This document shows positions 1 to 64,000 of a DNA stretch of 64,000 bases, one piece after another. Both the position numbers and the translations under genes were made by a program. Positions within the stretch are counted from its first letter, which is position 1, and the number at the start of each line of letters is the position of its first letter. Source of the stretch: Branchiostoma floridae (taxonomy: Eukaryota > Chordata > Leptocardii > Amphioxiformes > Branchiostomatidae); assembly GCF_000003815.2 (NCBI RefSeq), contig NC_049990.1, positions 16,278,200-16,342,199 of the forward strand. Reading direction: 5' to 3'. The notes beneath the pieces were generated by a model. That model worked only from the letters and a program-made list of their open reading frames with translations. It was not told the origin of the DNA and did not search any database.

Positions 1-455
1 GGACTGATGAAAAGCTTGTTGGTAGCGCTTATTTTGTGTACGGATATAAAGTCTTAAAAACTGTATCATTATGTTAACTACCGTCACAGATGAACTCAGC
101 TTGAACATGTTGTAAGAGATTCATTCGTCATTTTGGATGGTGACATAAATCCAGGGTCCCTGTGTATGAGGGACCTTCAGGCATAAGCCTCAGCATCAAA
201 CTCTGCATGCAAAAGAACTCAACACACTGTATGGAGAACGGTAGGGGCAACCCGTTGTTGCACTTCTAGTTGACGAAAAATTTTCATGCTTTATCCTCAG
301 TCTGAGGTTCAACCTCCTTACCCTTAACTCCTTTATGGCAATATTGTTTTAAAATGATGGCAAAAAGGTGATAATCCTTTTACGCAGTAAGATTGGGTAG
401 ATTTCTGTTTGTTCTTACCTCACCTCAAACCTATATTTTCCAATCTTTCCTGCAG

Positions 456-3418
456 ACACAGAAGACATCTACACCAAAGTGTTCCAGGAACTCGTGACAC
501 CATATGGCAAGACATTTGATTGGACGATGAAGGCCAAAATGATGGGGATGACGCCTCAACAGGGTGCCTCATACCTTATTAAGACATTAGGTACTGGTTT
601 GGTTTATGCTTGTTACACTGTGCGGACTGGACAGCTTTTTCCGCAAATCCACAATGTCCATTGTTCCTTTAATGGTGCCAAGGAAAAGATTTTTCGACCA
701 GTCCTAACAAAAAACATGTGCTGACCTAAGTCTTTTATTTTAGGAGGGAGGGGGGTGGACCATCGACAAGGGACTAATACTTTCCATTAAACATGTGATG
801 AAAATATCAATTTGTAGAATCATTTTCCATTCGACCTGTCCTCATTTCTGTTGTGGCAGGATAAGTCATATATTAAACAGACCCTCCCATCCTAGGACCC
901 TTTTATGTTGAGAAACAGTGTATAGTATTGGAAATGTAATGCTATATTAGTGAAATGATAAAAATGCTGGTGTCTTCAATCTTTCATTTCATTTTGTATT
1001 TGTAACTTAAATTGTGTTTATTGGATTGCTTTGATCAAAACCTGAAAAAGATGATCAATCTAATTCTAAATTTCTTTTCAGGACATTTTTCTGCAATAGT
1101 TCAAGTAGTTATGTTGTCAATTATGTTTTCTGTATTTGCATATGGAATTGAATTTTATTTCCTCCATTTCACTCACTTCTGAATACCCACAGACCTTCCC
1201 ATGACTGAGGAGCATTACCATGAATGGACCACCAAAAGATATGCTGAACTCATGCCAACAGCGGAGATGCTACCTGGTTAGTGTACCTGAATATGTTGTA
1301 TCTTTTAGGGGGAATTACTAATAGTATGCATTTAATTTTACAGTAGCGAGAAAATGGAGTAGTTTTGAGTTATATACTGTAGTCACCGATACAGTAGTGG
1401 AAAATATTTGCGGTGGTTTTGAGGTTGCTGTGAAGTGGCCACCACGAAAACTGATTATAAAACCAGATTACAAACATTTCTGCATTTACAGTACTGTTCC
1501 CTGAGAGGTCGTATTTGGCAGTTTTAGTTGCGATCTGTTCATTATGTATTTGCAAATTACAAAACAGGGCTGACATGCCAAAAAGCAGTTACTCAAGCAA
1601 CTAGATATGATTTTGGAAATGGTTAGATGATCAGATCGCATGCACCACCTTTTTTTTTTTATTCACATTTATTTAACGGGGATTTGACAAAAAGCAAAGT
1701 TGCTTATCTGAGTCTTCTCCTCTTACACATGACAAAAATAAGGACACACATACAAAATAACGAACACTAAATAACATAGTCAAAAGATAATGATAACGAC
1801 GTGAAAATAAACAAAGAATCAAGTAACAGAGTGAACGTGCAGCTAAGGTTTACAAACTTAGGAAAAATCAAATATAGGCTATATAATCAACTAAAATCAA
1901 AAACGACCTGTCTGTTGGATGAACTTGAATACAACATCAAATAAAAGACAATTTTGAATGGGAGATAAGAGTGCATTTCCCCTAAGTAGAGTTGAACATA
2001 CAATATTTTCAGTGGTGTGTCTTGGGTCAAATGGTAAGATACCCTGCATGAACATACTAAGTGGTTAAAAGATGACAACATATCAACACTACCTTTGTCA
2101 GTGATAATGAGGACTCCGACCCTGAGATATCTTCTTTTTGGCATATTTGCTACTAGGATGTCTAACCTTTATCGACAAAATACTGACATGGTGTAAAATG
2201 TTTTTGGGAGTTGATTCTTTAACTTATTTCTTGGTACATTTTTAAAGAAGATTTCTTTATGAGAATTCATATGTCCTTCAAGGTGCAGAGAAGGTTGTAC
2301 GTCACCTTCACAAACACAGGGTCCCCATCGGTCTCTCCACGGGATCGGACGCGGAGAAGTTCAACACCAAGACGACCAATCACAGGGAGTTCTTCAAGCT
2401 GTTTGACCCCTTGGTGACCTGTGGAAGTGACCCGGAAGTGAAACATGGCAAGCCTCATGCTGATGCATTCCTGGTGCCTGCAACAAGGTTTCCTGACAAA
2501 CCCAACCCAGCCCAGGTAGGTATATACTACAAGTAAGAGCGAGTTAACTTACTAGTTGCATGTAGTAAGATAACTCGCTCTTACTTCACAAGAACGAGTT
2601 CTTATACTTAGACTATTCAGAAATACTCAGGTCATTCAACATTGTTCAGTAGGGGTGTGCACCTAAACTAAGGCTAAAGTGAAAGAAACATTGCGGCGTC
2701 AGTGTGGCTTAGTCCAAAGAGGTCCTGGGCTCAGATCTCCTAACATGCCCATTGATATTGTGCCCTTGGGAAAGGCACTTGATAGTCGACTTTCCTCACT
2801 ATGTCAATTGAGCGATGTGCTTTCGCACCATCTGGGTAATACCGCGTGACATACCCTTTTGTTAACTAAATATACAAGACGGGGATGTGTCAGGTATCCT
2901 GTTCGGATGAAAGATGTTGATCACTGATCCTGCCTACATTCAGGGGAAAATGAGCACTACCTACATATAACTGCAGTTTGGAATGTCCCTCTGAAATGAT
3001 GTTGAATGGGGGTTCTATGTTTGAGGAGAACTACATCTCAGGAACATGAAAGATCCCACTGTACTTATAAATAACTGAAAATTTGTACAAGTCCTTTCCA
3101 GTGTTATTGGACCAAATAAATTATTCTATATGTAATGCCATGAGACAACTTACCAGGTGCACAATACAATACAGAGAAACAAACATGTTGTATATTTTGC
3201 AGGGCATTCTTATTGAGAAAAGCTTCTTTCTGTTTCAGTGCTTGGCTTTTGAAGACTCACCGAATGGTGTGGACTCTGCACTGAATGCTGGGATGCAGGT
3301 TGTCATGGTGCCACACCCAAACCTGGACCGAAGCCTCTGCACCAATGGCACTCTCGTTTTAAACTCGCTGGAGGATTTCCGTCCAGAAGAGTTTGGACTA
3401 CCTGCTTATGCTAGCTAG
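456..3418 (+). CDS. PUDP: Pseudouridine-5'-phosphatase-like HAD hydrolase, C-terminal four exons (partial)
   Basis: Exons at 456-590, 1193-1276, 2283-2515 and 3239-3418 join in frame (phases 1, 1, 0), each with AG acceptor and GT donor, and end at TAG. The spliced product is about 210 residues and follows human PUDP (HDHD1, about 228 aa) closely. It starts just after the catalytic DxD loop: LDTE-type residues open the first exon, and the STGS segment (HAD motif II) and the KHGKP lysine (motif III) are in exon 3. FEDSPNGV (motif IV acidic pair) and the family-typical end [15 protein letters not shown] are in the last exon. The family dephosphorylates pseudouridine 5'-phosphate in the cytosol. 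The first exon, with the nucleophile Asp, must lie left of the window. A strong hairpin sits 15 nt after exon 3 and a SINE-like repeat lies in the last intron. Family assignment is firm; the substrate is by homology. Confidence 0.93.
1341..1497. mobile_element. Degenerate MITE of the CTGTAAATGCA family
   Basis: This stretch in PUDP intron 2 ends in a TGCATTTACAGTA terminus and contains GCGGTGGTTTTGAG and AAGTGGCCACCACGAAAAC blocks. The same blocks and terminus occur in the intact copy at 45583-45791. The left end is decayed. Confidence 0.6.
1578..2178. repeat. Dispersed repeat with TTACTCAAGCAACT arm
   Basis: The left end AAAAAGCAGTTACTCAAGCAACT (given here only to describe the family) and the right end CTAGGATGTCTAACC match blocks seen near 38592, 38754, 40800, 43470 and 61235. 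It fills most of PUDP intron 2 and includes AT-rich filler with no coding capacity. The outer limits are approximate. Confidence 0.5.
2531..2586. repeat. Near-perfect 56-nt hairpin in PUDP intron 3
   Basis: Arms 2531-2554 and 2563-2586 are reverse complements over 24 nt with one mismatch, around an 8-nt loop. The hairpin starts 15 nt downstream of the exon 3 donor. It may be a tiny fold-back transposon relic or a hairpin precursor; the sequence alone does not decide. Confidence 0.8.
2690..3060 (+). mobile_element. SINE-like dispersed repeat
   Basis: The block has a GGCTTAGT...GGTCCTGGGCTCAGATC head resembling tRNA-type A and B boxes, followed by TTGTGCCCTTGGGAAAGGC and CTTTCCTCACT, which recur in many invertebrate SINEs. 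A fragment with the same GGTCCTGGGCTCAAA motif is at about 54985-55060. It lies in the last PUDP intron. Boundaries are approximate. Confidence 0.5.
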
Positions 3419-3470
3419 CCCATGTATGGTGATCATGGTTTTTAGTATTTTGGTATCCTCATTTTTTTCA

Positions 3471-3476
3471 AATAAA
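3471..3476 (+). terminator. Poly(A) signal AATAAA of the PUDP-like gene
   Basis: A canonical AATAAA lies 53 bp after the TAG stop of the PUDP-like gene, with T-rich sequence on both sides. Position and sequence fit a cleavage and polyadenylation signal; no transcript evidence is available. Confidence 0.7.
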
Positions 3477-4480
3477 AAGTACTGTTTAATTGGTTAAAGT
3501 TTGCACTTTTTTAACGTCTCAAAAGCCAAAATTTGCTTCAAGTTAGCTTCAAGTTGGGGGCATACGTAGGGTGTTGTTCAGATATGTATATGGTGATAAG
3601 ATAACTGGTTCAGCAAGAAATATCAGTTTCCTACCAGTACTAATTTGTACCGACACAACCAACCATGGCATACATTATCAGTAGACAATTTGTCTTTCTC
3701 AGGGTACTATAATTATAAATGGACTTGTCTTATAGTATATGGATGATGTGTGCATGTATCAATTATGTTAACCCTACAAAGAAGCTGCAAAAATAACTTG
3801 GGTAATTGGAAATGGATATTTATGTAAAACAATACCACTTTACCTGTTGAAAATGTACTGATTTTGTCGAAAACTGTCTCCTTGAACAAAAAGTATTTTG
3901 AGCTCTGAGCAAAGAATTCCAGAAAATATTAGTAGTAACTAAAAAAGGAATTATTATCTGGTATATCATGTAAGTTTATTCATTTGTAAGACCTTCCTGA
4001 TTAAATGCAATGAAGGAAACTTTTTTGAGCCCGACTTGTATCTTTTTTGCAATGTTTGCAAGAGCTACAAGTGTTACAAGGATGTCATACATGTAATCAA
4101 ATCAGTATTGCATAAAAAATTATGATCTTTGGAAAGTGAAACACTGACAGATGATAATTATGCAAATGAATCCAATTTGCATGATTAATGTTAAAGTGCT
4201 ATAAAATAATAGGAATCACCTATTTGTGACGTTAGTTAATGGTGTACATAGATCATGTAAATATCAAATTCATTTGAATAATTTATGATAGAATGTTAAC
4301 ATGTAATTCGGCCATATTAAAGGATTCATACACAAACAATGCATGCCGTAAAGACGACCAAAATAAAAGATCAAGCTTTTTACAGCTTTATTTGCATAAT
4401 CAACGAGACAATATGAAGCATATACTTAAGCTCAAAATATTTTATGGATGTCTAAAGGTTTTTGTATATTGGTCTTGATA
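3477..4480. other. Intergenic, no gene recognised
   Basis: AT-rich sequence between the PUDP poly(A) signal and the 3' flank of ROCO copy 1. No credible exon, RNA gene or bounded repeat was recognised. Confidence 0.6.
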
Positions 4481-5275
4481 ATCGTGTAATAAGTGGTAAA
4501 TGGCGAAATCGTATATTATGACAACTGTTAGATTTTCTTGTAAATAATGCATTTTCATTGTCTAAAATTCAGGAGACTTTCAATTTAGAGTGCCATTAAC
4601 AATAGATTCCAACTGCCTTGTTCTGGTTCTCATCATCACATTCTTAGAAACTATCTGCTGCCTGAGGATCATAAACATGTCAGAAGTGATCTTAACCCAA
4701 ACAAACACATGAGTGCACTAATCTAATAGCAATTTTAGGAATGTATTAATGATTGACTGATCGATGTTGCTCTAGAGCTGTCGATGTATGTATGGACGTC
4801 ACACATTCTGTGAGTGGACATTTACACCAACTAGGGACCACCTTTCGACCCACATAGAAAGACTAGAGATACATTTTTCATATCTTAAAGTGATTTTGCT
4901 GTTAGGGGATTTCTATGGCAAAAACTGTTGGCCGTCAATTGCCTAAACTGCCTCATTCCATAGGAAGCTCATCTAAGCTATTCTCAGATTAATTGTCCTC
5001 TAGTTTCTGAGCTGTGTACCGGCACTTTGGTACGTGTTGATCACAGCACCGCAAACTGCGTTGATAACGATGTGGCTATTGCTGTTCAAAGTCACTAGAC
5101 ATGTTTTATGTTCAAAGTAATGAACAAAATTTCTTACTATACTGCACTGTACCTGTCTAAGATTATCAGGTACATTTACTTCCAACTGAAGTTAGGCCAT
5201 AACATTTAACTATAGCTGTCACAGGACCGAGGTCAATAGCTCTAACTGTAGCTGTCCCATGTCATCAGACCCATT

Positions 5276-6367
5276 TTACTCCAACTGAAGCTGTCCCAGG
5301 TCAGCAGGTACATTCTCTTCCAACTGTAACTGTCCCAGGTCAGCAGGTACATTCTCTTCCAACTGCAGCTGTCCCAGGTCATCCGGCACATTCCCTTCCA
5401 ACTGTAGCAGTCCCAGGTCATCGGACACACTTCCTTCCAACTGAAGCTGTCCCAGGTCACCTTGCATGACGCTTGGCATGTCGATGTGAGCATTATCCCC
5501 TGCTGTGATTAACACGTTCCCGTACACGATCGACTGTGGGACCGTGTTCCCAACAGCTCCTTGTTCCTCTTCCTCGTCGTCTCTTCCGCCATACAGGAGG
5601 TCATCGACGTCTTCTGAGAAGCCAAGGATGTCGTGATAGACGATGCCGTCCTCTGATTTGGCCTTGTCGATCTGATCCATGCTGTAGGAGTAGACTTCTT
5701 CTCTGTGTTCCCTCAGTGCACGAGCGCTGAGCACCCTCTCCTTTGTTTCAGTGCCTGGGCTGCATTCGTCGAGCTCGTTATTCAGGATGTTCTCTATCAG
5801 CTCGAGCATCTGTCGGCAGCTCGGCTTGTCGGCCTGCTCGCTCCGCACACAGATGTTGACCGCACGGCCGTCTGCAGAGAGCTTGATGAGGCTTTCCACG
5901 TTCCAGTCGAAACACTTGGCTCCGTCTCTCCACAGCAGTGGGGGGTTCTTCAGCTGCTTCATCAGGCGGGTCTGCACACGGGGAAAGAACCCGGAGGAGA
6001 ACATGTCGGTGGTGTCGGCACACCGGACTTGCTTGCCGAAGTACACGGTCTTGGCGGGGTATGCGGTCGGCTGCCACTTCTCTGGAGGCATGGACTGTGT
6101 CAGGAGCCCGGGGATGATGAACTCCTGTCCATCAAAGGTGTGGCAGAGCTGGAACTCTTGCAGCAGGGTGATCAGGAGATCAACATCGGTGGTGACGTCT
6201 TTGAACACTTTTTGGATCTCTTCTTTTGTGACGATACCAATACCCTCACTTCTTCTCAGATGGATGGGGAAGTTTGCTGGTGCCATCACTTTGCCAAAGA
6301 CATCCGTGCAGAGCCAGTTGGGTTCCAGGACAACAATGGGCTCAGTAGTTGAGGAAACAAAAAAGAT
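5276..6367 (-). CDS. Terminal exon of ROCO copy 1: COR end, acidic linker, LGQLQLE repeats
   Basis: A single 1092-nt exon (363 codons plus TAA), phase 0. It encodes the COR continuation (EPNWLCTDVFGKV), the ROCO/DAPK1 region with ARALREHREEVYSY, an acidic DDEEEE stretch, a short VYGNVLITAGDN segment and five LGQLQLE-type units of about 13 residues. The reverse-strand reading frames over this exon (5705-6352, 5751-6371) are shadows. Confidence 0.9.
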   Translation of the reverse strand: MFFVSSTTEPIVVLEPNWLCTDVFGKVMAPANFPIHLRRSEGIGIVTKEEIQKVFKDVTTDVDLLITLLQEFQLCHTFDGQEFIIPGLLTQSMPPEKWQPTAYPAKTVYFGKQVRCADTTDMFSSGFFPRVQTRLMKQLKNPPLLWRDGAKCFDWNVESLIKLSADGRAVNICVRSEQADKPSCRQMLELIENILNNELDECSPGTETKERVLSARALREHREEVYSYSMDQIDKAKSEDGIVYHDILGFSEDVDDLLYGGRDDEEEEQGAVGNTVPQSIVYGNVLITAGDNAHIDMPSVMQGDLGQLQLEGSVSDDLGLLQLEGNVPDDLGQLQLEENVPADLGQLQLEENVPADLGQLQLE

Positions 6368-9300
6368 CTGAAACAAAATGGAATAAAAACGTGTATGAGA
6401 CAAGTGCTGAATGACCTACATATAATATTTGCAGTATCATTATATATCATGAGATCAAAGTGCTTACGACACCAATGACTTCAAAATGTTCACCATGCTA
6501 GTTTTGTATATGATAATATGATATGATATATGATAAAATAGTTTTTTTTGCAAAATATATACACACTTCTGATGTTATTGTACATGTAACTTTATACAAT
6601 TATTCCTCCATCTCTTGATTGATGCTTTTAAGCAGTTAATGAGATAAAATGGTGACTATAAATGTCATGACATCACGATAAACATGAAAGTCGACTTGGA
6701 ACTTAACACTGTACGGCTTGAAAAGGCCGTTCTTTTGAGACAATTACAAGGCAAATATTGTAAAAATTTTGGTATGTAATCACAAAAATAAACTGTTTGC
6801 TCATCAACAATGTTTTCTCAAGCTGTGGTGCGAGATGCCGAGGTCGAAACGGCTCCGTGTTCGTTGCAACGATGTGACTCCATAAAAGGCATGTAGTCAA
6901 TGTTTGAATTTTTTTAATTTGTTTAATAACATCAGAAAGTGTGAATATTTTTAGTTTTACAAATTTGACTATTCTTTTTACATAAACTAAAAAAATATTG
7001 TATATTGGTGTCATAAACACTTTTTATATTTCAATGGTTTGATAATAACACCCATTTAATGGAATCATTATATCACAATCATTATATCATATCATATTCG
7101 TGTTCATGGGAATGGCAAAAAAGAAGTCTTATGTCACTTTGTCTTGCTACTTTTTAACCCTCAAACCACCGTATGGGGTCAAAACTGACCGCAGGCGTAT
7201 ATCGATGTGTGCCATTATGGCATTTCTGGTCGAAAACAAATTTCCTTCCATGAGTTTGTTTGTATATATGTCCTATAACTTCTTACACGTTTTTACCGAG
7301 ATTGGCTCATTGTTGATTAAGTTATCCTAGAAAGTTTATACATGGTCCAGTGGGGTCAAAACTGACCCCAGCATTTTTTTAAAACAAACTTTTGCGACCC
7401 ACACCTAAACTACTTATCGTAGGATTACGAAACTTTCAGAGAATGATGTACTTGTAAGCCAAAATTATTGTAATAACTTTTGTGCCATCATCATGTTATG
7501 TGACGACATTATGACGTCATCTAGGTAATCTCGGCCGCCATCTTGGATTTTGGCTGATGACGTCATCAAATTTGCATAAATTATGAATATTGAGTCATGA
7601 AATTTACGTTGAATTTCATAAGATGTGATAAACAACTGTTATTTGCTAAGAAAACCTTAGAACTCAAATGTTTAATACAAAATTAGAAAATTTCGTTATA
7701 AATATGTCTGTCAGAATTCCGTTGCCATGGCAACATGAAAAATGATGAACATACTTTGTTCACTAAAATTGTTTGCTTTCAACATTTTCTAAAAATCTAC
7801 CAAGTTCGGTGGCCCTAGCATAAGCCATTCTGGTGCTATACGGCATTGAAGTTGGTACAGGCATCAAAAACCTCCTTCCCGATCTGAATAGCATTGGTGC
7901 AAAACGTGGTCCTCGTGATTTTTTGCATAAATTATGATAATGAGCTAGAAGTATTCTCACCTAATCATGTCAAACTGTCCCACATAGATTAATGAAACTA
8001 TACATATATACAAATCACAAAAAGAGTCACACAAAAATCTGTATTGGTACAAAACGTTTGGGGTCAGTTTTGACCCCATACGGTAATCTACGTCACAAAA
8101 AAGCTACGGTGGTTTGAGGGTTAAATACTTTATAGTCATGAAAAATACGCTTGTAGTAGCGAATGTTTACCTCCCCAAGGTGATTCAGATACTGCGAAGA
8201 CGCCTTGAGAAAATCTTCTTCAGCCAAGCGGTCGATCTCCTTCACAGCCTCCTTGTACTCTGTCCATCTCAAAACGGGACACTTTGGGCTGCACCTCTCT
8301 TTGGTCCATTTGGGTAGACACTTGATGATTTCAGCACACAGTTTGGGTACGGCTCGCTGTTGGTATATGGTAAAAGTGGTATATGGTAAAAGTAAACATT
8401 CGTTCAATACAAGAAGTGATCAGACAGATGTATTCATCAGATAAAATAAAAGTGAGGAATAAAATCTACACAAATTATATTTTGCCACACGTTCTGCAAT
8501 ATCTTACCAATCTAGTCTGTCCAGTTAATATATAAGTGCAGTGTGGATGTTTAGCAAACATTTTTTTTCTCTAAATTGAAGATAAAATTTTGAAATTGGT
8601 AACTAGACGACATCACTCACTGTTAGAAGATGGGTCTTGAGTCTTGTCAAAAGATCTTTAAGGCGCCGAATGTCAGTTTTACGAGTCTTTCTGCAGTCAA
8701 GCAGGAACACTTCGTCTGAGATGTCCAGGTTATCATTGAACTCTGACGTCATCAGCTCAAGGAGGGACAATGCCTTTTGGTGTCCTACAATCAATAACAA
8801 GAGTTCGTAGACCTCAGGCCTGCATGAAATGTATTGGGTGTCTGTAGACCTATTGTGTATTTTTTTCCCTTTTTGTCCGTGTTTGCGTGGTTGGAAAATG
8901 TGCACCATGCAAAAGTCTGAAATTCTATTTTCGGAATGTGTAAGTTTGGGCATGGATGAACATTACTTATTTTGGATTTCTTAACCATGTAACCAACCAC
9001 AGTACCTTGAATTTGTTGAGACGACTTTTCCTACCTTTTTTTGTCTCAGATGGCCCTTGTAGTTATTCTGTCACATATGATATATTCAGTACTGATATCT
9101 TCCTATTTCAATGTACTGACCTAATGCAGCTGCTAAATCTCCTTAGTGTGGCAATGATATTCATTAAAGATTTATTTCTGGAGTGCTATAACACTTGACA
9201 CTGGAAGGTTATTTGCATAATTTGACCAATTAAGTTTTTACAGTAGTTCCATAGACAACATGAATAGTGGTAGCCCCCATCCAGCAGCAACAGTTAGTCC

Positions 9301-12300
9301 CCAGGGTGATATGATATTTTTATTCAACCATCCAACTAAAACCTAAACCTAAGTGACAAAATGCAACAAACGATACCAAATTTAAAATAGAACAAAGCTT
9401 CTATCACTGAACCATATATGTACTATAGATTAAGCAGGCCCAAAAATCAAGCAACCATGACTAGCCCCAAACTACAAATTACCTGCATACAATACGGAAA
9501 TGGCATCCCCAAAGAAACAACAAGAAACACAGGAAGATAATGATAATAATAATACATACCTTTCTCTTACACTCAAGCTCTATACATTTCTCCTCCACTT
9601 TAGAAAGTTGTATCTTCTTCTGATTGCCAAACAGGGTAAAGGAACTTGTACCAGAACTTTAAACTCTCAAAACACCACAAAGACTAAGAAGCAAACTCAA
9701 ATTGTACCTAACAGCAACAGATACTAGTACAAACTGAACTGAACCGTCATCTGGCTGGAAACACTGTTGATACAAAGTAACCTGATACATTGAAGGTGGC
9801 AGAAGCCAGTGCAAAAACAGATGACAATTCTACACCTAAGCTTAAAGACCTATCAATCAACCCAAACCCAACCAAACCAAGCAGATATTGCTTGCCAACA
9901 ATGCCCCAACCACACAAAAACAGGGTCAACCTACAGTATCAAGTTCAAGCACTAGGAGGCCCAAAATCAAACCTGACCACCAGGACACCAGCAACAACCC
10001 ACGTAACAAATAGCAACACGATGGCACCTTGCGTTCCGGAGATACAGCGCACGCACAGTGCCCGCACAAAAGGTAACCTGGAATGTCAAGTTCAAGCACC
10101 AAGGGCGCCAAAATCAAAATTGAGAATTATTCAGCCACCGCCAACACATGTGTCAAATATCATCGCGCCCGCACCAACCGTTCAGAAGATATAACTCCGG
10201 AAATACCCCTCCCGGACACAAAATTCGACCTGCCGCGTCAAGTTCAAACGCGACAAGGCCCAAAGTCAATCCTAGGCAACAGGCAACAACTTCCCACCCA
10301 TGCACCAAAAATCGTCGCAATGGCGCGTATCATTCCGGACACACAGCGCCAAAAGTGCCCCCAAAACACAAAAAATGCCACCTGCAATGTCAAGTTCAAG
10401 CGCCAGGAGGCCCAAAATCAAACCTGAGTGTCAGGCCACCACCCCCAACCCGCGTACCAAAAATCGTCATGCTCGCACCATCCATTCTCGAGATACAGCG
10501 CCCTAAATCCCCAGCTTCCAAATTTTCCCACGCCCGTGAAAACCATACCTGCATACATGCAGGTAATAACATATATTCAATAGATGAAAATTCTATAAAG
10601 CACAAACGCCATTGAGAGGACATCGGGCCATAAACCTATTAAATAGCTTCAAGCTAATGAAACAATGGATAGTTAGCAATGCTGCCTTTGAGTTTTTTGT
10701 ATTAGTATATGGCAGGAATAGGATATAAGGTAACAAACCTGCATCAGCCAGGTCCGCATGACTGGCCACGAGGATGACGTTAGGCTTGCTCTTTGTGTTG
10801 CAGGACTTGATGAAACACAGCCACCAGTGGACCTGTGAGTTATAATCAAAATCCGTTTAGATGTATTGAAACAGAATCATCTTAGTAATACAAATATGTA
10901 GAGGGTGCCTGTCTAGCTACCTTTTTCTCTAGCTACCTTTTTCTCTTGTGTGCGGATCATCCATGATGCTGTACAATACGACGAAGATGGTGTTCTCCGC
11001 ATTCATGAACATGCCGTGGGTGACCGCGTATTCCGACTGTCCAGCGAAGTCCCACACACTGACCTCCCCCACACTGGGAATGTTGGTTGTTCCCACATTC
11101 ACACCAGGGGTGGGCTCGTGTGGCTGATGGTCTGGTGTCATTCTATCCCGGAAGAAGGCGATGAAAGGTCCCTACATGAAGTTATGAAATGGATGGCAAA
11201 AAGGCTGTCAGTGCATTCCATAGAAGAAAGGTCAAGATTTCAAGAGAAGGTACGAGGGGCATTCAATAAGTAATGCCCCTGACCCACTTCCAGTTGTCTG
11301 ATCTAAATGGAATTTTGCATGTGTAATGAGTCATATGTCTATGGGTTATGTTGCAAAAAACAGCTCTGAACTAACTGTGGTTAATGATTTACTGGTGTTT
11401 GAACTGAGTCAGGTGTGAAATGGACCAGGTGTGAAATGGAGCATGTTGAGTGTCGCGCAGTGATCCGGTTTTTGTATTTGAAAGGACGCACACCAAAGGG
11501 GACTTTTGATGAAATGAAAAAAACTTATGGTGATGATGCCCCATCATATGACCTTGTAAAACGCTGGCATTCTGAATTCAAACAAGGTCGGAAGTCTGTG
11601 GAAACAGCTCCCAGACCTGGTCGTCCCTCTTCTGCCATTGATGAGGCATCTGTCGGAGGACCAACCTGGGATGTCCTACAAGAACGGTGTCCAGAGCTAC
11701 ATCAAATGATGGGAGAAATGCAAAACTCTGGGTGTTTCCTATGAAGAGAAAGACTAATAACTGTGCCAAGTTTCATTAATATCCTGCTATGGGAAATGGG
11801 TCAGGGGCATTACTTATTGAATGCCCCTCGTATACTGTTCTTACCGGTAGTTTGTACCACACCAGTAAAAACGGCAGCAATTCAAAACCTGTTATAGAAC
11901 TTTTTCTAGCTACATTGAAGCATGGAAATGATACGGTGGCGAAACAGCAATTGATAAGCCGAATTTTGAGAACGAGTATATTTCAAAGAGTAATATAAAG
12001 TAAATCTGTCTCCTGCACAATCAATATCTGATTTCCTTCGAGACAGAAAAGTTTAAATTGGAGAGGATTTCTAGCAACAAAAAGATGGTACCGTTTGCAG
12101 ACTTTCCTTGAGCGTAGATTTGCCAGCTTCCTGTGGTCCACAGATGCACAGTTTAAACCTGTCGACTTTCACCCCACCGGACTGTTTCATCAGCTTGTGG
12201 TAGGAAACCTCTGTGGCCAGGTTCTGGATGTTCAATGTAAACGCTTAACTTTCGTCATCTTAAGATGCAGTCTTTCTGTACGGAGGCTTTGCCTGAATTT

Positions 12301-15300
12301 ATAAGTTTTGCCTAGCTTTATCTTAAAGTTTTCAATAATGCATAATCAAAATATCCAACTATTTTTTTTTTCATAATCGCGAATCAAAAACCTTTATCGT
12401 GATGACAAAATGTAACAGTGTGCAGTAGGCTCTTAAATGTACCCACGGTTGACTCCGGGAAAAGACTATGGTATACTTTCTATCAAAATTCATTTCATTG
12501 AAAGCCTTTGCTTACCTTAAGGAAACGTCTGCGGTCTTGGTCATGTAGGTGGTCCAGTGGTTTTGTCCCATCCTGTGTACGTGTACGAGGATAATTCATC
12601 GTAGTTGTATACAACGTTTTCATTTCCATTTCGTTTAGCTGCTCATAAAAGAAGCTTTTTTTCATTTCCTTTTTTTGCTGCTCATAAAATGTGAATATAT
12701 ACATACATGTGCATACATATACATATATGTTTACATATATATGTAATTCTGCTTAATATTTCGGTGATCAAGTGATTGCGATTTTTAGCGGTTGAATAGC
12801 AATCTTTGAAATTAAGTTACGATAACATATCAACACTTTACTGGTCACTATTCGACTGCCAAAATCGCAATTATTTGATTGATACAATGCTAACAGGTAT
12901 TCTAATCTGACAGAAATTTCTGGAGTAGTGAGTCTATCTTTTCGCACTTAAGGGCTCTGTTTGCGCCGTGAATTTCTCCCGCTTTTCAGTAAACCTTATC
13001 TTTAACAGGATATAAATCTGTCATTTGTCACTTCTATAAGTTACACATTTATAGACAATTCTCGAAGGTAGTACAAATATTCCTGCTAACTTTAAATTTG
13101 TCCCTTGTCATAGCTAACTAACTAGCCTAAGTCGACAGATCAGGGAACTAGACTAGTAAAAATTTCTTAACAATCATTAATTGTCCCTTTATTCTTACTA
13201 TTCTTACTGATTTTCTTTGCTGACCTTGTCTTTCGCCTCCACATCAGCGCCAAGTTGAATCAGCAGCTTCACCATCTCAGTGTTCCCGTTAATGCTGGCC
13301 ACATGGAGTGCGGTCCAGCCATGCTGAGTGAACAGACGGAGAAACAAATGAAGCCGTTTTGTATGTCTACGGATCCAAAAAGACCCCCGGGGATAGAAAG
13401 CTATAATGACTGTCCATCATTGTAAATAACAAACTTAAACAGAAAAGGTAATTGTCAACTGTTACTTCTATACGATACATTGATATAATGGTCGAAGGTA
13501 GTAAAAATATTTCTACGTACTACGTTTTCAACCGCCGTCATCTAGAACATTCTTAGACTCGTAAACATTTCTAAACAGTCATTGTCTGTCCCTTCTTTCT
13601 CACTAATAGAGATAATTTTCTGTATTAACCTTATCTTTCGCCTCCACATCAGCGCCAAGTTGAATCAGCAGCTTCACCACCTCAGTGTGTCCTTTCCTGC
13701 TGGCCCTATGGAGTGCGGTCTCGCCAGCCTGAGTGAACAGACGGAGGAACAAATGAAACCGTTTTGTAAATTGGCGGATTCAAACAGACCCCCAAGTATA
13801 GCAGGCCATAATGACTTTCGTCATTGTAAAACCTAAACTTACACAGAAAATATAATTTTCAATTCTCACTTCTTTACGATACATTAGTATGATTGTCAAA
13901 GATAGTAGAGATACTACTACTAACTTGAAATTTAACCACTGTCATGGCTAATGGACCTAAGCCAAGAGATCAGGAGACATTCGAAGACTAGTAAACATTG
14001 CCCAGCAATCATTTATTGTCCATTTATTCTGACTCATCATCATCGTGGGCTGACTAAATGAGATGATTTTCTGTACTTACCTTGTCCTTCGCCTCCACAT
14101 TAGTGCCGAGTTGAACCAGCAGCTTCACCACCTCAGTGTTCCCTTTCATGCTGGCCAAATGGAGTGCGGTCCTGCCAGTCTGAGTGAACAGGTGGAGAAG
14201 CAAATGAAGCCGTTTTGTAAATCGGCGGATTCAAATAGTCCTCCAAGGACAGCATAACGTTATTAATGTCCATCATTGTAGAACCTAAAGTTTTACAGGA
14301 AATATAACTTTCAGTCACTTTAAAATACATAGTTATAACTTTGGGATGTATTACAAATATTCCTATTGAAACTGAACCACGGCCTGTCATTGCTTGTTTG
14401 TATGGATGGCGTCCTACTGGAACCCTAAAACTGATGAAATCGTGAGAATAAAAAATGTTTTGCCAAAAAAGTTTCCCTTTTTATATATTTTTATGTAAGT
14501 GGTCATGACTGTTTAACAAATGAGTAAACACACAGAATATGGTACATACCAAACAATGGTCTTCATTTCACATCTTCTTTTTGGACATCTAAGATAACTT
14601 TCTTGGCATCCTAAGGCATTACTTTTCATTTCGTATCTATTTTCCAACATTTTGTTTCAGTCTAAGGCATATATATGCTCATTTTGCAGCTGCTATGTAT
14701 GGTTTACAGAATGGTTGTAAGCTTTCTTTCTTTGGAAACATCCGAAAATTGAATGGATGTCATCCATATAATCAAGTCAACATGGCCTTATGAGCACAAG
14801 CAGGAGGTCAAAAACATTCTAAGACTAGTAGATATTTCCCAACAATCATTAATTGAAAATTCTATTAATAGCCTGTACTACACTTTATGATGATATGCAA
14901 TCCTTTACTCCACACAGATAGATATGGTTAATGCAATCGCACGACACATATGTACATGCACTAGCATACAGAGCTCGAGTGGAAACTGGAAACACTGTGC
15001 ATTCCAATTGGAATTTCATGAATCGGACACCTAATAACAAGGTTTTGGAGTGGGAATGCTTGAATCTCTACTCGCTGAAAAAAATCATGTGATGCCAATG
15101 ACAAATCTGCATATGGAGTACGAACAAGCAAAGTGATATAAGAAGGGATAGAAACGCCAACCTCCCAGATCCTAAACACACATAAGCTGTAGTTACCCTT
15201 ACCACTGTCGACCTCTGATTGACGTCCCTCCCAGCCTGAAGACCCCTCCTCACGGTCTGCACGTCACCTTTTCGCACAGCATCCCAAAACTCGGCCTCGT

Positions 15301-15304
15301 CCAT
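5276..15304 (-). CDS. Ankyrin-Roc-COR (ROCO) protein, DAPK1-type, copy 1; Roc frameshift
   Basis: Coding exons in transcript order are 15304-15203, 14179-14081, 13728-13630, 13323-13225, 12572-12516, 12223-12092, 11171-10937, 10832-10739, 8784-8621, 8356-8171 and 6367-5276. All have AG/GT borders and compatible phases apart from the defect below. About 786 residues are expected: a short N-terminal helix (MDEAEFWDAVRKGD), three ankyrin repeats, a cap, Roc GTPase, COR, the DAPK1-like C-terminal region (ALREHREEV), an acidic stretch and a 13-residue repeat tail. Roc motifs are GPQEAGKST (P-loop), DFAGQ (G3) and SHAD (G4, as in DAPK1 THAD). There is no kinase and no death domain. Compared with copy 2, exon 11171-10937 is 2 nt shorter (235 vs 237), so the frame runs to a TAA in the next exon, near residue 290. 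This is a pseudogene, a null allele or an assembly error. Confidence 0.88.
5280..5475 (-). repeat. 39-bp coding minisatellite, five units
   Basis: Units encode ENVPADLGQLQLE or variants (GSVSDDLGLLQLE, GNVPDDLGQLQLE). The period is 39 bp, so unit number can change without a frameshift. Copy 2 has four units. A further unit, NGSDDMGQLQLE, follows the TAA stop in frame (about 5240-5275). Confidence 0.9.
7158..8120. mobile_element. piggyBac-like MITE, 963 bp, TTAA-flanked
   Basis: The left end is TTAA-CCCTCAAACCACCGTA and the right end is TACGGTGGTTTGAGGG-TTAA, with sub-terminal GGGGTCAAAACTGACC blocks facing inward. TTAA target duplication plus CCC termini is the piggyBac signature. It has no transposase ORF. 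The core (GCCATCTTGGATTTTGG with TGACGTCA) is related in inverted orientation to the elements at 45950 and 52553. It lies in the intron before the last exon of ROCO copy 1. Confidence 0.85.
9930..10500. repeat. Diverged tandem repeat, about 150-bp unit, at least four copies
   Basis: A block reading TCAAGTTCAAGC...GGCCCAAAATCAAA recurs at about 9938, 10088, 10230 and 10389. It sits in ROCO copy 1 intron 10739-8784, which is 1954 bp, while the matching copy 2 intron is 168 bp. The material around 8900-10680 was therefore gained in copy 1 or lost from copy 2. Proline-rich open frames across it are by-products of composition. Confidence 0.7.
10739..12223 (-). CDS. Roc GTPase exons of ROCO copy 1
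   Basis: Exon 12223-12092 carries the P-loop GPQEAGKST. Exon 11171-10937 carries VWDFAGQSEYAVTH (DxxG). Exon 10832-10739 carries VHWWLCFIKSC and VILVASHADLAD (G4-type). Order and spacing match the DAPK1 Roc domain. The middle exon lacks two bases present in copy 2, close to its 3' end. A 16-bp tandem duplication around its donor creates a second GT, which does not restore the frame. Confidence 0.88.
11253..11830 (+). mobile_element. Internally deleted mariner element with HTH remnant
   Basis: The element is flanked by TA and has TIRs starting CGAGGGGCATTCAATAAGTA at both ends, continuing to the GTCAGGGGC/GACCCACTTCC block. Inside, about 11430-11660 encodes an N-terminal mariner transposase HTH (FLYLKGRTPKGTFDEM, then PRPGRPSSAID); the catalytic DDD part is gone. 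It lies in the Roc intron of ROCO copy 1. The paralogous intron has a single TA at the same point (about 27016). Confidence 0.9.
13225..14179 (-). CDS. Three 99-nt ankyrin-repeat exons of ROCO copy 1
   Basis: Exons 14179-14081, 13728-13630 and 13323-13225 are each exactly 99 nt, phase 0-0, and each encodes one 33-residue ankyrin repeat (TALHxAS..GNTEMVKLLIQLGADVEAKDK pattern, abbreviated). The introns between them share blocks such as the TCATTAATTGTCCC segment, so the duplicated unit was exon plus intron, about 405-451 bp. Confidence 0.92.
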
Positions 15305-16586
15305 GGCAGGTCGTTACTCCTGATACCTGTTATTAAGATGTATAAATACTTAAACTGCTGGCATTTGTGGTTATGTATTTTTTCACAAATATTGATTGCA
15401 CAAAAAGAAGGTTTAGTCCCCATAATTCCACTTGCAATGAGTTAACATTAACCTTTGCACCCACATTTTAAGTTACACGATGTTTGTTATACTGATGACA
15501 GTGGCTAATGGAGTTTGGGAGTTAGAAACGTCATGAATATTGATGTTCAAACCATCAAGATATTTGGCGATTTCATATCAACACCAACTGTTACATCAAA
15601 TAGAACTTTAAAAATATGTTCATTATAGGTGTCTGTGGAATTGAAAATAATCAATCAATCAAAATATCTTTGAAAGATTAAAAAGGTTTTCCCATTACAC
15701 AGTCACTCCTCTCGGTGCTGAATAAAAGAGTCTACAATATAAAAAGAATAAACAGATGGCCAGTGCTCTAGTGCATTGTGTACTTTATTTCGACTTATTT
15801 TCACAAACCATTCAACTTTGCCAAATATTCCTTTATTGTACAGATAAACTCACAACTTAGTATTCTTTTCCACAGACCGTGCATACTTCGAACAGAACAA
15901 CGATGTATTGGTGCAACCCACCGTTGGTTTGTAACCTATAGATTGGCTGCAGTGTATGTTATATATACGTGACCGGATACAGTTAACGCGAGCTGAACTT
16001 TGATCAGTCCGAGTTTCAACTGGGCATTTGATTTGTTGTCCCTCGAAAGCTACGGGAGACGGCATTCTTAACATGTATCGTATATATTAAGCGAAGCTTC
16101 CTGGTCAGAAAGTACCGATCAAACTTTTCTCATAAGTTGTCATTGCAGTATATTCAACCTTGTCGCGAAAGGTCCATACATATTTGTCTCACTACCACAC
16201 TGCATTTGTGCTAGTATTTGCAATTAGGTTACTGTGACGGAACAGATTGTCGATTAGGGTCCCCTTACAACACCTTCCCTCACATAACAGCTATGTTTAC
16301 ATCGCACATCGCAATCTTATTAACGCTCAATTTGCTTTTGTTAACCTATTGAACGATGAATCAGGCTGAGCCTTAACAAACACAGTAGTATCCAAGCACT
16401 ATAATTTATAAAAGTAAATGGCATTTGCGCCTACTTCGATGTTGGCTCTTCAAGGGATTGTGTGTGGTTGGTTGAAAACAACATTAGACGTGGTTATATT
16501 AGTTTGAATGTTGCACATTTATAGATTCAAATCTATCTTAACATAACGTCTCATGCATCTCTAACAATAAACACAATAAAACTTAC

Positions 16587-16680
16587 CTGTACTTGTACCT
16601 GTTCCTTTTGTCTACCCGAAGGAAAACATGATCTCAAACCTCCAGCCACTCGCAGCTAGTACCGTACCCAAAATGGCGGT
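16587..16680 (-). promoter_or_regulatory. Non-coding first exon and YY1-type promoter motif, ROCO copy 1
   Basis: A GTAAGT donor follows position 16587 on the minus strand. The exon block from the donor up to AAAATGGCGG (16670-16679, a YY1-type core) is conserved in copy 2 at 35564-35656 while surrounding intron has drifted. The coding start in the next exon (acceptor before 15326, ATG at 15304) is shared by both copies. This looks like a 5'UTR exon and TSS region; no RNA data are available. Confidence 0.6.
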
Positions 16681-16729
16681 GTCGTAAAGTTCCGCTTTTT
16701 AGTTAATGAATAACCAATGACGTCGTTAA

Positions 16730-16972
16730 GGCCCCCTTTCCACTAGACGGCGATCGCGCTGCGCTCTCACTGCGACCTACATATGATATGTGTAACCTTC
16801 GCTTTCACACTGGGTTTATCATACAAATCGTAAAAGTGTGACTGAGAAGACAACAAAACACACAAAGTGTGAAAAGATTCGTTTCTTTTCTATAAAATTC
16901 GTTGAGCGGTCTTTTAAATTTTAGGTCGCAGAGAGAGCGCGGTGAGAGCGCCGTCCTAGTGGAAAGGGGGTA
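16730..16972. mobile_element. Short TIR MITE upstream of ROCO copy 1
   Basis: CCCCCTTTCCACTAG at the left and CTAGTGGAAAGGGGG at the right, followed inward by GGCG...GCGCTCTCACTGCGACCT and its imperfect complement. It interrupts sequence homologous to 35690-35770 upstream of copy 2. I could not define the target duplication. Confidence 0.75.
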
Positions 16973-18760
16973 TAACGAGGTTGACTGGTCAGGGTTCGCA
17001 TACGAGTTCTTCGCCATCAGGTCCGAGATTGCGTCATAAAAATTACGCTCAAAGATGGCTTTACACCGTCTAGCTTTAGCTTTCATCAATTGAAATCGAT
17101 TGGGAAGGCATTTACGCCTTGAGATGTTCGAAGATAGGGATAAATTTTGTTCTTGGTACAAGATATTGTTCCATGAATATAATCATTATTGTTGTGTTGT
17201 ATACCAGGTAAACCGCCTGGCGTAACACATTAAGTTTGTTCTCAATAGTGCAAGCTGCATAATCGGACAGATTAAGTGATCAGCTCACACCGGGAAGGTC
17301 CCCTACACCACTTTTGCATAAGTGTTGTTGGTTCTTGAGCTGTATCTCTCTTAAAACACGGGACCTCCATTTAATGTCGTATCCGAAGGACGTCCCTAAC
17401 ACTCTGGTCAATTACGGCATGTGACACGGTTCTAGTTAGTTGAAAACACGCGTATCCTTCTAACTTTTTAACGCATGGTCGTATTGTAACGAAACTTCAT
17501 ACAGAGTTAGTACCATGTGATACATATGAAATGCACATGTAATCTCAATTGATGCACTGTAATTTAGGGTTAGAAATAACGATTTTGGTTACTGTTGATT
17601 CGTTGATGTATGGATTCCCCAGCGGGGACACGGAATATATCCTTGATTTTTTTACTAGATAAGAGTTTATTTATAATGGAAATAATCTGTCCAAGGGTAT
17701 TTTGGATTATGAAACGAAATGGAGTTAATTTTGGGGCAAAAACATCAAAAACAAAGATTTTTCCAAAAATATCATAATTTTAAGTTCAAATACCCTTGGA
17801 TAATATTTATCTGCAAGCTATAATGCTAATAAAATAACCACATCTATCAATTTTACAATTTTGACCGGGGAAATAGCATTTAAAGCTAATAAACACGTCC
17901 CGCTTTCAGCTCGGTTCTCTCAGTCCCCGTGTTCACGCCATTTCACTCTCTGGTGGGTCGGAACGCGTTCGGAAGGTACCATTATGCTGCTTTCGCGGGG
18001 GTGCCTTTTTCGTTATATGTTCATATTTGACCAAAGAGCTTTTATCAGCTCTTTTATCAGCTTTTAAAAGCTCCTTGATTTGACAAACACTTGGCCGTTA
18101 TTTATAACGGGTGCCATTCAAAAGACTTCCCATAATGAATTTTTGTGTGCCATAGGTTGTAACTTCCTTTTCTTTTAAAAATCCAATGCAGATTTGTATG
18201 TAAATTGACTATTCTGACGGCTCACGTTTCCTTGTGGTTACGCGCGGTCACTGGTTCGTCCGACCCGATTTTGCGGCTACATGTGGTCCGTTTTGATGTA
18301 TTTTTATCGTACTTAGCCAAGCGACAGTTGTAGATGTTTATATACACATTATAATGATGTTAATGACTATCCAATAACAAGCTTAAGTTCTTCAAAAAGA
18401 AAGGTTTATGGTCAGGATACGAATCAGAATTCCAGTCGCTGTGGGTGATCGACAAAGGTACTGATCTGTATACTGGACTTGCGATGTCAACCCGTCACAT
18501 GTCTCATAACAAGGGAGAGGCGTTTATTCATCAACACTTTATTGTCCCCACTTATAAACTGTATGTAAACATTGAAAATCGCCAGCACTTAGTTTCACGT
18601 TCCATCAAATAGCAAATTCTTGTTTAAGTCTACCGCCAGGTAGGACCGTCCAAATGCCATATTCATGTTTGATAGAAACTCACATGCCGTAATTGACCCG
18701 AGCAGAAGCTAAGAACACATTCACACAAGAGTGCAGTAAAGAAAGTCGTGTAGAGTGCTT
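16973..18760. other. Intergenic; no gene recognised
   Basis: The first ~80 bp match the copy 2 upstream flank (35700-35770). The rest shows no credible exon. A CCAAGGGTATTT / AAATACCCTTGG inverted pair (about 17690-17805) suggests a small decayed MITE. Confidence 0.5.
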
Positions 18761-18769
18761 TTTCCAAGG

Positions 18770-18862
18770 GCTAAAGGTCGGCGGTATGTCAACGGATTTG
18801 AACCCAAGACCACTGGGTTACGGGCCAGCTAAACACCCAGCCGTTACACCAAACGACTCCAC
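18770..18862 (-). mobile_element. tRNA-derived SINE head
   Basis: On the minus strand it reads GTTTGGTGTAACGGC (A-box-like) and, about 45 nt later, GGTTCAAATCC (B box). The arms do not give a clean cloverleaf or a CCA-proximal acceptor, so a SINE or tRNA relic is more likely than a working tRNA. Confidence 0.5.
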
Positions 18863-20029
18863 TTGATTATGCTTGACTTGAAGCGCGTTTGAAGCTTAAG
18901 GTATCGGACCGGAGTTTCTTTTACGGAGGTTGGCGGACAGCTTCAGGCTGAAGGGCTACAGTTCCGCTAGGAAACGTAGGACGGGAAACTTAATCAATAT
19001 GGTGGAAATCCGTTTACTGCCTCTTTCCGACAAAGCTATTGGTATCGTCTGCTGCCTCTTTTTTTTTGGGTAGAATATGTAGTAAAATTTCAATTTTGGA
19101 CCCGAAAAGTATCATTTTTAAACCCTTTTTTGATCGAAGCTGCTTGGAAAAAACTAATTTTCCCAGGATAACGGCCTACGTGGCAGAGAAGCTAAATTCT
19201 TCATGCTTGTGTAAAATGAAAATAAATAAAAATTCGATGTGATAACTTTTTTGCAATCTTCGATAACGTAATTTCATCGAAATTGCATGAAAAAAAGTTG
19301 CTATTTGGGTCATCAGGCGAAAAAAATGCATCACCGTTACAGTGGACTAATACAAAAATCGTTTCGCTGGCCAACCAAATACTCCTCGCACAAAAATAAT
19401 ACAACCCACGGGCTTTTCAGGAAATACGACAAAACTATGATCAGCTATAACGATCACCAAGCAATAGGGAGCAAAAGATAGGGAGAAAACAGCGCACTTC
19501 CGGCCTATTACATCACCCTTCCGTCAACTCCGGTCAGATTTGAACTCTGACCCGGAACCTTAAGCTTGAAATGTAGAGCAGTCTAAGATGGTCAAAACGA
19601 CCAGGAAATCACAATAGTTAGGCGTCAAAAAAATTTGATCACTCGTGCTTTTTTTTTCCAAACACAATCATACAGAATTGAAGAACGAAAGGAAAGACTA
19701 GAGAGGTCCACCTGGTGCAATCATTACCTGTTTATGTTGCAAAAATCTGTTTAATATGCAAGGCGTACATTTGCGACAAAATAGTTTTCCGAAATGAATA
19801 TTCTTGGACATTAATATCCATTGTAGGACATTATTATCCATTCCACGACATTTTTGCAGCTCACTTTGCAGTTTTTGGCGACGCCTCAGGGGCAAGCCAA
19901 ATGGTATATATTATGTTCAGTCTGCAAAAATTCTAGGAATTGCACAGGCATGTTTCCACAGGCATGCTAGGCATGTTTCCACAGCCTCAATGAATGTGAA
20001 ATGGAATTTGGGTCATGTTCCAGGAAGCT

Positions 20030-20340
20030 GGGGTCAGGGGGATGGTTGGGTCAGCTCAGGTCAACTGATAGGAAGCTGTGATCAGGGGGGTGGTTGGGTC
20101 TGCTGAAGTCAACTGATAGGGATAACCATATACCATAGGTAGATAGGAAATGTTACATCTTGAATGATGGAAAATTGTGATTATATTATATTCAGAGCCA
20201 AATGTAATTTTCGTGGCATATACTAAAGGTATACACACACTGGTAATTTTCATGGCATATACTAAAGGTATATTAAGTTCACACACTGGTAGTTTTTATG
20301 GCATATACTAAAGGTATATCAAGGCCACAGACAGACAGAC
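20030..20340. repeat. Short diverged tandem repeats
   Basis: Two copies of a roughly 50-bp unit with GGTTGGGTC...GGTCAACTGATAGG (20030-20125) are followed by three copies of a unit with TGGCATATACTAAAGGTATA (about 20214, 20253 and 20299). A short AC microsatellite begins at about 20338. Confidence 0.7.
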
Positions 20341-20660
20341 ACACACACACACACACATTGTTCAAAATCTTTTTTTGGTTACACGCAAAATTGCAATCAC
20401 AAGGACATGTATGGATGGTGGGCAAGCCAGCCATGCACCCAACACCATCCTGTTGGCATATGAAATAATCTTGTACAATACTGAGAAACATGTCAAACCC
20501 TGCTATGTTTGGCTATTGGGGGCACATTCTTTCACCACTCTGGCTGGAAGTCCAATGGCACTGCCCAACATTGCCTCCTTCTCTGGAATTCCAACATTGC
20601 CACTGAAATTTCTACATTGCTACCTTCACTGGAATGCAAACACTGCCTCTCCAACACCTT

Positions 20661-20845
20661 GGTGGAATGTGGAATGTAGGGCATGCTGGGTCCCCTTGGT
20701 GGAATGTGGAATGTAGGGCATGCTGGGTCCCCTTGGTGGAATATGGAATGTAGGGCATGCTGGGTCCCCTTGGTGGAATATGGAATGTAGGGCATGCTGG
20801 GTCCCCTTGGTGGAAAATGGAATGTAGGGCATGCTGGGTACCTTG
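20661..20845. repeat. 37-bp minisatellite, five units
   Basis: Five head-to-tail 37-bp units contain TTGGTGGAAT and GTAGGGCATGCTGGGT and are nearly identical; the last is slightly diverged. There are no spacers, so it is not a CRISPR array. Several reading frames over it are open only because of the repetition. Confidence 0.92.
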
Positions 20846-20879
20846 AGAACTTTGGCAGGACAAGGAGTGTAATGCAACT

Positions 20880-22725
20880 GTAGAGATTCGGGGATCAACC
20901 AGTCGTGGTGCAGAGGAAGAGAGCTGTTGTCTATATAGTGAAGAAGAGGATCACTTGCATCAGGCCTTCAACTTAGCTTTCAAGGCAGAGGGTGGTTTTG
21001 TGGGGCAGCTAGAGGACGCTTTGCTGTGTCTGTCACGTAGGTAAAAGCCAGAGGGAGGTTTGTGCATTGACTGTTATTGCTTTGGGTGGTGAGGACGTCC
21101 ATTTTGTGTGGAAAGTTCAACCGTCAAGTTATCCCATGGACTGGAATATTACGAAGTAGGACAGCCATGTGGATTAGGTGCAAGAAAGTCATTCAAGGAC
21201 TGAAGTGCTGGAAACAGTTGGTTCTTACTTTTTTATTCTCCACTATACACTGTAGTGCTGGACGTATGTTTAGGTTACTGGCAGACTATTGTACTAGGCC
21301 TGGTACGTTTTTGCTGGCTGTAGTTTATGTAACTTACGGGTGGGCTAGGTGCCAGGGTTAGTAGGACAGGGAGTTTCCAGTCTATGCACGCGCACCTACC
21401 TGCCAAACCATTTTCAATGCTATTTCCACATTTCGTACTGGTCAAAAAAACCTACAACACCCACCGTCGCCAGGCAATGTATTTTTTTCCATTGCCAATC
21501 TTGTTGAGAATGATTTATAGCGTAATTGCAAGGGGAAACCCTGAGTGCAAATTAGGTTTTTGTAACTCACAAGGATGACTATAAGAACAAAGTGGCAAAC
21601 GTTAATGAACTTTACGATAACGTTAACACGGACTTCGATTACGTTTTACTTTAAATCCAGGCTGACAGAGAAGCAAACTCAGTGAGCTCGTCCTAGTCTA
21701 AGTTGTCCCACATCTAGCAAACTTGTAAGTTTTGGGGCAGGATATGAGAGCCTCGGGGAAAGATGTATGCCAGAGACATACCTTATTTTGCTAGGCATTT
21801 AAAAATCACTCCACACATTCTAACTGCAAAGTTTAATCCTGCATTTATATGGCAATGTTAACTACAACGTCTGATATATTTTTCGATTTCGCAAAAAAAA
21901 TGATACGATCCTTCTAGCCCGGTAGCGCTATTTCCCAAAGTAGTTTGAGCTGTACCATTTCCCTTTCTTACTTGTTACCATCTATTGAAAATCAGTGTAA
22001 AGTATTAAGGGAAATAAAGTAAATCAATGCTGATGTCTGAAATAAACAGTATTATCATATAGCCAGGGGACGTGGGCCAATCAGAAGGCCCCATTTCATG
22101 CTGGTTATGACGCCGTAACAGCCATTCATTAAATTTTTGATTATCACATATGTGATAAAACTTTTGAAAGTTTAAACCAATCAGGAGGACAGACAAACAT
22201 GACGCTGGCCAAGCAGAATGAGATATCCAGGAATCGTCCATCTGCCAAGATAGGGGAATAAGTGGGCATGGCAGGGGGGATGGCTCCCTCTATTAACATC
22301 GGTAGTGCGTGTTTCTTTGTTCAAAGAAAACATTTGCTGTCTTAAAACAACATTGAATTACCTATAATATTTAAGACAATAAAATCTATTTCAAGTCATG
22401 TCCAATTTAAACTGCAAATGGCAAATAAAATTATTTGCACCCCCGCCCATTCAAGAGTAGCGGTCATGGCGCTGGAGGACCAAAATGCTACCTTTCTTCG
22501 GAGAAGTCGTGTCTGGGTTCGTAGTGAACGAGATTCTCAAGAGCTGTGAAGCACAGGGATCCCGGAATACCTCAGGAAAGCCGGCAGAGATTTAGCGCCT
22601 GATACGAACGAACTCGACAAACTGGAGAATGGGCGAGTGGAGAAATACGGAGCGTGCAACAGTTTGTAACATAATGAATCGACTTTGTTCTTATTTTAAG
22701 CCTTGGAACAGAAATACATTTCACG
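20880..22725. other. Intergenic; no gene recognised
   Basis: There are several short open frames without recognisable domains or splice-supported homology. About 22005-22260 and 22440-22670 have no family I recognise. Confidence 0.5.
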
Positions 22726-22729
22726 TACA

Positions 22730-22825
22730 AGTTTTATGTTGTTCAAATTCACTGTTCAAATGTATGTACTGAATAAAAGTTTTATGTTGTTCAAATTCAC
22801 TGTTCAAATGTATGTACTGAATAAA
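22730..22825. repeat. 48-bp perfect tandem duplication
   Basis: Two identical 48-bp units (22730-22777 and 22778-22825) each end in GAATAAA. The identity implies a recent duplication. Confidence 0.92.
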
Positions 22826-22927
22826 AGATGTATGTTTTAGAAAAGAATTTGTCGTTCCTACTCATCTGGAAACTCTACTCTACTCTAATCTACTCTTAAA
22901 TGGGTCAGTGTGGGTAGGCTATATGAT

Positions 22928-23118
22928 AATAGGGGTTAATGACCCACCTGTTCCTCGGTATATATGGTGTCATNNNNNNNNNNNNNNNNNNNNNNNNNNN
23001 NNNNNNNNNNNNNNNNNNNNNNNNNNNNNNNNNNNNNNNNNNNNNNNNNNNNNNNNNNNNNNNNNNNNNNNNNNNNNNNNNNNNNCACCTCGGGGCGGGT
23101 CATTAACCCTTAATTATT
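22928..23118. mobile_element. TIR element interrupted by an assembly gap
   Basis: AGGGGTTAATGACCCACC on the left and GGCGGGTCATTAACCCTT on the right are inverted. The 112 N at 22974-23085 lie between them. A foldable MITE would explain why assembly failed here. Confidence 0.6.
22974..23085. other. Assembly gap (112 N)
   Basis: A run of N, inside a probable inverted-repeat element. Confidence 1.
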
Positions 23119-23194
23119 AAAAGGTTTTACAGTCAGGCCAAATCTGCAAATAACAAAATTGAACTATATTCATAGGGTGTTTTCGCAAAATGCA

Positions 23195-23350
23195 GTAAAG
23201 TGTTTCCAACTACATTGGTGAGACGCTTCCAACTACATTCATAAGGTTTTTCCAACTACATTCATATGGTGTTTCCAACTACATTTTGTACATCCATACG
23301 TTGTTTTCAAGTACATGCAAAAGGTGCTTCTAACATTTATAAAGTGCTTC
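23195..23350. repeat. Minisatellite, about 24-bp unit
   Basis: TTTCCAACTACATT recurs at about 23-26-bp spacing (about 23202, 23228, 23250 and 23273), then decays rightward. Confidence 0.7.
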
Positions 23351-24196
23351 CGCAAATTAAGACCAAGTGCATTTTATTAGATGCAGGCGTTATAATTTGT
23401 AATTGTGGAGTAGTCACAGATGCTTGAGGCAATGTCTACAGGTACACACAGTATTACTTTGACAAAACTATGTTCGTCCGTACATTGTTGCTGTTATATT
23501 GAGCTGGGTAATCGTGCAAATGGCAAAATGGTAAAGTATGATTGTTAAAACTGTGACATTTTCTTGCAAAGGATGCATTTTCATTGTCAGGAATTCATGA
23601 GACGGAATTCATGCCATTAATAATGTATTTCGTTCTAGTTAGTTCTGGTTATTATCATCACATTCTTAGAAACTATCTGCTGTCTGAAAATCTTAAATCA
23701 TGAATATGACCAAAAGTGCCCCCACCAAGCATGGGGAGGAATAAATCTTACATCAATATTCGGAATCATTGTTGATTGACAGGTGTTGCTCAGCCAATGA
23801 AAAATGTGTAGACAGCACATGTACTGCGATTAGACATTCAAAACAAATTAAACAGCATTTGTCCAGCAAAGCCATCACCTCCCTAACTGTCTCATACCAT
23901 GGGAAGATCTTCCGAGCTACTCTAAGGTACAATGTCCTGTGAATTCAGTTCTGCAAAATCTATACATGTTGATTACTGCACCGTAAACTGCGGTGACAAC
24001 TATGGGGCCAAAATAAATTGCTGTTCAACAGGCGTGTTTGGTGTTCAAAGCAACGAACAAATGTCCTTTCTAATCTGTACTTGTCGCGGATCATCAGGTA
24101 CATTTTTGGTTACAACCAAAGTCATTCCATGTAACCAAGGCCATTTCTTTTTAACTTAATGATGGCTGCCATGGGACCCAGGTCATCAGACTAATT

Positions 24197-25254
24197 TTAC
24201 TCCAACTGTAGCTGTCCCAGGTCAGCAGGCACATTCTCTTCCAACTGTAGCTGTCCCGGGTCAGCAGGCACATTCTCTTCCAACTGTAGCTGTCCCAGGT
24301 CATCGGGCAAACTTCCTTCCAACTGAAGTTGTCCCAGGTCACCTTGCATGACGCTTGGCATGTCGATGTGAGCATGGTCACCTGCTCTCAAAAACACGTT
24401 ACCACTCCCGTACACAATCGTCTGTTTGATCGTGTTTCCAGCGGCTCCTTGCTCCTCTTCATCGTCGTCTCTTCCACCATAAAGGAGGTCATCGACGTCT
24501 TCTGAGAAGCCAAGGATGTCGTGATGGACGATGCCGTCCTCTGCTTTAGCCTTGTCGATCTGATCCATGCTGTAGGAGTAGACTTCTTCTCTGTGTTCCC
24601 TCAGTGCACGAGCGCTGAGCACCCTCTCCTCTGTAGTGGTACCTGGGCTGCACTCGTCGAGCTCGTTGGTCAGGATGTTCTCTATCAGCTCGAGCATCTG
24701 TCGGCAGCTCGGCTTGTCGGCCTGCTCGCTCCTCACACAGATGTTGACCGCACGGCCGTCTGGAGAGAGCTTGATGAGACTTTCCACGTTACAGTCGAAA
24801 CACTTGGCTCCGTCTCTCCACAGCAGCGGGCGATTCTTCAGCTGCCTCATCAGGCGAGTCTGCACACGGGGAAAGAACCCGGAGGAGNNNNNNNNNNNNN
24901 NNNNNNNNNNNNNNNNNNNNNNNNNNNNNNNNNNNNNNNNNNNNNNNNNNNNNNNNNNNNNNNNNNNNNNNNNNNNNNNNNNNNNNNNNNNNNNNNNNNN
25001 NNNNNNNNNNNNNNNNNNNNNNNNNNNNNNNNNNNNNNNNNNNNNNNNNNNNNNNNNNNNNNNNNNNNNNNNNNNNNNNNNNNNNNNNNNNNNNNNNNNN
25101 NNNNNNNNNNNNNNNNNNNNNNNNNNNNNNNNNNNNNNNNNNNNNNNNNNNNNNNNNNNNNNNNNNNNNNNNNNNNNNNNNNNNNNNNNATCCGTGCAGA
25201 GCCAGTTGGGTTCAGGACAACAATGGGCTCAGCAGTTGAGGAGACAAGCAAGAT
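24197..25254 (-). CDS. Terminal exon of ROCO copy 2, with gap
   Basis: It encodes the COR end, the ALREHREEV region, an acidic linker, a segment reading IVYGSGNVF, and four LGQLQLE units, ending in TAA at the same place as copy 1. N at 24888-25189 hides about 100 codons. A 1-nt deletion near 25213 lies at the gap edge and may be an assembly artefact. Confidence 0.85.
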
Positions 25255-28200
25255 CTGTAACAATAAGAAAGGGAAATTTGTACGCGACAAGTGGTGAATG
25301 GCATTCATGTAACATTTGCAGTATTATGAATATAGCATAGTTAGTTCGTGTAATAACATTGACATTTGCACAATATATACACACTTCTGAACATATAACT
25401 GTATATAATAATCCCTCGAAAGGCAATGAGATTAAACGGTGACTATAAATGTCATTACGTCAGGATGAGCTTAACAGCCGACTTAGAACTTTGCAACATA
25501 CGGCTTAAAAAGAATGTTATTTTTAGACAATTTCAACGCAAATATGGTAATATCTTTGGAATGGCAAAAGCAAAAATTGATGCGTTTTGCCTTGCTATTT
25601 TTCTATACTTTACTGTCATGAACAGTGCATTTGTATTAGTAATAGCACGTCCATGGCAAATGCTTCACCAAGGGCTGATTGCAAATAACAGCAAAAAGAA
25701 TAACAAAAAAGTGTATAAGCTATTGTTAACCTCCCCAAGGTGATTCAGATACTGCGAAGACGCCTTTAAAAAATCTTCTTCAGCCAGACTGTCGATCCCC
25801 ATCATCTCCATCACAGCCTCCTTGTACTCTGTCCATCTCAGAACGGGGCACTTAGGGCTGCACTTCTCCTTGGTCCATTTGGGTAGACACTTGATGATTT
25901 CAGCACACAGTTTGGGTATGGCTCGCTGATGCTATATAAGAAAAGTAAACATTGATTCAATACAATAAGTGATCAGGCAGATGTATTACCAAGATACCAT
26001 GGAATTGAGCTGTTACATCTACACAAATCACGTTCTGCATGCACTATACATCTTGTAAATCTAGTTTTTTGTCTAGAATCTTTAAGTGTTGTAGGAATGT
26101 TAACTGAATTTTTTAAAACATAAGTACTAGTGTAGATGAAATGTTGAAATTTGCATCAAATATTGCAACTAGACGACAATACTCACTGTTACAAGTTGGG
26201 TTTTTAGGCTTGTCAAAAGGTCTTTAAGACGCCGCATGTCAGTTTGACGAGTCTTTCTGCAGTCAAGTAGGAACACTTCGTCTGAGATGTCTAGGTGATC
26301 CTTGAACTCTGATGTCATCAGCTCAAGAATGGAAGATGCCTTTTGATGTCCTACAAGAAACAATAATACATCGAGTAGATGAAATTGATATGAAAGACAA
26401 ATGTTATTGAAAGTGCTTCTCACCATAAGAACTCTAAACCAGATTTAAAGCGACTTTGATTAAGTTTACTGATACAGACGTGGTTGTACATGTAAGTACA
26501 TTACAGAACGTAACAAACCTGCATCAGCCAGGTCAGCATGACTGGCCACGAGGATGACGTTAGGTTTACTCTTTGTGTTGCAGGACTTGATGAAACACAG
26601 CCACCAGTGGACCTGTGAGTTATAATAAAAATCATTTTAGATGAATTAAAACAGAATCATCTAAGTAATACACCTATGCAGAGGATGTCTTTTTCGTCAC
26701 CTTTTTCTCTTGTGTACGGATATCATCCATGATGCTGTACATTACAACGAAGATTGTGTTCTCTGCATTCATGAACATGCTGTGGGTTACTGCGTACTCC
26801 GACTGTCCAGCGAAGTCCCACACACTGACCTCCCCCACACCGGGAATGTTGGTTGTTCCCACATTCACACCAGGGGTGGGCTCGTGTGGCTGATGGTCTG
26901 GTGTCATTCGGTCCCGGAAAAAGGCTGTGAGAGGTCCCTACATGAAATTATAAAATAGATGGCAAAAACATTGTCAGTGCATTCTATAGAAAAAAGGTGA
27001 AGATGCCAAGAGATGGTACCGCTCTTAGCGGTATTTCGTACCACAACAGTAACCATGTTACCCATTCAAACCTGCTATAGAAATTTTTAGCAACATTGAA
27101 GCATGGGAATGATATAGTAGCAAATTGATGAGCAATTGATGAGCAGAATCATGCATTTGTTGCAGATATGCATGTGTATATTTATTTCTAAGAGTTATAT
27201 ATAATAAATCTGTCTCCTGCACAATCGATATCTGATTTCCATCGAAAAGGCAGAAACGTTTAGATTGGAAAGGATTTCTAGCAACGAAAAGATCGTACCG
27301 TTTGCAGACTTTCCTTCAGCGTAGATTTGCCAGCCTCCTGTGGTCCACAGATGCACAGTTTAAACCTGTCGACTTTCACCCCACCGGACTGTTTCATCAG
27401 TTTGTGGTAGGAAACCTCTGTGGCCAGGTTCTGGATGGTCAATGCAAACGCTTAACTTTCGTCATCCGAAAATGCAGTCTGTGCCTAAATTTAGTTTCTG
27501 CCTCGCTTTACTTTAAATTTATAACAACGCAAAATCAAAATATGCACCTATTTGTTTGTAATCGCAAATCGGATAACTTCATTGTGATGACACAAGGTAA
27601 AAGTGGTGCAGTGGGCTCTTAAATGTAAATACTGTTAACTCCGTGAAAAAGGCAATAGTAAACGTTCTATCAAAATTGTATGAAAGCCTTTGCTTACCTT
27701 CAGGAATCGTCTGCGGTCTTGGTCATGTACCCAGTCCAGTGGTGTTGCCCCATCCTGTGTATGTGTACGTGAATAATTCATTGGAGTTTTATACATGTCC
27801 AATGTTTTCATTTCCGTATTTTTAATTTACTGTCCGTAAAAGAAATCTAAAATCCTGGTCAAATGCCTATGCATGTGTATCTGTAACCTTACTTAACTCT
27901 AGGTTATATATACATGTATAAATGTTAATTTGTTTCATATTGTTAACTGTCGGTAACTTTAGCGGTGGGAGAAGACAGTAGCTCATTGCATTCTGTAACG
28001 GTGTTAATAAACATCACTGTCTCAAATGTTGACTGATAAAATAATAGCGATTGTAGTAGTGAATAGCGATCTTTAAAATCAAGTTACCGATAACATATCA
28101 ATACTTCAATCATGATTTGTTGACGGTAACCTAATGTTAGCGACTTAACTGCTCACTATTCGACTGCAAAAATCGCAATTACTTGATTGATATAATGCTA

Positions 28201-31200
28201 AAAGGTATTCTAATCTGTCAGAAATTGCTAGAATAGTGTGTATATCTATTCCGTATTCGCACTCTGTTTGCGCCGTGTATTTCTCCCGCTTTTCAGTAAA
28301 CCTTAACTTTAACAGGATATAAATCTATCAATTGTCACTTCTATAAGCTATACATGTATAGACAATTTTAGAAGGTAGTACTGGAAACTTTAAATTCAAC
28401 CCTTGTCATGGCTAACTAACTAGCCTAAGCCGAGAGATCAGGGAACTAGACTAGTAAACATTTCTTAACAATCATTAATTGTCCCTTTATTCTTATTATT
28501 CTTACTGATTTTCTGTGCTGACCTTGTCTTTCGCCTCCACATCAGCGCCGAGTTGAATCAGCAGCTTCACCATCTCAGTGTTCCCCTTCACGCTGGCCAC
28601 ATGGAGTGCGGTCCTGCCATCCTGAGTGAAGAGACGGAGGAACAAATAAAGCCGTTTTGTATATCTACGGATCCAAAAAGACCCCCGGGGATAGAAGGCT
28701 ATAATGATTGTCCATCGTTGAAAAACCCAAACTTAAACAGAAAATATAATCGTCAATTGTTACTTCTATATGATAAATTGATATAATGGTCGAAGGTAGT
28801 AAAATATTACTACGTACAATGTATTCAACCGCTGTCATCGGGGAGTATTCTAAGACTAGCAAACATTTCTAAACTATCATTATCTGTCCCTTCATTCTCT
28901 CTAAATGAGATGATTTTCTGTATTTACCATGTTTTTCGCCTCCACATTAGCGCCTAATTGAATCAGCAGCTTCACCGTCTCAGTGTTCCCTTTCATGCTG
29001 GCCCAATGGAGTGCGGTCCAGCCATCCTGAGTGAAGAGACGGAGGAACAAACGAAGCCGTTTTGTGAGCCGCCGGATTAAAATAAACAAACGAGGATAGC
29101 AGGCAATAGTGACTGTGCATCATTGTAAAACCTAACTTTAACAAAAAATATAATTTTCAATTGTCACTTCTATACGATACATTAATATGTTTGTTGAAGG
29201 TAGTACAAATATTCCTACTAACTTGAAATACAACCCTTGTCATTTGCCTATTGGGTCTATGGCTAATGAGTCTAAGCCAAGAGATCGGGAAATATTGTTA
29301 GACCAGTAAACATTTCGCAACAATTTTTAATTGCCCCTTTATTCTGACTAAATGAGATGATTTTCGGTATTTACCTTGTCCTTCGCCTCCACATTAGCTC
29401 CGAGTTGAACCAGCAGCTTCACCATCTCAGTGTTCCCATTACTGCTGGCCAAATGGAGTGGGGTCTCGCCATACTGAGTGAACAGGTGCAGAAGCAAATG
29501 AAGCCGTTTTGTAAATAGGCGGATTCCAACTGATGCCGCAAGGACAGCAAAACGTTATGATTGTCCATTATTGTTACACCAAAACTTTGTATGGAAATAT
29601 AACTTCAAGTAGGCAGTTCTATTAGATACGATTTTCGAAGGTAGTACACATATTACTACTTTAAAGTCAACCCCATGTCATGGCTAATGGACTTAAGCTA
29701 AGAGATCAGGGAACATTCTAAGAATAGTAAGCATTCTCAAAAATCATTAATTGTCCCTTTATTCTGACCATATGAGATGATTTTCTATACTTACCTTGTT
29801 CCTCGCCTCTACATCAGCACCGAATGGAATCAGCAGCTTCGCCGTCTCAGTGTTCCCGTTCCTGCTGGCCACATGGAGTGCGGTCCTGCCACCCTGAGTG
29901 AACAGACGGAGAAACAAACGAAGACGTTTAGTGAGCCGCCGGATTCAAATAAACAAACGAGGATAGCAGGCAATAATGACTGTCTATCATTGTAAAACCT
30001 AAACTTTAACGAAAAATATAATTTTCAATTGTAACTTCTATACGATATATTAATATGTTTGTTGAAGGTAGTGCAAACATTCCTACTAACTTGAAATACA
30101 ACCCTTGTCATTTGCCTATTGGTCTATGGCTAATGAGTCTAAGCCAAGAGATCGGGGAAAAAAGGAGTCGAACCCAATAACCCAGGATCTAGAGTTAGCT
30201 TTTACTAGTTTTAGACTAGAGTAGACACTTGTGATATTGTATTTTAGACTTGTTGAATCTTGTATGTTACCTGCAATTAGCCCACGGGCAAGAATTTGCA
30301 ATAAAACTTGAATATTCTAAGACCAGTAAACTTTTCGCAACAATTTTTTATTTCCCATTTATCTTGACTAAATTAGATGATTTTCTGTATTTACGCTATC
30401 CTTCGCCTCCACATTAGCTCCGAGTTGAACCAGCAACTTCACCATCTCAGTTTTCCCGTTCCTGCTGGCCCTATGGAGTGGGGTCCAGCCACCCTGAGTG
30501 AACAGGTGGAGAAGCAAATGAAGCCGTTTTGTAAATCGGCGGATTTGAACAGACCTCCAAGGACAGCATAACGTTATAGCTGCCCATCATTGTAGAGTCT
30601 AAAATTTTACAGGAAATATAACTTTCAGTCACTTTAAGATACATAGTTATAACTTTGGAATGTACCACAAATATTCCTACTGAAACTGGACCCCTGTCAT
30701 GGCTTAGGCCATGTTGATTTGATTATATGGATGACATCCTATTGGAATCCTAAAACTGATGCGAGCGTGCGAATAAAAAATGTTTGGCCAAAAAAGCTTA
30801 AGTTTCCATCTTTATGAAATGTAAGTGGTCATGACTGTTTAACAAATGAGTAAACACACGTACAGAATATGCTATATACCAAACAATGCTCTTCATTTCA
30901 CATCTTCTTGTTGACATCTAAAATGACAATTTTGGCATCCTATGACATTATTTTTCTTTCGTATTTGTTTTCCTACATTTTTGTAGTCTAAGGCATATAC
31001 AGTCAAACCTGTCCGAGCGACCACCTCTTCTCAGCGACCACATTAAGCGACCTTTTCTCAACGACCACCTGGCCAACGCGACCGCGACCAGCCCGAATTG
31101 GGACCCATAACGACCGCATTATTTTCAAAATTGAGGCTTTCATCGACTTTTGATGATAACCAGCGCAATTTTGTGCCGAAATCGTTGTAAGAAAATCCGA

Positions 31201-34200
31201 ATTTAGTTGTTACAGAAGTTTTTTTAAAATCTACTGTATATCATTATAAAGTGAACGAATGCTGAAACGTATATATAGCCTCATACCTTTTTAAGAAAGA
31301 TCTGTACGTGTGAGTGCTTTTGTACAATTGTACTGTACATTCACCCGTGGGTAAGTACGCTATCGGGACGCACCGGGCATCGAATTCGAGAAGTGCACCG
31401 TAGTTATTACAGATCAAGAACATAGCGACGCATAAAGGCTTGAATGGTAACTCACAGCATCAAAGTTCCCTTACTGTTTAAAACGTTAGTGTACAAATAC
31501 TTGAGCTTTAAAACGCTGTATCGGATAAAAGCTCGATAAAAGCTTGGGGTTAAATTTACAATTACAGTGTGCGTTTTGTATTTGACATTAAAGACCTCGC
31601 TTCTTTGCGTGTGTGCAGTCTGTCACAGGGTTGTAGCCAGCCCGAAATCATTTTCCGTCCCCCGACTCCCCCCGCTTTTGACTGGAAATCCTATCTCGCG
31701 CCTACGGCGCTCGATGTCGGCGCGACGTTCGTAGGGGGGTCCGGGGGCATGCTCCCCCGGAAAATTTTGAAATCTAGACCCTCTGAAACGCTATTTCCAG
31801 CATTTTAAGCCTAGGATTTTACGCTGGATTTTATTTAGGAAAGGGGCCGATGCTACCGCCACCGCAGTGATCGCACAGATTTCTGGTATGTGGGTAAAAT
31901 TGTAAGAGTGTTGCACTTCTATATTGTATAAAATTTGCACAGAAAAGAAAGAACACGTTTGGTACAACAAAAATTTATTACGTATCTACGTCCTACGAGA
32001 AATATACACAAGCACAATAGCACATACAAGGGATAATGGCGCCCTCACATCGGCGAGAATAAAACATTTTCAACACCGACCGTTTGCGTCTTACTTAGTT
32101 AAGTCGTATCAAAGTTCACACCGATTCCTACCGTTACCGATGAGAGAAACCGCCGATGAAAACAACACACTTCGTCTGTCAGTTCATCTGAACGAGGTAA
32201 GTAGAATTTTAACACTGCAAAGATTGGAAACATAGACATCGAGTCGGCGAGCATGTACAACGAATCACTTGAAAGAATCACCCACGGTTTGATCCGGCGC
32301 GGTCCTATTATAGCGGGGTGGAATACCTCCCCGGAACAGCCAGATTTCCCGGGGAATCTCCTTATATGGGGAGCGGGCTTGAACAACACCAAAGCTCTTA
32401 CTATTAGTTGCGTCATTTCTTTTTTAGCGCGGAAAATAAAATCAATTCTTTCTCACACATTTCTAGAGCAAGGGCGGGTCGCGTTCCCAAATTTCCTGTT
32501 CTAAATTTGAAGCTCTTTGGTTCGGCAACGTAAAATACAAACCATCATAAGTTTGTATGTAAAACCCGGGCATTTCCTTTCGGGGCCGGGGCTTTCGGGA
32601 CAAGCCTCGTCATGTGGCCCCGCCCACCGAGAGACCGTCGGCTACCTTGTTGCAAAAGGCAGTGCACCTTTTCGCCGACTTCATCAAAGGCCGCGGCTGT
32701 TGGTTAGAGTTTCAACCGTTCATTCAACGACAGCGAACTTCGTATGCTACGCGATTATTCCTTGCACTTTCCCACAGCGGTGCTTTTACAAAATATTTAT
32801 CAGACTGTAACCCACATGTTTTATAGAATAGAATCTGACGCGGAACAGTGGTTTCACCGGGTATGTTTTAATGAAACATGTCCGTTGGAATATCGTCTGA
32901 TAGCGAGGCGGCAACGTAGGGATGTAAGACCGTCAACAACAGTCGCACGGCACGGCGGCTAACGGCACAGCGAATTACTAGTGCAGCTATAAATAAGCGC
33001 TTCAACTTCGGATGGCAAACCGGACAATAGTTATAAGTAACGTTACTGTTGAGCTGAGTAAAGTTTGTTGTTTATGAATTTTTAGTTGACTTTGACGCTT
33101 TGACCCGAAATATTGTTATGTCAAACTGAAGAGAAGTTAAGTGACTGCTACGATTATCGTAGATATGGCCCTAAAAACTGACAAATAAGCCTCCTGAATA
33201 GCCTAAAATGCGGACCCCTTCCCCGACGCTGTGAGAAAATCCTTTGAATTTTTGGAGATCTTTGCAAGATTTTTAGTTTTTCTTGTATCTTTACATATCG
33301 ATTTTCTCCGTCACAGAGGACGGAATGGGCAAAATTATTTTCCGTCCCCAGCTGCAAAATTCCGTCAAAGGACGGAAGGACGGGCGCTGGCTACAACCCA
33401 TGCTTGCTATTTGCCATTAAACACAGCGGAAACCATTTATACTTTGCATAGGGCAGGTTTTGAGTCGATACTCTTCTCAGCGACAACCTGCCCAAATCGA
33501 ACACTTTTTTCCGGTCCCCTGGTTGGTCGTCTTGGACAGGTTTGACTGTANNNNNNNNNNNNNNNNNNNNNNNNNNNNNNNNNNNNNNNNNNNNNNNNNN
33601 NNNNNNNNNNNNNNNNNNNNNNNNNNNNNNNNNNNNNNNNNNNNNNNNNNNNNNNNNNNNNNNTATTCTCATTTGTACGGTTGAAAACTTTTTCCTTCGG
33701 AAACGTCCCAAAATCGAAGCGATAATCAAATCAACATGGCTAATGAGCACAGGCGGGAGATCAAAAACATTCTAAGACTAGTAGGCATTTCTCAGAAATC
33801 ATTAATTGAAATTGTTATGAATAACCTGTTCTACACCTAATGATGCTATGCAATCCTTTCCTACGCACAGATAAATATGGTTAAGGCAATCACACTTCAC
33901 ATATGTATCCAGAGTGAAGGCTGGAACCACAGTATGTTTCCATTGGAACTGCCGGGCTCGGACATTTTATAACGGGGACTTGGAGTCGGACTGTTGAAAT
34001 CTCCGCTCGGTTGAAAAATCACGTGATACCGACGACAAATCTGCATACGGAGTCCGCACAAGCAAAGTGAGATAAGAAGAAGGGGTAGAAATGCCGCCAA
34101 CCACCCAAATCTAAAACACACATAAGCTGCAGTTACCGGAAACCTGTGATTGACGTCCCTCCCAGCCTGAAGACACCTCCTCACGGCCTGCACGTCTCCC

Positions 34201-34235
34201 CTCTGCACAGCACTCAGAAACTCGTACTCGTCCAT
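24197..34235 (-). CDS. Ankyrin-Roc-COR (ROCO) protein, DAPK1-type, copy 2
   Basis: Coding exons in order are 34235-34137, 30493-30395, 29893-29795, 29473-29375, 29026-28928, 28621-28523, 27754-27698, 27430-27299, 26937-26701, 26612-26519, 26350-26187, 25925-25731 and 25254-24197. The domain order is as in copy 1, with five ankyrin repeats instead of three and a 3-residue insertion in exon 25925-25731. About 843 residues are expected. The Roc frame is intact (237-nt exon). The last exon contains a 302-N gap, exactly the length of the matching segment of copy 1 (6000-6301). It is 1 nt short near 25213, where copy 1 has two C and this copy has one, which shifts the frame 23 bp from the gap. The family suggests a cytosolic GTPase scaffold; the function of kinase-free, death-domain-free forms is unknown. 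Confidence 0.88.
24888..25189. other. Assembly gap (302 N) in ROCO copy 2
   Basis: A run of N within the COR-coding exon. Its size equals the homologous segment of copy 1, suggesting the gap length is right. Confidence 1.
26519..27430 (-). CDS. Roc GTPase exons of ROCO copy 2
   Basis: 27430-27299 carries the P-loop region, 26937-26701 carries DFAGQ and 26612-26519 carries SHAD. All three join in frame, unlike copy 1. Confidence 0.9.
28523..30493 (-). CDS. Five 99-nt ankyrin-repeat exons of ROCO copy 2
   Basis: Exons 30493-30395, 29893-29795, 29473-29375, 29026-28928 and 28621-28523 are each 99 nt, phase 0-0, one ankyrin repeat each (TPLH/TALH start, VKLLxQLGAxVEAKD end). Spacing is 405-447 bp except for one 600-bp interval that holds a LINE-tail insertion at about 30158-30312. 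Confidence 0.92.
30158..30312. mobile_element. LINE 3'-tail-like insertion between ankyrin exons
   Basis: The flanks AGCCAAGAGATCGGG and TCTAAGACCAGTAAAC are adjacent at 29277-29310 but are split here by about 150 bp ending in GCAATAAAACTTG. The interruption of an otherwise repeated intron unit shows the insertion; the family is uncertain. Confidence 0.65.
31000..33548. mobile_element. pogo/Tigger-like DNA transposon, non-autonomous, 2549 bp
   Basis: TA-CAGTCAAACCTGTCC at the left and GGACAGGTTTGACTG-TA at the right; sub-terminal CGACCACC/CGACAACC repeats (GCGACCAC...) are typical of Tigger-like ends. No transposase frame was found. It sits in the first coding intron of ROCO copy 2; copy 1 has the uninterrupted AAGGCATATA at about 14663-14672. 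The right end abuts a gap. Confidence 0.85.
31628..33399. mobile_element. TIR element nested within the pogo-like element
   Basis: GGGTTGTAGCCAGC at the left is inverted at the right (GCTGGCTACAACCC), with TTTTCCGTCC / GGACGGAA blocks next to them. Inside is the GGGGGCATGCTCCCCCGGAAA palindrome-like block common in invertebrate transposons. No transposase domain was recognised, and the TSD is unclear. Confidence 0.65.
33551..33663. other. Assembly gap (113 N)
   Basis: A run of N directly after the TA flank of the pogo-like element. Confidence 1.
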
Positions 34236-35563
34236 GGCAGGTCGTTACTCCCGACACCTGTTATCAAAAATATAAATACTTAAACTGCTTATATTACATG
34301 TGTGCTTATTACTTTTTTCACAAATACTGACTGCACAAAAAGAAGATTTAATCCCCATGATTCATCTGCAATGAGCTAACCTTAACCTTGGTACTCTCCT
34401 TTAAAGTATACGATGTTTGTTGTTCTTATAACAGTGGTGAATAGAGTTTGAAACGTCTTAAACATTGATGTTCCAACCATCCAGATACTTTTGTCGATTT
34501 TATATTGATCAACACCTACTGTTATACCAAGTAGAAATCTTAGAAATAGGTTTAGTTTAAAATTGAAATTGATCAATCAATCAAAAAGACCTTAAAAAGA
34601 GTAAAATGCGTCAGTCCCACTACATTCCTATCGATTCTGATTACAAAGAGTCAAAGATTAGATAAATAAACAGAGACCAAGCTCCCTGGTAAATTGTGTA
34701 ATTTATTTCATCTTATTTTCACAAATACTTCAAGATGAAAAGAAATCCTTTCTCAGATTGAACTTTCCCAAGTATTCCTTCATTGTATAGATAAACTCTC
34801 CCTCAATGTCTTTTCCTCTGACCTCGTAAACTATAAACATAACAATGATGCATTGGTGCGACCCAGCGTTGGTTTGTTATATATAGAATAACTGCAGTGC
34901 ATGTTATACATACGTGACCGGATACAGTTAGCGCGACGTGTACTTTGATCAGTCCGAGTTTCAACTGAGCATTTGATTGTTTGTCACTCGAGAGCTACGG
35001 AGCAAGGCATTGTAAACATGTAAGGTGCATAAGCGAGGCTTCCTGGCCGGAAAGGCTTCGATCACCTTTACTCATAAGTTGTCATGGCAGTATTTTCAAC
35101 CTTGTCAAGAAGGATCCATTCATATTCGTCTTACTAACACACTGCATTTGTACTAGGATTTTCAATTAGGTTACTGTGACAGAACACATTGTAGATACGG
35201 GTTTCCTTCTAACACCTTCCCTTACATGACAGCATGGTATGTTTACACTACACGTCGACAATTGTAACACTCAATTTGCTTTTGTAAACCTATAGAATGA
35301 TGAATGTGACTGAGCCTTAACAAACGCAATGGGTATTCGAGTACATTGCAGCACACTATTTACAGCTTTTGTGAAACGTATTGACTACGATAGTAAATGA
35401 CCTTTGCGCCTGCACAGTTGTCGGTTTGCTAGTGGTTGAGAACAACATAAGAAGTGGCTGTATTTGTTTCACTGAGTATATTCACTGACTATATTCACTG
35501 AGTTTCACTGAGTATATTCAAATCTATCCTAACAACCGCATGCATCTCTAATAATAGACTCAC

Positions 35564-35656
35564 CTGTACCTGTACCTGTTCTTTCGTCTACCCGAAGGAA
35601 AACATGATGATCTCAAACCACCAGTCACTCGCATGCACCTTTCTCAAAATGGCGGT
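35564..35656 (-). promoter_or_regulatory. Non-coding first exon and YY1-type motif, ROCO copy 2
   Basis: The GTGAGT donor, repeated CTGTACCTGTAC block and AAAATGGCGG (35646-35655) align with copy 1 (16587-16680). Conservation between paralogues supports a 5'UTR exon with a promoter beside it. Confidence 0.6.
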
Positions 35657-36359
35657 CCCCGTAAAGTTCCGCTTTTAAGTTAATAAGTAACCGACTACAT
35701 TGTCAACCGACGCCTACGGGTCAGAGTTCACATTTGAGTTCTTTACCATTGGATCCGATTTTGCGCCAAAAATAGACTATAATCATTTTGTGCATGATTA
35801 TTATGTATTAGGGGCTTCCCAAAAATTGATATGTTAAAAATTCCTTCATCAAAACTTGACTACTCTCAGGCATCTAGGGATTGAGCGCCATGAATACGGG
35901 ATAAAGTGTTCCACGTTTGGGTATCTCCGGTGTTACCAAACAATAAATTCCTTGTTCTTTTAAAATCGTTACTATATTTAATTTTAGAAGACTTTGCTTA
36001 TTTAGGAATTGAAATACATTTTAAAATTAATTGTATTTAGATACACATGGCAACTTTACTTGTATAAAAATGTTTTGCGTACACACCATAAGCCTTATAA
36101 ATCGGTATCCATTGTAGTGTGAAATCATTGCTTGTACCAAACATAATATTACCAATATGAGTACGTTTTAGGATAAAAGCAGAACATTTTACGAATAGAA
36201 AAGAGTCCTTACTTGTGTCCATCTTTGTCAAAAGAACTGTTAGGGTGTAGGAAAAAAATAAACCAAAATCTGAAATACTCAGTATTATCAAAGGCCCTAT
36301 TATATTTTGTCCAGTTCCAACTTTATTCGTAAGGAAGACTTACTTCATTCTGTGTGATG

Positions 36360-36610
36360 CAGGTGTTTTAATTCGTAATTGTGGAGCAAACCTTACAGAT
36401 ATACACGGTGTCATTTCGACAAAGGTATATTCGTCTGCACATCGTTGCTGTTACAGTGATCTCTGAAAACGTGTATTTGGTGTAAATGGTCAAATGTTAC
36501 CGTATGATAACTGTTTGATTTTCTTCTAAATGATTCATTTTCACTAATATATATGAAATTCTTAAGACTTTCAATATGAGCTATCATTAACAATGTACAT
36601 AAAACTTCCA
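36360..36610. pseudogene. Relic of a third ROCO 3' flank
   Basis: This block aligns with the 3' flanks of copy 2 (about 23385-23640) and copy 1 (about 4480-4610). Shared landmarks are AATTGTGGAG, TCGTC..ACAT.GTTGCTGTTA, GATTTTCTT and CATTTTCA. It lies upstream of the copy 2 promoter in the order expected for the next unit of a head-to-tail array. No ROCO exon follows it in the window. Confidence 0.6.
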
Positions 36611-36619
36611 ATAGTCTTT

Positions 36620-37440
36620 GTTCCGCGACGCCCTGTGTATTATTTAAATGATGGTGCTGTGTGCTGGCAAAGACACGTAATAAAGTACTAAAATGATAGC
36701 TATATAGTGCTATGTTTTTATCGAGACGCCCTATGCATTTCTAAATGGATAGTGCTGGGTGTTTGCAAAGACTAGATATAACTAAAAAGACAACCTTATA
36801 TGCATGTATTACTAAATCTATATTGCTGGGTTTTGCCAAGGCCCTATGTGTAACTAAAATGTTAGTACTGGGTATTTGCCAAGACAGCTAATGTATTACG
36901 AAAATGATAGTGTCGGGATGTTTGCCAAGGCCGCTATGTATAATGAAAAGATGGTGTGTTTGCCAAGACACCCCATGTATTCCCTCAAATTACAGTGTTA
37001 TTTGTTTTCCAATGCCCTCTATATTTTACCCAACTGATAACGATATGAAATTGCCAAAGCTGGGCGTATCTTTAGATTGATATTGATTGGTGTTTCACGC
37101 CCCTTATTCATATAACTTAAAGATAGTGTTGAGTTATTTCCAAGGCCCTCGATGTATCCACTAAATGACTTTTCTGTCACGCGCTTGCCAAGGCCCTCTA
37201 TTTCACTAAACTGATACCGCTTAGTGTTTTCCAAAGTATTTCCCTATGTATAACTATATTGATGCATTACTAACTGATAGTAGTCACAGTACTACATGTT
37301 TGCCAAGTCTATGGTTATGTAACCTTATTATATAGTGCTGGGTATTTTCCTAGGCTCATATGGTACTACCAAAATGTTAGTGCTGGGTGTTGGCCAAGGT
37401 CCCAAATAGTATGTTTACTGTTTATAGTGTTGGATGCATG
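36620..37440. repeat. Diverged satellite with GTGCTGGGTGTTTGCCAAGG unit
   Basis: Irregular units of about 45-65 bp share a CTATGTATTACTAAAATGATAGTGCTGGG...TTGCCAAGG theme (split here for brevity). It ends at the 3' end of METTL27-like copy 1. The same repeat lies 3' of copy 2 (49740-50190) and at 47970-48270. Confidence 0.8.
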
Positions 37441-37469
37441 TTTGTCAATGTCCCGTATTTTCCGCCTTA

Positions 37470-40400
37470 TCACAGGACACGAAAGACGAAGCGAACTCCA
37501 CTCTTGTTTGGGTAGAAGTCCGGGATGACGTCACGTGACAGTCGTTCCCAGAGTCCCTCCTGCTCCAGCCGGGCCATGGCGGGCTCCAACTTGTCCTTGT
37601 ACGCCTCCAGTGTGTGGAGGAATAATTCACGCATGGTGATGCAGATTATTCCTCCTGAAAACAGCACAGGGATAGGTTTAGGAAGAAGCTTACGCCCATG
37701 TGGCGTTATGATACGGAAAGAGTTGCTATCACGTTGCAATCAGCTTTGGCAAAATATATTTGATTCAGACGCTCTGCATTCATTTTTAACATCAACAAAC
37801 CGATTTACAGCACCTTCCATCTGCTCCTCATAGCTTATTGTAGCCCATGTGGCCTATTCTGTACATATGTGTAATTTAAATTTGTTTGTTTGTTGTATCT
37901 TTGTGGGTCAGCCGTCATCAGCTGACATAGCCTGCCTAGACTGGCCCAGTGTAGTGATTTGTAGTCATTTTCAATAAATAAAGTATTTGATTCATAATGA
38001 AAAAATGTTTCCCGTGAAAAATTGACTCAACTGAATTTTTGACTGAATCACATAGTTTTGCTCAGCTATCCAAGTTCATCGCTCTGGACAGGTGACTTAA
38101 TATATGTACGTGTGACGTACGCATTCACGACAATGGACGGCATCGACTTCCAATAACCTTTGACCCATTGCTGACGTCACTCGTGCATAAAGCCACTTAT
38201 CCAGAGCAAACGATTGGGTCAGATAGCTGATGACTGATTGATTCTGTAGAAAAGTTACAGTTAGTGTTGAAAAATCTAATAAATGCTTTCCCCGGTCTTT
38301 ATTTTTTGACCACCATTATGATTATGATTATGATCCATATGTGGCTGTTCTTACCTGGCTTGACGACACGGATGAGCTCCGGGAAGCAGTCTTCATTCAG
38401 AAGCCCGGTAGCGAATCCGCCGCAGCACACGATGGCGTCATACGTATCTATATTGTACAAACATTCCACATCCGAAAATAATTTCATCGGGTTCGTAGAA
38501 CAAAGGATATTTGAGTTTTTTAAACACAACGGAAGATGCCTGGATCTGATAGGCATCGAAACATGAGAAGGTGAGACGTAACTGGTTGCATCAAAAAGTA
38601 GTTACTCAAGCAACTGGATATGGTTTCAAAAATGAAAGAAAAAGAAAATTCCCGATCACATTGCTTGCTTGCTTTTTTTTATCTATGCTGTGACCACAGC
38701 TCATCATTAGCAGCTGTGTTGACATTTACAATACAAACTGGATATGGTTTCCAAAACCATATCCAGTTGCTTGAGTAACTACTTTTTGGTGTATCTTATT
38801 ACCTGGATGTCTAACCTACATCGACGTAACTGGTTGTGTTTTAGAAACTCAGACATCCAAACATTAAACATGTACGACGTTAACAACACAAAATTTAACC
38901 ACAGTAACATTATGCATGCATAGTACACCTCAGTGTTATACTTCCAAGGGGCGTTGTGGTATAGCCGAGAAATCTTGGGGGAAAGCCTGCTCTTGTCATT
39001 GTTACATGTGCTAAACCGAAGCCCCACCGCGTAGGTTGCGGGCTTTGTTTGCATTTTCGGGGCCAGGTTGGACTCAAAGCTAATTTACGTTCCCTGTGTC
39101 TAGTTAACTCGTTTAAAATGTCCACTTTGTTCTACTGTGCTCTTTGTCTAGTTATTCTTACCCTTTTCCATGTCCAGTTGTTCTGGACCGACAAAGTCAC
39201 AGATCAGTCGTCCGTAGATGTTCTTTACTTTCGCTTCGTCCAACATTTTCTGGCTGCAGTCGACAGCGTCCATGTTGGTGAATCCCATCTTATGAAGCTA
39301 CGGGGACAAACTGACGACATTTGATTTTCATATATACAAAACACATTCGCATGCATGCAAACATATACATGCACGCAAATACATGCATAGCTCGCGTATC
39401 TGTTCACACGCAGGCAAACAAGCACAGACATATAACACCAAACTGCACACAAATGTACACAAGCACAGTCCAGAGCAAATCATGCTTCGGTCACAATTGG
39501 AAAATGGGCCCCATCGAGTTTATCTTATAATTTCTGGTGTTGGACATGACCCCGTGTGACCCCCTGTGGCTACCGCCGGGCCCATGGTTTATTTTAGTCA
39601 AGATCAACTCGGCACTTAGTAACGAATAGACACAGTACGCTAATAGTAAGCCTCCCGAAAGACACCCGCAAGTTATCCGACTTAGGGGCCCGGCCGGGAC
39701 CAAATCCCATACGGGCACCGGTGCAAATGTTACCGTAGCGATGTCTTCATGTTTACCTCCTCTCCGACCAGTCCCGTCCCAGCTGCCACATCTAGGATCC
39801 GAATCTGGCTCCGATCCGCCGCTGCAAAAGTCTCGGTCAACGTCTCAGCACAAAACTGAGGGGCTTTGTAGTCCAACTCGGCATACACCTACAGGATCCG
39901 GACATTTTTTGGGATAGGATATATTCAAGGCGATGTTGCAATGCTCAATGTACTATGTGACTCATAAGTACTATGTACCATGTGACTCATAACATTACTC
40001 TGTTAGCTTGATAACATATTACATATATCAGATAATGTGACGGTTCACAGAATGTTTTATGTGCAACCCCAACCAGATTGGATTTGTATCTGCGTCAAGC
40101 TCCCGTTTGGGTGGGATATTCTGAAAGAGGGCTTCGACAGGGCAAGACAAAACTCTCTAGGGCTAAACATCCCCGGAAAGCTAGTTTAGATGAGCAGGAA
40201 TAATGTCTTGGGCCGCCGTTCGAAGAACAAGGCTGGCGACCCGTGTCGTTGGTATGGCATCCAGGGTACATTATCTAGCAGCAGCTTAAGTTGAAACGCT
40301 CAGGAGTTCAGAAATGAAACTAAGTACGTGATATGTAGGGCGGTTACTAAACATACATGTGCAATCTTATCTTCCTTCAATACCCAAATACAATTCACTC

Positions 40401-40551
40401 CATGAAACATCTTTGTCAAAGAACTTACCGATCATACATATGACGTGGCACTTACCTGATCATATGACGTAGCCCAGTCGTCATAGTTCTTCCTGACGCC
40501 CTCCGGAGAAATTTCCTGGTTCCTCGGTATGAAAACCACCTCGTCGCACAT
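37470..40551 (-). CDS. METTL27: METTL27-like (WBSCR27) methyltransferase, copy 1
   Basis: Five exons, 40551-40456, 39888-39757, 39297-39162, 38447-38355 and 37654-37470, join in frame (phases 0, 0, 1, 1) to give 213 residues from MCDEVVFIP to FVFRVL. SAM-binding motif I is ILDVAAGTGLVGEE in exon 2. Exon 3 has AVDCSQKMLDEA (motif II-like acidic region) and exon 4 has YDAIVCCGGFATG and PELIRVVKPG. This matches the class I METTL27 family (human about 245 aa). The substrate of that family is not established to my knowledge. The ATG is preceded within the exon by CGGCTCCAAC, shared with copy 2, and by an acceptor, so a 5'UTR exon lies further upstream. Confidence 0.92.
37840..37990 (+). mobile_element. 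LINE 3'-end-like fragment
   Basis: GTTTGTTTGTTGTATC, GGGTCAGCCGTCATC and a terminal AATAAATAAAG resemble a LINE 3'UTR with a short tail, in intron 4 of METTL27-like copy 1. The family is not identified. Confidence 0.45.
38592..38788. repeat. Fold-back repeat, 35-bp arms
   Basis: 38592-38626 and 38754-38788 are reverse complements (core TTACTCAAGCAACTGGATAT). A second palindrome, AACTGGATATGGTTT against AAACCATATCCAGTT, lies at the right arm. It belongs to the dispersed family also seen at 1578, 40795, 43365-43560 and 61235. Confidence 0.8.
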
Positions 40552-41905
40552 GTTGGAGCCGAGTCTACACTGCTACAAATGATAATGAGCAAAGATATCA
40601 AGTTTCAACCCTACCAATGAAGTAAATAAGTTTGGAAAGCAATCGTAGCAAGCAAAGACGTTGGCCGGGTCGGCAGAGAGGACCTTCCGTTGGCTGTAGA
40701 TCATGAATACCGATATGGAGTGGAAAGAGTACTGCTTAGATTAATTGGCCAATTATATAAGACCGTTTTTCCCACCGATCTCATGGAGTCCTGACCGTTT
40801 CCAAAACCATATCCAGTTGCTTGAGTAACAACTTTTTGGTGTAGTCCTGTTCTTAGCGTCGATCTTGAACTCCGGCGGAGAGGGACGAGCATTTGAGTTG
40901 TACTGTCGAGTGCAGTCGAGGGCACCGAATATTGACTTTCTTTATATAACGTTACTTTTAACCTTGGCAAAATTTGATGATAAACATCGAGTTTTCTGTT
41001 TGGGGCCGGGAACAGTAGCATGTATGAGTATTTCTAAAAGCTGGTAAAACATTGTAACCTTTGCTATGTTTTGACCTGTAGTTCACTTCTGAATTACGGC
41101 TCACCAGCTGGACTGACCCATTGGGACAAAGGATGAAATCCTGGTGCCATTTCGTTCTTCAGGCTGTAGCTTGTTAAAACACCGGAGTTGAACTCCCTCT
41201 TTTTGAACCAAATGAAACCTGACAAAACCAGTACTGCAATAGGGATAAAGATTTGAGGTGAATTTGAAATGTAGGTAAATGTGTTTTCTAGAGAGTGCTT
41301 TTGAATGACTTAAAGTGGTTATGACACCAAAATACAACATTTCCTTTTTTTATTATCTGTATCAAATAGTATCATTCAATGAACATTTATATATACTATA
41401 AACGATTACACAAAATACGCACCCCTCTGGTTATTGAACATTGTGCTATCAAAAAAATCAATCTTTGGGCTCGAAGATTTTGTCGCAAGGTAATCTAACT
41501 TTATGTCCAATGACATCAATGTAAACATGGCAAACATATTCGGAAACTAGCACCACGGCTTGCGAACAAAATGCTTTTGCAAAGCAAACAGATTGCTACA
41601 TCATCGTGATTTCCTTTAATTGCTACATACTGCAACATTTTCTTTCGCGGTATTATAAGAGATAAGAGTATGTTTATAAGAGTATGTTCAACGGGTTGCC
41701 ATGTTTACCAAGACGTCATTGATAGACATAATTCGAATATCTTGCGACGAAATCTTCAGAGTGTGGAAATGGCGCAATGTTCAATAACAGAAGAATGGCA
41801 TATATTTGGTACAAGGGCGTATGTGTATGTTGCATGGATAATACTGTCATCGTTGTGGAATATAAGAATAATATTTGTTAATTGGTTTCATGCGGTCTTA
41901 AATAA
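40552..41905. other. Intergenic; repeat fragments only
   Basis: A one-armed copy of the TTGCTTGAGTAAC repeat is at 40795-40845. No gene was recognised in the rest. Confidence 0.5.
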
Positions 41906-41907
41906 TA

Positions 41908-43160
41908 CACTCGGCACAAAAAGTTTGGAATATCAACTTTGGTATATCATATTTCTGTTATTTATGCATCAATTTCAATGTATTATATATCAATAGAAAG
42001 CTTGTGTGACTTTCTTTCCTATGGTATCAAACTTATTATGATTGTAAACACATGAAACGAGCACAAGGCCTGCTTACGTGAGTGGGTCACGAAAAAAAGT
42101 GCCCAAATTCCCCTACTTCTGTTCAACACTGCATAGTCCTGTTGATATTGGCGCGAGTGTCACTGGTTCAATCAATCCTCTTTTCACCTCACATTTTGTA
42201 TACGGAACATACAAGGTTTCAGCACACTTGAGTAGAGTTCATCTGCCCTTTCGATAGTTGGATGGCAGAATCAAAGCGTGGATGCGGCAAGGAGAACCGC
42301 ACGCTGACAAGGCAAGAGTAACTTTCGGCATTTGGTGGTGGAGGCAGCGTCATGGTGTGGGGCGGTATAACCGCCATAGGAAAAACAAGACTCGTCATCA
42401 TTCCAGGCAAATTAATGTGGTGACAAATAGGGACACCATCCTCCATCCAATAGCAACATTCTACCTCTTCAATATTGGACCAAATGCCATTCTGCAAGAT
42501 TACAACACTAGCCCACACAGAGCAAGGACCATTAGATGCTGGGGCACAGTCTTAGGGTGGAATAGCCTTCCTACGGCTTATGGCTAGCACTCGATTGATC
42601 ACCTCTTGCCATGGTTCAGATTTTTTGCTTAGTAGTAGATTTTATTGACATGTCCTGTTTATTCAACTTGCCTTCATTCACAAGTCAATACTGACGGTAA
42701 AAAAATGAGCGATTGGAGTGATTGACTTTAGTAGGGTAACTTTGGCACTTTATCTTTGTGACCCACTGAACGTAAGCAGGTCTGGTGCTCGTTCCATGAA
42801 TTCACACTCATAAAATACTCTACTCAGATATGCTATAAAGAAACTTTGACGTTCTGTATACCAAACGTTAGGTGATAAAAGAATTGATTGAATCATTGTC
42901 ACCCGCGGCCATAACAACGGTTGAACTGGACGATACAGTTTTGAACAGAAACGGGGGAATTTGGGCACTTTTTTTTCGTGACCCACTCACGTTAGCAGGC
43001 CTAGTGTATGTTCCATGAGTTAACAATGATAATGAATTTGATACCATTGGAAAGAAAATCATGCAAACTTTCTATAGATATATAATATATTGAAATTGAT
43101 GCAGAAACAACATAAATATGATCAACCGAAGTTGATATTCCAAACTTTCTGTGCTGAGTG
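41908..43160 (+). mobile_element. Tc1-like element relic with ~200-bp TIRs
   Basis: TA-CACTCGGCACAAAAAGTT at the left and AACTTTCTGTGCTGAGTG-TA at the right; inverted similarity continues for about 200 bp, with an extra partial inverted copy near 42740-42870. The middle (about 42330-42590) encodes pieces of a Tc1/mariner DDE transposase, FGGGGSVMVWGGIT and GPNAILQDYNTSPHRAR, in different frames. It is inactive. Confidence 0.88.
42330..42590 (+). pseudogene. Tc1/mariner transposase fragment, frameshifted
   Basis: It contains the conserved VMVWGGI motif and the NA.LQD...PHRAR block around the second catalytic Asp, broken by at least one frameshift and a stop (TGGTGA after the GKLM segment). 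The upstream DNA-binding region and the end of the catalytic domain are missing or unrecognisable. Confidence 0.85.
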
Positions 43161-43364
43161 TATATTGCATTGAAAAGTTGATTCGGTAGTCCCTTTCCAT
43201 TGAATGATGGAAGCAGCTGATGAACTTGGCTAACCCCATACTGTATTTAGTAAACAATGTCCTTGGGTTCTTCTGGTGGATACCAGTATGCTGTATCAGT
43301 TTACAGGATTGCCTAGAAAATATATTACATAACTCAATATGAATATAACAGTTATAATTACTCA

Positions 43365-43560
43365 AGCTTGATATGATTTTGTAACGATCAGCATCCACTG
43401 TCTTTTGTAAGTGACATCGTGGAGATGCTATTGAGTAACAGGTTTTATAACGTAACTATGGATGAATTGACCGTTTCCAAATTCATATCCAGTTGCTTAA
43501 GTAACTGTTGTTTGCATATCTTATTGCTTGGATGTTTATCCTTCATCGACGTACTATCTA
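43365..43560. repeat. Dispersed TTACTCAAGC repeat copy
   Basis: TTACTCAAGCTTGATATGATTTTG at the left and CATATCCAGTTGCTTAAGTAAC with GGATGTTTATCCTTCATCGAC at the right match the fold-back family. They surround about 100 bp of unique sequence. Confidence 0.6.
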
Positions 43561-43755
43561 TATACATTAGTGTAGGATAGAAGGAAATGACAAGAGATAC
43601 ATGTAGATTTTGCTTCTAATGTCTTTCTATAGACGAGAGAAATGCAGTTCCTGAGTATCATTATTACGGGTTTAGTCGTATCCTGTTCCCATTGACTACT
43701 CTTAAAGCTAGCAAAAAGTTCGTTTTAAAACGGTTTTCTTGAGGAACTCTGTTAT

Positions 43756-44447
43756 TAGAGTCCATTCCAAGACACCATGCGGATGTTTGTTGCCATTGTT
43801 TAGAATTGATTTTAAAGTTTTGTAATTATATGTCTAGGACATTTGATACATTTTTTAACACTGTTTCAACTTTATAAATATTTCCCTGGTCCTGTAAAAC
43901 TTTGGAAACATTCATGGTGTGGACTTGAATACTTCTAATGGTTTCTAAATAATGATAACAGCATTCTACCATTATTTACCATTTCTGCCATTTTTTGTAA
44001 ATGGTTCGGTGGGCTGGGAAGATAGCAATTCACACATCCTTGCAAAGTATGGTTGGGTGCCATGCAACAATGGCCCACCACAAAGGATCCACCAGTGCCC
44101 AGCAGTGAAATCTAAAAATATACAGATGCAACAATAGGGCTAAATTTTATGGGGGCAATAAACTAATTTTACCATTTGGCCAGGTTTACCATTTTTTTGT
44201 AAATATTTGTAAATGTGAAATAATCACAGAGAGGTTTCACAATTATTCTAAATAAAGATATTTTTGTACAGTTACTTTCAAAATGTTTCTAAAATATTCA
44301 AAGAAATTCAAATAAATGAGTATTTTCTTAGTCAATTTTTTGAAAACAATTTAATTATTGTGGCTCAGATATCCTTTTATTCAAAATAATTCAGACTAAT
44401 TATAAATATCGACTAAAAACCCTCATGGTGTCTTGGAATGGACTCTA
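43756..44447. mobile_element. TIR MITE, 692 bp
   Basis: 24-bp perfect TIRs start TAGAGTCCATTCCAAGACAC. The interior is AT-rich and non-coding. The outermost TA at both ends fits a TA target site. Confidence 0.85.
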
Positions 44448-45582
44448 GTAGAATTTTCAATGTTTTGGCGTCTTTTTTATATATTGTCATAGGCAGGTAT
44501 ACATACCTATCATATGTCAAATTTAATTAAACAAACTATATATTGGGGACAATCAAAAAGTCATAATCGTGTTCTATCAGTTTACCAAGAAATGGACAAA
44601 CCCTCTGGTGAACAAATATTTCCTGGAATTTCGTGTTTCTATACTCTATTGTGACAGTCAATAATGATTTGCTCTACGTATGGCAAGTCTCGTAATCCAT
44701 GAAATGTAGCTTTAGCGTTATTGTTATTGGATATTGGTATTGTTATCATATTTCTGGCTTACCATTGATATTTGTTTGAAGTAGGAGGGGAAATTTAGAA
44801 CTGTTTCGAATTGCGCAATGGTATTTTGTATGTAACATCGACTATCATAATTCATACGGGTGTCATTATACCGCCGCCTAAAAAAAAGTAAGTAAAGAGC
44901 TCTTCCCATGAACATCGAACGTTAGATATCTTAAATTTAATACAATTCAGATATGTAGGTGTTGAAAAAAATCTTGAGAAAGACTCTATAACAACTTTTT
45001 CTTGAGATGGCGGTATAATGGCACCTGGTGGAATTATTAGAATGTATGTTACATATCTTAGATGTAAATGTTGCCGTTGCTGAACAGTGATTGATATGTA
45101 TTCATCTATATGTCATGTCTTCGTCTATATAGCATGTCTTTGGCTACATTTATCCAAGACCGTAGTATTCAAAGGTATCATTTACGTGAATACCCCAGAA
45201 ATATTCTCCGAAACATTGCTAAAGTGCAACGTTGTATGCTTCGAAAGAAGCCCATTTTGTACACAGATATCAAAGGTTTAAACGTTGCCAAAGCTGAGCA
45301 GTGATTGTACAATGAATCTATATGGTGTATTATTGGTACAGCCAAATGTGTCCAAGACGATGGTAGTTGAAGATATGAACGTGCAACACTGTCCTCTCTG
45401 AGGAGACCGTCTTCGACTAAATCAACTAAACAATGCCAATGTTTCATGATTTGTATTTCTGTATTAATCATAATTAAGTAAGTTTTGTATATGTGACTTA
45501 CCTTGATATTGCTGGAGACAGTGATATGTCAGGTTCCCGTCACCAAGAGACAGACTTCTATTTTGGACTGCAGTCCAAAATA

Positions 45583-45791
45583 CTGTAAATGCAGAAATGT
45601 TCGCGGTGGATTAATGTTCGTGGTTTTCGCGGCGACCACTTCACAGCGAACTTAAAACCACCGCGAATATTTTTTCTATTATGATATTAGACTGCAGTCG
45701 ATGGCGTTACCGCGAAATTAAAACCACCGCGAAAAGTCATTTTTCCCGCTACCGCGAAATTAAATCCCCGCCAACTTAAATGCATTTACAG
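45583..45791. mobile_element. CTGTAAATGCA MITE, ~209 bp
   Basis: TA-CTGTAAATGCA at the left and TGCATTTACAG-TA at the right, with internal TTCGCGGTGG / CCGCGAA motifs. This compact element type is common in marine invertebrate genomes. A decayed copy is at 1341-1497. Confidence 0.85.
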
Positions 45792-45949
45792 TAGTTGTGA
45801 CAAATTACTGTCACAGAACAGAGTAATGTATCTATCCGCGACACATGGACTTGCAAAAAATAGTGGGAAAAATTGAACCGTTTGCAAACACGTTAAAGCT
45901 ATAAGAAGTAAATTGTATGAAGGGCATCAAATGCAGACTCCAAATTTAA

Positions 45950-46903
45950 CCCTATTCAGACCGGGGGGGGGGGGGGGGGGCTTTTGAGGCCTGCGCCAAC
46001 TTCGATGTCCTATAACGCCAGAACGCCTTACGCTAAAGCCACAAAATTTGGTGAGTTTTCCTAAAATATTGTTGGCAGCAATTTTACGAAGTTTTACAAA
46101 TTTTCCATTTTTTCGTGTTGCCATGGCAACCGTTTGCTGACAGGCAGTTTTTCCAAAGATCACTATTTTTGGTTCTAACAATTTATTTTTCACATTTATT
46201 TGCTATATTACTGCTATTTTGTTACATTAATAAAATCTTGTATTATTTAGCATATCTTCCATAATTATATTGCATAAATTATGCTAATTTGATGACGTCA
46301 TCAGCCCAAAATCCAAGATGGCGGACCGTATGGCCAGATCAAGAATAACTAGCTAATTACCCCTTAAAATTTGTAACTACCTGGTATTTTTTCATCAAAA
46401 ACCATCTAAATGAATGAATTTAGTCCTTTTCCATTGCCCTTTGTGATTATTTGTTGCAAAAAAAGTAGTTTTAAAAATTCAAGGTAGTGGATATAATATG
46501 GCGGAGCCTAACTCGTATCTTAGATGTGCATGACGTCATTTTATGACGTCATTATGACGTCATCGATGTTGCTATTGGCAATACAAGTCGTAATGAATAC
46601 TATTATTCTGTTATCTGCACTTTTTGTTACATTTTTGTAGTATAACTTGAAGTTGTTTGAGAATACCCTTTTTTCATGGGTCCGGCCAATATAATCAAAT
46701 TGATGACGTCATAATCACGTCATCTTACGTCAACGTAACGTCAAACGTCAAATAATCGTCAGATATTATGTCGATATCATGTCCTGAAAATTTGGTAGCC
46801 CTACGGCACGTCGTTCAAGAGTTAGAGGACTTAGAAGTGGAGGGCCTCAAAAGCCCCCACCCCCCGGTCCAGGGATGACCAAAAAAGCCCGGTCTGAATA
46901 GGG
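45950..46903. mobile_element. piggyBac-like MITE, 954 bp, copy A
   Basis: TTAA-CCCTATTCAGACCGGG and CCCGGTCTGAATAGGG-TTAA define the ends and target duplication. Poly-G follows the left TIR. The interior has no ORF of note but holds five exact TGACGTCA palindromes (46293, 46531, 46544, 46555 and 46704) and AAGATGGCGG. It is nearly colinear with 52553-53496. Confidence 0.9.
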
Positions 46904-46920
46904 TTAATGAGAGAATATAA

Positions 46921-47520
46921 AAAACAAGATGGGCAGAAAAACAAGATGCCTAGATATTCACAGTTGAAACCATTGCGTTGTAACGACCATTGTTATGACA
47001 AATCATGGTATCACTATTTGCTTCTAGGACATTGTATCACTTACCAATTTGGAAACTACACTCAAGTCTACGGCACTTGTGTCACTTCTACAACTACCGA
47101 ATAGTTTCACTTATGGTATTTCTACAACTACAGTCATGGCTACCTCACAACATTCACTTTTACAACTACTTTTACAGCTATGTATCTCACCAGTGAAACT
47201 TCTATAAGTACAATCAAATACATATGTCTGGGTAGTCCATCATAAAGGTTTATTTTCTTCTAGGACATTGTATTTAATACATACATGTACTGATAGACGG
47301 CTACACCTATAAGTAAGGGATGTTGTAAGGGGCAGTTTCAGCCCTTTTTCTACGGTAGTAAAGTGTAGTCTATGTAACACAAACCTTGCTATTCATGGCT
47401 ATAACTGGCGCATGGCCCATGAGGCTAGATGTTAAGCGGGCTGCTATAAGCGAGATTTAATCAGTCAGTTGTCGTTGAAAGTATTGTAATCTAACATAGG
47501 CGGCACGTTTAACTGAAATG
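46921..47520. other. Intergenic; no gene recognised
   Basis: Short CTACAACTAC-rich stretches and no supported feature. Confidence 0.5.
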
Positions 47521-47531
47521 ACAGTGCTGGG

Positions 47532-47967
47532 TAGTGGTGCGTACCTCAACTCATATTCAGGTTCAGGTCCGGATTCAAGTCCAGCAGTTCAGGTTCAGGT
47601 CCGGACTTATAAGTCCGGACCTGATCCCATCATTGCGTATTATGTGCGCTAGAAAGTTTTCTTTTTTGACGGGAAGGGGGGATGGTGCATATAAAATTGC
47701 ATGTTAGCATTAACTGAAATGCAATGTGAAAAATACATGCAAATTATATACAGCCAGTGTAAACACAAAATGTTTTTGGCTTTTTCAAGTGCAAATTTCA
47801 CTGTCTATGGAAGGTTTTAGATGGTTTAGAACAAGAAAAGGGAATATAAGTGACAGATAGCTTTTAGCAAGTCCGGACTTGAGTCCAGACATTTAGGTTT
47901 TTTTTGGACTTGGACCTAAACATTTTTAGGTCCAATTCCAAGTCCGGGCTTTAGGTACGCACCACTA
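47532..47967. mobile_element. hAT-type MITE, 436 bp, with 8-bp TSD
   Basis: TIRs are TAGTGGTGCGTACC and GGTACGCACCACTA. Both flanks are GTGCTGGG (47524-47531 and 47968-47975), an 8-bp duplication of the host satellite unit. Inside are repeated CAGGTCCGGA / AAGTCCGGAC motifs and a 28-bp perfect palindrome (about 47602-47629). Confidence 0.88.
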
Positions 47968-47969
47968 GT

Positions 47970-48270
47970 GCTGGGTGTCTGCCAGTTCAAGGCCGACTAT
48001 GTATAAACCTAAAGTATTGTTTACATTGGCTTGCTGTGTGTTACTAAACCGATGGTGCTGGGTGGTTGCCAAGTCAAGGCCCACTATCTATAAACTGATA
48101 GTATTGTTTGCACTGGCTGGCTGTGTGTTACTAAATCGATATATAAATCGACATAGGCGCCCCAGTTCAAGGCCGACTATGTATAAACTGATAGTATTGT
48201 TTGCATTGGCTCGCTGTGTGTTACTAAACCGATAGTGCTGGGTGTTTGCCAGTTCAAGGCCGACTATGTA
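47970..48270. repeat. Satellite, GTGCTGGGTGTTTGCC family
   Basis: About three units of 85-110 bp contain AAGGCCGACTATGTATAAAC, TTGTTTGCATTGGCT and GCTGTGTGTTACTAAACCGA. The array is split by a LINE and resumes at about 49725. Confidence 0.8.
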
Positions 48271-49722
48271 TATTTATTTATTTATTTATTTCTGTTTTCT
48301 TTATACAGGGTGGACACACTCAGTACTTTGCGTACTGCTTTTCAGGTGTGCCCTGTACAAACAACATACACACAATAGCATAACAAAGAAATAAGATAAA
48401 CTAAACGATAAACAAACCAAGGAAACAATATATAAATGAACATAAATCAAAATCGTAACTCATTGATCAAGATTCGTGCCGGGTCAGGAGGTCAGAGGTC
48501 AGCAGTGATTACCGTTTCTTAGCAGTTTCTTGAATGACAGTGCAGAACTGGCCACTTTAACCGTGGGCGGTAACTCGTTCCATGAAAACGCACCTCTGTA
48601 CTCAAATTTCCTACGGCCAGATTCAAGTCTGACTTTCGGTAGTTGTAATGATAAGTTAGAATTAAGCCTTGTTGCGTATGTGTGAGATGTTCTGTTAAAT
48701 ATTTGTAAGTACTCTGGTAACTGCCGATGGATTGACTTGAAGACGGTTTGCAGGAGGTGCATTTTCCGACGAGATGCCAAATAATTCCAACCTAATGCTG
48801 ACAGATGGTCATTATCTACATGTGATCTATGTGACAGGCCGAGAACAAGCCGTGCTGCACGGTTTTGGAGTTTCTGGAGATTGTCAGAGAGAGATTTTCC
48901 GCAGTTGCCCCATACAATATCACAATACTCAATCTTAGGAAGAATCATACAGTTAAACAACATGGAAAGTGTCTTAGGTGGTAAAATGGGTACTAAACGT
49001 CTTAACACTCCCAACCTAGAGGACACCGTACTGCATAGTTTGTTAATGTGAATACTCCATGTAAGACATGAATCAAACCAAACACCTAGATATTTAAAAC
49101 ATGCAACAACTTCCAAATAAGTACCAGAAAGGGTAAGATTTAGTTCTTCTGTTTCTAGACGCAGCCTTCTTATAGTGCCAAAAAGCATAGACTTGCATTT
49201 ACGGACATTGAGAGTTAGCCTGTTTGCATCCAACCACTTCTCAATATTGCAGAGATCAGCATTCAACGCTCTGTTTATATCAGCGACAGACTTTGATGCG
49301 TAAAACAGTGCTGTGTCATCAGCATAGAGTACTATTTGACCATGGCTTATGTAGTTTGGCATATCATTTATGTACAATATAAACAATAGCGGTCCGAGAA
49401 CAGACCCTTGTGGTACGCCTTCAGCTATACCAAGACAATCACTTATGGTGCCGTCTACAACTGTTACCTGACACCTATTTGACAGGTATGACTCAAACCA
49501 CAGCAATGCGTTGTCTTGTATGCCATTTATCCGTAGTTTGTCAAGAAGAATTTCATGAGACACCGTGTCGAAGGCCTTTTTCAGGTCCAAAAGACAGCAC
49601 CTGTCAAAAGCCCCTTGTCCATGTTATCTAGGATCGTGTCTGTCACATTGATTAATGTTGTTGTTGTTGAGTGTTTTGGTCTGAAACCTGACTGTGAAGG
49701 ATTCAGAATCTTATGCTCGGCA
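48271..49722 (-). mobile_element. 5'-truncated non-LTR retrotransposon
   Basis: On the minus strand the element begins within the reverse transcriptase domain and ends in an AAAT-type tail (TATTTATTT on the plus strand at 48271-48290). It is inserted in the satellite: the flanks CGACTATGTATA and AAACTGAGTATTG rejoin as the host unit. Truncation and tail are typical of target-primed insertion. Confidence 0.9.
48499..49590 (-). pseudogene. LINE reverse transcriptase fragment, frameshifted
   Basis: A 363-residue frame with KAFDTVSH, GVPQGSVLGPLLF and the catalytic YADDTALF motifs, followed by a C-terminal region ending ELPPTVKVASSALSFKKLL. The upstream segment (QSGFRPKHST, about 49590-49722) is in another frame: one T is missing in the TTTT run before the KAFDT codons. 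It is of the broad Jockey/CR1 LINE group; I do not assign a clade. It is non-functional. Confidence 0.92.
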
Positions 49723-49724
49723 AT

Positions 49725-50190
49725 AAACTGAGTATTGTTTGCATTGGCTCGCTGTCTGTTTCTAGACCGATAGTACTAGGTGTTTGCCAAGGCGGCCCAA
49801 GTATTACTATGATAAAATGATAGTTCTTCTTGGTGTTAGTTGCAAAGGCAAACTTTCCATTACTGAAATGATAGTAAACTGAAGTGCACGATGTCTGCTA
49901 AAGTGCCTTATGTGCTACTAGAATAATTATAGTAATCATCATATGACTACATGTATGTGCCTATCAAGGTTCTCTATGGTTCTCTTAACTTATAGTGTCG
50001 GATGTTTTCTAAAGAGTCTTATGCATTACTGAAACGATAGTGCTGTATTTTTGCCAAGGTCAATTATGCTTCACTGAACACTGTAGAATGTTTGCTAAGG
50101 AAACATACGTATTACCAAGCCAACTACCTATTGCTAAAACATTTAATAATGATAATAGTGTGGAAGTTTGCTGAGGCCCCAATATTTTAT
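49725..50190. repeat. Satellite continued, 3' of METTL27-like copy 2
   Basis: Diverged GATAGTGCTGGGTGTTTGCCAAGG units, as at 36620-37440. They end about 40 bp from the copy 2 stop. Confidence 0.75.
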
Positions 50191-50230
50191 TACATTGAAA
50201 GAGCTCGGTTCGTGCCGATGTCTGGCAATA

Positions 50231-53200
50231 TTACAGGACTCGGAAGACGAAGCGAACTCCGGTCTTGTTCGGGTAGAAGTCCGGGAAGACGTCACGTGAA
50301 ACTCGTTCCCAGAGTCCCTCCTGCTCCAGCCGGGCCATGGCGGGCTCCAACTTGTCCTTGTACGCCTCCAGTGTGTGGAGGAACTCTTCTCGCATGATGA
50401 TGCAGATTATTCCTCCTACAAGCAAGAAATAAACAAAATCTTACATCTTTTCGTCCTGCCTGTTTGCGGTTACCCCATCTTTTTCCTCACATCCTGTCAC
50501 TCACAAACACTACGTGTTTCACGTCCTAGGTACAAAACTAGAACAGGGTTCATAGTAGTGCTGGTGCTGTTTACTACTACTACTACTACTAGTATTATTA
50601 CTACTACTGCTACTACTAAACTACAACTAATACCACTACTGCTACTACTTCTACTAATCTCTGCTTTAGTTTGGGAAGGAGTTTAGCCGGCAGAGGAGTT
50701 ATAACGTTATTCGCCACAGCTTTGAATGAAACTTCTATGTCGGCTTAACCCTTTCCCAAGCTTATGATACTATCTTATACCACGGATCTGCTCGGAGATG
50801 ATACCACTACTATACAGTATACTACTACTACTACTACTACTAAACTACTGCTACTGCTACTGCTACTGTCATTCAGTCCATACAGACTATGGCAGATTAA
50901 CTGCACACAAATCAGCAATTAGTGCCCCCACCCCCGAAAAAACAGCGCTACAAGAAGTCTGCGAATGAGGCTACGTCCAACCTGATTCCGCTTCTGACGA
51001 AAGCTCAACCAGGCCGGGAGCTTCCCAATGACTCGATTTGTTGAAAAGATGTTAACTGTCTTTCCCAACGTATTGTTGAACATACCCGGCTTGACGACAC
51101 GGATGAGCTCCGGGAAACAGTCGTCCTTCAGGTGACCGGTGGCGAACCCGCCGCAGCATGCGATGGCGTCATACGTGTCTGTGGTGTATAAACGTTGCAC
51201 ATGTAGAACTACACACTCAAACCTTTACCAATTGTACAGCAGCATACCAGTAACAAATGCATATCACAATTCTAAGGGGGCTTCTGGTGGTGTATACAAT
51301 TCAAGCGCTGCCTGGGTACCGGTACTTAAGTCAAGGGTACACAGCAATGCTATGGATGTATTTTTTAACCGATGTCGCACCGGGTAGCTCATGGGCCTTT
51401 CGTTTGTTCTTTTGGGTACTCGCCGGTACAGATAACCCTACCGCATACCGTTCTCTATGAATGTCCAGCTAACATTACCGTTCTCCATGACTGAACTAAA
51501 CAGGACTACTTTTTGAGAAGGCCATATACATCAGGGCACTCCGGCCATCACTAAACAGAGACGGCAGGCGATATAAACTTTCTGGCACGTTTGACCAGTT
51601 GCTGACGTCACGTTTACGCAAGCTCACATGTCAATGTTAATGTTTGGTTTGGATAAGGCCATTATGTTATTAATCTGGGTCACCGGTATAACTTAGTGTT
51701 GGTAGAAAGTTAAGCATTGTACTACACATTACTCTATGCCCAGTCAAACCTACCGTTCTCTATGTCCAGTTGTTCCGGACCGACAAAGTCACAGATCAGT
51801 CGTCCGTAGATGTTCTTTACTTTTGCCTCGTCCAACATTTTCTGGCTGCAGTCGACAGCGTCCATGTCGGTAAAGCCCATCTTTTGAAGCTGCCGGGAGT
51901 GAAGACATAAACTTTTCAATATGAAACAAAATCTTATTATGTGTAGCAGTATTACTGAGTAATTCAGTCTTTATATTTTTAAGAGCCCAAAACAAGAAAA
52001 TACAATTAGGCGAGAGGGGGGGGGGGGCTATGTAGAGCTTGGCTACACATGTACAAACACACACACGCGCGCTTGCGCGCACACACACATGAACACATAT
52101 ATGTATATGTATATAACATAACATAACATAACATGACATAACATAACAAATAAAACACACAGCTATACAAATACAAACTCACACACAAGCACACAGACAG
52201 ACACAGACAGTACACACACACACATACTGTCACCTCCCCACAGACAGACAGACAGGCATACACACACAAATGCACACACATTATCCCCTCTTCAGAAACA
52301 CAGAGAACACGCACACGGACACAATCACACAGACAAAAACAAGCTAAATGTGTTCTCATTCTCACCTCTTCCCCGGCCAGTCCGGTCCCAGCCGCCACAT
52401 CCAGGATCCGAATCTGCCTCCGATCCGGCCCTGTAAAAGTCTCGGCTAGAGTCTCAGCACAACACCGTGGGGCTATATAGCCCAACTCGGCATACTCCTG
52501 CCGGGGCCGAACAGTCAATGTTTGACATTCAAGTCAATGTTTAAGCGAATAACCCTATTCAGACGGGGGGGGGGGGCTTTTGAGGCCTGCGCTAACTTTG
52601 ATGTCCTATAACGCCAGAACGGCTTACGCTAGAGCCACCAAATTTGGTGAGTTTTCCTAAAATATTGTTGGCAACAATTTAATGAAGTTTGACAAATTTT
52701 CCATTTTTTCTTGTTGCCATGGCAAACGTTTCTTGACAGGCAGTTTTGCCAAAAATCACTATTTTTGGTTCTAACAATGTATTTTTCACATTTATTTGCT
52801 ATATTACTGCGATTTTGTTACATAAATAAAATATCATATTATTTAGAATATATTTCATAATCATATATGCATAAATTATGCTAATTTGATGACGTCATCA
52901 GCCCAAAATCCAAGATGGTGGACCGAATGACCAGATCAAGAATAACAAGCTAATTATCAATTAAAATTTGTAACTACCTGGTATTTTTTCATCAAAAACC
53001 ATCTAAATGAATTAGTTTAGTCTATTTCCATTGCCCTTTGTGATTATTTGCTGCAAAAAAAGTATTTTTTAAAAATCAAGGTGGTGGATATAATATGGCG
53101 AGGACCAACTCGTATCTTAGATGTGCATGACGTCATTTTATGACGTCATATTGACGTCATTGACGTTGCTATTGGCAACGCAAGGCGCGACAAACATTAT

Positions 53201-53895
53201 TATTCTGTTATCTGCACTTGTTACATTTTTGTAGCATAACTTGAAGTTTTCTGAGAATACCCTTTTTTCATGGGTTTGACCAATATAATCAAATTAATGA
53301 CGTAATAATTACGTCATTTTACGTCAACGTAACGTCAAACGTCACATACTTATCAGATATTATGTCGACATCATGTCCTAAAAATTTGGTGACCCTACGG
53401 CACGTCGTTTTAGAGTTATAGGACTTAGAAGTGTAGGGCCTCAAAAGCCCCCCCCCCCGGTCCAGGGATGACCAAAAAAGCCCGGTCTGAATAGGGTTAA
53501 ACAACGCACTACACTTATAATGCTTCAGCAGCATATTTATGTTATGCAAGGAAAATATCAAAGTGTAAAGCTTTTTATTATCTACATGAAAATATAGATA
53601 CTATTGCGCGCGTGTGTGTGTGTGTGTCTTTCTTAAGTTTGTAATTGTGCAATAATTTAATGAAATGTCTCTCATCTTGTATTTCATAATTATTGTTTGG
53701 TTTTGCAATACCTCCTCAAAAGTACGGGGTTCCGGTAGAAAAGGACTATGGAAAATCTGATAAATTACAAATGGTGAGTTGGCAACGTTTGGCTCTTACC
53801 CGGTCATATGACGTAGCCCAACCGTCATAGTTCTTCCTGACGCCCTCTAGCGAGATGTTCTGGTTCCACGGCACGAAAACCATCTCGTTGGACAT
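50231..53895 (-). CDS. METTL27: METTL27-like (WBSCR27) methyltransferase, copy 2
   Basis: Exons 53895-53800, 52497-52366, 51889-51754, 51178-51086 and 50415-50231 have exactly the lengths and phases of copy 1 (96, 132, 136, 93 and 185 nt) and give 213 residues from MSNEMVFVPWN to FVFRVL. Motif I is ILDVAAGTGLAGEE. Exon 1 contains YDGWATSYDR and exon 4 YDAIACCGGFATG. Intron 1 holds a piggyBac-like MITE and intron 2 CA-rich simple repeats. The frame is uninterrupted and the key motifs are kept, so both copies look functional. The cause is a local duplication together with the 3' satellite. Confidence 0.93.
50567..50870. repeat. (ACT)n trinucleotide arrays
   Basis: TACTACTAC-type runs at 50567-50650 and 50816-50868 in intron 4 of METTL27-like copy 2. 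Confidence 0.85.
52015..52345. repeat. Poly-G and CA/ACAT simple repeats
   Basis: G12 at 52017-52028, then ACAC, GCGC, ATAACATAAC and ACAGACAG runs in intron 2 of METTL27-like copy 2. Cysteine-rich reverse frames over it are artefacts. Confidence 0.85.
52553..53496. mobile_element. piggyBac-like MITE, 944 bp, copy B
   Basis: The same TIRs (CCCTATTCAGAC) and interior as 45950-46903. The right flank is TTAA and the left flank is ATAA, so one target copy has mutated. It holds four exact TGACGTCA sites (52890, 53128, 53141 and 53152). It sits in intron 1 of METTL27-like copy 2. Confidence 0.9.
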
Positions 53896-53939
53896 GTTGG
53901 AGCCGATGTTTTTCTGCTGCAACTGACAAGGAATCAAGA

Positions 53940-55450
53940 ATTAAGTAAAACGTTAGCCAATGCACACTCTTAGGCCGGCTACACCCCTTTGCCATCTTTT
54001 GATACTATCTTATGCTAACGAAGCATCTGCTTGGAGATTAAAGGCAACCTAAGCAATATTAGATCATTGGAAGTGGAAATATTCTGAATAAGGCAGTCTG
54101 TATAATGTTGACATCTAATGCACTATTTAAGCACATTTACACCATTATTTCATAAATTGAGCTGTTAGAAACTGCGCAGAAACAAGTCACACAGGGATTC
54201 CTGCTCAAGGCCTAATTTTGGAAGGTTCCAAAAGCAAGGAATATCCTCGTGCAACTTGTCTCTGTCCATTTTTAACCACTCAAAGTATAAAATGATTATG
54301 TACATGTGAGAATACAGTGCAGTAGTTGTCAATATCATACAGATTGCCTTATGCAGAATATTTCCAATATTAATTCTGTAATATTGCATAGGATGCCTCA
54401 AAGCTACTTCTAAAGTTACTTGTAATAAAGTACAGACTATTCAGTTTTATTAGGCTAATTAGACTAATTGATTATCAGTCTAATTATGTCTCATTAGCCT
54501 AAATGGTCTTTATACTCATGTAAAAATGAACATAAAACTAATTCTAAGACAACTTGTAAATCGCAGGCCAAAATTTCATGCAAATCACCTAACAATGGAC
54601 GTTTCATGGACACACCCGATGCTGTTGTCAAAAAGTAAAAAAAAAAAACTTCCTTTTCAGAGTAACACATTTTGGAATCAGTTTTTGCTTTCTAAAGTCG
54701 ATTTATTATCTTTGGCTCCATTCATGCAACAAAGAATCATTCACAGTACTTCATATTTTTTCGTCAACCAAATATTAAAACGTTAATAGTACTTCCCCAA
54801 ATAAACTGCTTTTAGGACATTTCGCATGCAAAGAAATGTTGTTGGAAAACAAAAAGAAACATTCGGTAAAGGCAAGCTTCTGTCGCTAAACGTAAACAAT
54901 CTTTTTGCATTTCAAATGGGAGCATTACTACTAGACATCACCACACTCTTTTTACAAATGCATCAGGGTGTTTGACCTAGAAAACAGAGGTCCTGGGCTC
55001 AAACGTTCCTTGACATATCACCAAAGTTGATGTTGCTAAAAGGGCTTCCCCCCCCCCCCCATATTGTAAAAATTGGGTTGAGGAAGTAATGGGCAGTAGA
55101 AGGAGAGGATTGGGCTCTTTCCTGGACACAGTGGATAACAACCCAAGACCTTAGAAAGGCTATGTGACTACAAGATTGTATACTGTCAACATGATATACT
55201 AGTATGTAAGAACGAGGAGGTAGTTATAACCTCCTTGGTCAGTACAAGTTTAGCTTTACAATGATTTTTGCTCGTCCCCCTTGATTTACGAACTGAGACG
55301 GATTTTGTTCTAAGAAGATAGATATTCAATAAAGAAATAGATAAATTTCTGTTGCTAGCAAGCCCATTCTTACACACTAAGACAGAGCTAGCCACTTTCC
55401 CAAATGGCTAAGCAATGAACAGGCCAACCTCAGGTCTCTGCCAGAGTTGC
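53940..55450. other. Intergenic; no gene recognised
   Basis: A SINE-like fragment at 54970-55130 (GGTCCTGGGCTCAAACGTTCC), with a poly-C run at about 55051. No exon was recognised. Confidence 0.45.
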
Positions 55451-55456
55451 AGCTTA

Positions 55457-56520
55457 AGCCCCGGTCACAAAGCGCGTACGATTCCTTGCGATTCCTTCCG
55501 ATGCGCAGGATAAGCGCAGTGCGTCGTAAGTCGGGGGAGAATCGGAAGCAATGGTTTAAGTATATAAAGCCGTGGTCACAAAGCGCGTAGTGCATCGTAC
55601 GATGAGGTCATAAGAGCGTGCCTGCGTCAATCGCAGTGAATCATAGTAAATCGGGGAGCGTCGTATGGCGAAAAATAGAGCTGAAATGGATTTTGAACAT
55701 GTTCAAAATTTCGCTATCGTCGTAAGATTTTATTTGCCCCCATAGCAGACTTCATTACGGCAATTTTTGTCTACTGATGAGGTTATAGATTTATGAATTG
55801 TTAGCATGTTGTGATGGTTTCAGTTTTCCCTGTTATTGTGGATATTGACGAAAAGGGAAAATATATCAGTCGCAACTGCCACAGTCGCAAGCAGAGAACA
55901 GCGCGCCCCGCACAGGTGATGCAGACAATTGTGTGATCGCTTCATGCACGTGAGTTTATAATTAGATCAAATCTAAGCTCTCGTCGGTCTTGGGTCAGTT
56001 TACCATAATCGTAATAACCATGGGGACCGGCTCGAACATAAAGGCAGGCTCTATGAGTCGGAAATATATATGATATAATGCTTATGATATGATTTTTGTA
56101 TGATGGCATATTTTTGTTGATAGCATATCATGGTACGATCTTCGAAAGAGCCTGACACGTAGTGCCGGCAAGCAGGCCGAGATAATCATACCAGTACTCA
56201 CGCTTGATTTGAACTTTTCTTGTAATGCTCTTGTTGTCATGGTCTCTTTTAATTTATTTTTTACAGTTAAATATATTATAGGAAGGTATTCAACAGCTAA
56301 GTCCAACATTTTGTTGGTTAAAGAAGCACAAAAGCGGCCAGGCGGCTATTCAAAAGAGACACAAGTGAAAAATCGTACGACGCTGGAAAAATTTTGAACA
56401 CCATCCGATGCGTTGCGATGGCTGATTTTGCTTACGATTTTGCTGCGATTTACTGCGCTCATCGTACGATATGCGGAATATACCATCGCAAGAAATCGTA
56501 CGCGCTTTGTGACCGGGGCT
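55457..56520. mobile_element. Harbinger-like DNA element, 1064 bp, TTA-flanked
   Basis: TTA-AGCCCCGGTCACAAAGCG and CGCTTTGTGACCGGGGCT-TTA, with a further internal GTGGTCACAAAGCGCGTA copy near 55571. A TTA duplication fits PIF/Harbinger. No transposase was recognised. Confidence 0.82.
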
Positions 56521-56523
56521 TTA

Positions 56524-59480
56524 GCAATAGCTATGCCTGTCATTCAGCAATTTACTCTCAGGCTGAGCCCATATGTGGGTTTTAAGTATGAAATCAGCTT
56601 CCTCGGAGATGTAGAAAAGTTTGTAAAGTAAATACATTCTCACCTGAGAAACAAAATGACAACAAGGATGAAATGCTCGCAGTGCTGACCTTCCCGGCCT
56701 GTTTCTGTCCAAATTGAAACCCGAGTTGTCTGTTCACTTAGGCCATACTTATGTGATTATATGTATGACATTCGCTGATGGAATCGTCCTGATTGGCTAG
56801 GGGCCGAATTATCCGGGTGCCGAATTGTCTTACTTCCAACCCCGTGTCAGGGGTGAGAATGATAGTGTGTCTGATAAAAACTCACCAGACAGGTTTGGAC
56901 ATTTCAGACAGACGTGACACAAGACGGGTCAGCCTTGCCAGGTCCACAACATCGACGTCCAGTTTATCTCACAGGTGAGAACATACTTAAGTACAAATTT
57001 GAAACAATTCTAGGTCGCTGCGAACATGGCTTGTTAAGTCAGGCTCCGCGTATATTCAAGTTCGTATGAGTTGCGTATTGATACTTTTGGCCTCGGTATG
57101 TTTGTTGGGAAGAAATTGTTGTTCTTTGACCCCCGTGGCACGGTGCAACCTGCCAGTTATCCAACCGAAAAGTCGTCATCAAACTTTAAATTCCATTCAG
57201 TTCATCCCCTGAGAGGTAACACAAAGATTTTCACTGTGCAGCATGACATAGCGAAGCTCGTCAAACTGAAGACATGTATCCTCCAATCGCTATCTATTGG
57301 AAAGGGGGTCTTACACGAGGAGCTGTTAAACTAGTATTTTTTTATCACTAGGAGTCAAATATTGTTGGCTGTCAGTCGTATAGAACAGTAAGACTAGAAC
57401 AGTTTGTCTTTTCTGTATCTATTTTTCAAATACATCGTGTTCACGAAATTAATATGGGCGGTAACTCCATATACGTGGCAAGGTAGTTATAAGTTAATTG
57501 GTGGAAAAGTACTCGAAGGGAACAGAGCCTCAGGTAGAGTGGATCGTCTAACAAGTGGAAATATGTCAACAGAGCAAACTTTGGATCATTAAAAACTTCT
57601 GTTGTCTGATCCTATGGACATGGTCCAAGCTTTAAATGTACGTAGGAAATTATTACCTTCTAAAAACTAATAAAAAGCATATGTGTTGTTTGGCTGTTGA
57701 TTCTTTTTAAAAAGACTACAATTAGAATATTTCTTTCTAAATTCTATGATGAGAGGATTTTTTCATCATATATGATAAATGCTGTTTTTGACTTTCAAAC
57801 ATCGATCATGAGGCACTCGAAATATGTCAAAAACGTTTTTATTCAACGCAATGTTAATTTCATTCATATGGTTCGGTGACTCCGTTGTGCTATCGCGCGA
57901 TCTTCCTGCGATCAGACACGAGCTTTCTTGAAATAGACGGGCAAAATCTAGCCGTCAGCGGTTACCGATCGTTTAAGCCCGGCACATCTTGCGTTAGAAT
58001 TCTTCTACTTCCCACATCCTAGTCCAATGGAAACAAAAGACTATTTCAAGACAACCTGCTACCAGGGCGTGGTTTTCACGTGTGTAATTAAAATTCAAGC
58101 GACCCCCAAACCGGTTGGATAGGGCATTTAAGTATGTAACAGTTTGAAAGTTGTTGAACGGCTGACATAATTATGTGTATGTCCTTAGGCTCTTTGGGTG
58201 GAGACCAACTTCCCTGAATAAAGCAGCTCTAGACTACAGAAGGGGTGTTATTTCCAATAAATAGCTATTTTAGGAATTAAAACTGCATACTACTTCATTG
58301 TATGCGATTAAGTTCCCGCGCGCGTCAAAAATGCTTTCCGTATACTGAATTCCAAAAGGACCATCTAATTAAATCAATCAAGCTCAGCCTATGGCTGAAT
58401 GCAAAGTGTCTGGCAAGGCCTGACAAAAGTTGGATTACGAAGATGATCTAGGGGTGATAAGAGAAACTAGCCTTTTTATGTGCATATCTTATCAACAGTT
58501 TGCCTTCTTTGTGTGCTAATCGCCCCACATGCGTATTTATGATTTATTCAAGATGAAGGAAGACAAGTGTCCATTTATATAGAAATGCATTGGTACGGTT
58601 TACATGGGGTTGGTGAGTGCCATATTGTTTTACAAGATACATGTCGTGCATTTCACAACAAGCGGAATTTTGCAAAAAGACGTATGAAATGTATTCATCG
58701 CTATATATTAATCTATTGGAAAATAACGTCCCCTTCTGGAGTCTAGGTCTCTTTCAAAGAGGCTACCAGGAGGCTTTTCAGCATGAAATACATGTACAAT
58801 ATCATATCAGTGTAAATTGCTGTAGGACAGATGGAAGTGCGAACGTTTGGGTACATTTTGCTTCTGTTTTTACCTCCGTCAAAATTGAGGTATTATTTCG
58901 GTCTGTTTGTGTTTGCAAGATTGTTCCTTCTGGCCCGGGTGCACCGTGCAAGTTCCGCCATTTTATATACTTTTATTTTACTGACTGATAGAATATCTAG
59001 TTAGAATTTTCGAATTCAGAGCTTAAAGAAAGTGTAATAGTTGCTTTTCACCGGTTTGAAATCGGTTGCAGAGATAGATGCTAGTTTTAGTTGAGAGAAA
59101 TGCCGTCACAGCTTTCCTCGGTTGCCAAATACTAGTAGGTTATCTTCCGCAATAGATATTTGCTCAACGCACATGCGCACTACCTCGCGGAGCAGAAATC
59201 TGGAGGGGCACAATTTTGGCTTGGCAAAAGGTGTCGGAAAATGGTGTAAGTGGAGATTTGCAGGATGGAAACGCTGGTTTGGCTTGGGTCCAAAGTTGTA
59301 GGCTTAGCCTTGTGGTGTGTCCAAAGTCACACAGGAACTTGAGGAAGTCAGGAAAATGCATGGATTGGCTTGTCTAGAAATTCATATTAACGAATAAATC
59401 AAGACATGCAAAAAAGTCAGGAAGTCTTTCACGAAGGTATGAAACCCTCGATTTCTTTGTCATGTTGTTTGTTTGTGCCC
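56524..59480. other. Intergenic or AASS 5' region; no exon recognised
   Basis: Several open frames (57071-57334, 58617-58988) have no recognisable domain. If the mitochondrial presequence of the AASS-like gene is on a separate exon, it may be here; I could not pick it out. Confidence 0.4.
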
Positions 59481-59490
59481 AGACAGAAGA

Positions 59491-62400
59491 ATGCAGTTCG
59501 TGGCTAACAACCATCCCGTTCTCGGGATCAGGAGGGAGGATTACAACACCTGGGAGTCACGCGCACCGCTCTCTCCTGCGCATGTGCAGAATCTCGTCTC
59601 CAAGGGCGTCACCGTTCTGGTGCAGCCGGCCAGCAAACGGGCCTACAGCGGAAAGGTACGGGCATGCAATTCTCTCTACCCTATACACAGAACCTCACCC
59701 GTGGCCTGCACAATACTGCAGAATAGAATTTTTTACAATAGTTTTGAATCTTATTTTCCCGGTCTTGCTTTGACCACCCACTACCGCCATGTTATGCCAA
59801 AGGCTTCAAAGGCACTTGCTGTTTTCTCTGCTTAGCGCTCACCATTTGTGAAGAGTATACGTATGGTAGTTCAGTACACAGACCACTAGCCCCCTATTGT
59901 ACATAGCGATTGCACAAAAACTGTGTGGCTCAGGGCCACAGAAACGGAGATGGGCGCCGGCCTATGTACAATTTGGTGCGGGATGGATAACTAAACTTGT
60001 CAAAGTCTTTACTTTGCGACGATTTATAACCCCTCAGGAGTACCAGGAAGCAGGCGCGCACATCCGAGAGGACCTATCCGAGGCGTCAGTGATTCTTGGA
60101 GTTAAGACGACCCCTGCCGAGAAGTTGCTGCCCAACAAGACCTACTCCTTCTTCTCACACACTATCAAGGCTCAGGATGCCAACATGCCCATGCTGGATG
60201 CCATCCTAGACAAGGTTAGTCCATGGTGATAAACACACCGAAACAACACACACACACACAGCACACACACACACACACACAAACACACAAACACAAACAC
60301 ACACACAGCACGCGCGCGCACAAAAACACATGCACACACACACACACACACAAGCAAACACAGATACAAACACGTGCGCACACACACACACAAACACGTA
60401 AACGCACACAAACACATGCACACGCACATACACAGACACATACACATACACACAAACACGTACACTTGCACATTGCACACAACCAGAAGGCTAGTTCCAG
60501 CAGGAGACACAACTCTCCACAAGGTACACTGCTAAACACGCACACAGAAAAGACAACACGCATACAACACATACACATGCATATATGTACCCTGACGTCT
60601 GTTGCAAGAAGTAACGTATGTAGACGTATAACATCAGCAGAGATTTTTCGACTGTATTTGTCTACAGAACATCCGGATCTTTGATTACGAGATGATGCTG
60701 GACGAGGCCGGAGTCAGTCCCGTGGCGGGGGCGATGGGGAGGCTCGCCGGGATCTCAGGTTGGTCACTATTGCTCATACAGGCAAAGCTACTTCTTCGTG
60801 GTGCATTTGGCACCATGAAATTTGAACTCTCTCAGCTTCAATCTCAACCTTGATCTATATCAATGTAATTGCAACAGCGTCGGGGTTGTATTCTGATGCA
60901 CATGCACGAAGAATTAATCATAGTAGCAAAGAGACCCCAATTCTATGTTAGTACATTTACATCCCACTTCTGACACCATGTTGTGAACCCTGTACCTACA
61001 TTGCCACCAAGATCAATGTAGGAATATACCACTACGTGAAAAGAATAGGTTTAGAGGTATAACATGCAGTTCTATATCTTGATGCTCTTTCATTAACAAA
61101 ACTTCATTTCCTCACACGTAAGGAATGATCAACATTCTACACGCCATGGGAACTCGCCTGCTAGCACTGGGACATCACACACCGTTTCTGGTGAGTAGTA
61201 CATATAGTTGCGCTAGATAAAAAAAGAATCAAATGATTACTCAAGGAACTGGATATAATTTTGTAACGTTGCTCGAGTAACTACTTTTTGCGTGTCTTAT
61301 TATTTGGATCGAAGTATTCATAGTTCTTGAACAATGTTGGCTGTCAAATATTTACAGTTCCAGCCCCCTTAAATGTCCAACATTCATCATATCTCCTTTC
61401 CTTAATACTAATAATCGTTATGTTATTGTTTTCATTTTTTCCGTACAGCCTGCATCTTACAAAGAGGGTCCCACTCTGATGTAGATATGCCCACGCGTGC
61501 ATTCTGATTTAAGGTCAAAGTTGAAAGCCCAGGCATATAGACTAAGACTTGACTTGAGCATTGACATTAGACCACAATGCAACGCTACTCCACATGCGCA
61601 CTTGTGACTGTGAGCTGGTTTATAGCCCCATTCCCTAAGTAGAATAATAGCCCACAAACCATACACCCGTTTTAATATCTGTTTGCCACAATCACCGTTG
61701 CCGATTTTGATATTTAGCGTTTCTTGTTTTTTTTCAGAGGATAGGACCAACCCACAGTTACAGGAACATCGAGATGTGCCGTCAGGCCGTGAGGGATTGT
61801 GGGTATGACCTTGCCCTGGGGAGGATGCCGGAGTCCATAGGACCTTTGACCTTCCTCTTCACTGGGTCAGGATACGTGTCGAAGGTCAGACAATAATCAA
61901 CAAAAATGAAGCACTTACAGAAAAGCAACATACATTTGAAAAAGGATAGAATATTGAACTCGAATACGATTTGTCCAATGTATGTTGAATATGCTTGGTG
62001 ATTTTTTATGATTAATTGTGCATCAAACAATATGGTATTTTCTGGGCGGTAGTTTGAGAAAGGAAGTTAAAAAGACCTTCTTTGTTTGAGGATTCAATTG
62101 TTATCATTCAAAGCGAATGGTTACAGTGTGTCTGTTCCTTCTAGATGAAGTACATAAAACAAATGTATTTTGTCGATGGTAGTTAGAGAATTCAGTTGCT
62201 GCTATTAATAGCGCATGATACCATTAGGAGCACATGAAGATTTAGAACTTCTTATTTATTACAACCAGACTCCGAGTCTGTTGCAACCTAGTATGTTACT
62301 GGCGGTGTCGTTCCCAGGATGAGCTGGTGATGTTGACAGTCGTGTGTGTCGTTCCCAGGGTGTGCAGGGGATGTTGAAGTTTATGTTTGTCGTTCTCAGG

Positions 62401-63873
62401 CTCTACAGGAGATGTTAACAGTTATATGTGTTGTTTCCAGGATGTGCAGAAGATATTGACAGTTATATGATTGTGTATATTACAGGGTGCTCAAGAGATG
62501 CTGAAGGAGCTACCTGTCAAGTTTGTTGATCCAACCGAGCTGAGAGACGTCTGCGCTTCAGGTGATAAGTTTGCTACGGTAGCATGTTATGATCCTCGAG
62601 CACGGACCCATAGGGCCCCTACTGAAAGCCAGTGAAAGGGACCTTTATCCAGTTTAGTTTATAATTGCTTAAAAATGACAGAGTATACAGACGCAGAGTG
62701 ACAGAATTTATAAGCTCACATTGTACCGGCCGGGGAAATCCCCCTAGCTGTTTGGCAAGTACACTTAACGAATGGAACAAGGCTTAAAGTCACGTCCTTA
62801 GGACTCTTAAAGTAGCGTACGTACAACAGCTGTGATTCGAACTCAATACCTCTCAGTTCAAAGGCACTAACCACTGGACTAACACGCTATTGTGGTACGT
62901 CACGTTATCATATACGTCAAGTTTAAGTCTGCTTTAAATCAACGAGTAACAACTGTGTTGCTGGTACCGTTTCCAGACACGACCTGTGTTTACGCCGCCG
63001 TTCTGAGGCGACACCACCACCTCCGGCACAGGAACACCGGCCGGTACGACGAGAAAGACTATACGGAACACCCGGATAGATTTGTCTCCACATTCGCCGA
63101 ACAGGTTTGTGCAAACGTTGCGGATAAGTAGTAAGCAGGACGTATCATAGGCTACGTGCCGATGAGTTACGTCTCGGAAGAGTAACCTTTCTGGCTGTGC
63201 CAAAAGAACGTCACTTCGATCAGTTTGAGGCACTCAAAAACTACGTTTATTCACTATTGAGAAATAAAGTTCAGTCGCACTACAACGACATCGGTATTAC
63301 GCCTAGCAGTATTGTTTAAATCCAACATGTCTGGATATCTATAATACTACTAGTCTGTAACCATATCCAGGTCCTAGTCTTTTGAGACTGACTAACAGTC
63401 GTGTTAAAGCCACAGGCTAGTTGGGCAATCTTGCTGGTTGGGCATGCTGAACGGCCAAACCAACACATCAATGATAACTATGAATCTATTGGTATATCAG
63501 AGCTATATCATCTGATATGAATCTCATATAAAAATACGGGGTCGCGTATTTTTTGTCCTTTATAGTTCGCTCCGTACGTATCGTGTCTGGTGAACGGCAT
63601 GTACTGGCCTCCAACCGCACCGCGCCTTCTCACCAACGCCGACCTGCAGGGGCTGCTGGGAAACAACATGGCGGACAACGGAGTAGTTCCCGGATGTCCC
63701 AACGAAGGTCCCGCATGTCCCGACGAAGTTCCCGGATATCCCCGCTTGCCCCAGCGGCTGATCGCTGTGAGCGACATCTCGGCAGATGAGGGCGGGTCGC
63801 TGGAGTTCATGACCCAATGCACCTCCATGGACAGCCCGTTTGAAGTGTCTGACGGGACAAAATCTGAACCAGG
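59491..63873 (+). CDS. AASS: Alpha-aminoadipic semialdehyde synthase, lysine-ketoglutarate reductase half (partial)
   Basis: Eight exons, 59491-59655, 60038-60214, 60668-60758, 61123-61190, 61738-61884, 62486-62561, 62977-63104 and 63566-about 63873, join in frame and follow the first part of human AASS. The N-terminal AlaDH/PNT-like domain has [31 protein letters not shown] and GHHTPF. The nucleotide-binding segment is [19 protein letters not shown], followed by [19 protein letters not shown] and [20 protein letters not shown] is the bifunctional mitochondrial enzyme that condenses lysine with 2-oxoglutarate to saccharopine and then oxidises it. The saccharopine dehydrogenase half lies beyond the right edge. 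The ATG at 59491 gives almost no presequence, and an acceptor (CAG at 59480-59482) precedes it, so an upstream exon is likely. The last donor (GTACGG) is my choice. Confidence 0.93.
60239..60480. repeat. (CA)n microsatellite in AASS intron 2
   Basis: CACACA interrupted by AAACAC and GCGCGCG over about 240 bp, starting 25 bp after the exon 2 donor. Long threonine/histidine or cysteine/valine frames here are artefacts. Confidence 0.95.
61225..61312. repeat. Dispersed TTACTCAAGG fold-back repeat copy
   Basis: TTACTCAAGGAACTGGATAT and TTGCTCGAGTAACTACTTTTTG face each other, with TCTTATTATTTGGAT after them, as in the 38592 family. It lies in AASS intron 4. Confidence 0.65.
62270..62475. repeat. 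Diverged GATGTTGACAGTTAT tandem repeat
   Basis: CAGGATG..C..GAGATGTT(G/A)ACAGT-type units recur about every 55-60 bp just upstream of AASS exon 6 (about 62317, 62362, 62400 and 62440). Confidence 0.6.
62800..62895 (-). mobile_element. tRNA-derived SINE head
   Basis: The minus strand has TAGTCCAGTGGTTAGTGCC (A box) and GAGTTCGAATC (B box) at tRNA spacing, without a matching acceptor stem. It lies in AASS intron 6. Confidence 0.55.
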
Positions 63874-64000
63874 GTACGGTCATCAGTCAAATTTTGAAGA
63901 CATGCATTGAAACAGTTTGTGCTTCTCTATGCAAATGTCTGTTGACAAACTGCGTTGAACATTACAGACTATTATGCGCACGTGTTCCTTTCCTGCATTT

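Follow-up and report, generated by a model that had tools for sequence, protein, structure and literature searches.

A 64,000-nucleotide stretch of the Branchiostoma floridae genome (the window) carries two tandem paralogous genes, A and B, which encode ankyrin repeats followed by a Roc-COR module. Taken as a whole, the data are probably best explained if A and B are members, frame-broken as assembled, of a large ankyrin-Roc-COR family that combines diversifying recognition repeats with a Roc-COR switch and that has, in their clade, lost a CARD. Fast variation at predicted contact positions of the ankyrin repeats suggests a rapidly evolving intracellular recognition system, and the repeat-exon evidence points to a recognition protein rather than to the 'scaffold-type' protein that a sequence-only reading of this DNA had proposed.

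Both genes lie on the minus strand, with start codons at 15304 and 34235 (18,931 bp apart) and stops ending at 5276 (A, 11 exons) and 24197 (B, 13 exons; Table 1). Every internal exon boundary is AG/GT, and the phases of the common exons agree except at a break in A, so that with this one exception our exon models confirm the paralogue pair, 18.9-kb spacing and matching phases described in the sequence-only reading. The encoded order is ankyrin, Roc-COR, acidic linker and a tail of 13-residue (39-bp) repeats, with three ankyrin exons in A and five in B; the N-termini (MDEAEFWDAV/MDEYEFLSAV), the linker and the tail are as that reading gave them. The end that it placed at 35656 lies past the start codon of B, and no exon was found between this codon and the end of the duplicated DNA at ~35692.

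Table 1 Exons and tandem repeats of genes A and B, in window positions.
Feature	Position	Strand	Basis
A exon E1, start codon and first ankyrin-like helices	15203..15304	-	exon model, Pfam
A ankyrin exon 1, 99 bp, phase 0	14081..14179	-	
A ankyrin exon 2, 99 bp, phase 0	13630..13728	-	
A ankyrin exon 3, 99 bp, phase 0	13225..13323	-	
A linker exon, partial ankyrin end	12516..12572	-	
A Roc exon 1, P-loop GPQEAGKST	12092..12223	-	exon model, Pfam
A Roc exon 2, DFAGQ, frame-broken (235 nt)	10937..11171	-	
A Roc exon 3, SHAD (G4)	10739..10832	-	exon model, Pfam
A COR exon 1	8621..8784	-	exon model, Pfam
A COR exon 2	8171..8356	-	exon model, Pfam
A last exon: remaining COR-A, COR-B, acidic linker, 13-residue repeat tail, stop	5276..6367	-	
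B exon E1, start codon	34137..34235	-	
B ankyrin exon 1	30395..30493	-	
B ankyrin exon 2	29795..29893	-	
B ankyrin exon 3	29375..29473	-	
B ankyrin exon 4	28928..29026	-	
B ankyrin exon 5	28523..28621	-	
B linker exon	27698..27754	-	
B Roc exon 1 (P-loop)	27299..27430	-	exon model, Pfam
B Roc exon 2	26701..26937	-	exon model, Pfam
B Roc exon 3	26519..26612	-	exon model, Pfam
B COR exon 1	26187..26350	-	
B COR exon 2	25731..25931	-	
B last exon: COR, acidic linker, repeat tail; N gap 24888-25189, adjoining frame break	24197..25254	-	
39-bp tandem repeat, the 13-residue tail of A, continuing beyond the stop	5244..5459	.	
39-bp tandem repeat, the tail of B	24201..24341	.	

Ankyrin, Roc (PF08477) and COR-B (PF25497) exceed the Pfam cut-offs in both proteins, with Roc at 44.4 and 47.9 bits (cut-off 27) and COR-B at 37.2 and 34.1 bits, giving the Roc domain and the COR following it that characterise ROCO proteins. 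COR-A (PF16095) exceeds its cut-off in A only (47 bits), because a 302-N gap, entered in the search as 9 X instead of 302 bases, cuts this domain in B. A PDB search with a chimeric query returned LRRK2 (7.8e-10) and the 'Rab family protein' 3dpu (6.9e-8), which we take to be bacterial Roco. The P-loop GPQEAGKST is kept in 10/10 genes. No Pfam match to a NACHT or NB-ARC ATPase was found in A or B; their switch is Roc-COR, which places them outside the NLRs.

ROCO proteins have been studied chiefly through LRRK2 and DAPK1, the latter of which carries ankyrin repeats. In DAPK1, a group 3 ROCO protein, the kinase precedes Roc-COR and a death domain lies at the C-terminus (PMC6337361). Across 24.1 kb of flanking coding strand, neither a protein kinase nor a Death domain was matched, the threshold being E<=0.1 in 15308-24196 and in 34239-44200 and E<=10 in 1-5275. 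A DAPK1-type N-terminal calmodulin-dependent kinase was thus not detected within 8.9 and 10.0 kb upstream by a scan of limited sensitivity: applied to gene B as a control, the method recovered ANK and COR-B over cut-off but left Roc slightly below it and COR-A undetected, so that a kinase divided among small exons could escape detection. A C-terminal death domain was likewise found neither in the A and B proteins (Pfam) nor in the downstream DNA. Within this sensitivity, the absence of both domains noted previously stands.

The second Roc exon measures 235 nt in A and 237 nt in B and in 8/8 fetched relatives, all of which have it in frame; the spliced frame of A is therefore broken. The last exon of B is out of frame beside its 302-N gap. 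For either gene the break may be an assembly error or real damage. Outside the ankyrin exons and the tail, A and B differ with a dN/dS of 0.255 (bootstrap 0.17-0.36; 501 codons), which indicates that the pair is more than a chance resemblance; across the tail, omega is 0.07 over 47 codons with only 9 changes. The sequence-only reading mentions neither these breaks nor the family size, the sister loci with CARDs or the selection acting on ankyrin exons.

The same genome holds at least 60 matches, some of them fragments, and the A/B pair is among 14 close loci, 11 of which entered a tree and together formed one side of a branch with 100/100 support. This tree was given 28 genome loci, with 12 not in it (L026, L029, L035, L041, L045-L048, L052-L055) and L031, L033, L036, L037 and L039 outside its input; B entered as a shorter row and a single long row (L051) served as outgroup. 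A profile scan placed a CARD within ~1.5 kb of the match at 12/16 sister loci and at 0/14 clade loci, the profile having been built from 4 of the 12 loci that it later found and some C6 loci being near-copies; Pfam confirmed the CARD in 4/4 loci tested. A more distant relative on C14 combines Roc-COR with a Death domain. Together with the branch support, the distribution of CARDs upholds the proposal of a distinct ROCO subfamily lacking both kinase and death fold, and its 'different output module' holds as well, arising, as we infer, by loss of a death-fold module. For the label 'lineage-specific', the analysis covered this one genome.

RHIM, presumably PF12721, matched neither the tails of A and B (E<=10) nor the last exons of L029, L023, L025, L027 and L056 (E<=1), under HMMER filters that can drop so short a motif. 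A RHIM-like amyloid output was considered and rejected, surviving as no more than an idea: 7/14 clade tails fit a pattern drawn post hoc, and seven tails contained no Pfam RHIM. Structure prediction of the last exon from a two-row alignment (mean pLDDT 35.2) was too poor for a fold search.

Each ankyrin repeat corresponds to one 99-bp phase-0 exon, and a search with this length built in recovered 34 such exons with AG/GT ends across 10 genes, at 2 to 5 per gene; the start exon was found in 3/8 relatives, so the ankyrin counts for the remaining five are minimum values. Diversifying selection was detected by site models (M1a against M2a, run in a script of our own instead of PAML and giving naive posteriors) in the 8 window exons (2dL 22.8, p 1.1e-5), in 24 nearer exons (2dL 72.0, p 2.3e-16) and in all 34 (2dL 108.3, p 3.1e-24). 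Codons 1, 3, 8 and 11 reached posteriors >=0.99 in all three sets and codon 12 reached 0.93 and 1.0 in the 24- and 34-exon sets; M2a also picked codons 17 and 24, the latter conserved by a per-site test, plus 33 in the largest set. This weaker per-site test gave p<0.05 for codons 1, 3 and 11 (24 exons), for 1, 3, 8 and 12 (34 exons) and only for codon 1 in the window exons. Positions 1, 3, 11, 12, 31 and 33, which we take from DARPin design, had been fixed beforehand, and this set was equalled or exceeded by 1/20,000 random sets; codon 8 lies outside it and was chosen after looking.

Gene conversion between the repeats is at odds with the tree that the site test assumes, so we repeated the test with a star tree, under which the signal persisted (2dL 82.1), and compared the codons with introns. 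The signal also persisted with an exon-derived tree (2dL 45.4). Among the 24 nearer exons, bases 1+2 of codons 1, 3, 8 and 11 differ in 0.549 of pairs, above introns (0.257; p 0.00021) and bases 1+2 of other codons (0.116). Third bases of these hypervariable codons hardly vary (0.078), which rules out general hypermutation of the ankyrin exons. Pooling all 34 exons, with introns that include diverged C16 genes, the five codons exceeded introns weakly (p 0.026) and the pre-set positions did not (p 0.17). Removal of codons 1, 3, 8, 11 and 12 left a residual 2dL of 13.2 (p 0.0014). Selection throughout the genes is ruled out by a Roc/COR control (2dL 0.00, omega 0.293; 206 codons of 10 genes). 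The 34 exons carry 33 distinct five-residue signatures, each kind counted once.

Since the ankyrin exons diversify at the predicted ligand-contacting face, the N-terminal region most likely serves to recognise partners that vary. In the mechanism that we propose, the 99-bp exons multiply in tandem and diversify at this face, and partner binding would shift the conserved Roc-COR switch to another nucleotide or dimer state, which in the sister genes may expose C-terminal CARDs. The window clade, in which the CARD would have been lost and the acidic 13-residue repeat tail put in its place, would then probably provide a scaffold for multivalent docking, or regulate by pairing with CARD-bearing paralogues via COR. 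The fullest version of this model, to which we give slightly less than even chances, is an NLR-like animal receptor system on a ROCO switch, with ankyrin exon cassettes that multiply, shuffle, diversify at their face and are perhaps alternatively spliced, and with CARDs or the window clade's new acidic repeat as outputs.

Ordinary tandem duplicates turning into pseudogenes, their ankyrin variation reflecting relaxed constraint and not recognition, would account for the two nucleotides missing from the Roc exon of A relative to B and for the out-of-frame last exon of B. Apparent damage extends to other loci of the clade: the match at C12:16253475 begins at residue 59, with a piece carrying residues 1-76 and a stop 1.6 kb off, and the tail of C333c contains an early stop. 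However, the low dN/dS outside the ankyrin exons, the replacement changes at four codons above intron level beside near-constant third bases, and C333d (C333 may be an alternative haplotype), in which all eight searched exons are in frame, make decay unlikely. The genes could instead encode a DAPK1-type housekeeping scaffold whose kinase and death domain were simply lost and whose ankyrin variation is adaptation to fixed partners, as the conserved Roc-COR of the control and the C14 relative with Roc-COR and Death would allow; such a scaffold is quite improbable, as neither a count of at least 60 matches within a single genome, 14 of them close, nor 33 distinct faces among 34 exons resembles a fixed-partner protein.

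The CARD-less clade might alternatively be a decoy or inhibitor, blocking CARD-bearing paralogues by pairing with them. This idea draws on the CARD distribution and on the shared COR module; we hold it doubtful, because the conservation of the tail between A and B suggests a function of its own. The best reading appears to be an animal ROCO family behaving like intracellular immune receptors, in parallel with brown-algal LRR-ROCO proteins and fungal ANK NLRs.

No description of the family appeared among the open PubMed Central matches listed (titles and abstract beginnings). DAPK1 and MFHAS1 (LRR-Roc-COR) each share part of its architecture: DAPK1 resembles A/B in having Roc-COR without LRR and differs in its kinase and C-terminal death domain, whereas MFHAS1 has Roc-COR without a kinase and LRR in place of ankyrin (PMC6337361). 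Fungal ANK NLRs likewise have near-identical ANK repeats in varying number, with positive selection mostly at the concave face, but their switch is a NACHT or NB-ARC ATPase and not Roc-COR, and the available text makes no mention of one-exon repeats (PMC4986451). Prokaryotic AP-GTPase (ROCO) conflict systems similarly join fast-evolving N-terminal repeats, Roc-COR and an exchangeable C-terminal effector, but use LRRs and bacterial effectors, and the Branchiostoma expansions in the same source are of TRADD-N, not ROCO (PMC8195603).

For brown-algal LRR-ROCO proteins, candidate immune receptors encoded by many genes, exon shuffling and diversifying selection have been reported (PMC11378527). As in A/B, a ROCO switch is combined with a single phase-locked exon per repeat; our 34 exons of 99 bp likewise occur in varying number under diversifying selection, within the limits of the site tests. 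The algal exons are 72-bp phase-2 LRR exons, in contrast to the 99-bp phase-0 exons of A/B, whose repeats are ankyrin by Pfam, and LRR-ROC-COR is the sole algal architecture (PMC11378527), whereas this animal family has CARD-bearing sisters. Roc-COR has been proposed as a ligand-gated immune switch in brown algae and bacteria, and a large animal family with a diversifying face and CARD-bearing sisters would, if our reading is true, make such a general role directly testable.

Two paralogous genes, A and B, lie on the minus strand between positions 5276 and 34235 of the window, and the exon map and Pfam matches bear out the sequence-only reading of a tandem ankyrin-Roc-COR pair with an acidic linker, a 13-residue repeat tail and, but for a break in A, matching phases of the common exons. 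Both genes run from a start exon through ankyrin exons and a linker to three exons for Roc, two for COR and a long last one containing COR-B, the acidic linker and the tail, which is encoded by a 39-bp tandem repeat; internal exon boundaries are AG/GT throughout. Pfam matches above cut-off comprise ankyrin, Roc and COR-B in both genes and COR-A in A, the COR-A of B being interrupted by a 302-base N gap. In A, B and all eight relatives fetched from the genome, the P-loop GPQEAGKST and the DFAGQ motif are preserved and the G4 motif is SHAD. With an A/B chimera as query, the closest solved structures by sequence were those of LRRK2 and of a protein entered as 'Rab family protein', taken to be a bacterial Roco. 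A Mariner-type element occupies the intron of A separating Roc exons 1 and 2, and the aligned intron of B has no counterpart of about 11254-11832 of A. Elsewhere in the window, a 374-codon open frame is, judging by motif, a putative non-LTR retrotransposon reverse transcriptase, and two further frames, which to us recall a methyltransferase and a HAD phosphatase, gave no Pfam match at 0.001.

Coordinates of genes and other features (window positions unless a contig is named)
Feature	Location	Strand	Details
Gene A	15304 to 5276	-	11 exons
Gene B	34235 to 24197	-	13 exons
Mariner-type element	11403-11741	+	Mos1 transposase HTH domain (PF17906, E 2.4e-9)
Minisatellite, 37 bp	20657-20839		4.9 copies, 98% matches; between A and B
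Open frame, putative reverse transcriptase	48499-49623	-	
Open frame, recalls methyltransferase	37473-38601	-	
Open frame, recalls HAD phosphatase	3071-3415	+	
L051/L058	C14:17891500-17903600		ankyrin-Roc-COR-Death gene
L029	C10:3702479		clade member with extended repeat tail

As assembled, neither A nor B yields an unbroken product: Roc exon 2 of A has 235 nt compared to 237 nt in B and all eight relatives, and the last exon of B is out of frame adjoining its N gap. These breaks could reflect either recent damage or assembly error, while old decay would be at odds with the A/B dN/dS values, which are 0.255 (bootstrap 0.17-0.36) over 501 codons outside the ankyrin exons and tail, and 0.07 over 47 tail codons with 9 changes only. 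The last exon differs in length from that of A by a multiple of three in 8/8 relatives (with the second COR exon of C16c not cleanly placed), and despite this C333c carries an early stop in the tail.

Of greater interest is the array of ankyrin exons, on which the sequence-only reading did not remark. Two scans, both with a 99-nt frame built in, collected 34 ankyrin exons (30 + 4) from ten genes, each 99 bp and phase 0: three in A, C12a, C12b, C333a, C16a and C16b, five in B and C333c, four in C16c and two in C333d, these counts being lower bounds in the five relatives where no start exon was found. The exons share a near-identical framework, xGxTALHxASxxGNTExVKLL, with variable residues at positions 1, 3, 8, 11 and 12; codon 1 encodes ten amino acids and codon 8 seven, both with an invariant third base. 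Among the 24 nearer exons, bases 1 and 2 of codons 1, 3, 8 and 11 differ in 0.549 of pairs, compared to 0.257 for flanking intron columns (hypervariable codons above introns, p 0.00021), 0.116 for bases 1 and 2 of the remaining codons and 0.078 for the third bases of the same four codons. The window's eight exons alone gave 0.58 vs 0.21-0.25 for introns, and with all 34 exons the five codons exceeded introns at only p 0.026. Positions 1, 3, 11, 12, 31 and 33, fixed in advance as those randomised in DARPins, exceeded random sets in variability (p 0.0008 with 8 exons; 1 of 20,000 with 34), and were not above introns with all 34 exons (p 0.17).

Using a tree from introns, site models rejected the absence of positive selection (M1a vs M2a, 2dL 22.8 for the window's eight exons, 72.0 for 24 and 108.3 for 34), omega in the class under selection being 5.5 to 7.1; a star tree gave 82.1 and an exon-derived tree 45.4. 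A control on Roc and COR exons from these ten genes showed no positive selection (2dL 0.00). A separate per-site test detected codons 1, 3 and 11 (24 exons), 1, 3, 8 and 12 (34) and 1 (8) at p<0.05. M2a additionally picked codons 17 and 24 and, with all 34 exons, codon 33; the per-site test has codon 24 as conserved, against its M2a call, and a 2dL of 13.2 remains without codons 1, 3, 8, 11 and 12.

The proposed absence of kinase and death domain was likewise upheld, as coding-strand scans found no kinase, Death or CARD match in the 8.9 kb upstream of A (downstream of B), the 10.0 kb upstream of B or the 5.3 kb downstream of A. This negative is good but not absolute, because a control scan on B, which recovered ANK and COR-B, left Roc below threshold (25.5 vs cut-off 27) and missed COR-A. 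Four sister loci, CARD-bearing relatives on C5 and C6, served to build a CARD profile, which had no match in window open segments of at least 30 residues on either strand.

The window corresponds to C12:16278200-16342199 of a 513-Mb genome, which has at least 84 COR-A matches and at least 60 matches to the last exon of A. Among the latter matches listed, 14 are close (80-100% identity; five on C12, four each on C333 and C16, one on C10), 24 on C5 and C6 have 60-68%, one on C14 has 47% and 16 have 39-42%, with five short pieces. In a tree that took in 11 of the 14 close loci and had one long row as outgroup, a branch with support 100/100 separates these 11 from all other rows; the CARD rows, of which there are six, are not a single group, one C5 row adjoining the tail clade (90/71). 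The interpretation as a lineage-specific, scaffold-type subfamily with a different output module is partly right: in 1.5 kb fetched around each match, the sister-derived profile found CARD in 12 of the 16 C5/C6 loci retrieved vs 0/14 close loci, giving a clade that lacks the death-fold module of its sisters and whose repeat tail may have a scaffold role. Pfam confirmed the CARD, in one or two copies, in 4/4 loci tested, and in a CARD-type gene on C6 a similar start exon accompanies three ankyrin exons of 99 bp bounded by AG/GT. Four of the 16 loci matching at 39-42% were fetched, and in all four a CARD exon adjoins the last exon; Pfam confirmed the CARD in the single one submitted to it. The C14 relative has a C-terminal Death domain; the 9.8 kb preceding its last exon matched ankyrin and Roc and gave no match to a kinase. 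By parsimony, a C-terminal CARD would be ancestral among these relatives and lost in the window's clade.

Within the clade, the tail of L029 is extended by a lengthy series of additional repeats of type VGQPEMEEDAPA. A short motif, IVxGxxNxx, follows the acidic linker in seven tails (L021, L023, L024, L025, L026, L031 and L042); its spacing resembles that of RHIM, and no RHIM was recognised where tested. Four clade loci lie on C333, a small scaffold of 129,534 bp that may represent another cluster's alternative haplotype.

The clade combines varying repeat-exon number, a diversifying codon set and a conserved switch with the absence of the sisters' death-fold module. The ankyrin face probably binds variable partners, upon which Roc-COR would alter its state or pairing and the C-terminus would signal, in sister genes via CARD recruitment, and in the window's clade via an acidic repeat offering multivalent docking or through the damping of paralogues that have a CARD.

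This arrangement has known parallels. Brown-algal LRR-ROCO genes encode one LRR per 72-bp phase-2 exon, with exon shuffling, diversifying selection and a proposed immune receptor role (PMC11378527), and fungal NLRs carry near-identical ANK repeats that are polymorphic in number and in which positive selection falls for the most part on the concave face (PMC4986451). Bacterial ROCO proteins, termed homologues of DAP kinase, have fast-evolving LRRs and exchangeable effectors (PMC8195603). The A/B architecture is not described in the parts consulted of PMC9334734 or PMC9573974, and it falls outside the LRR, LRR-kinase and DAPK1 groups of ROCO proteins as one review defines them (PMC6337361).
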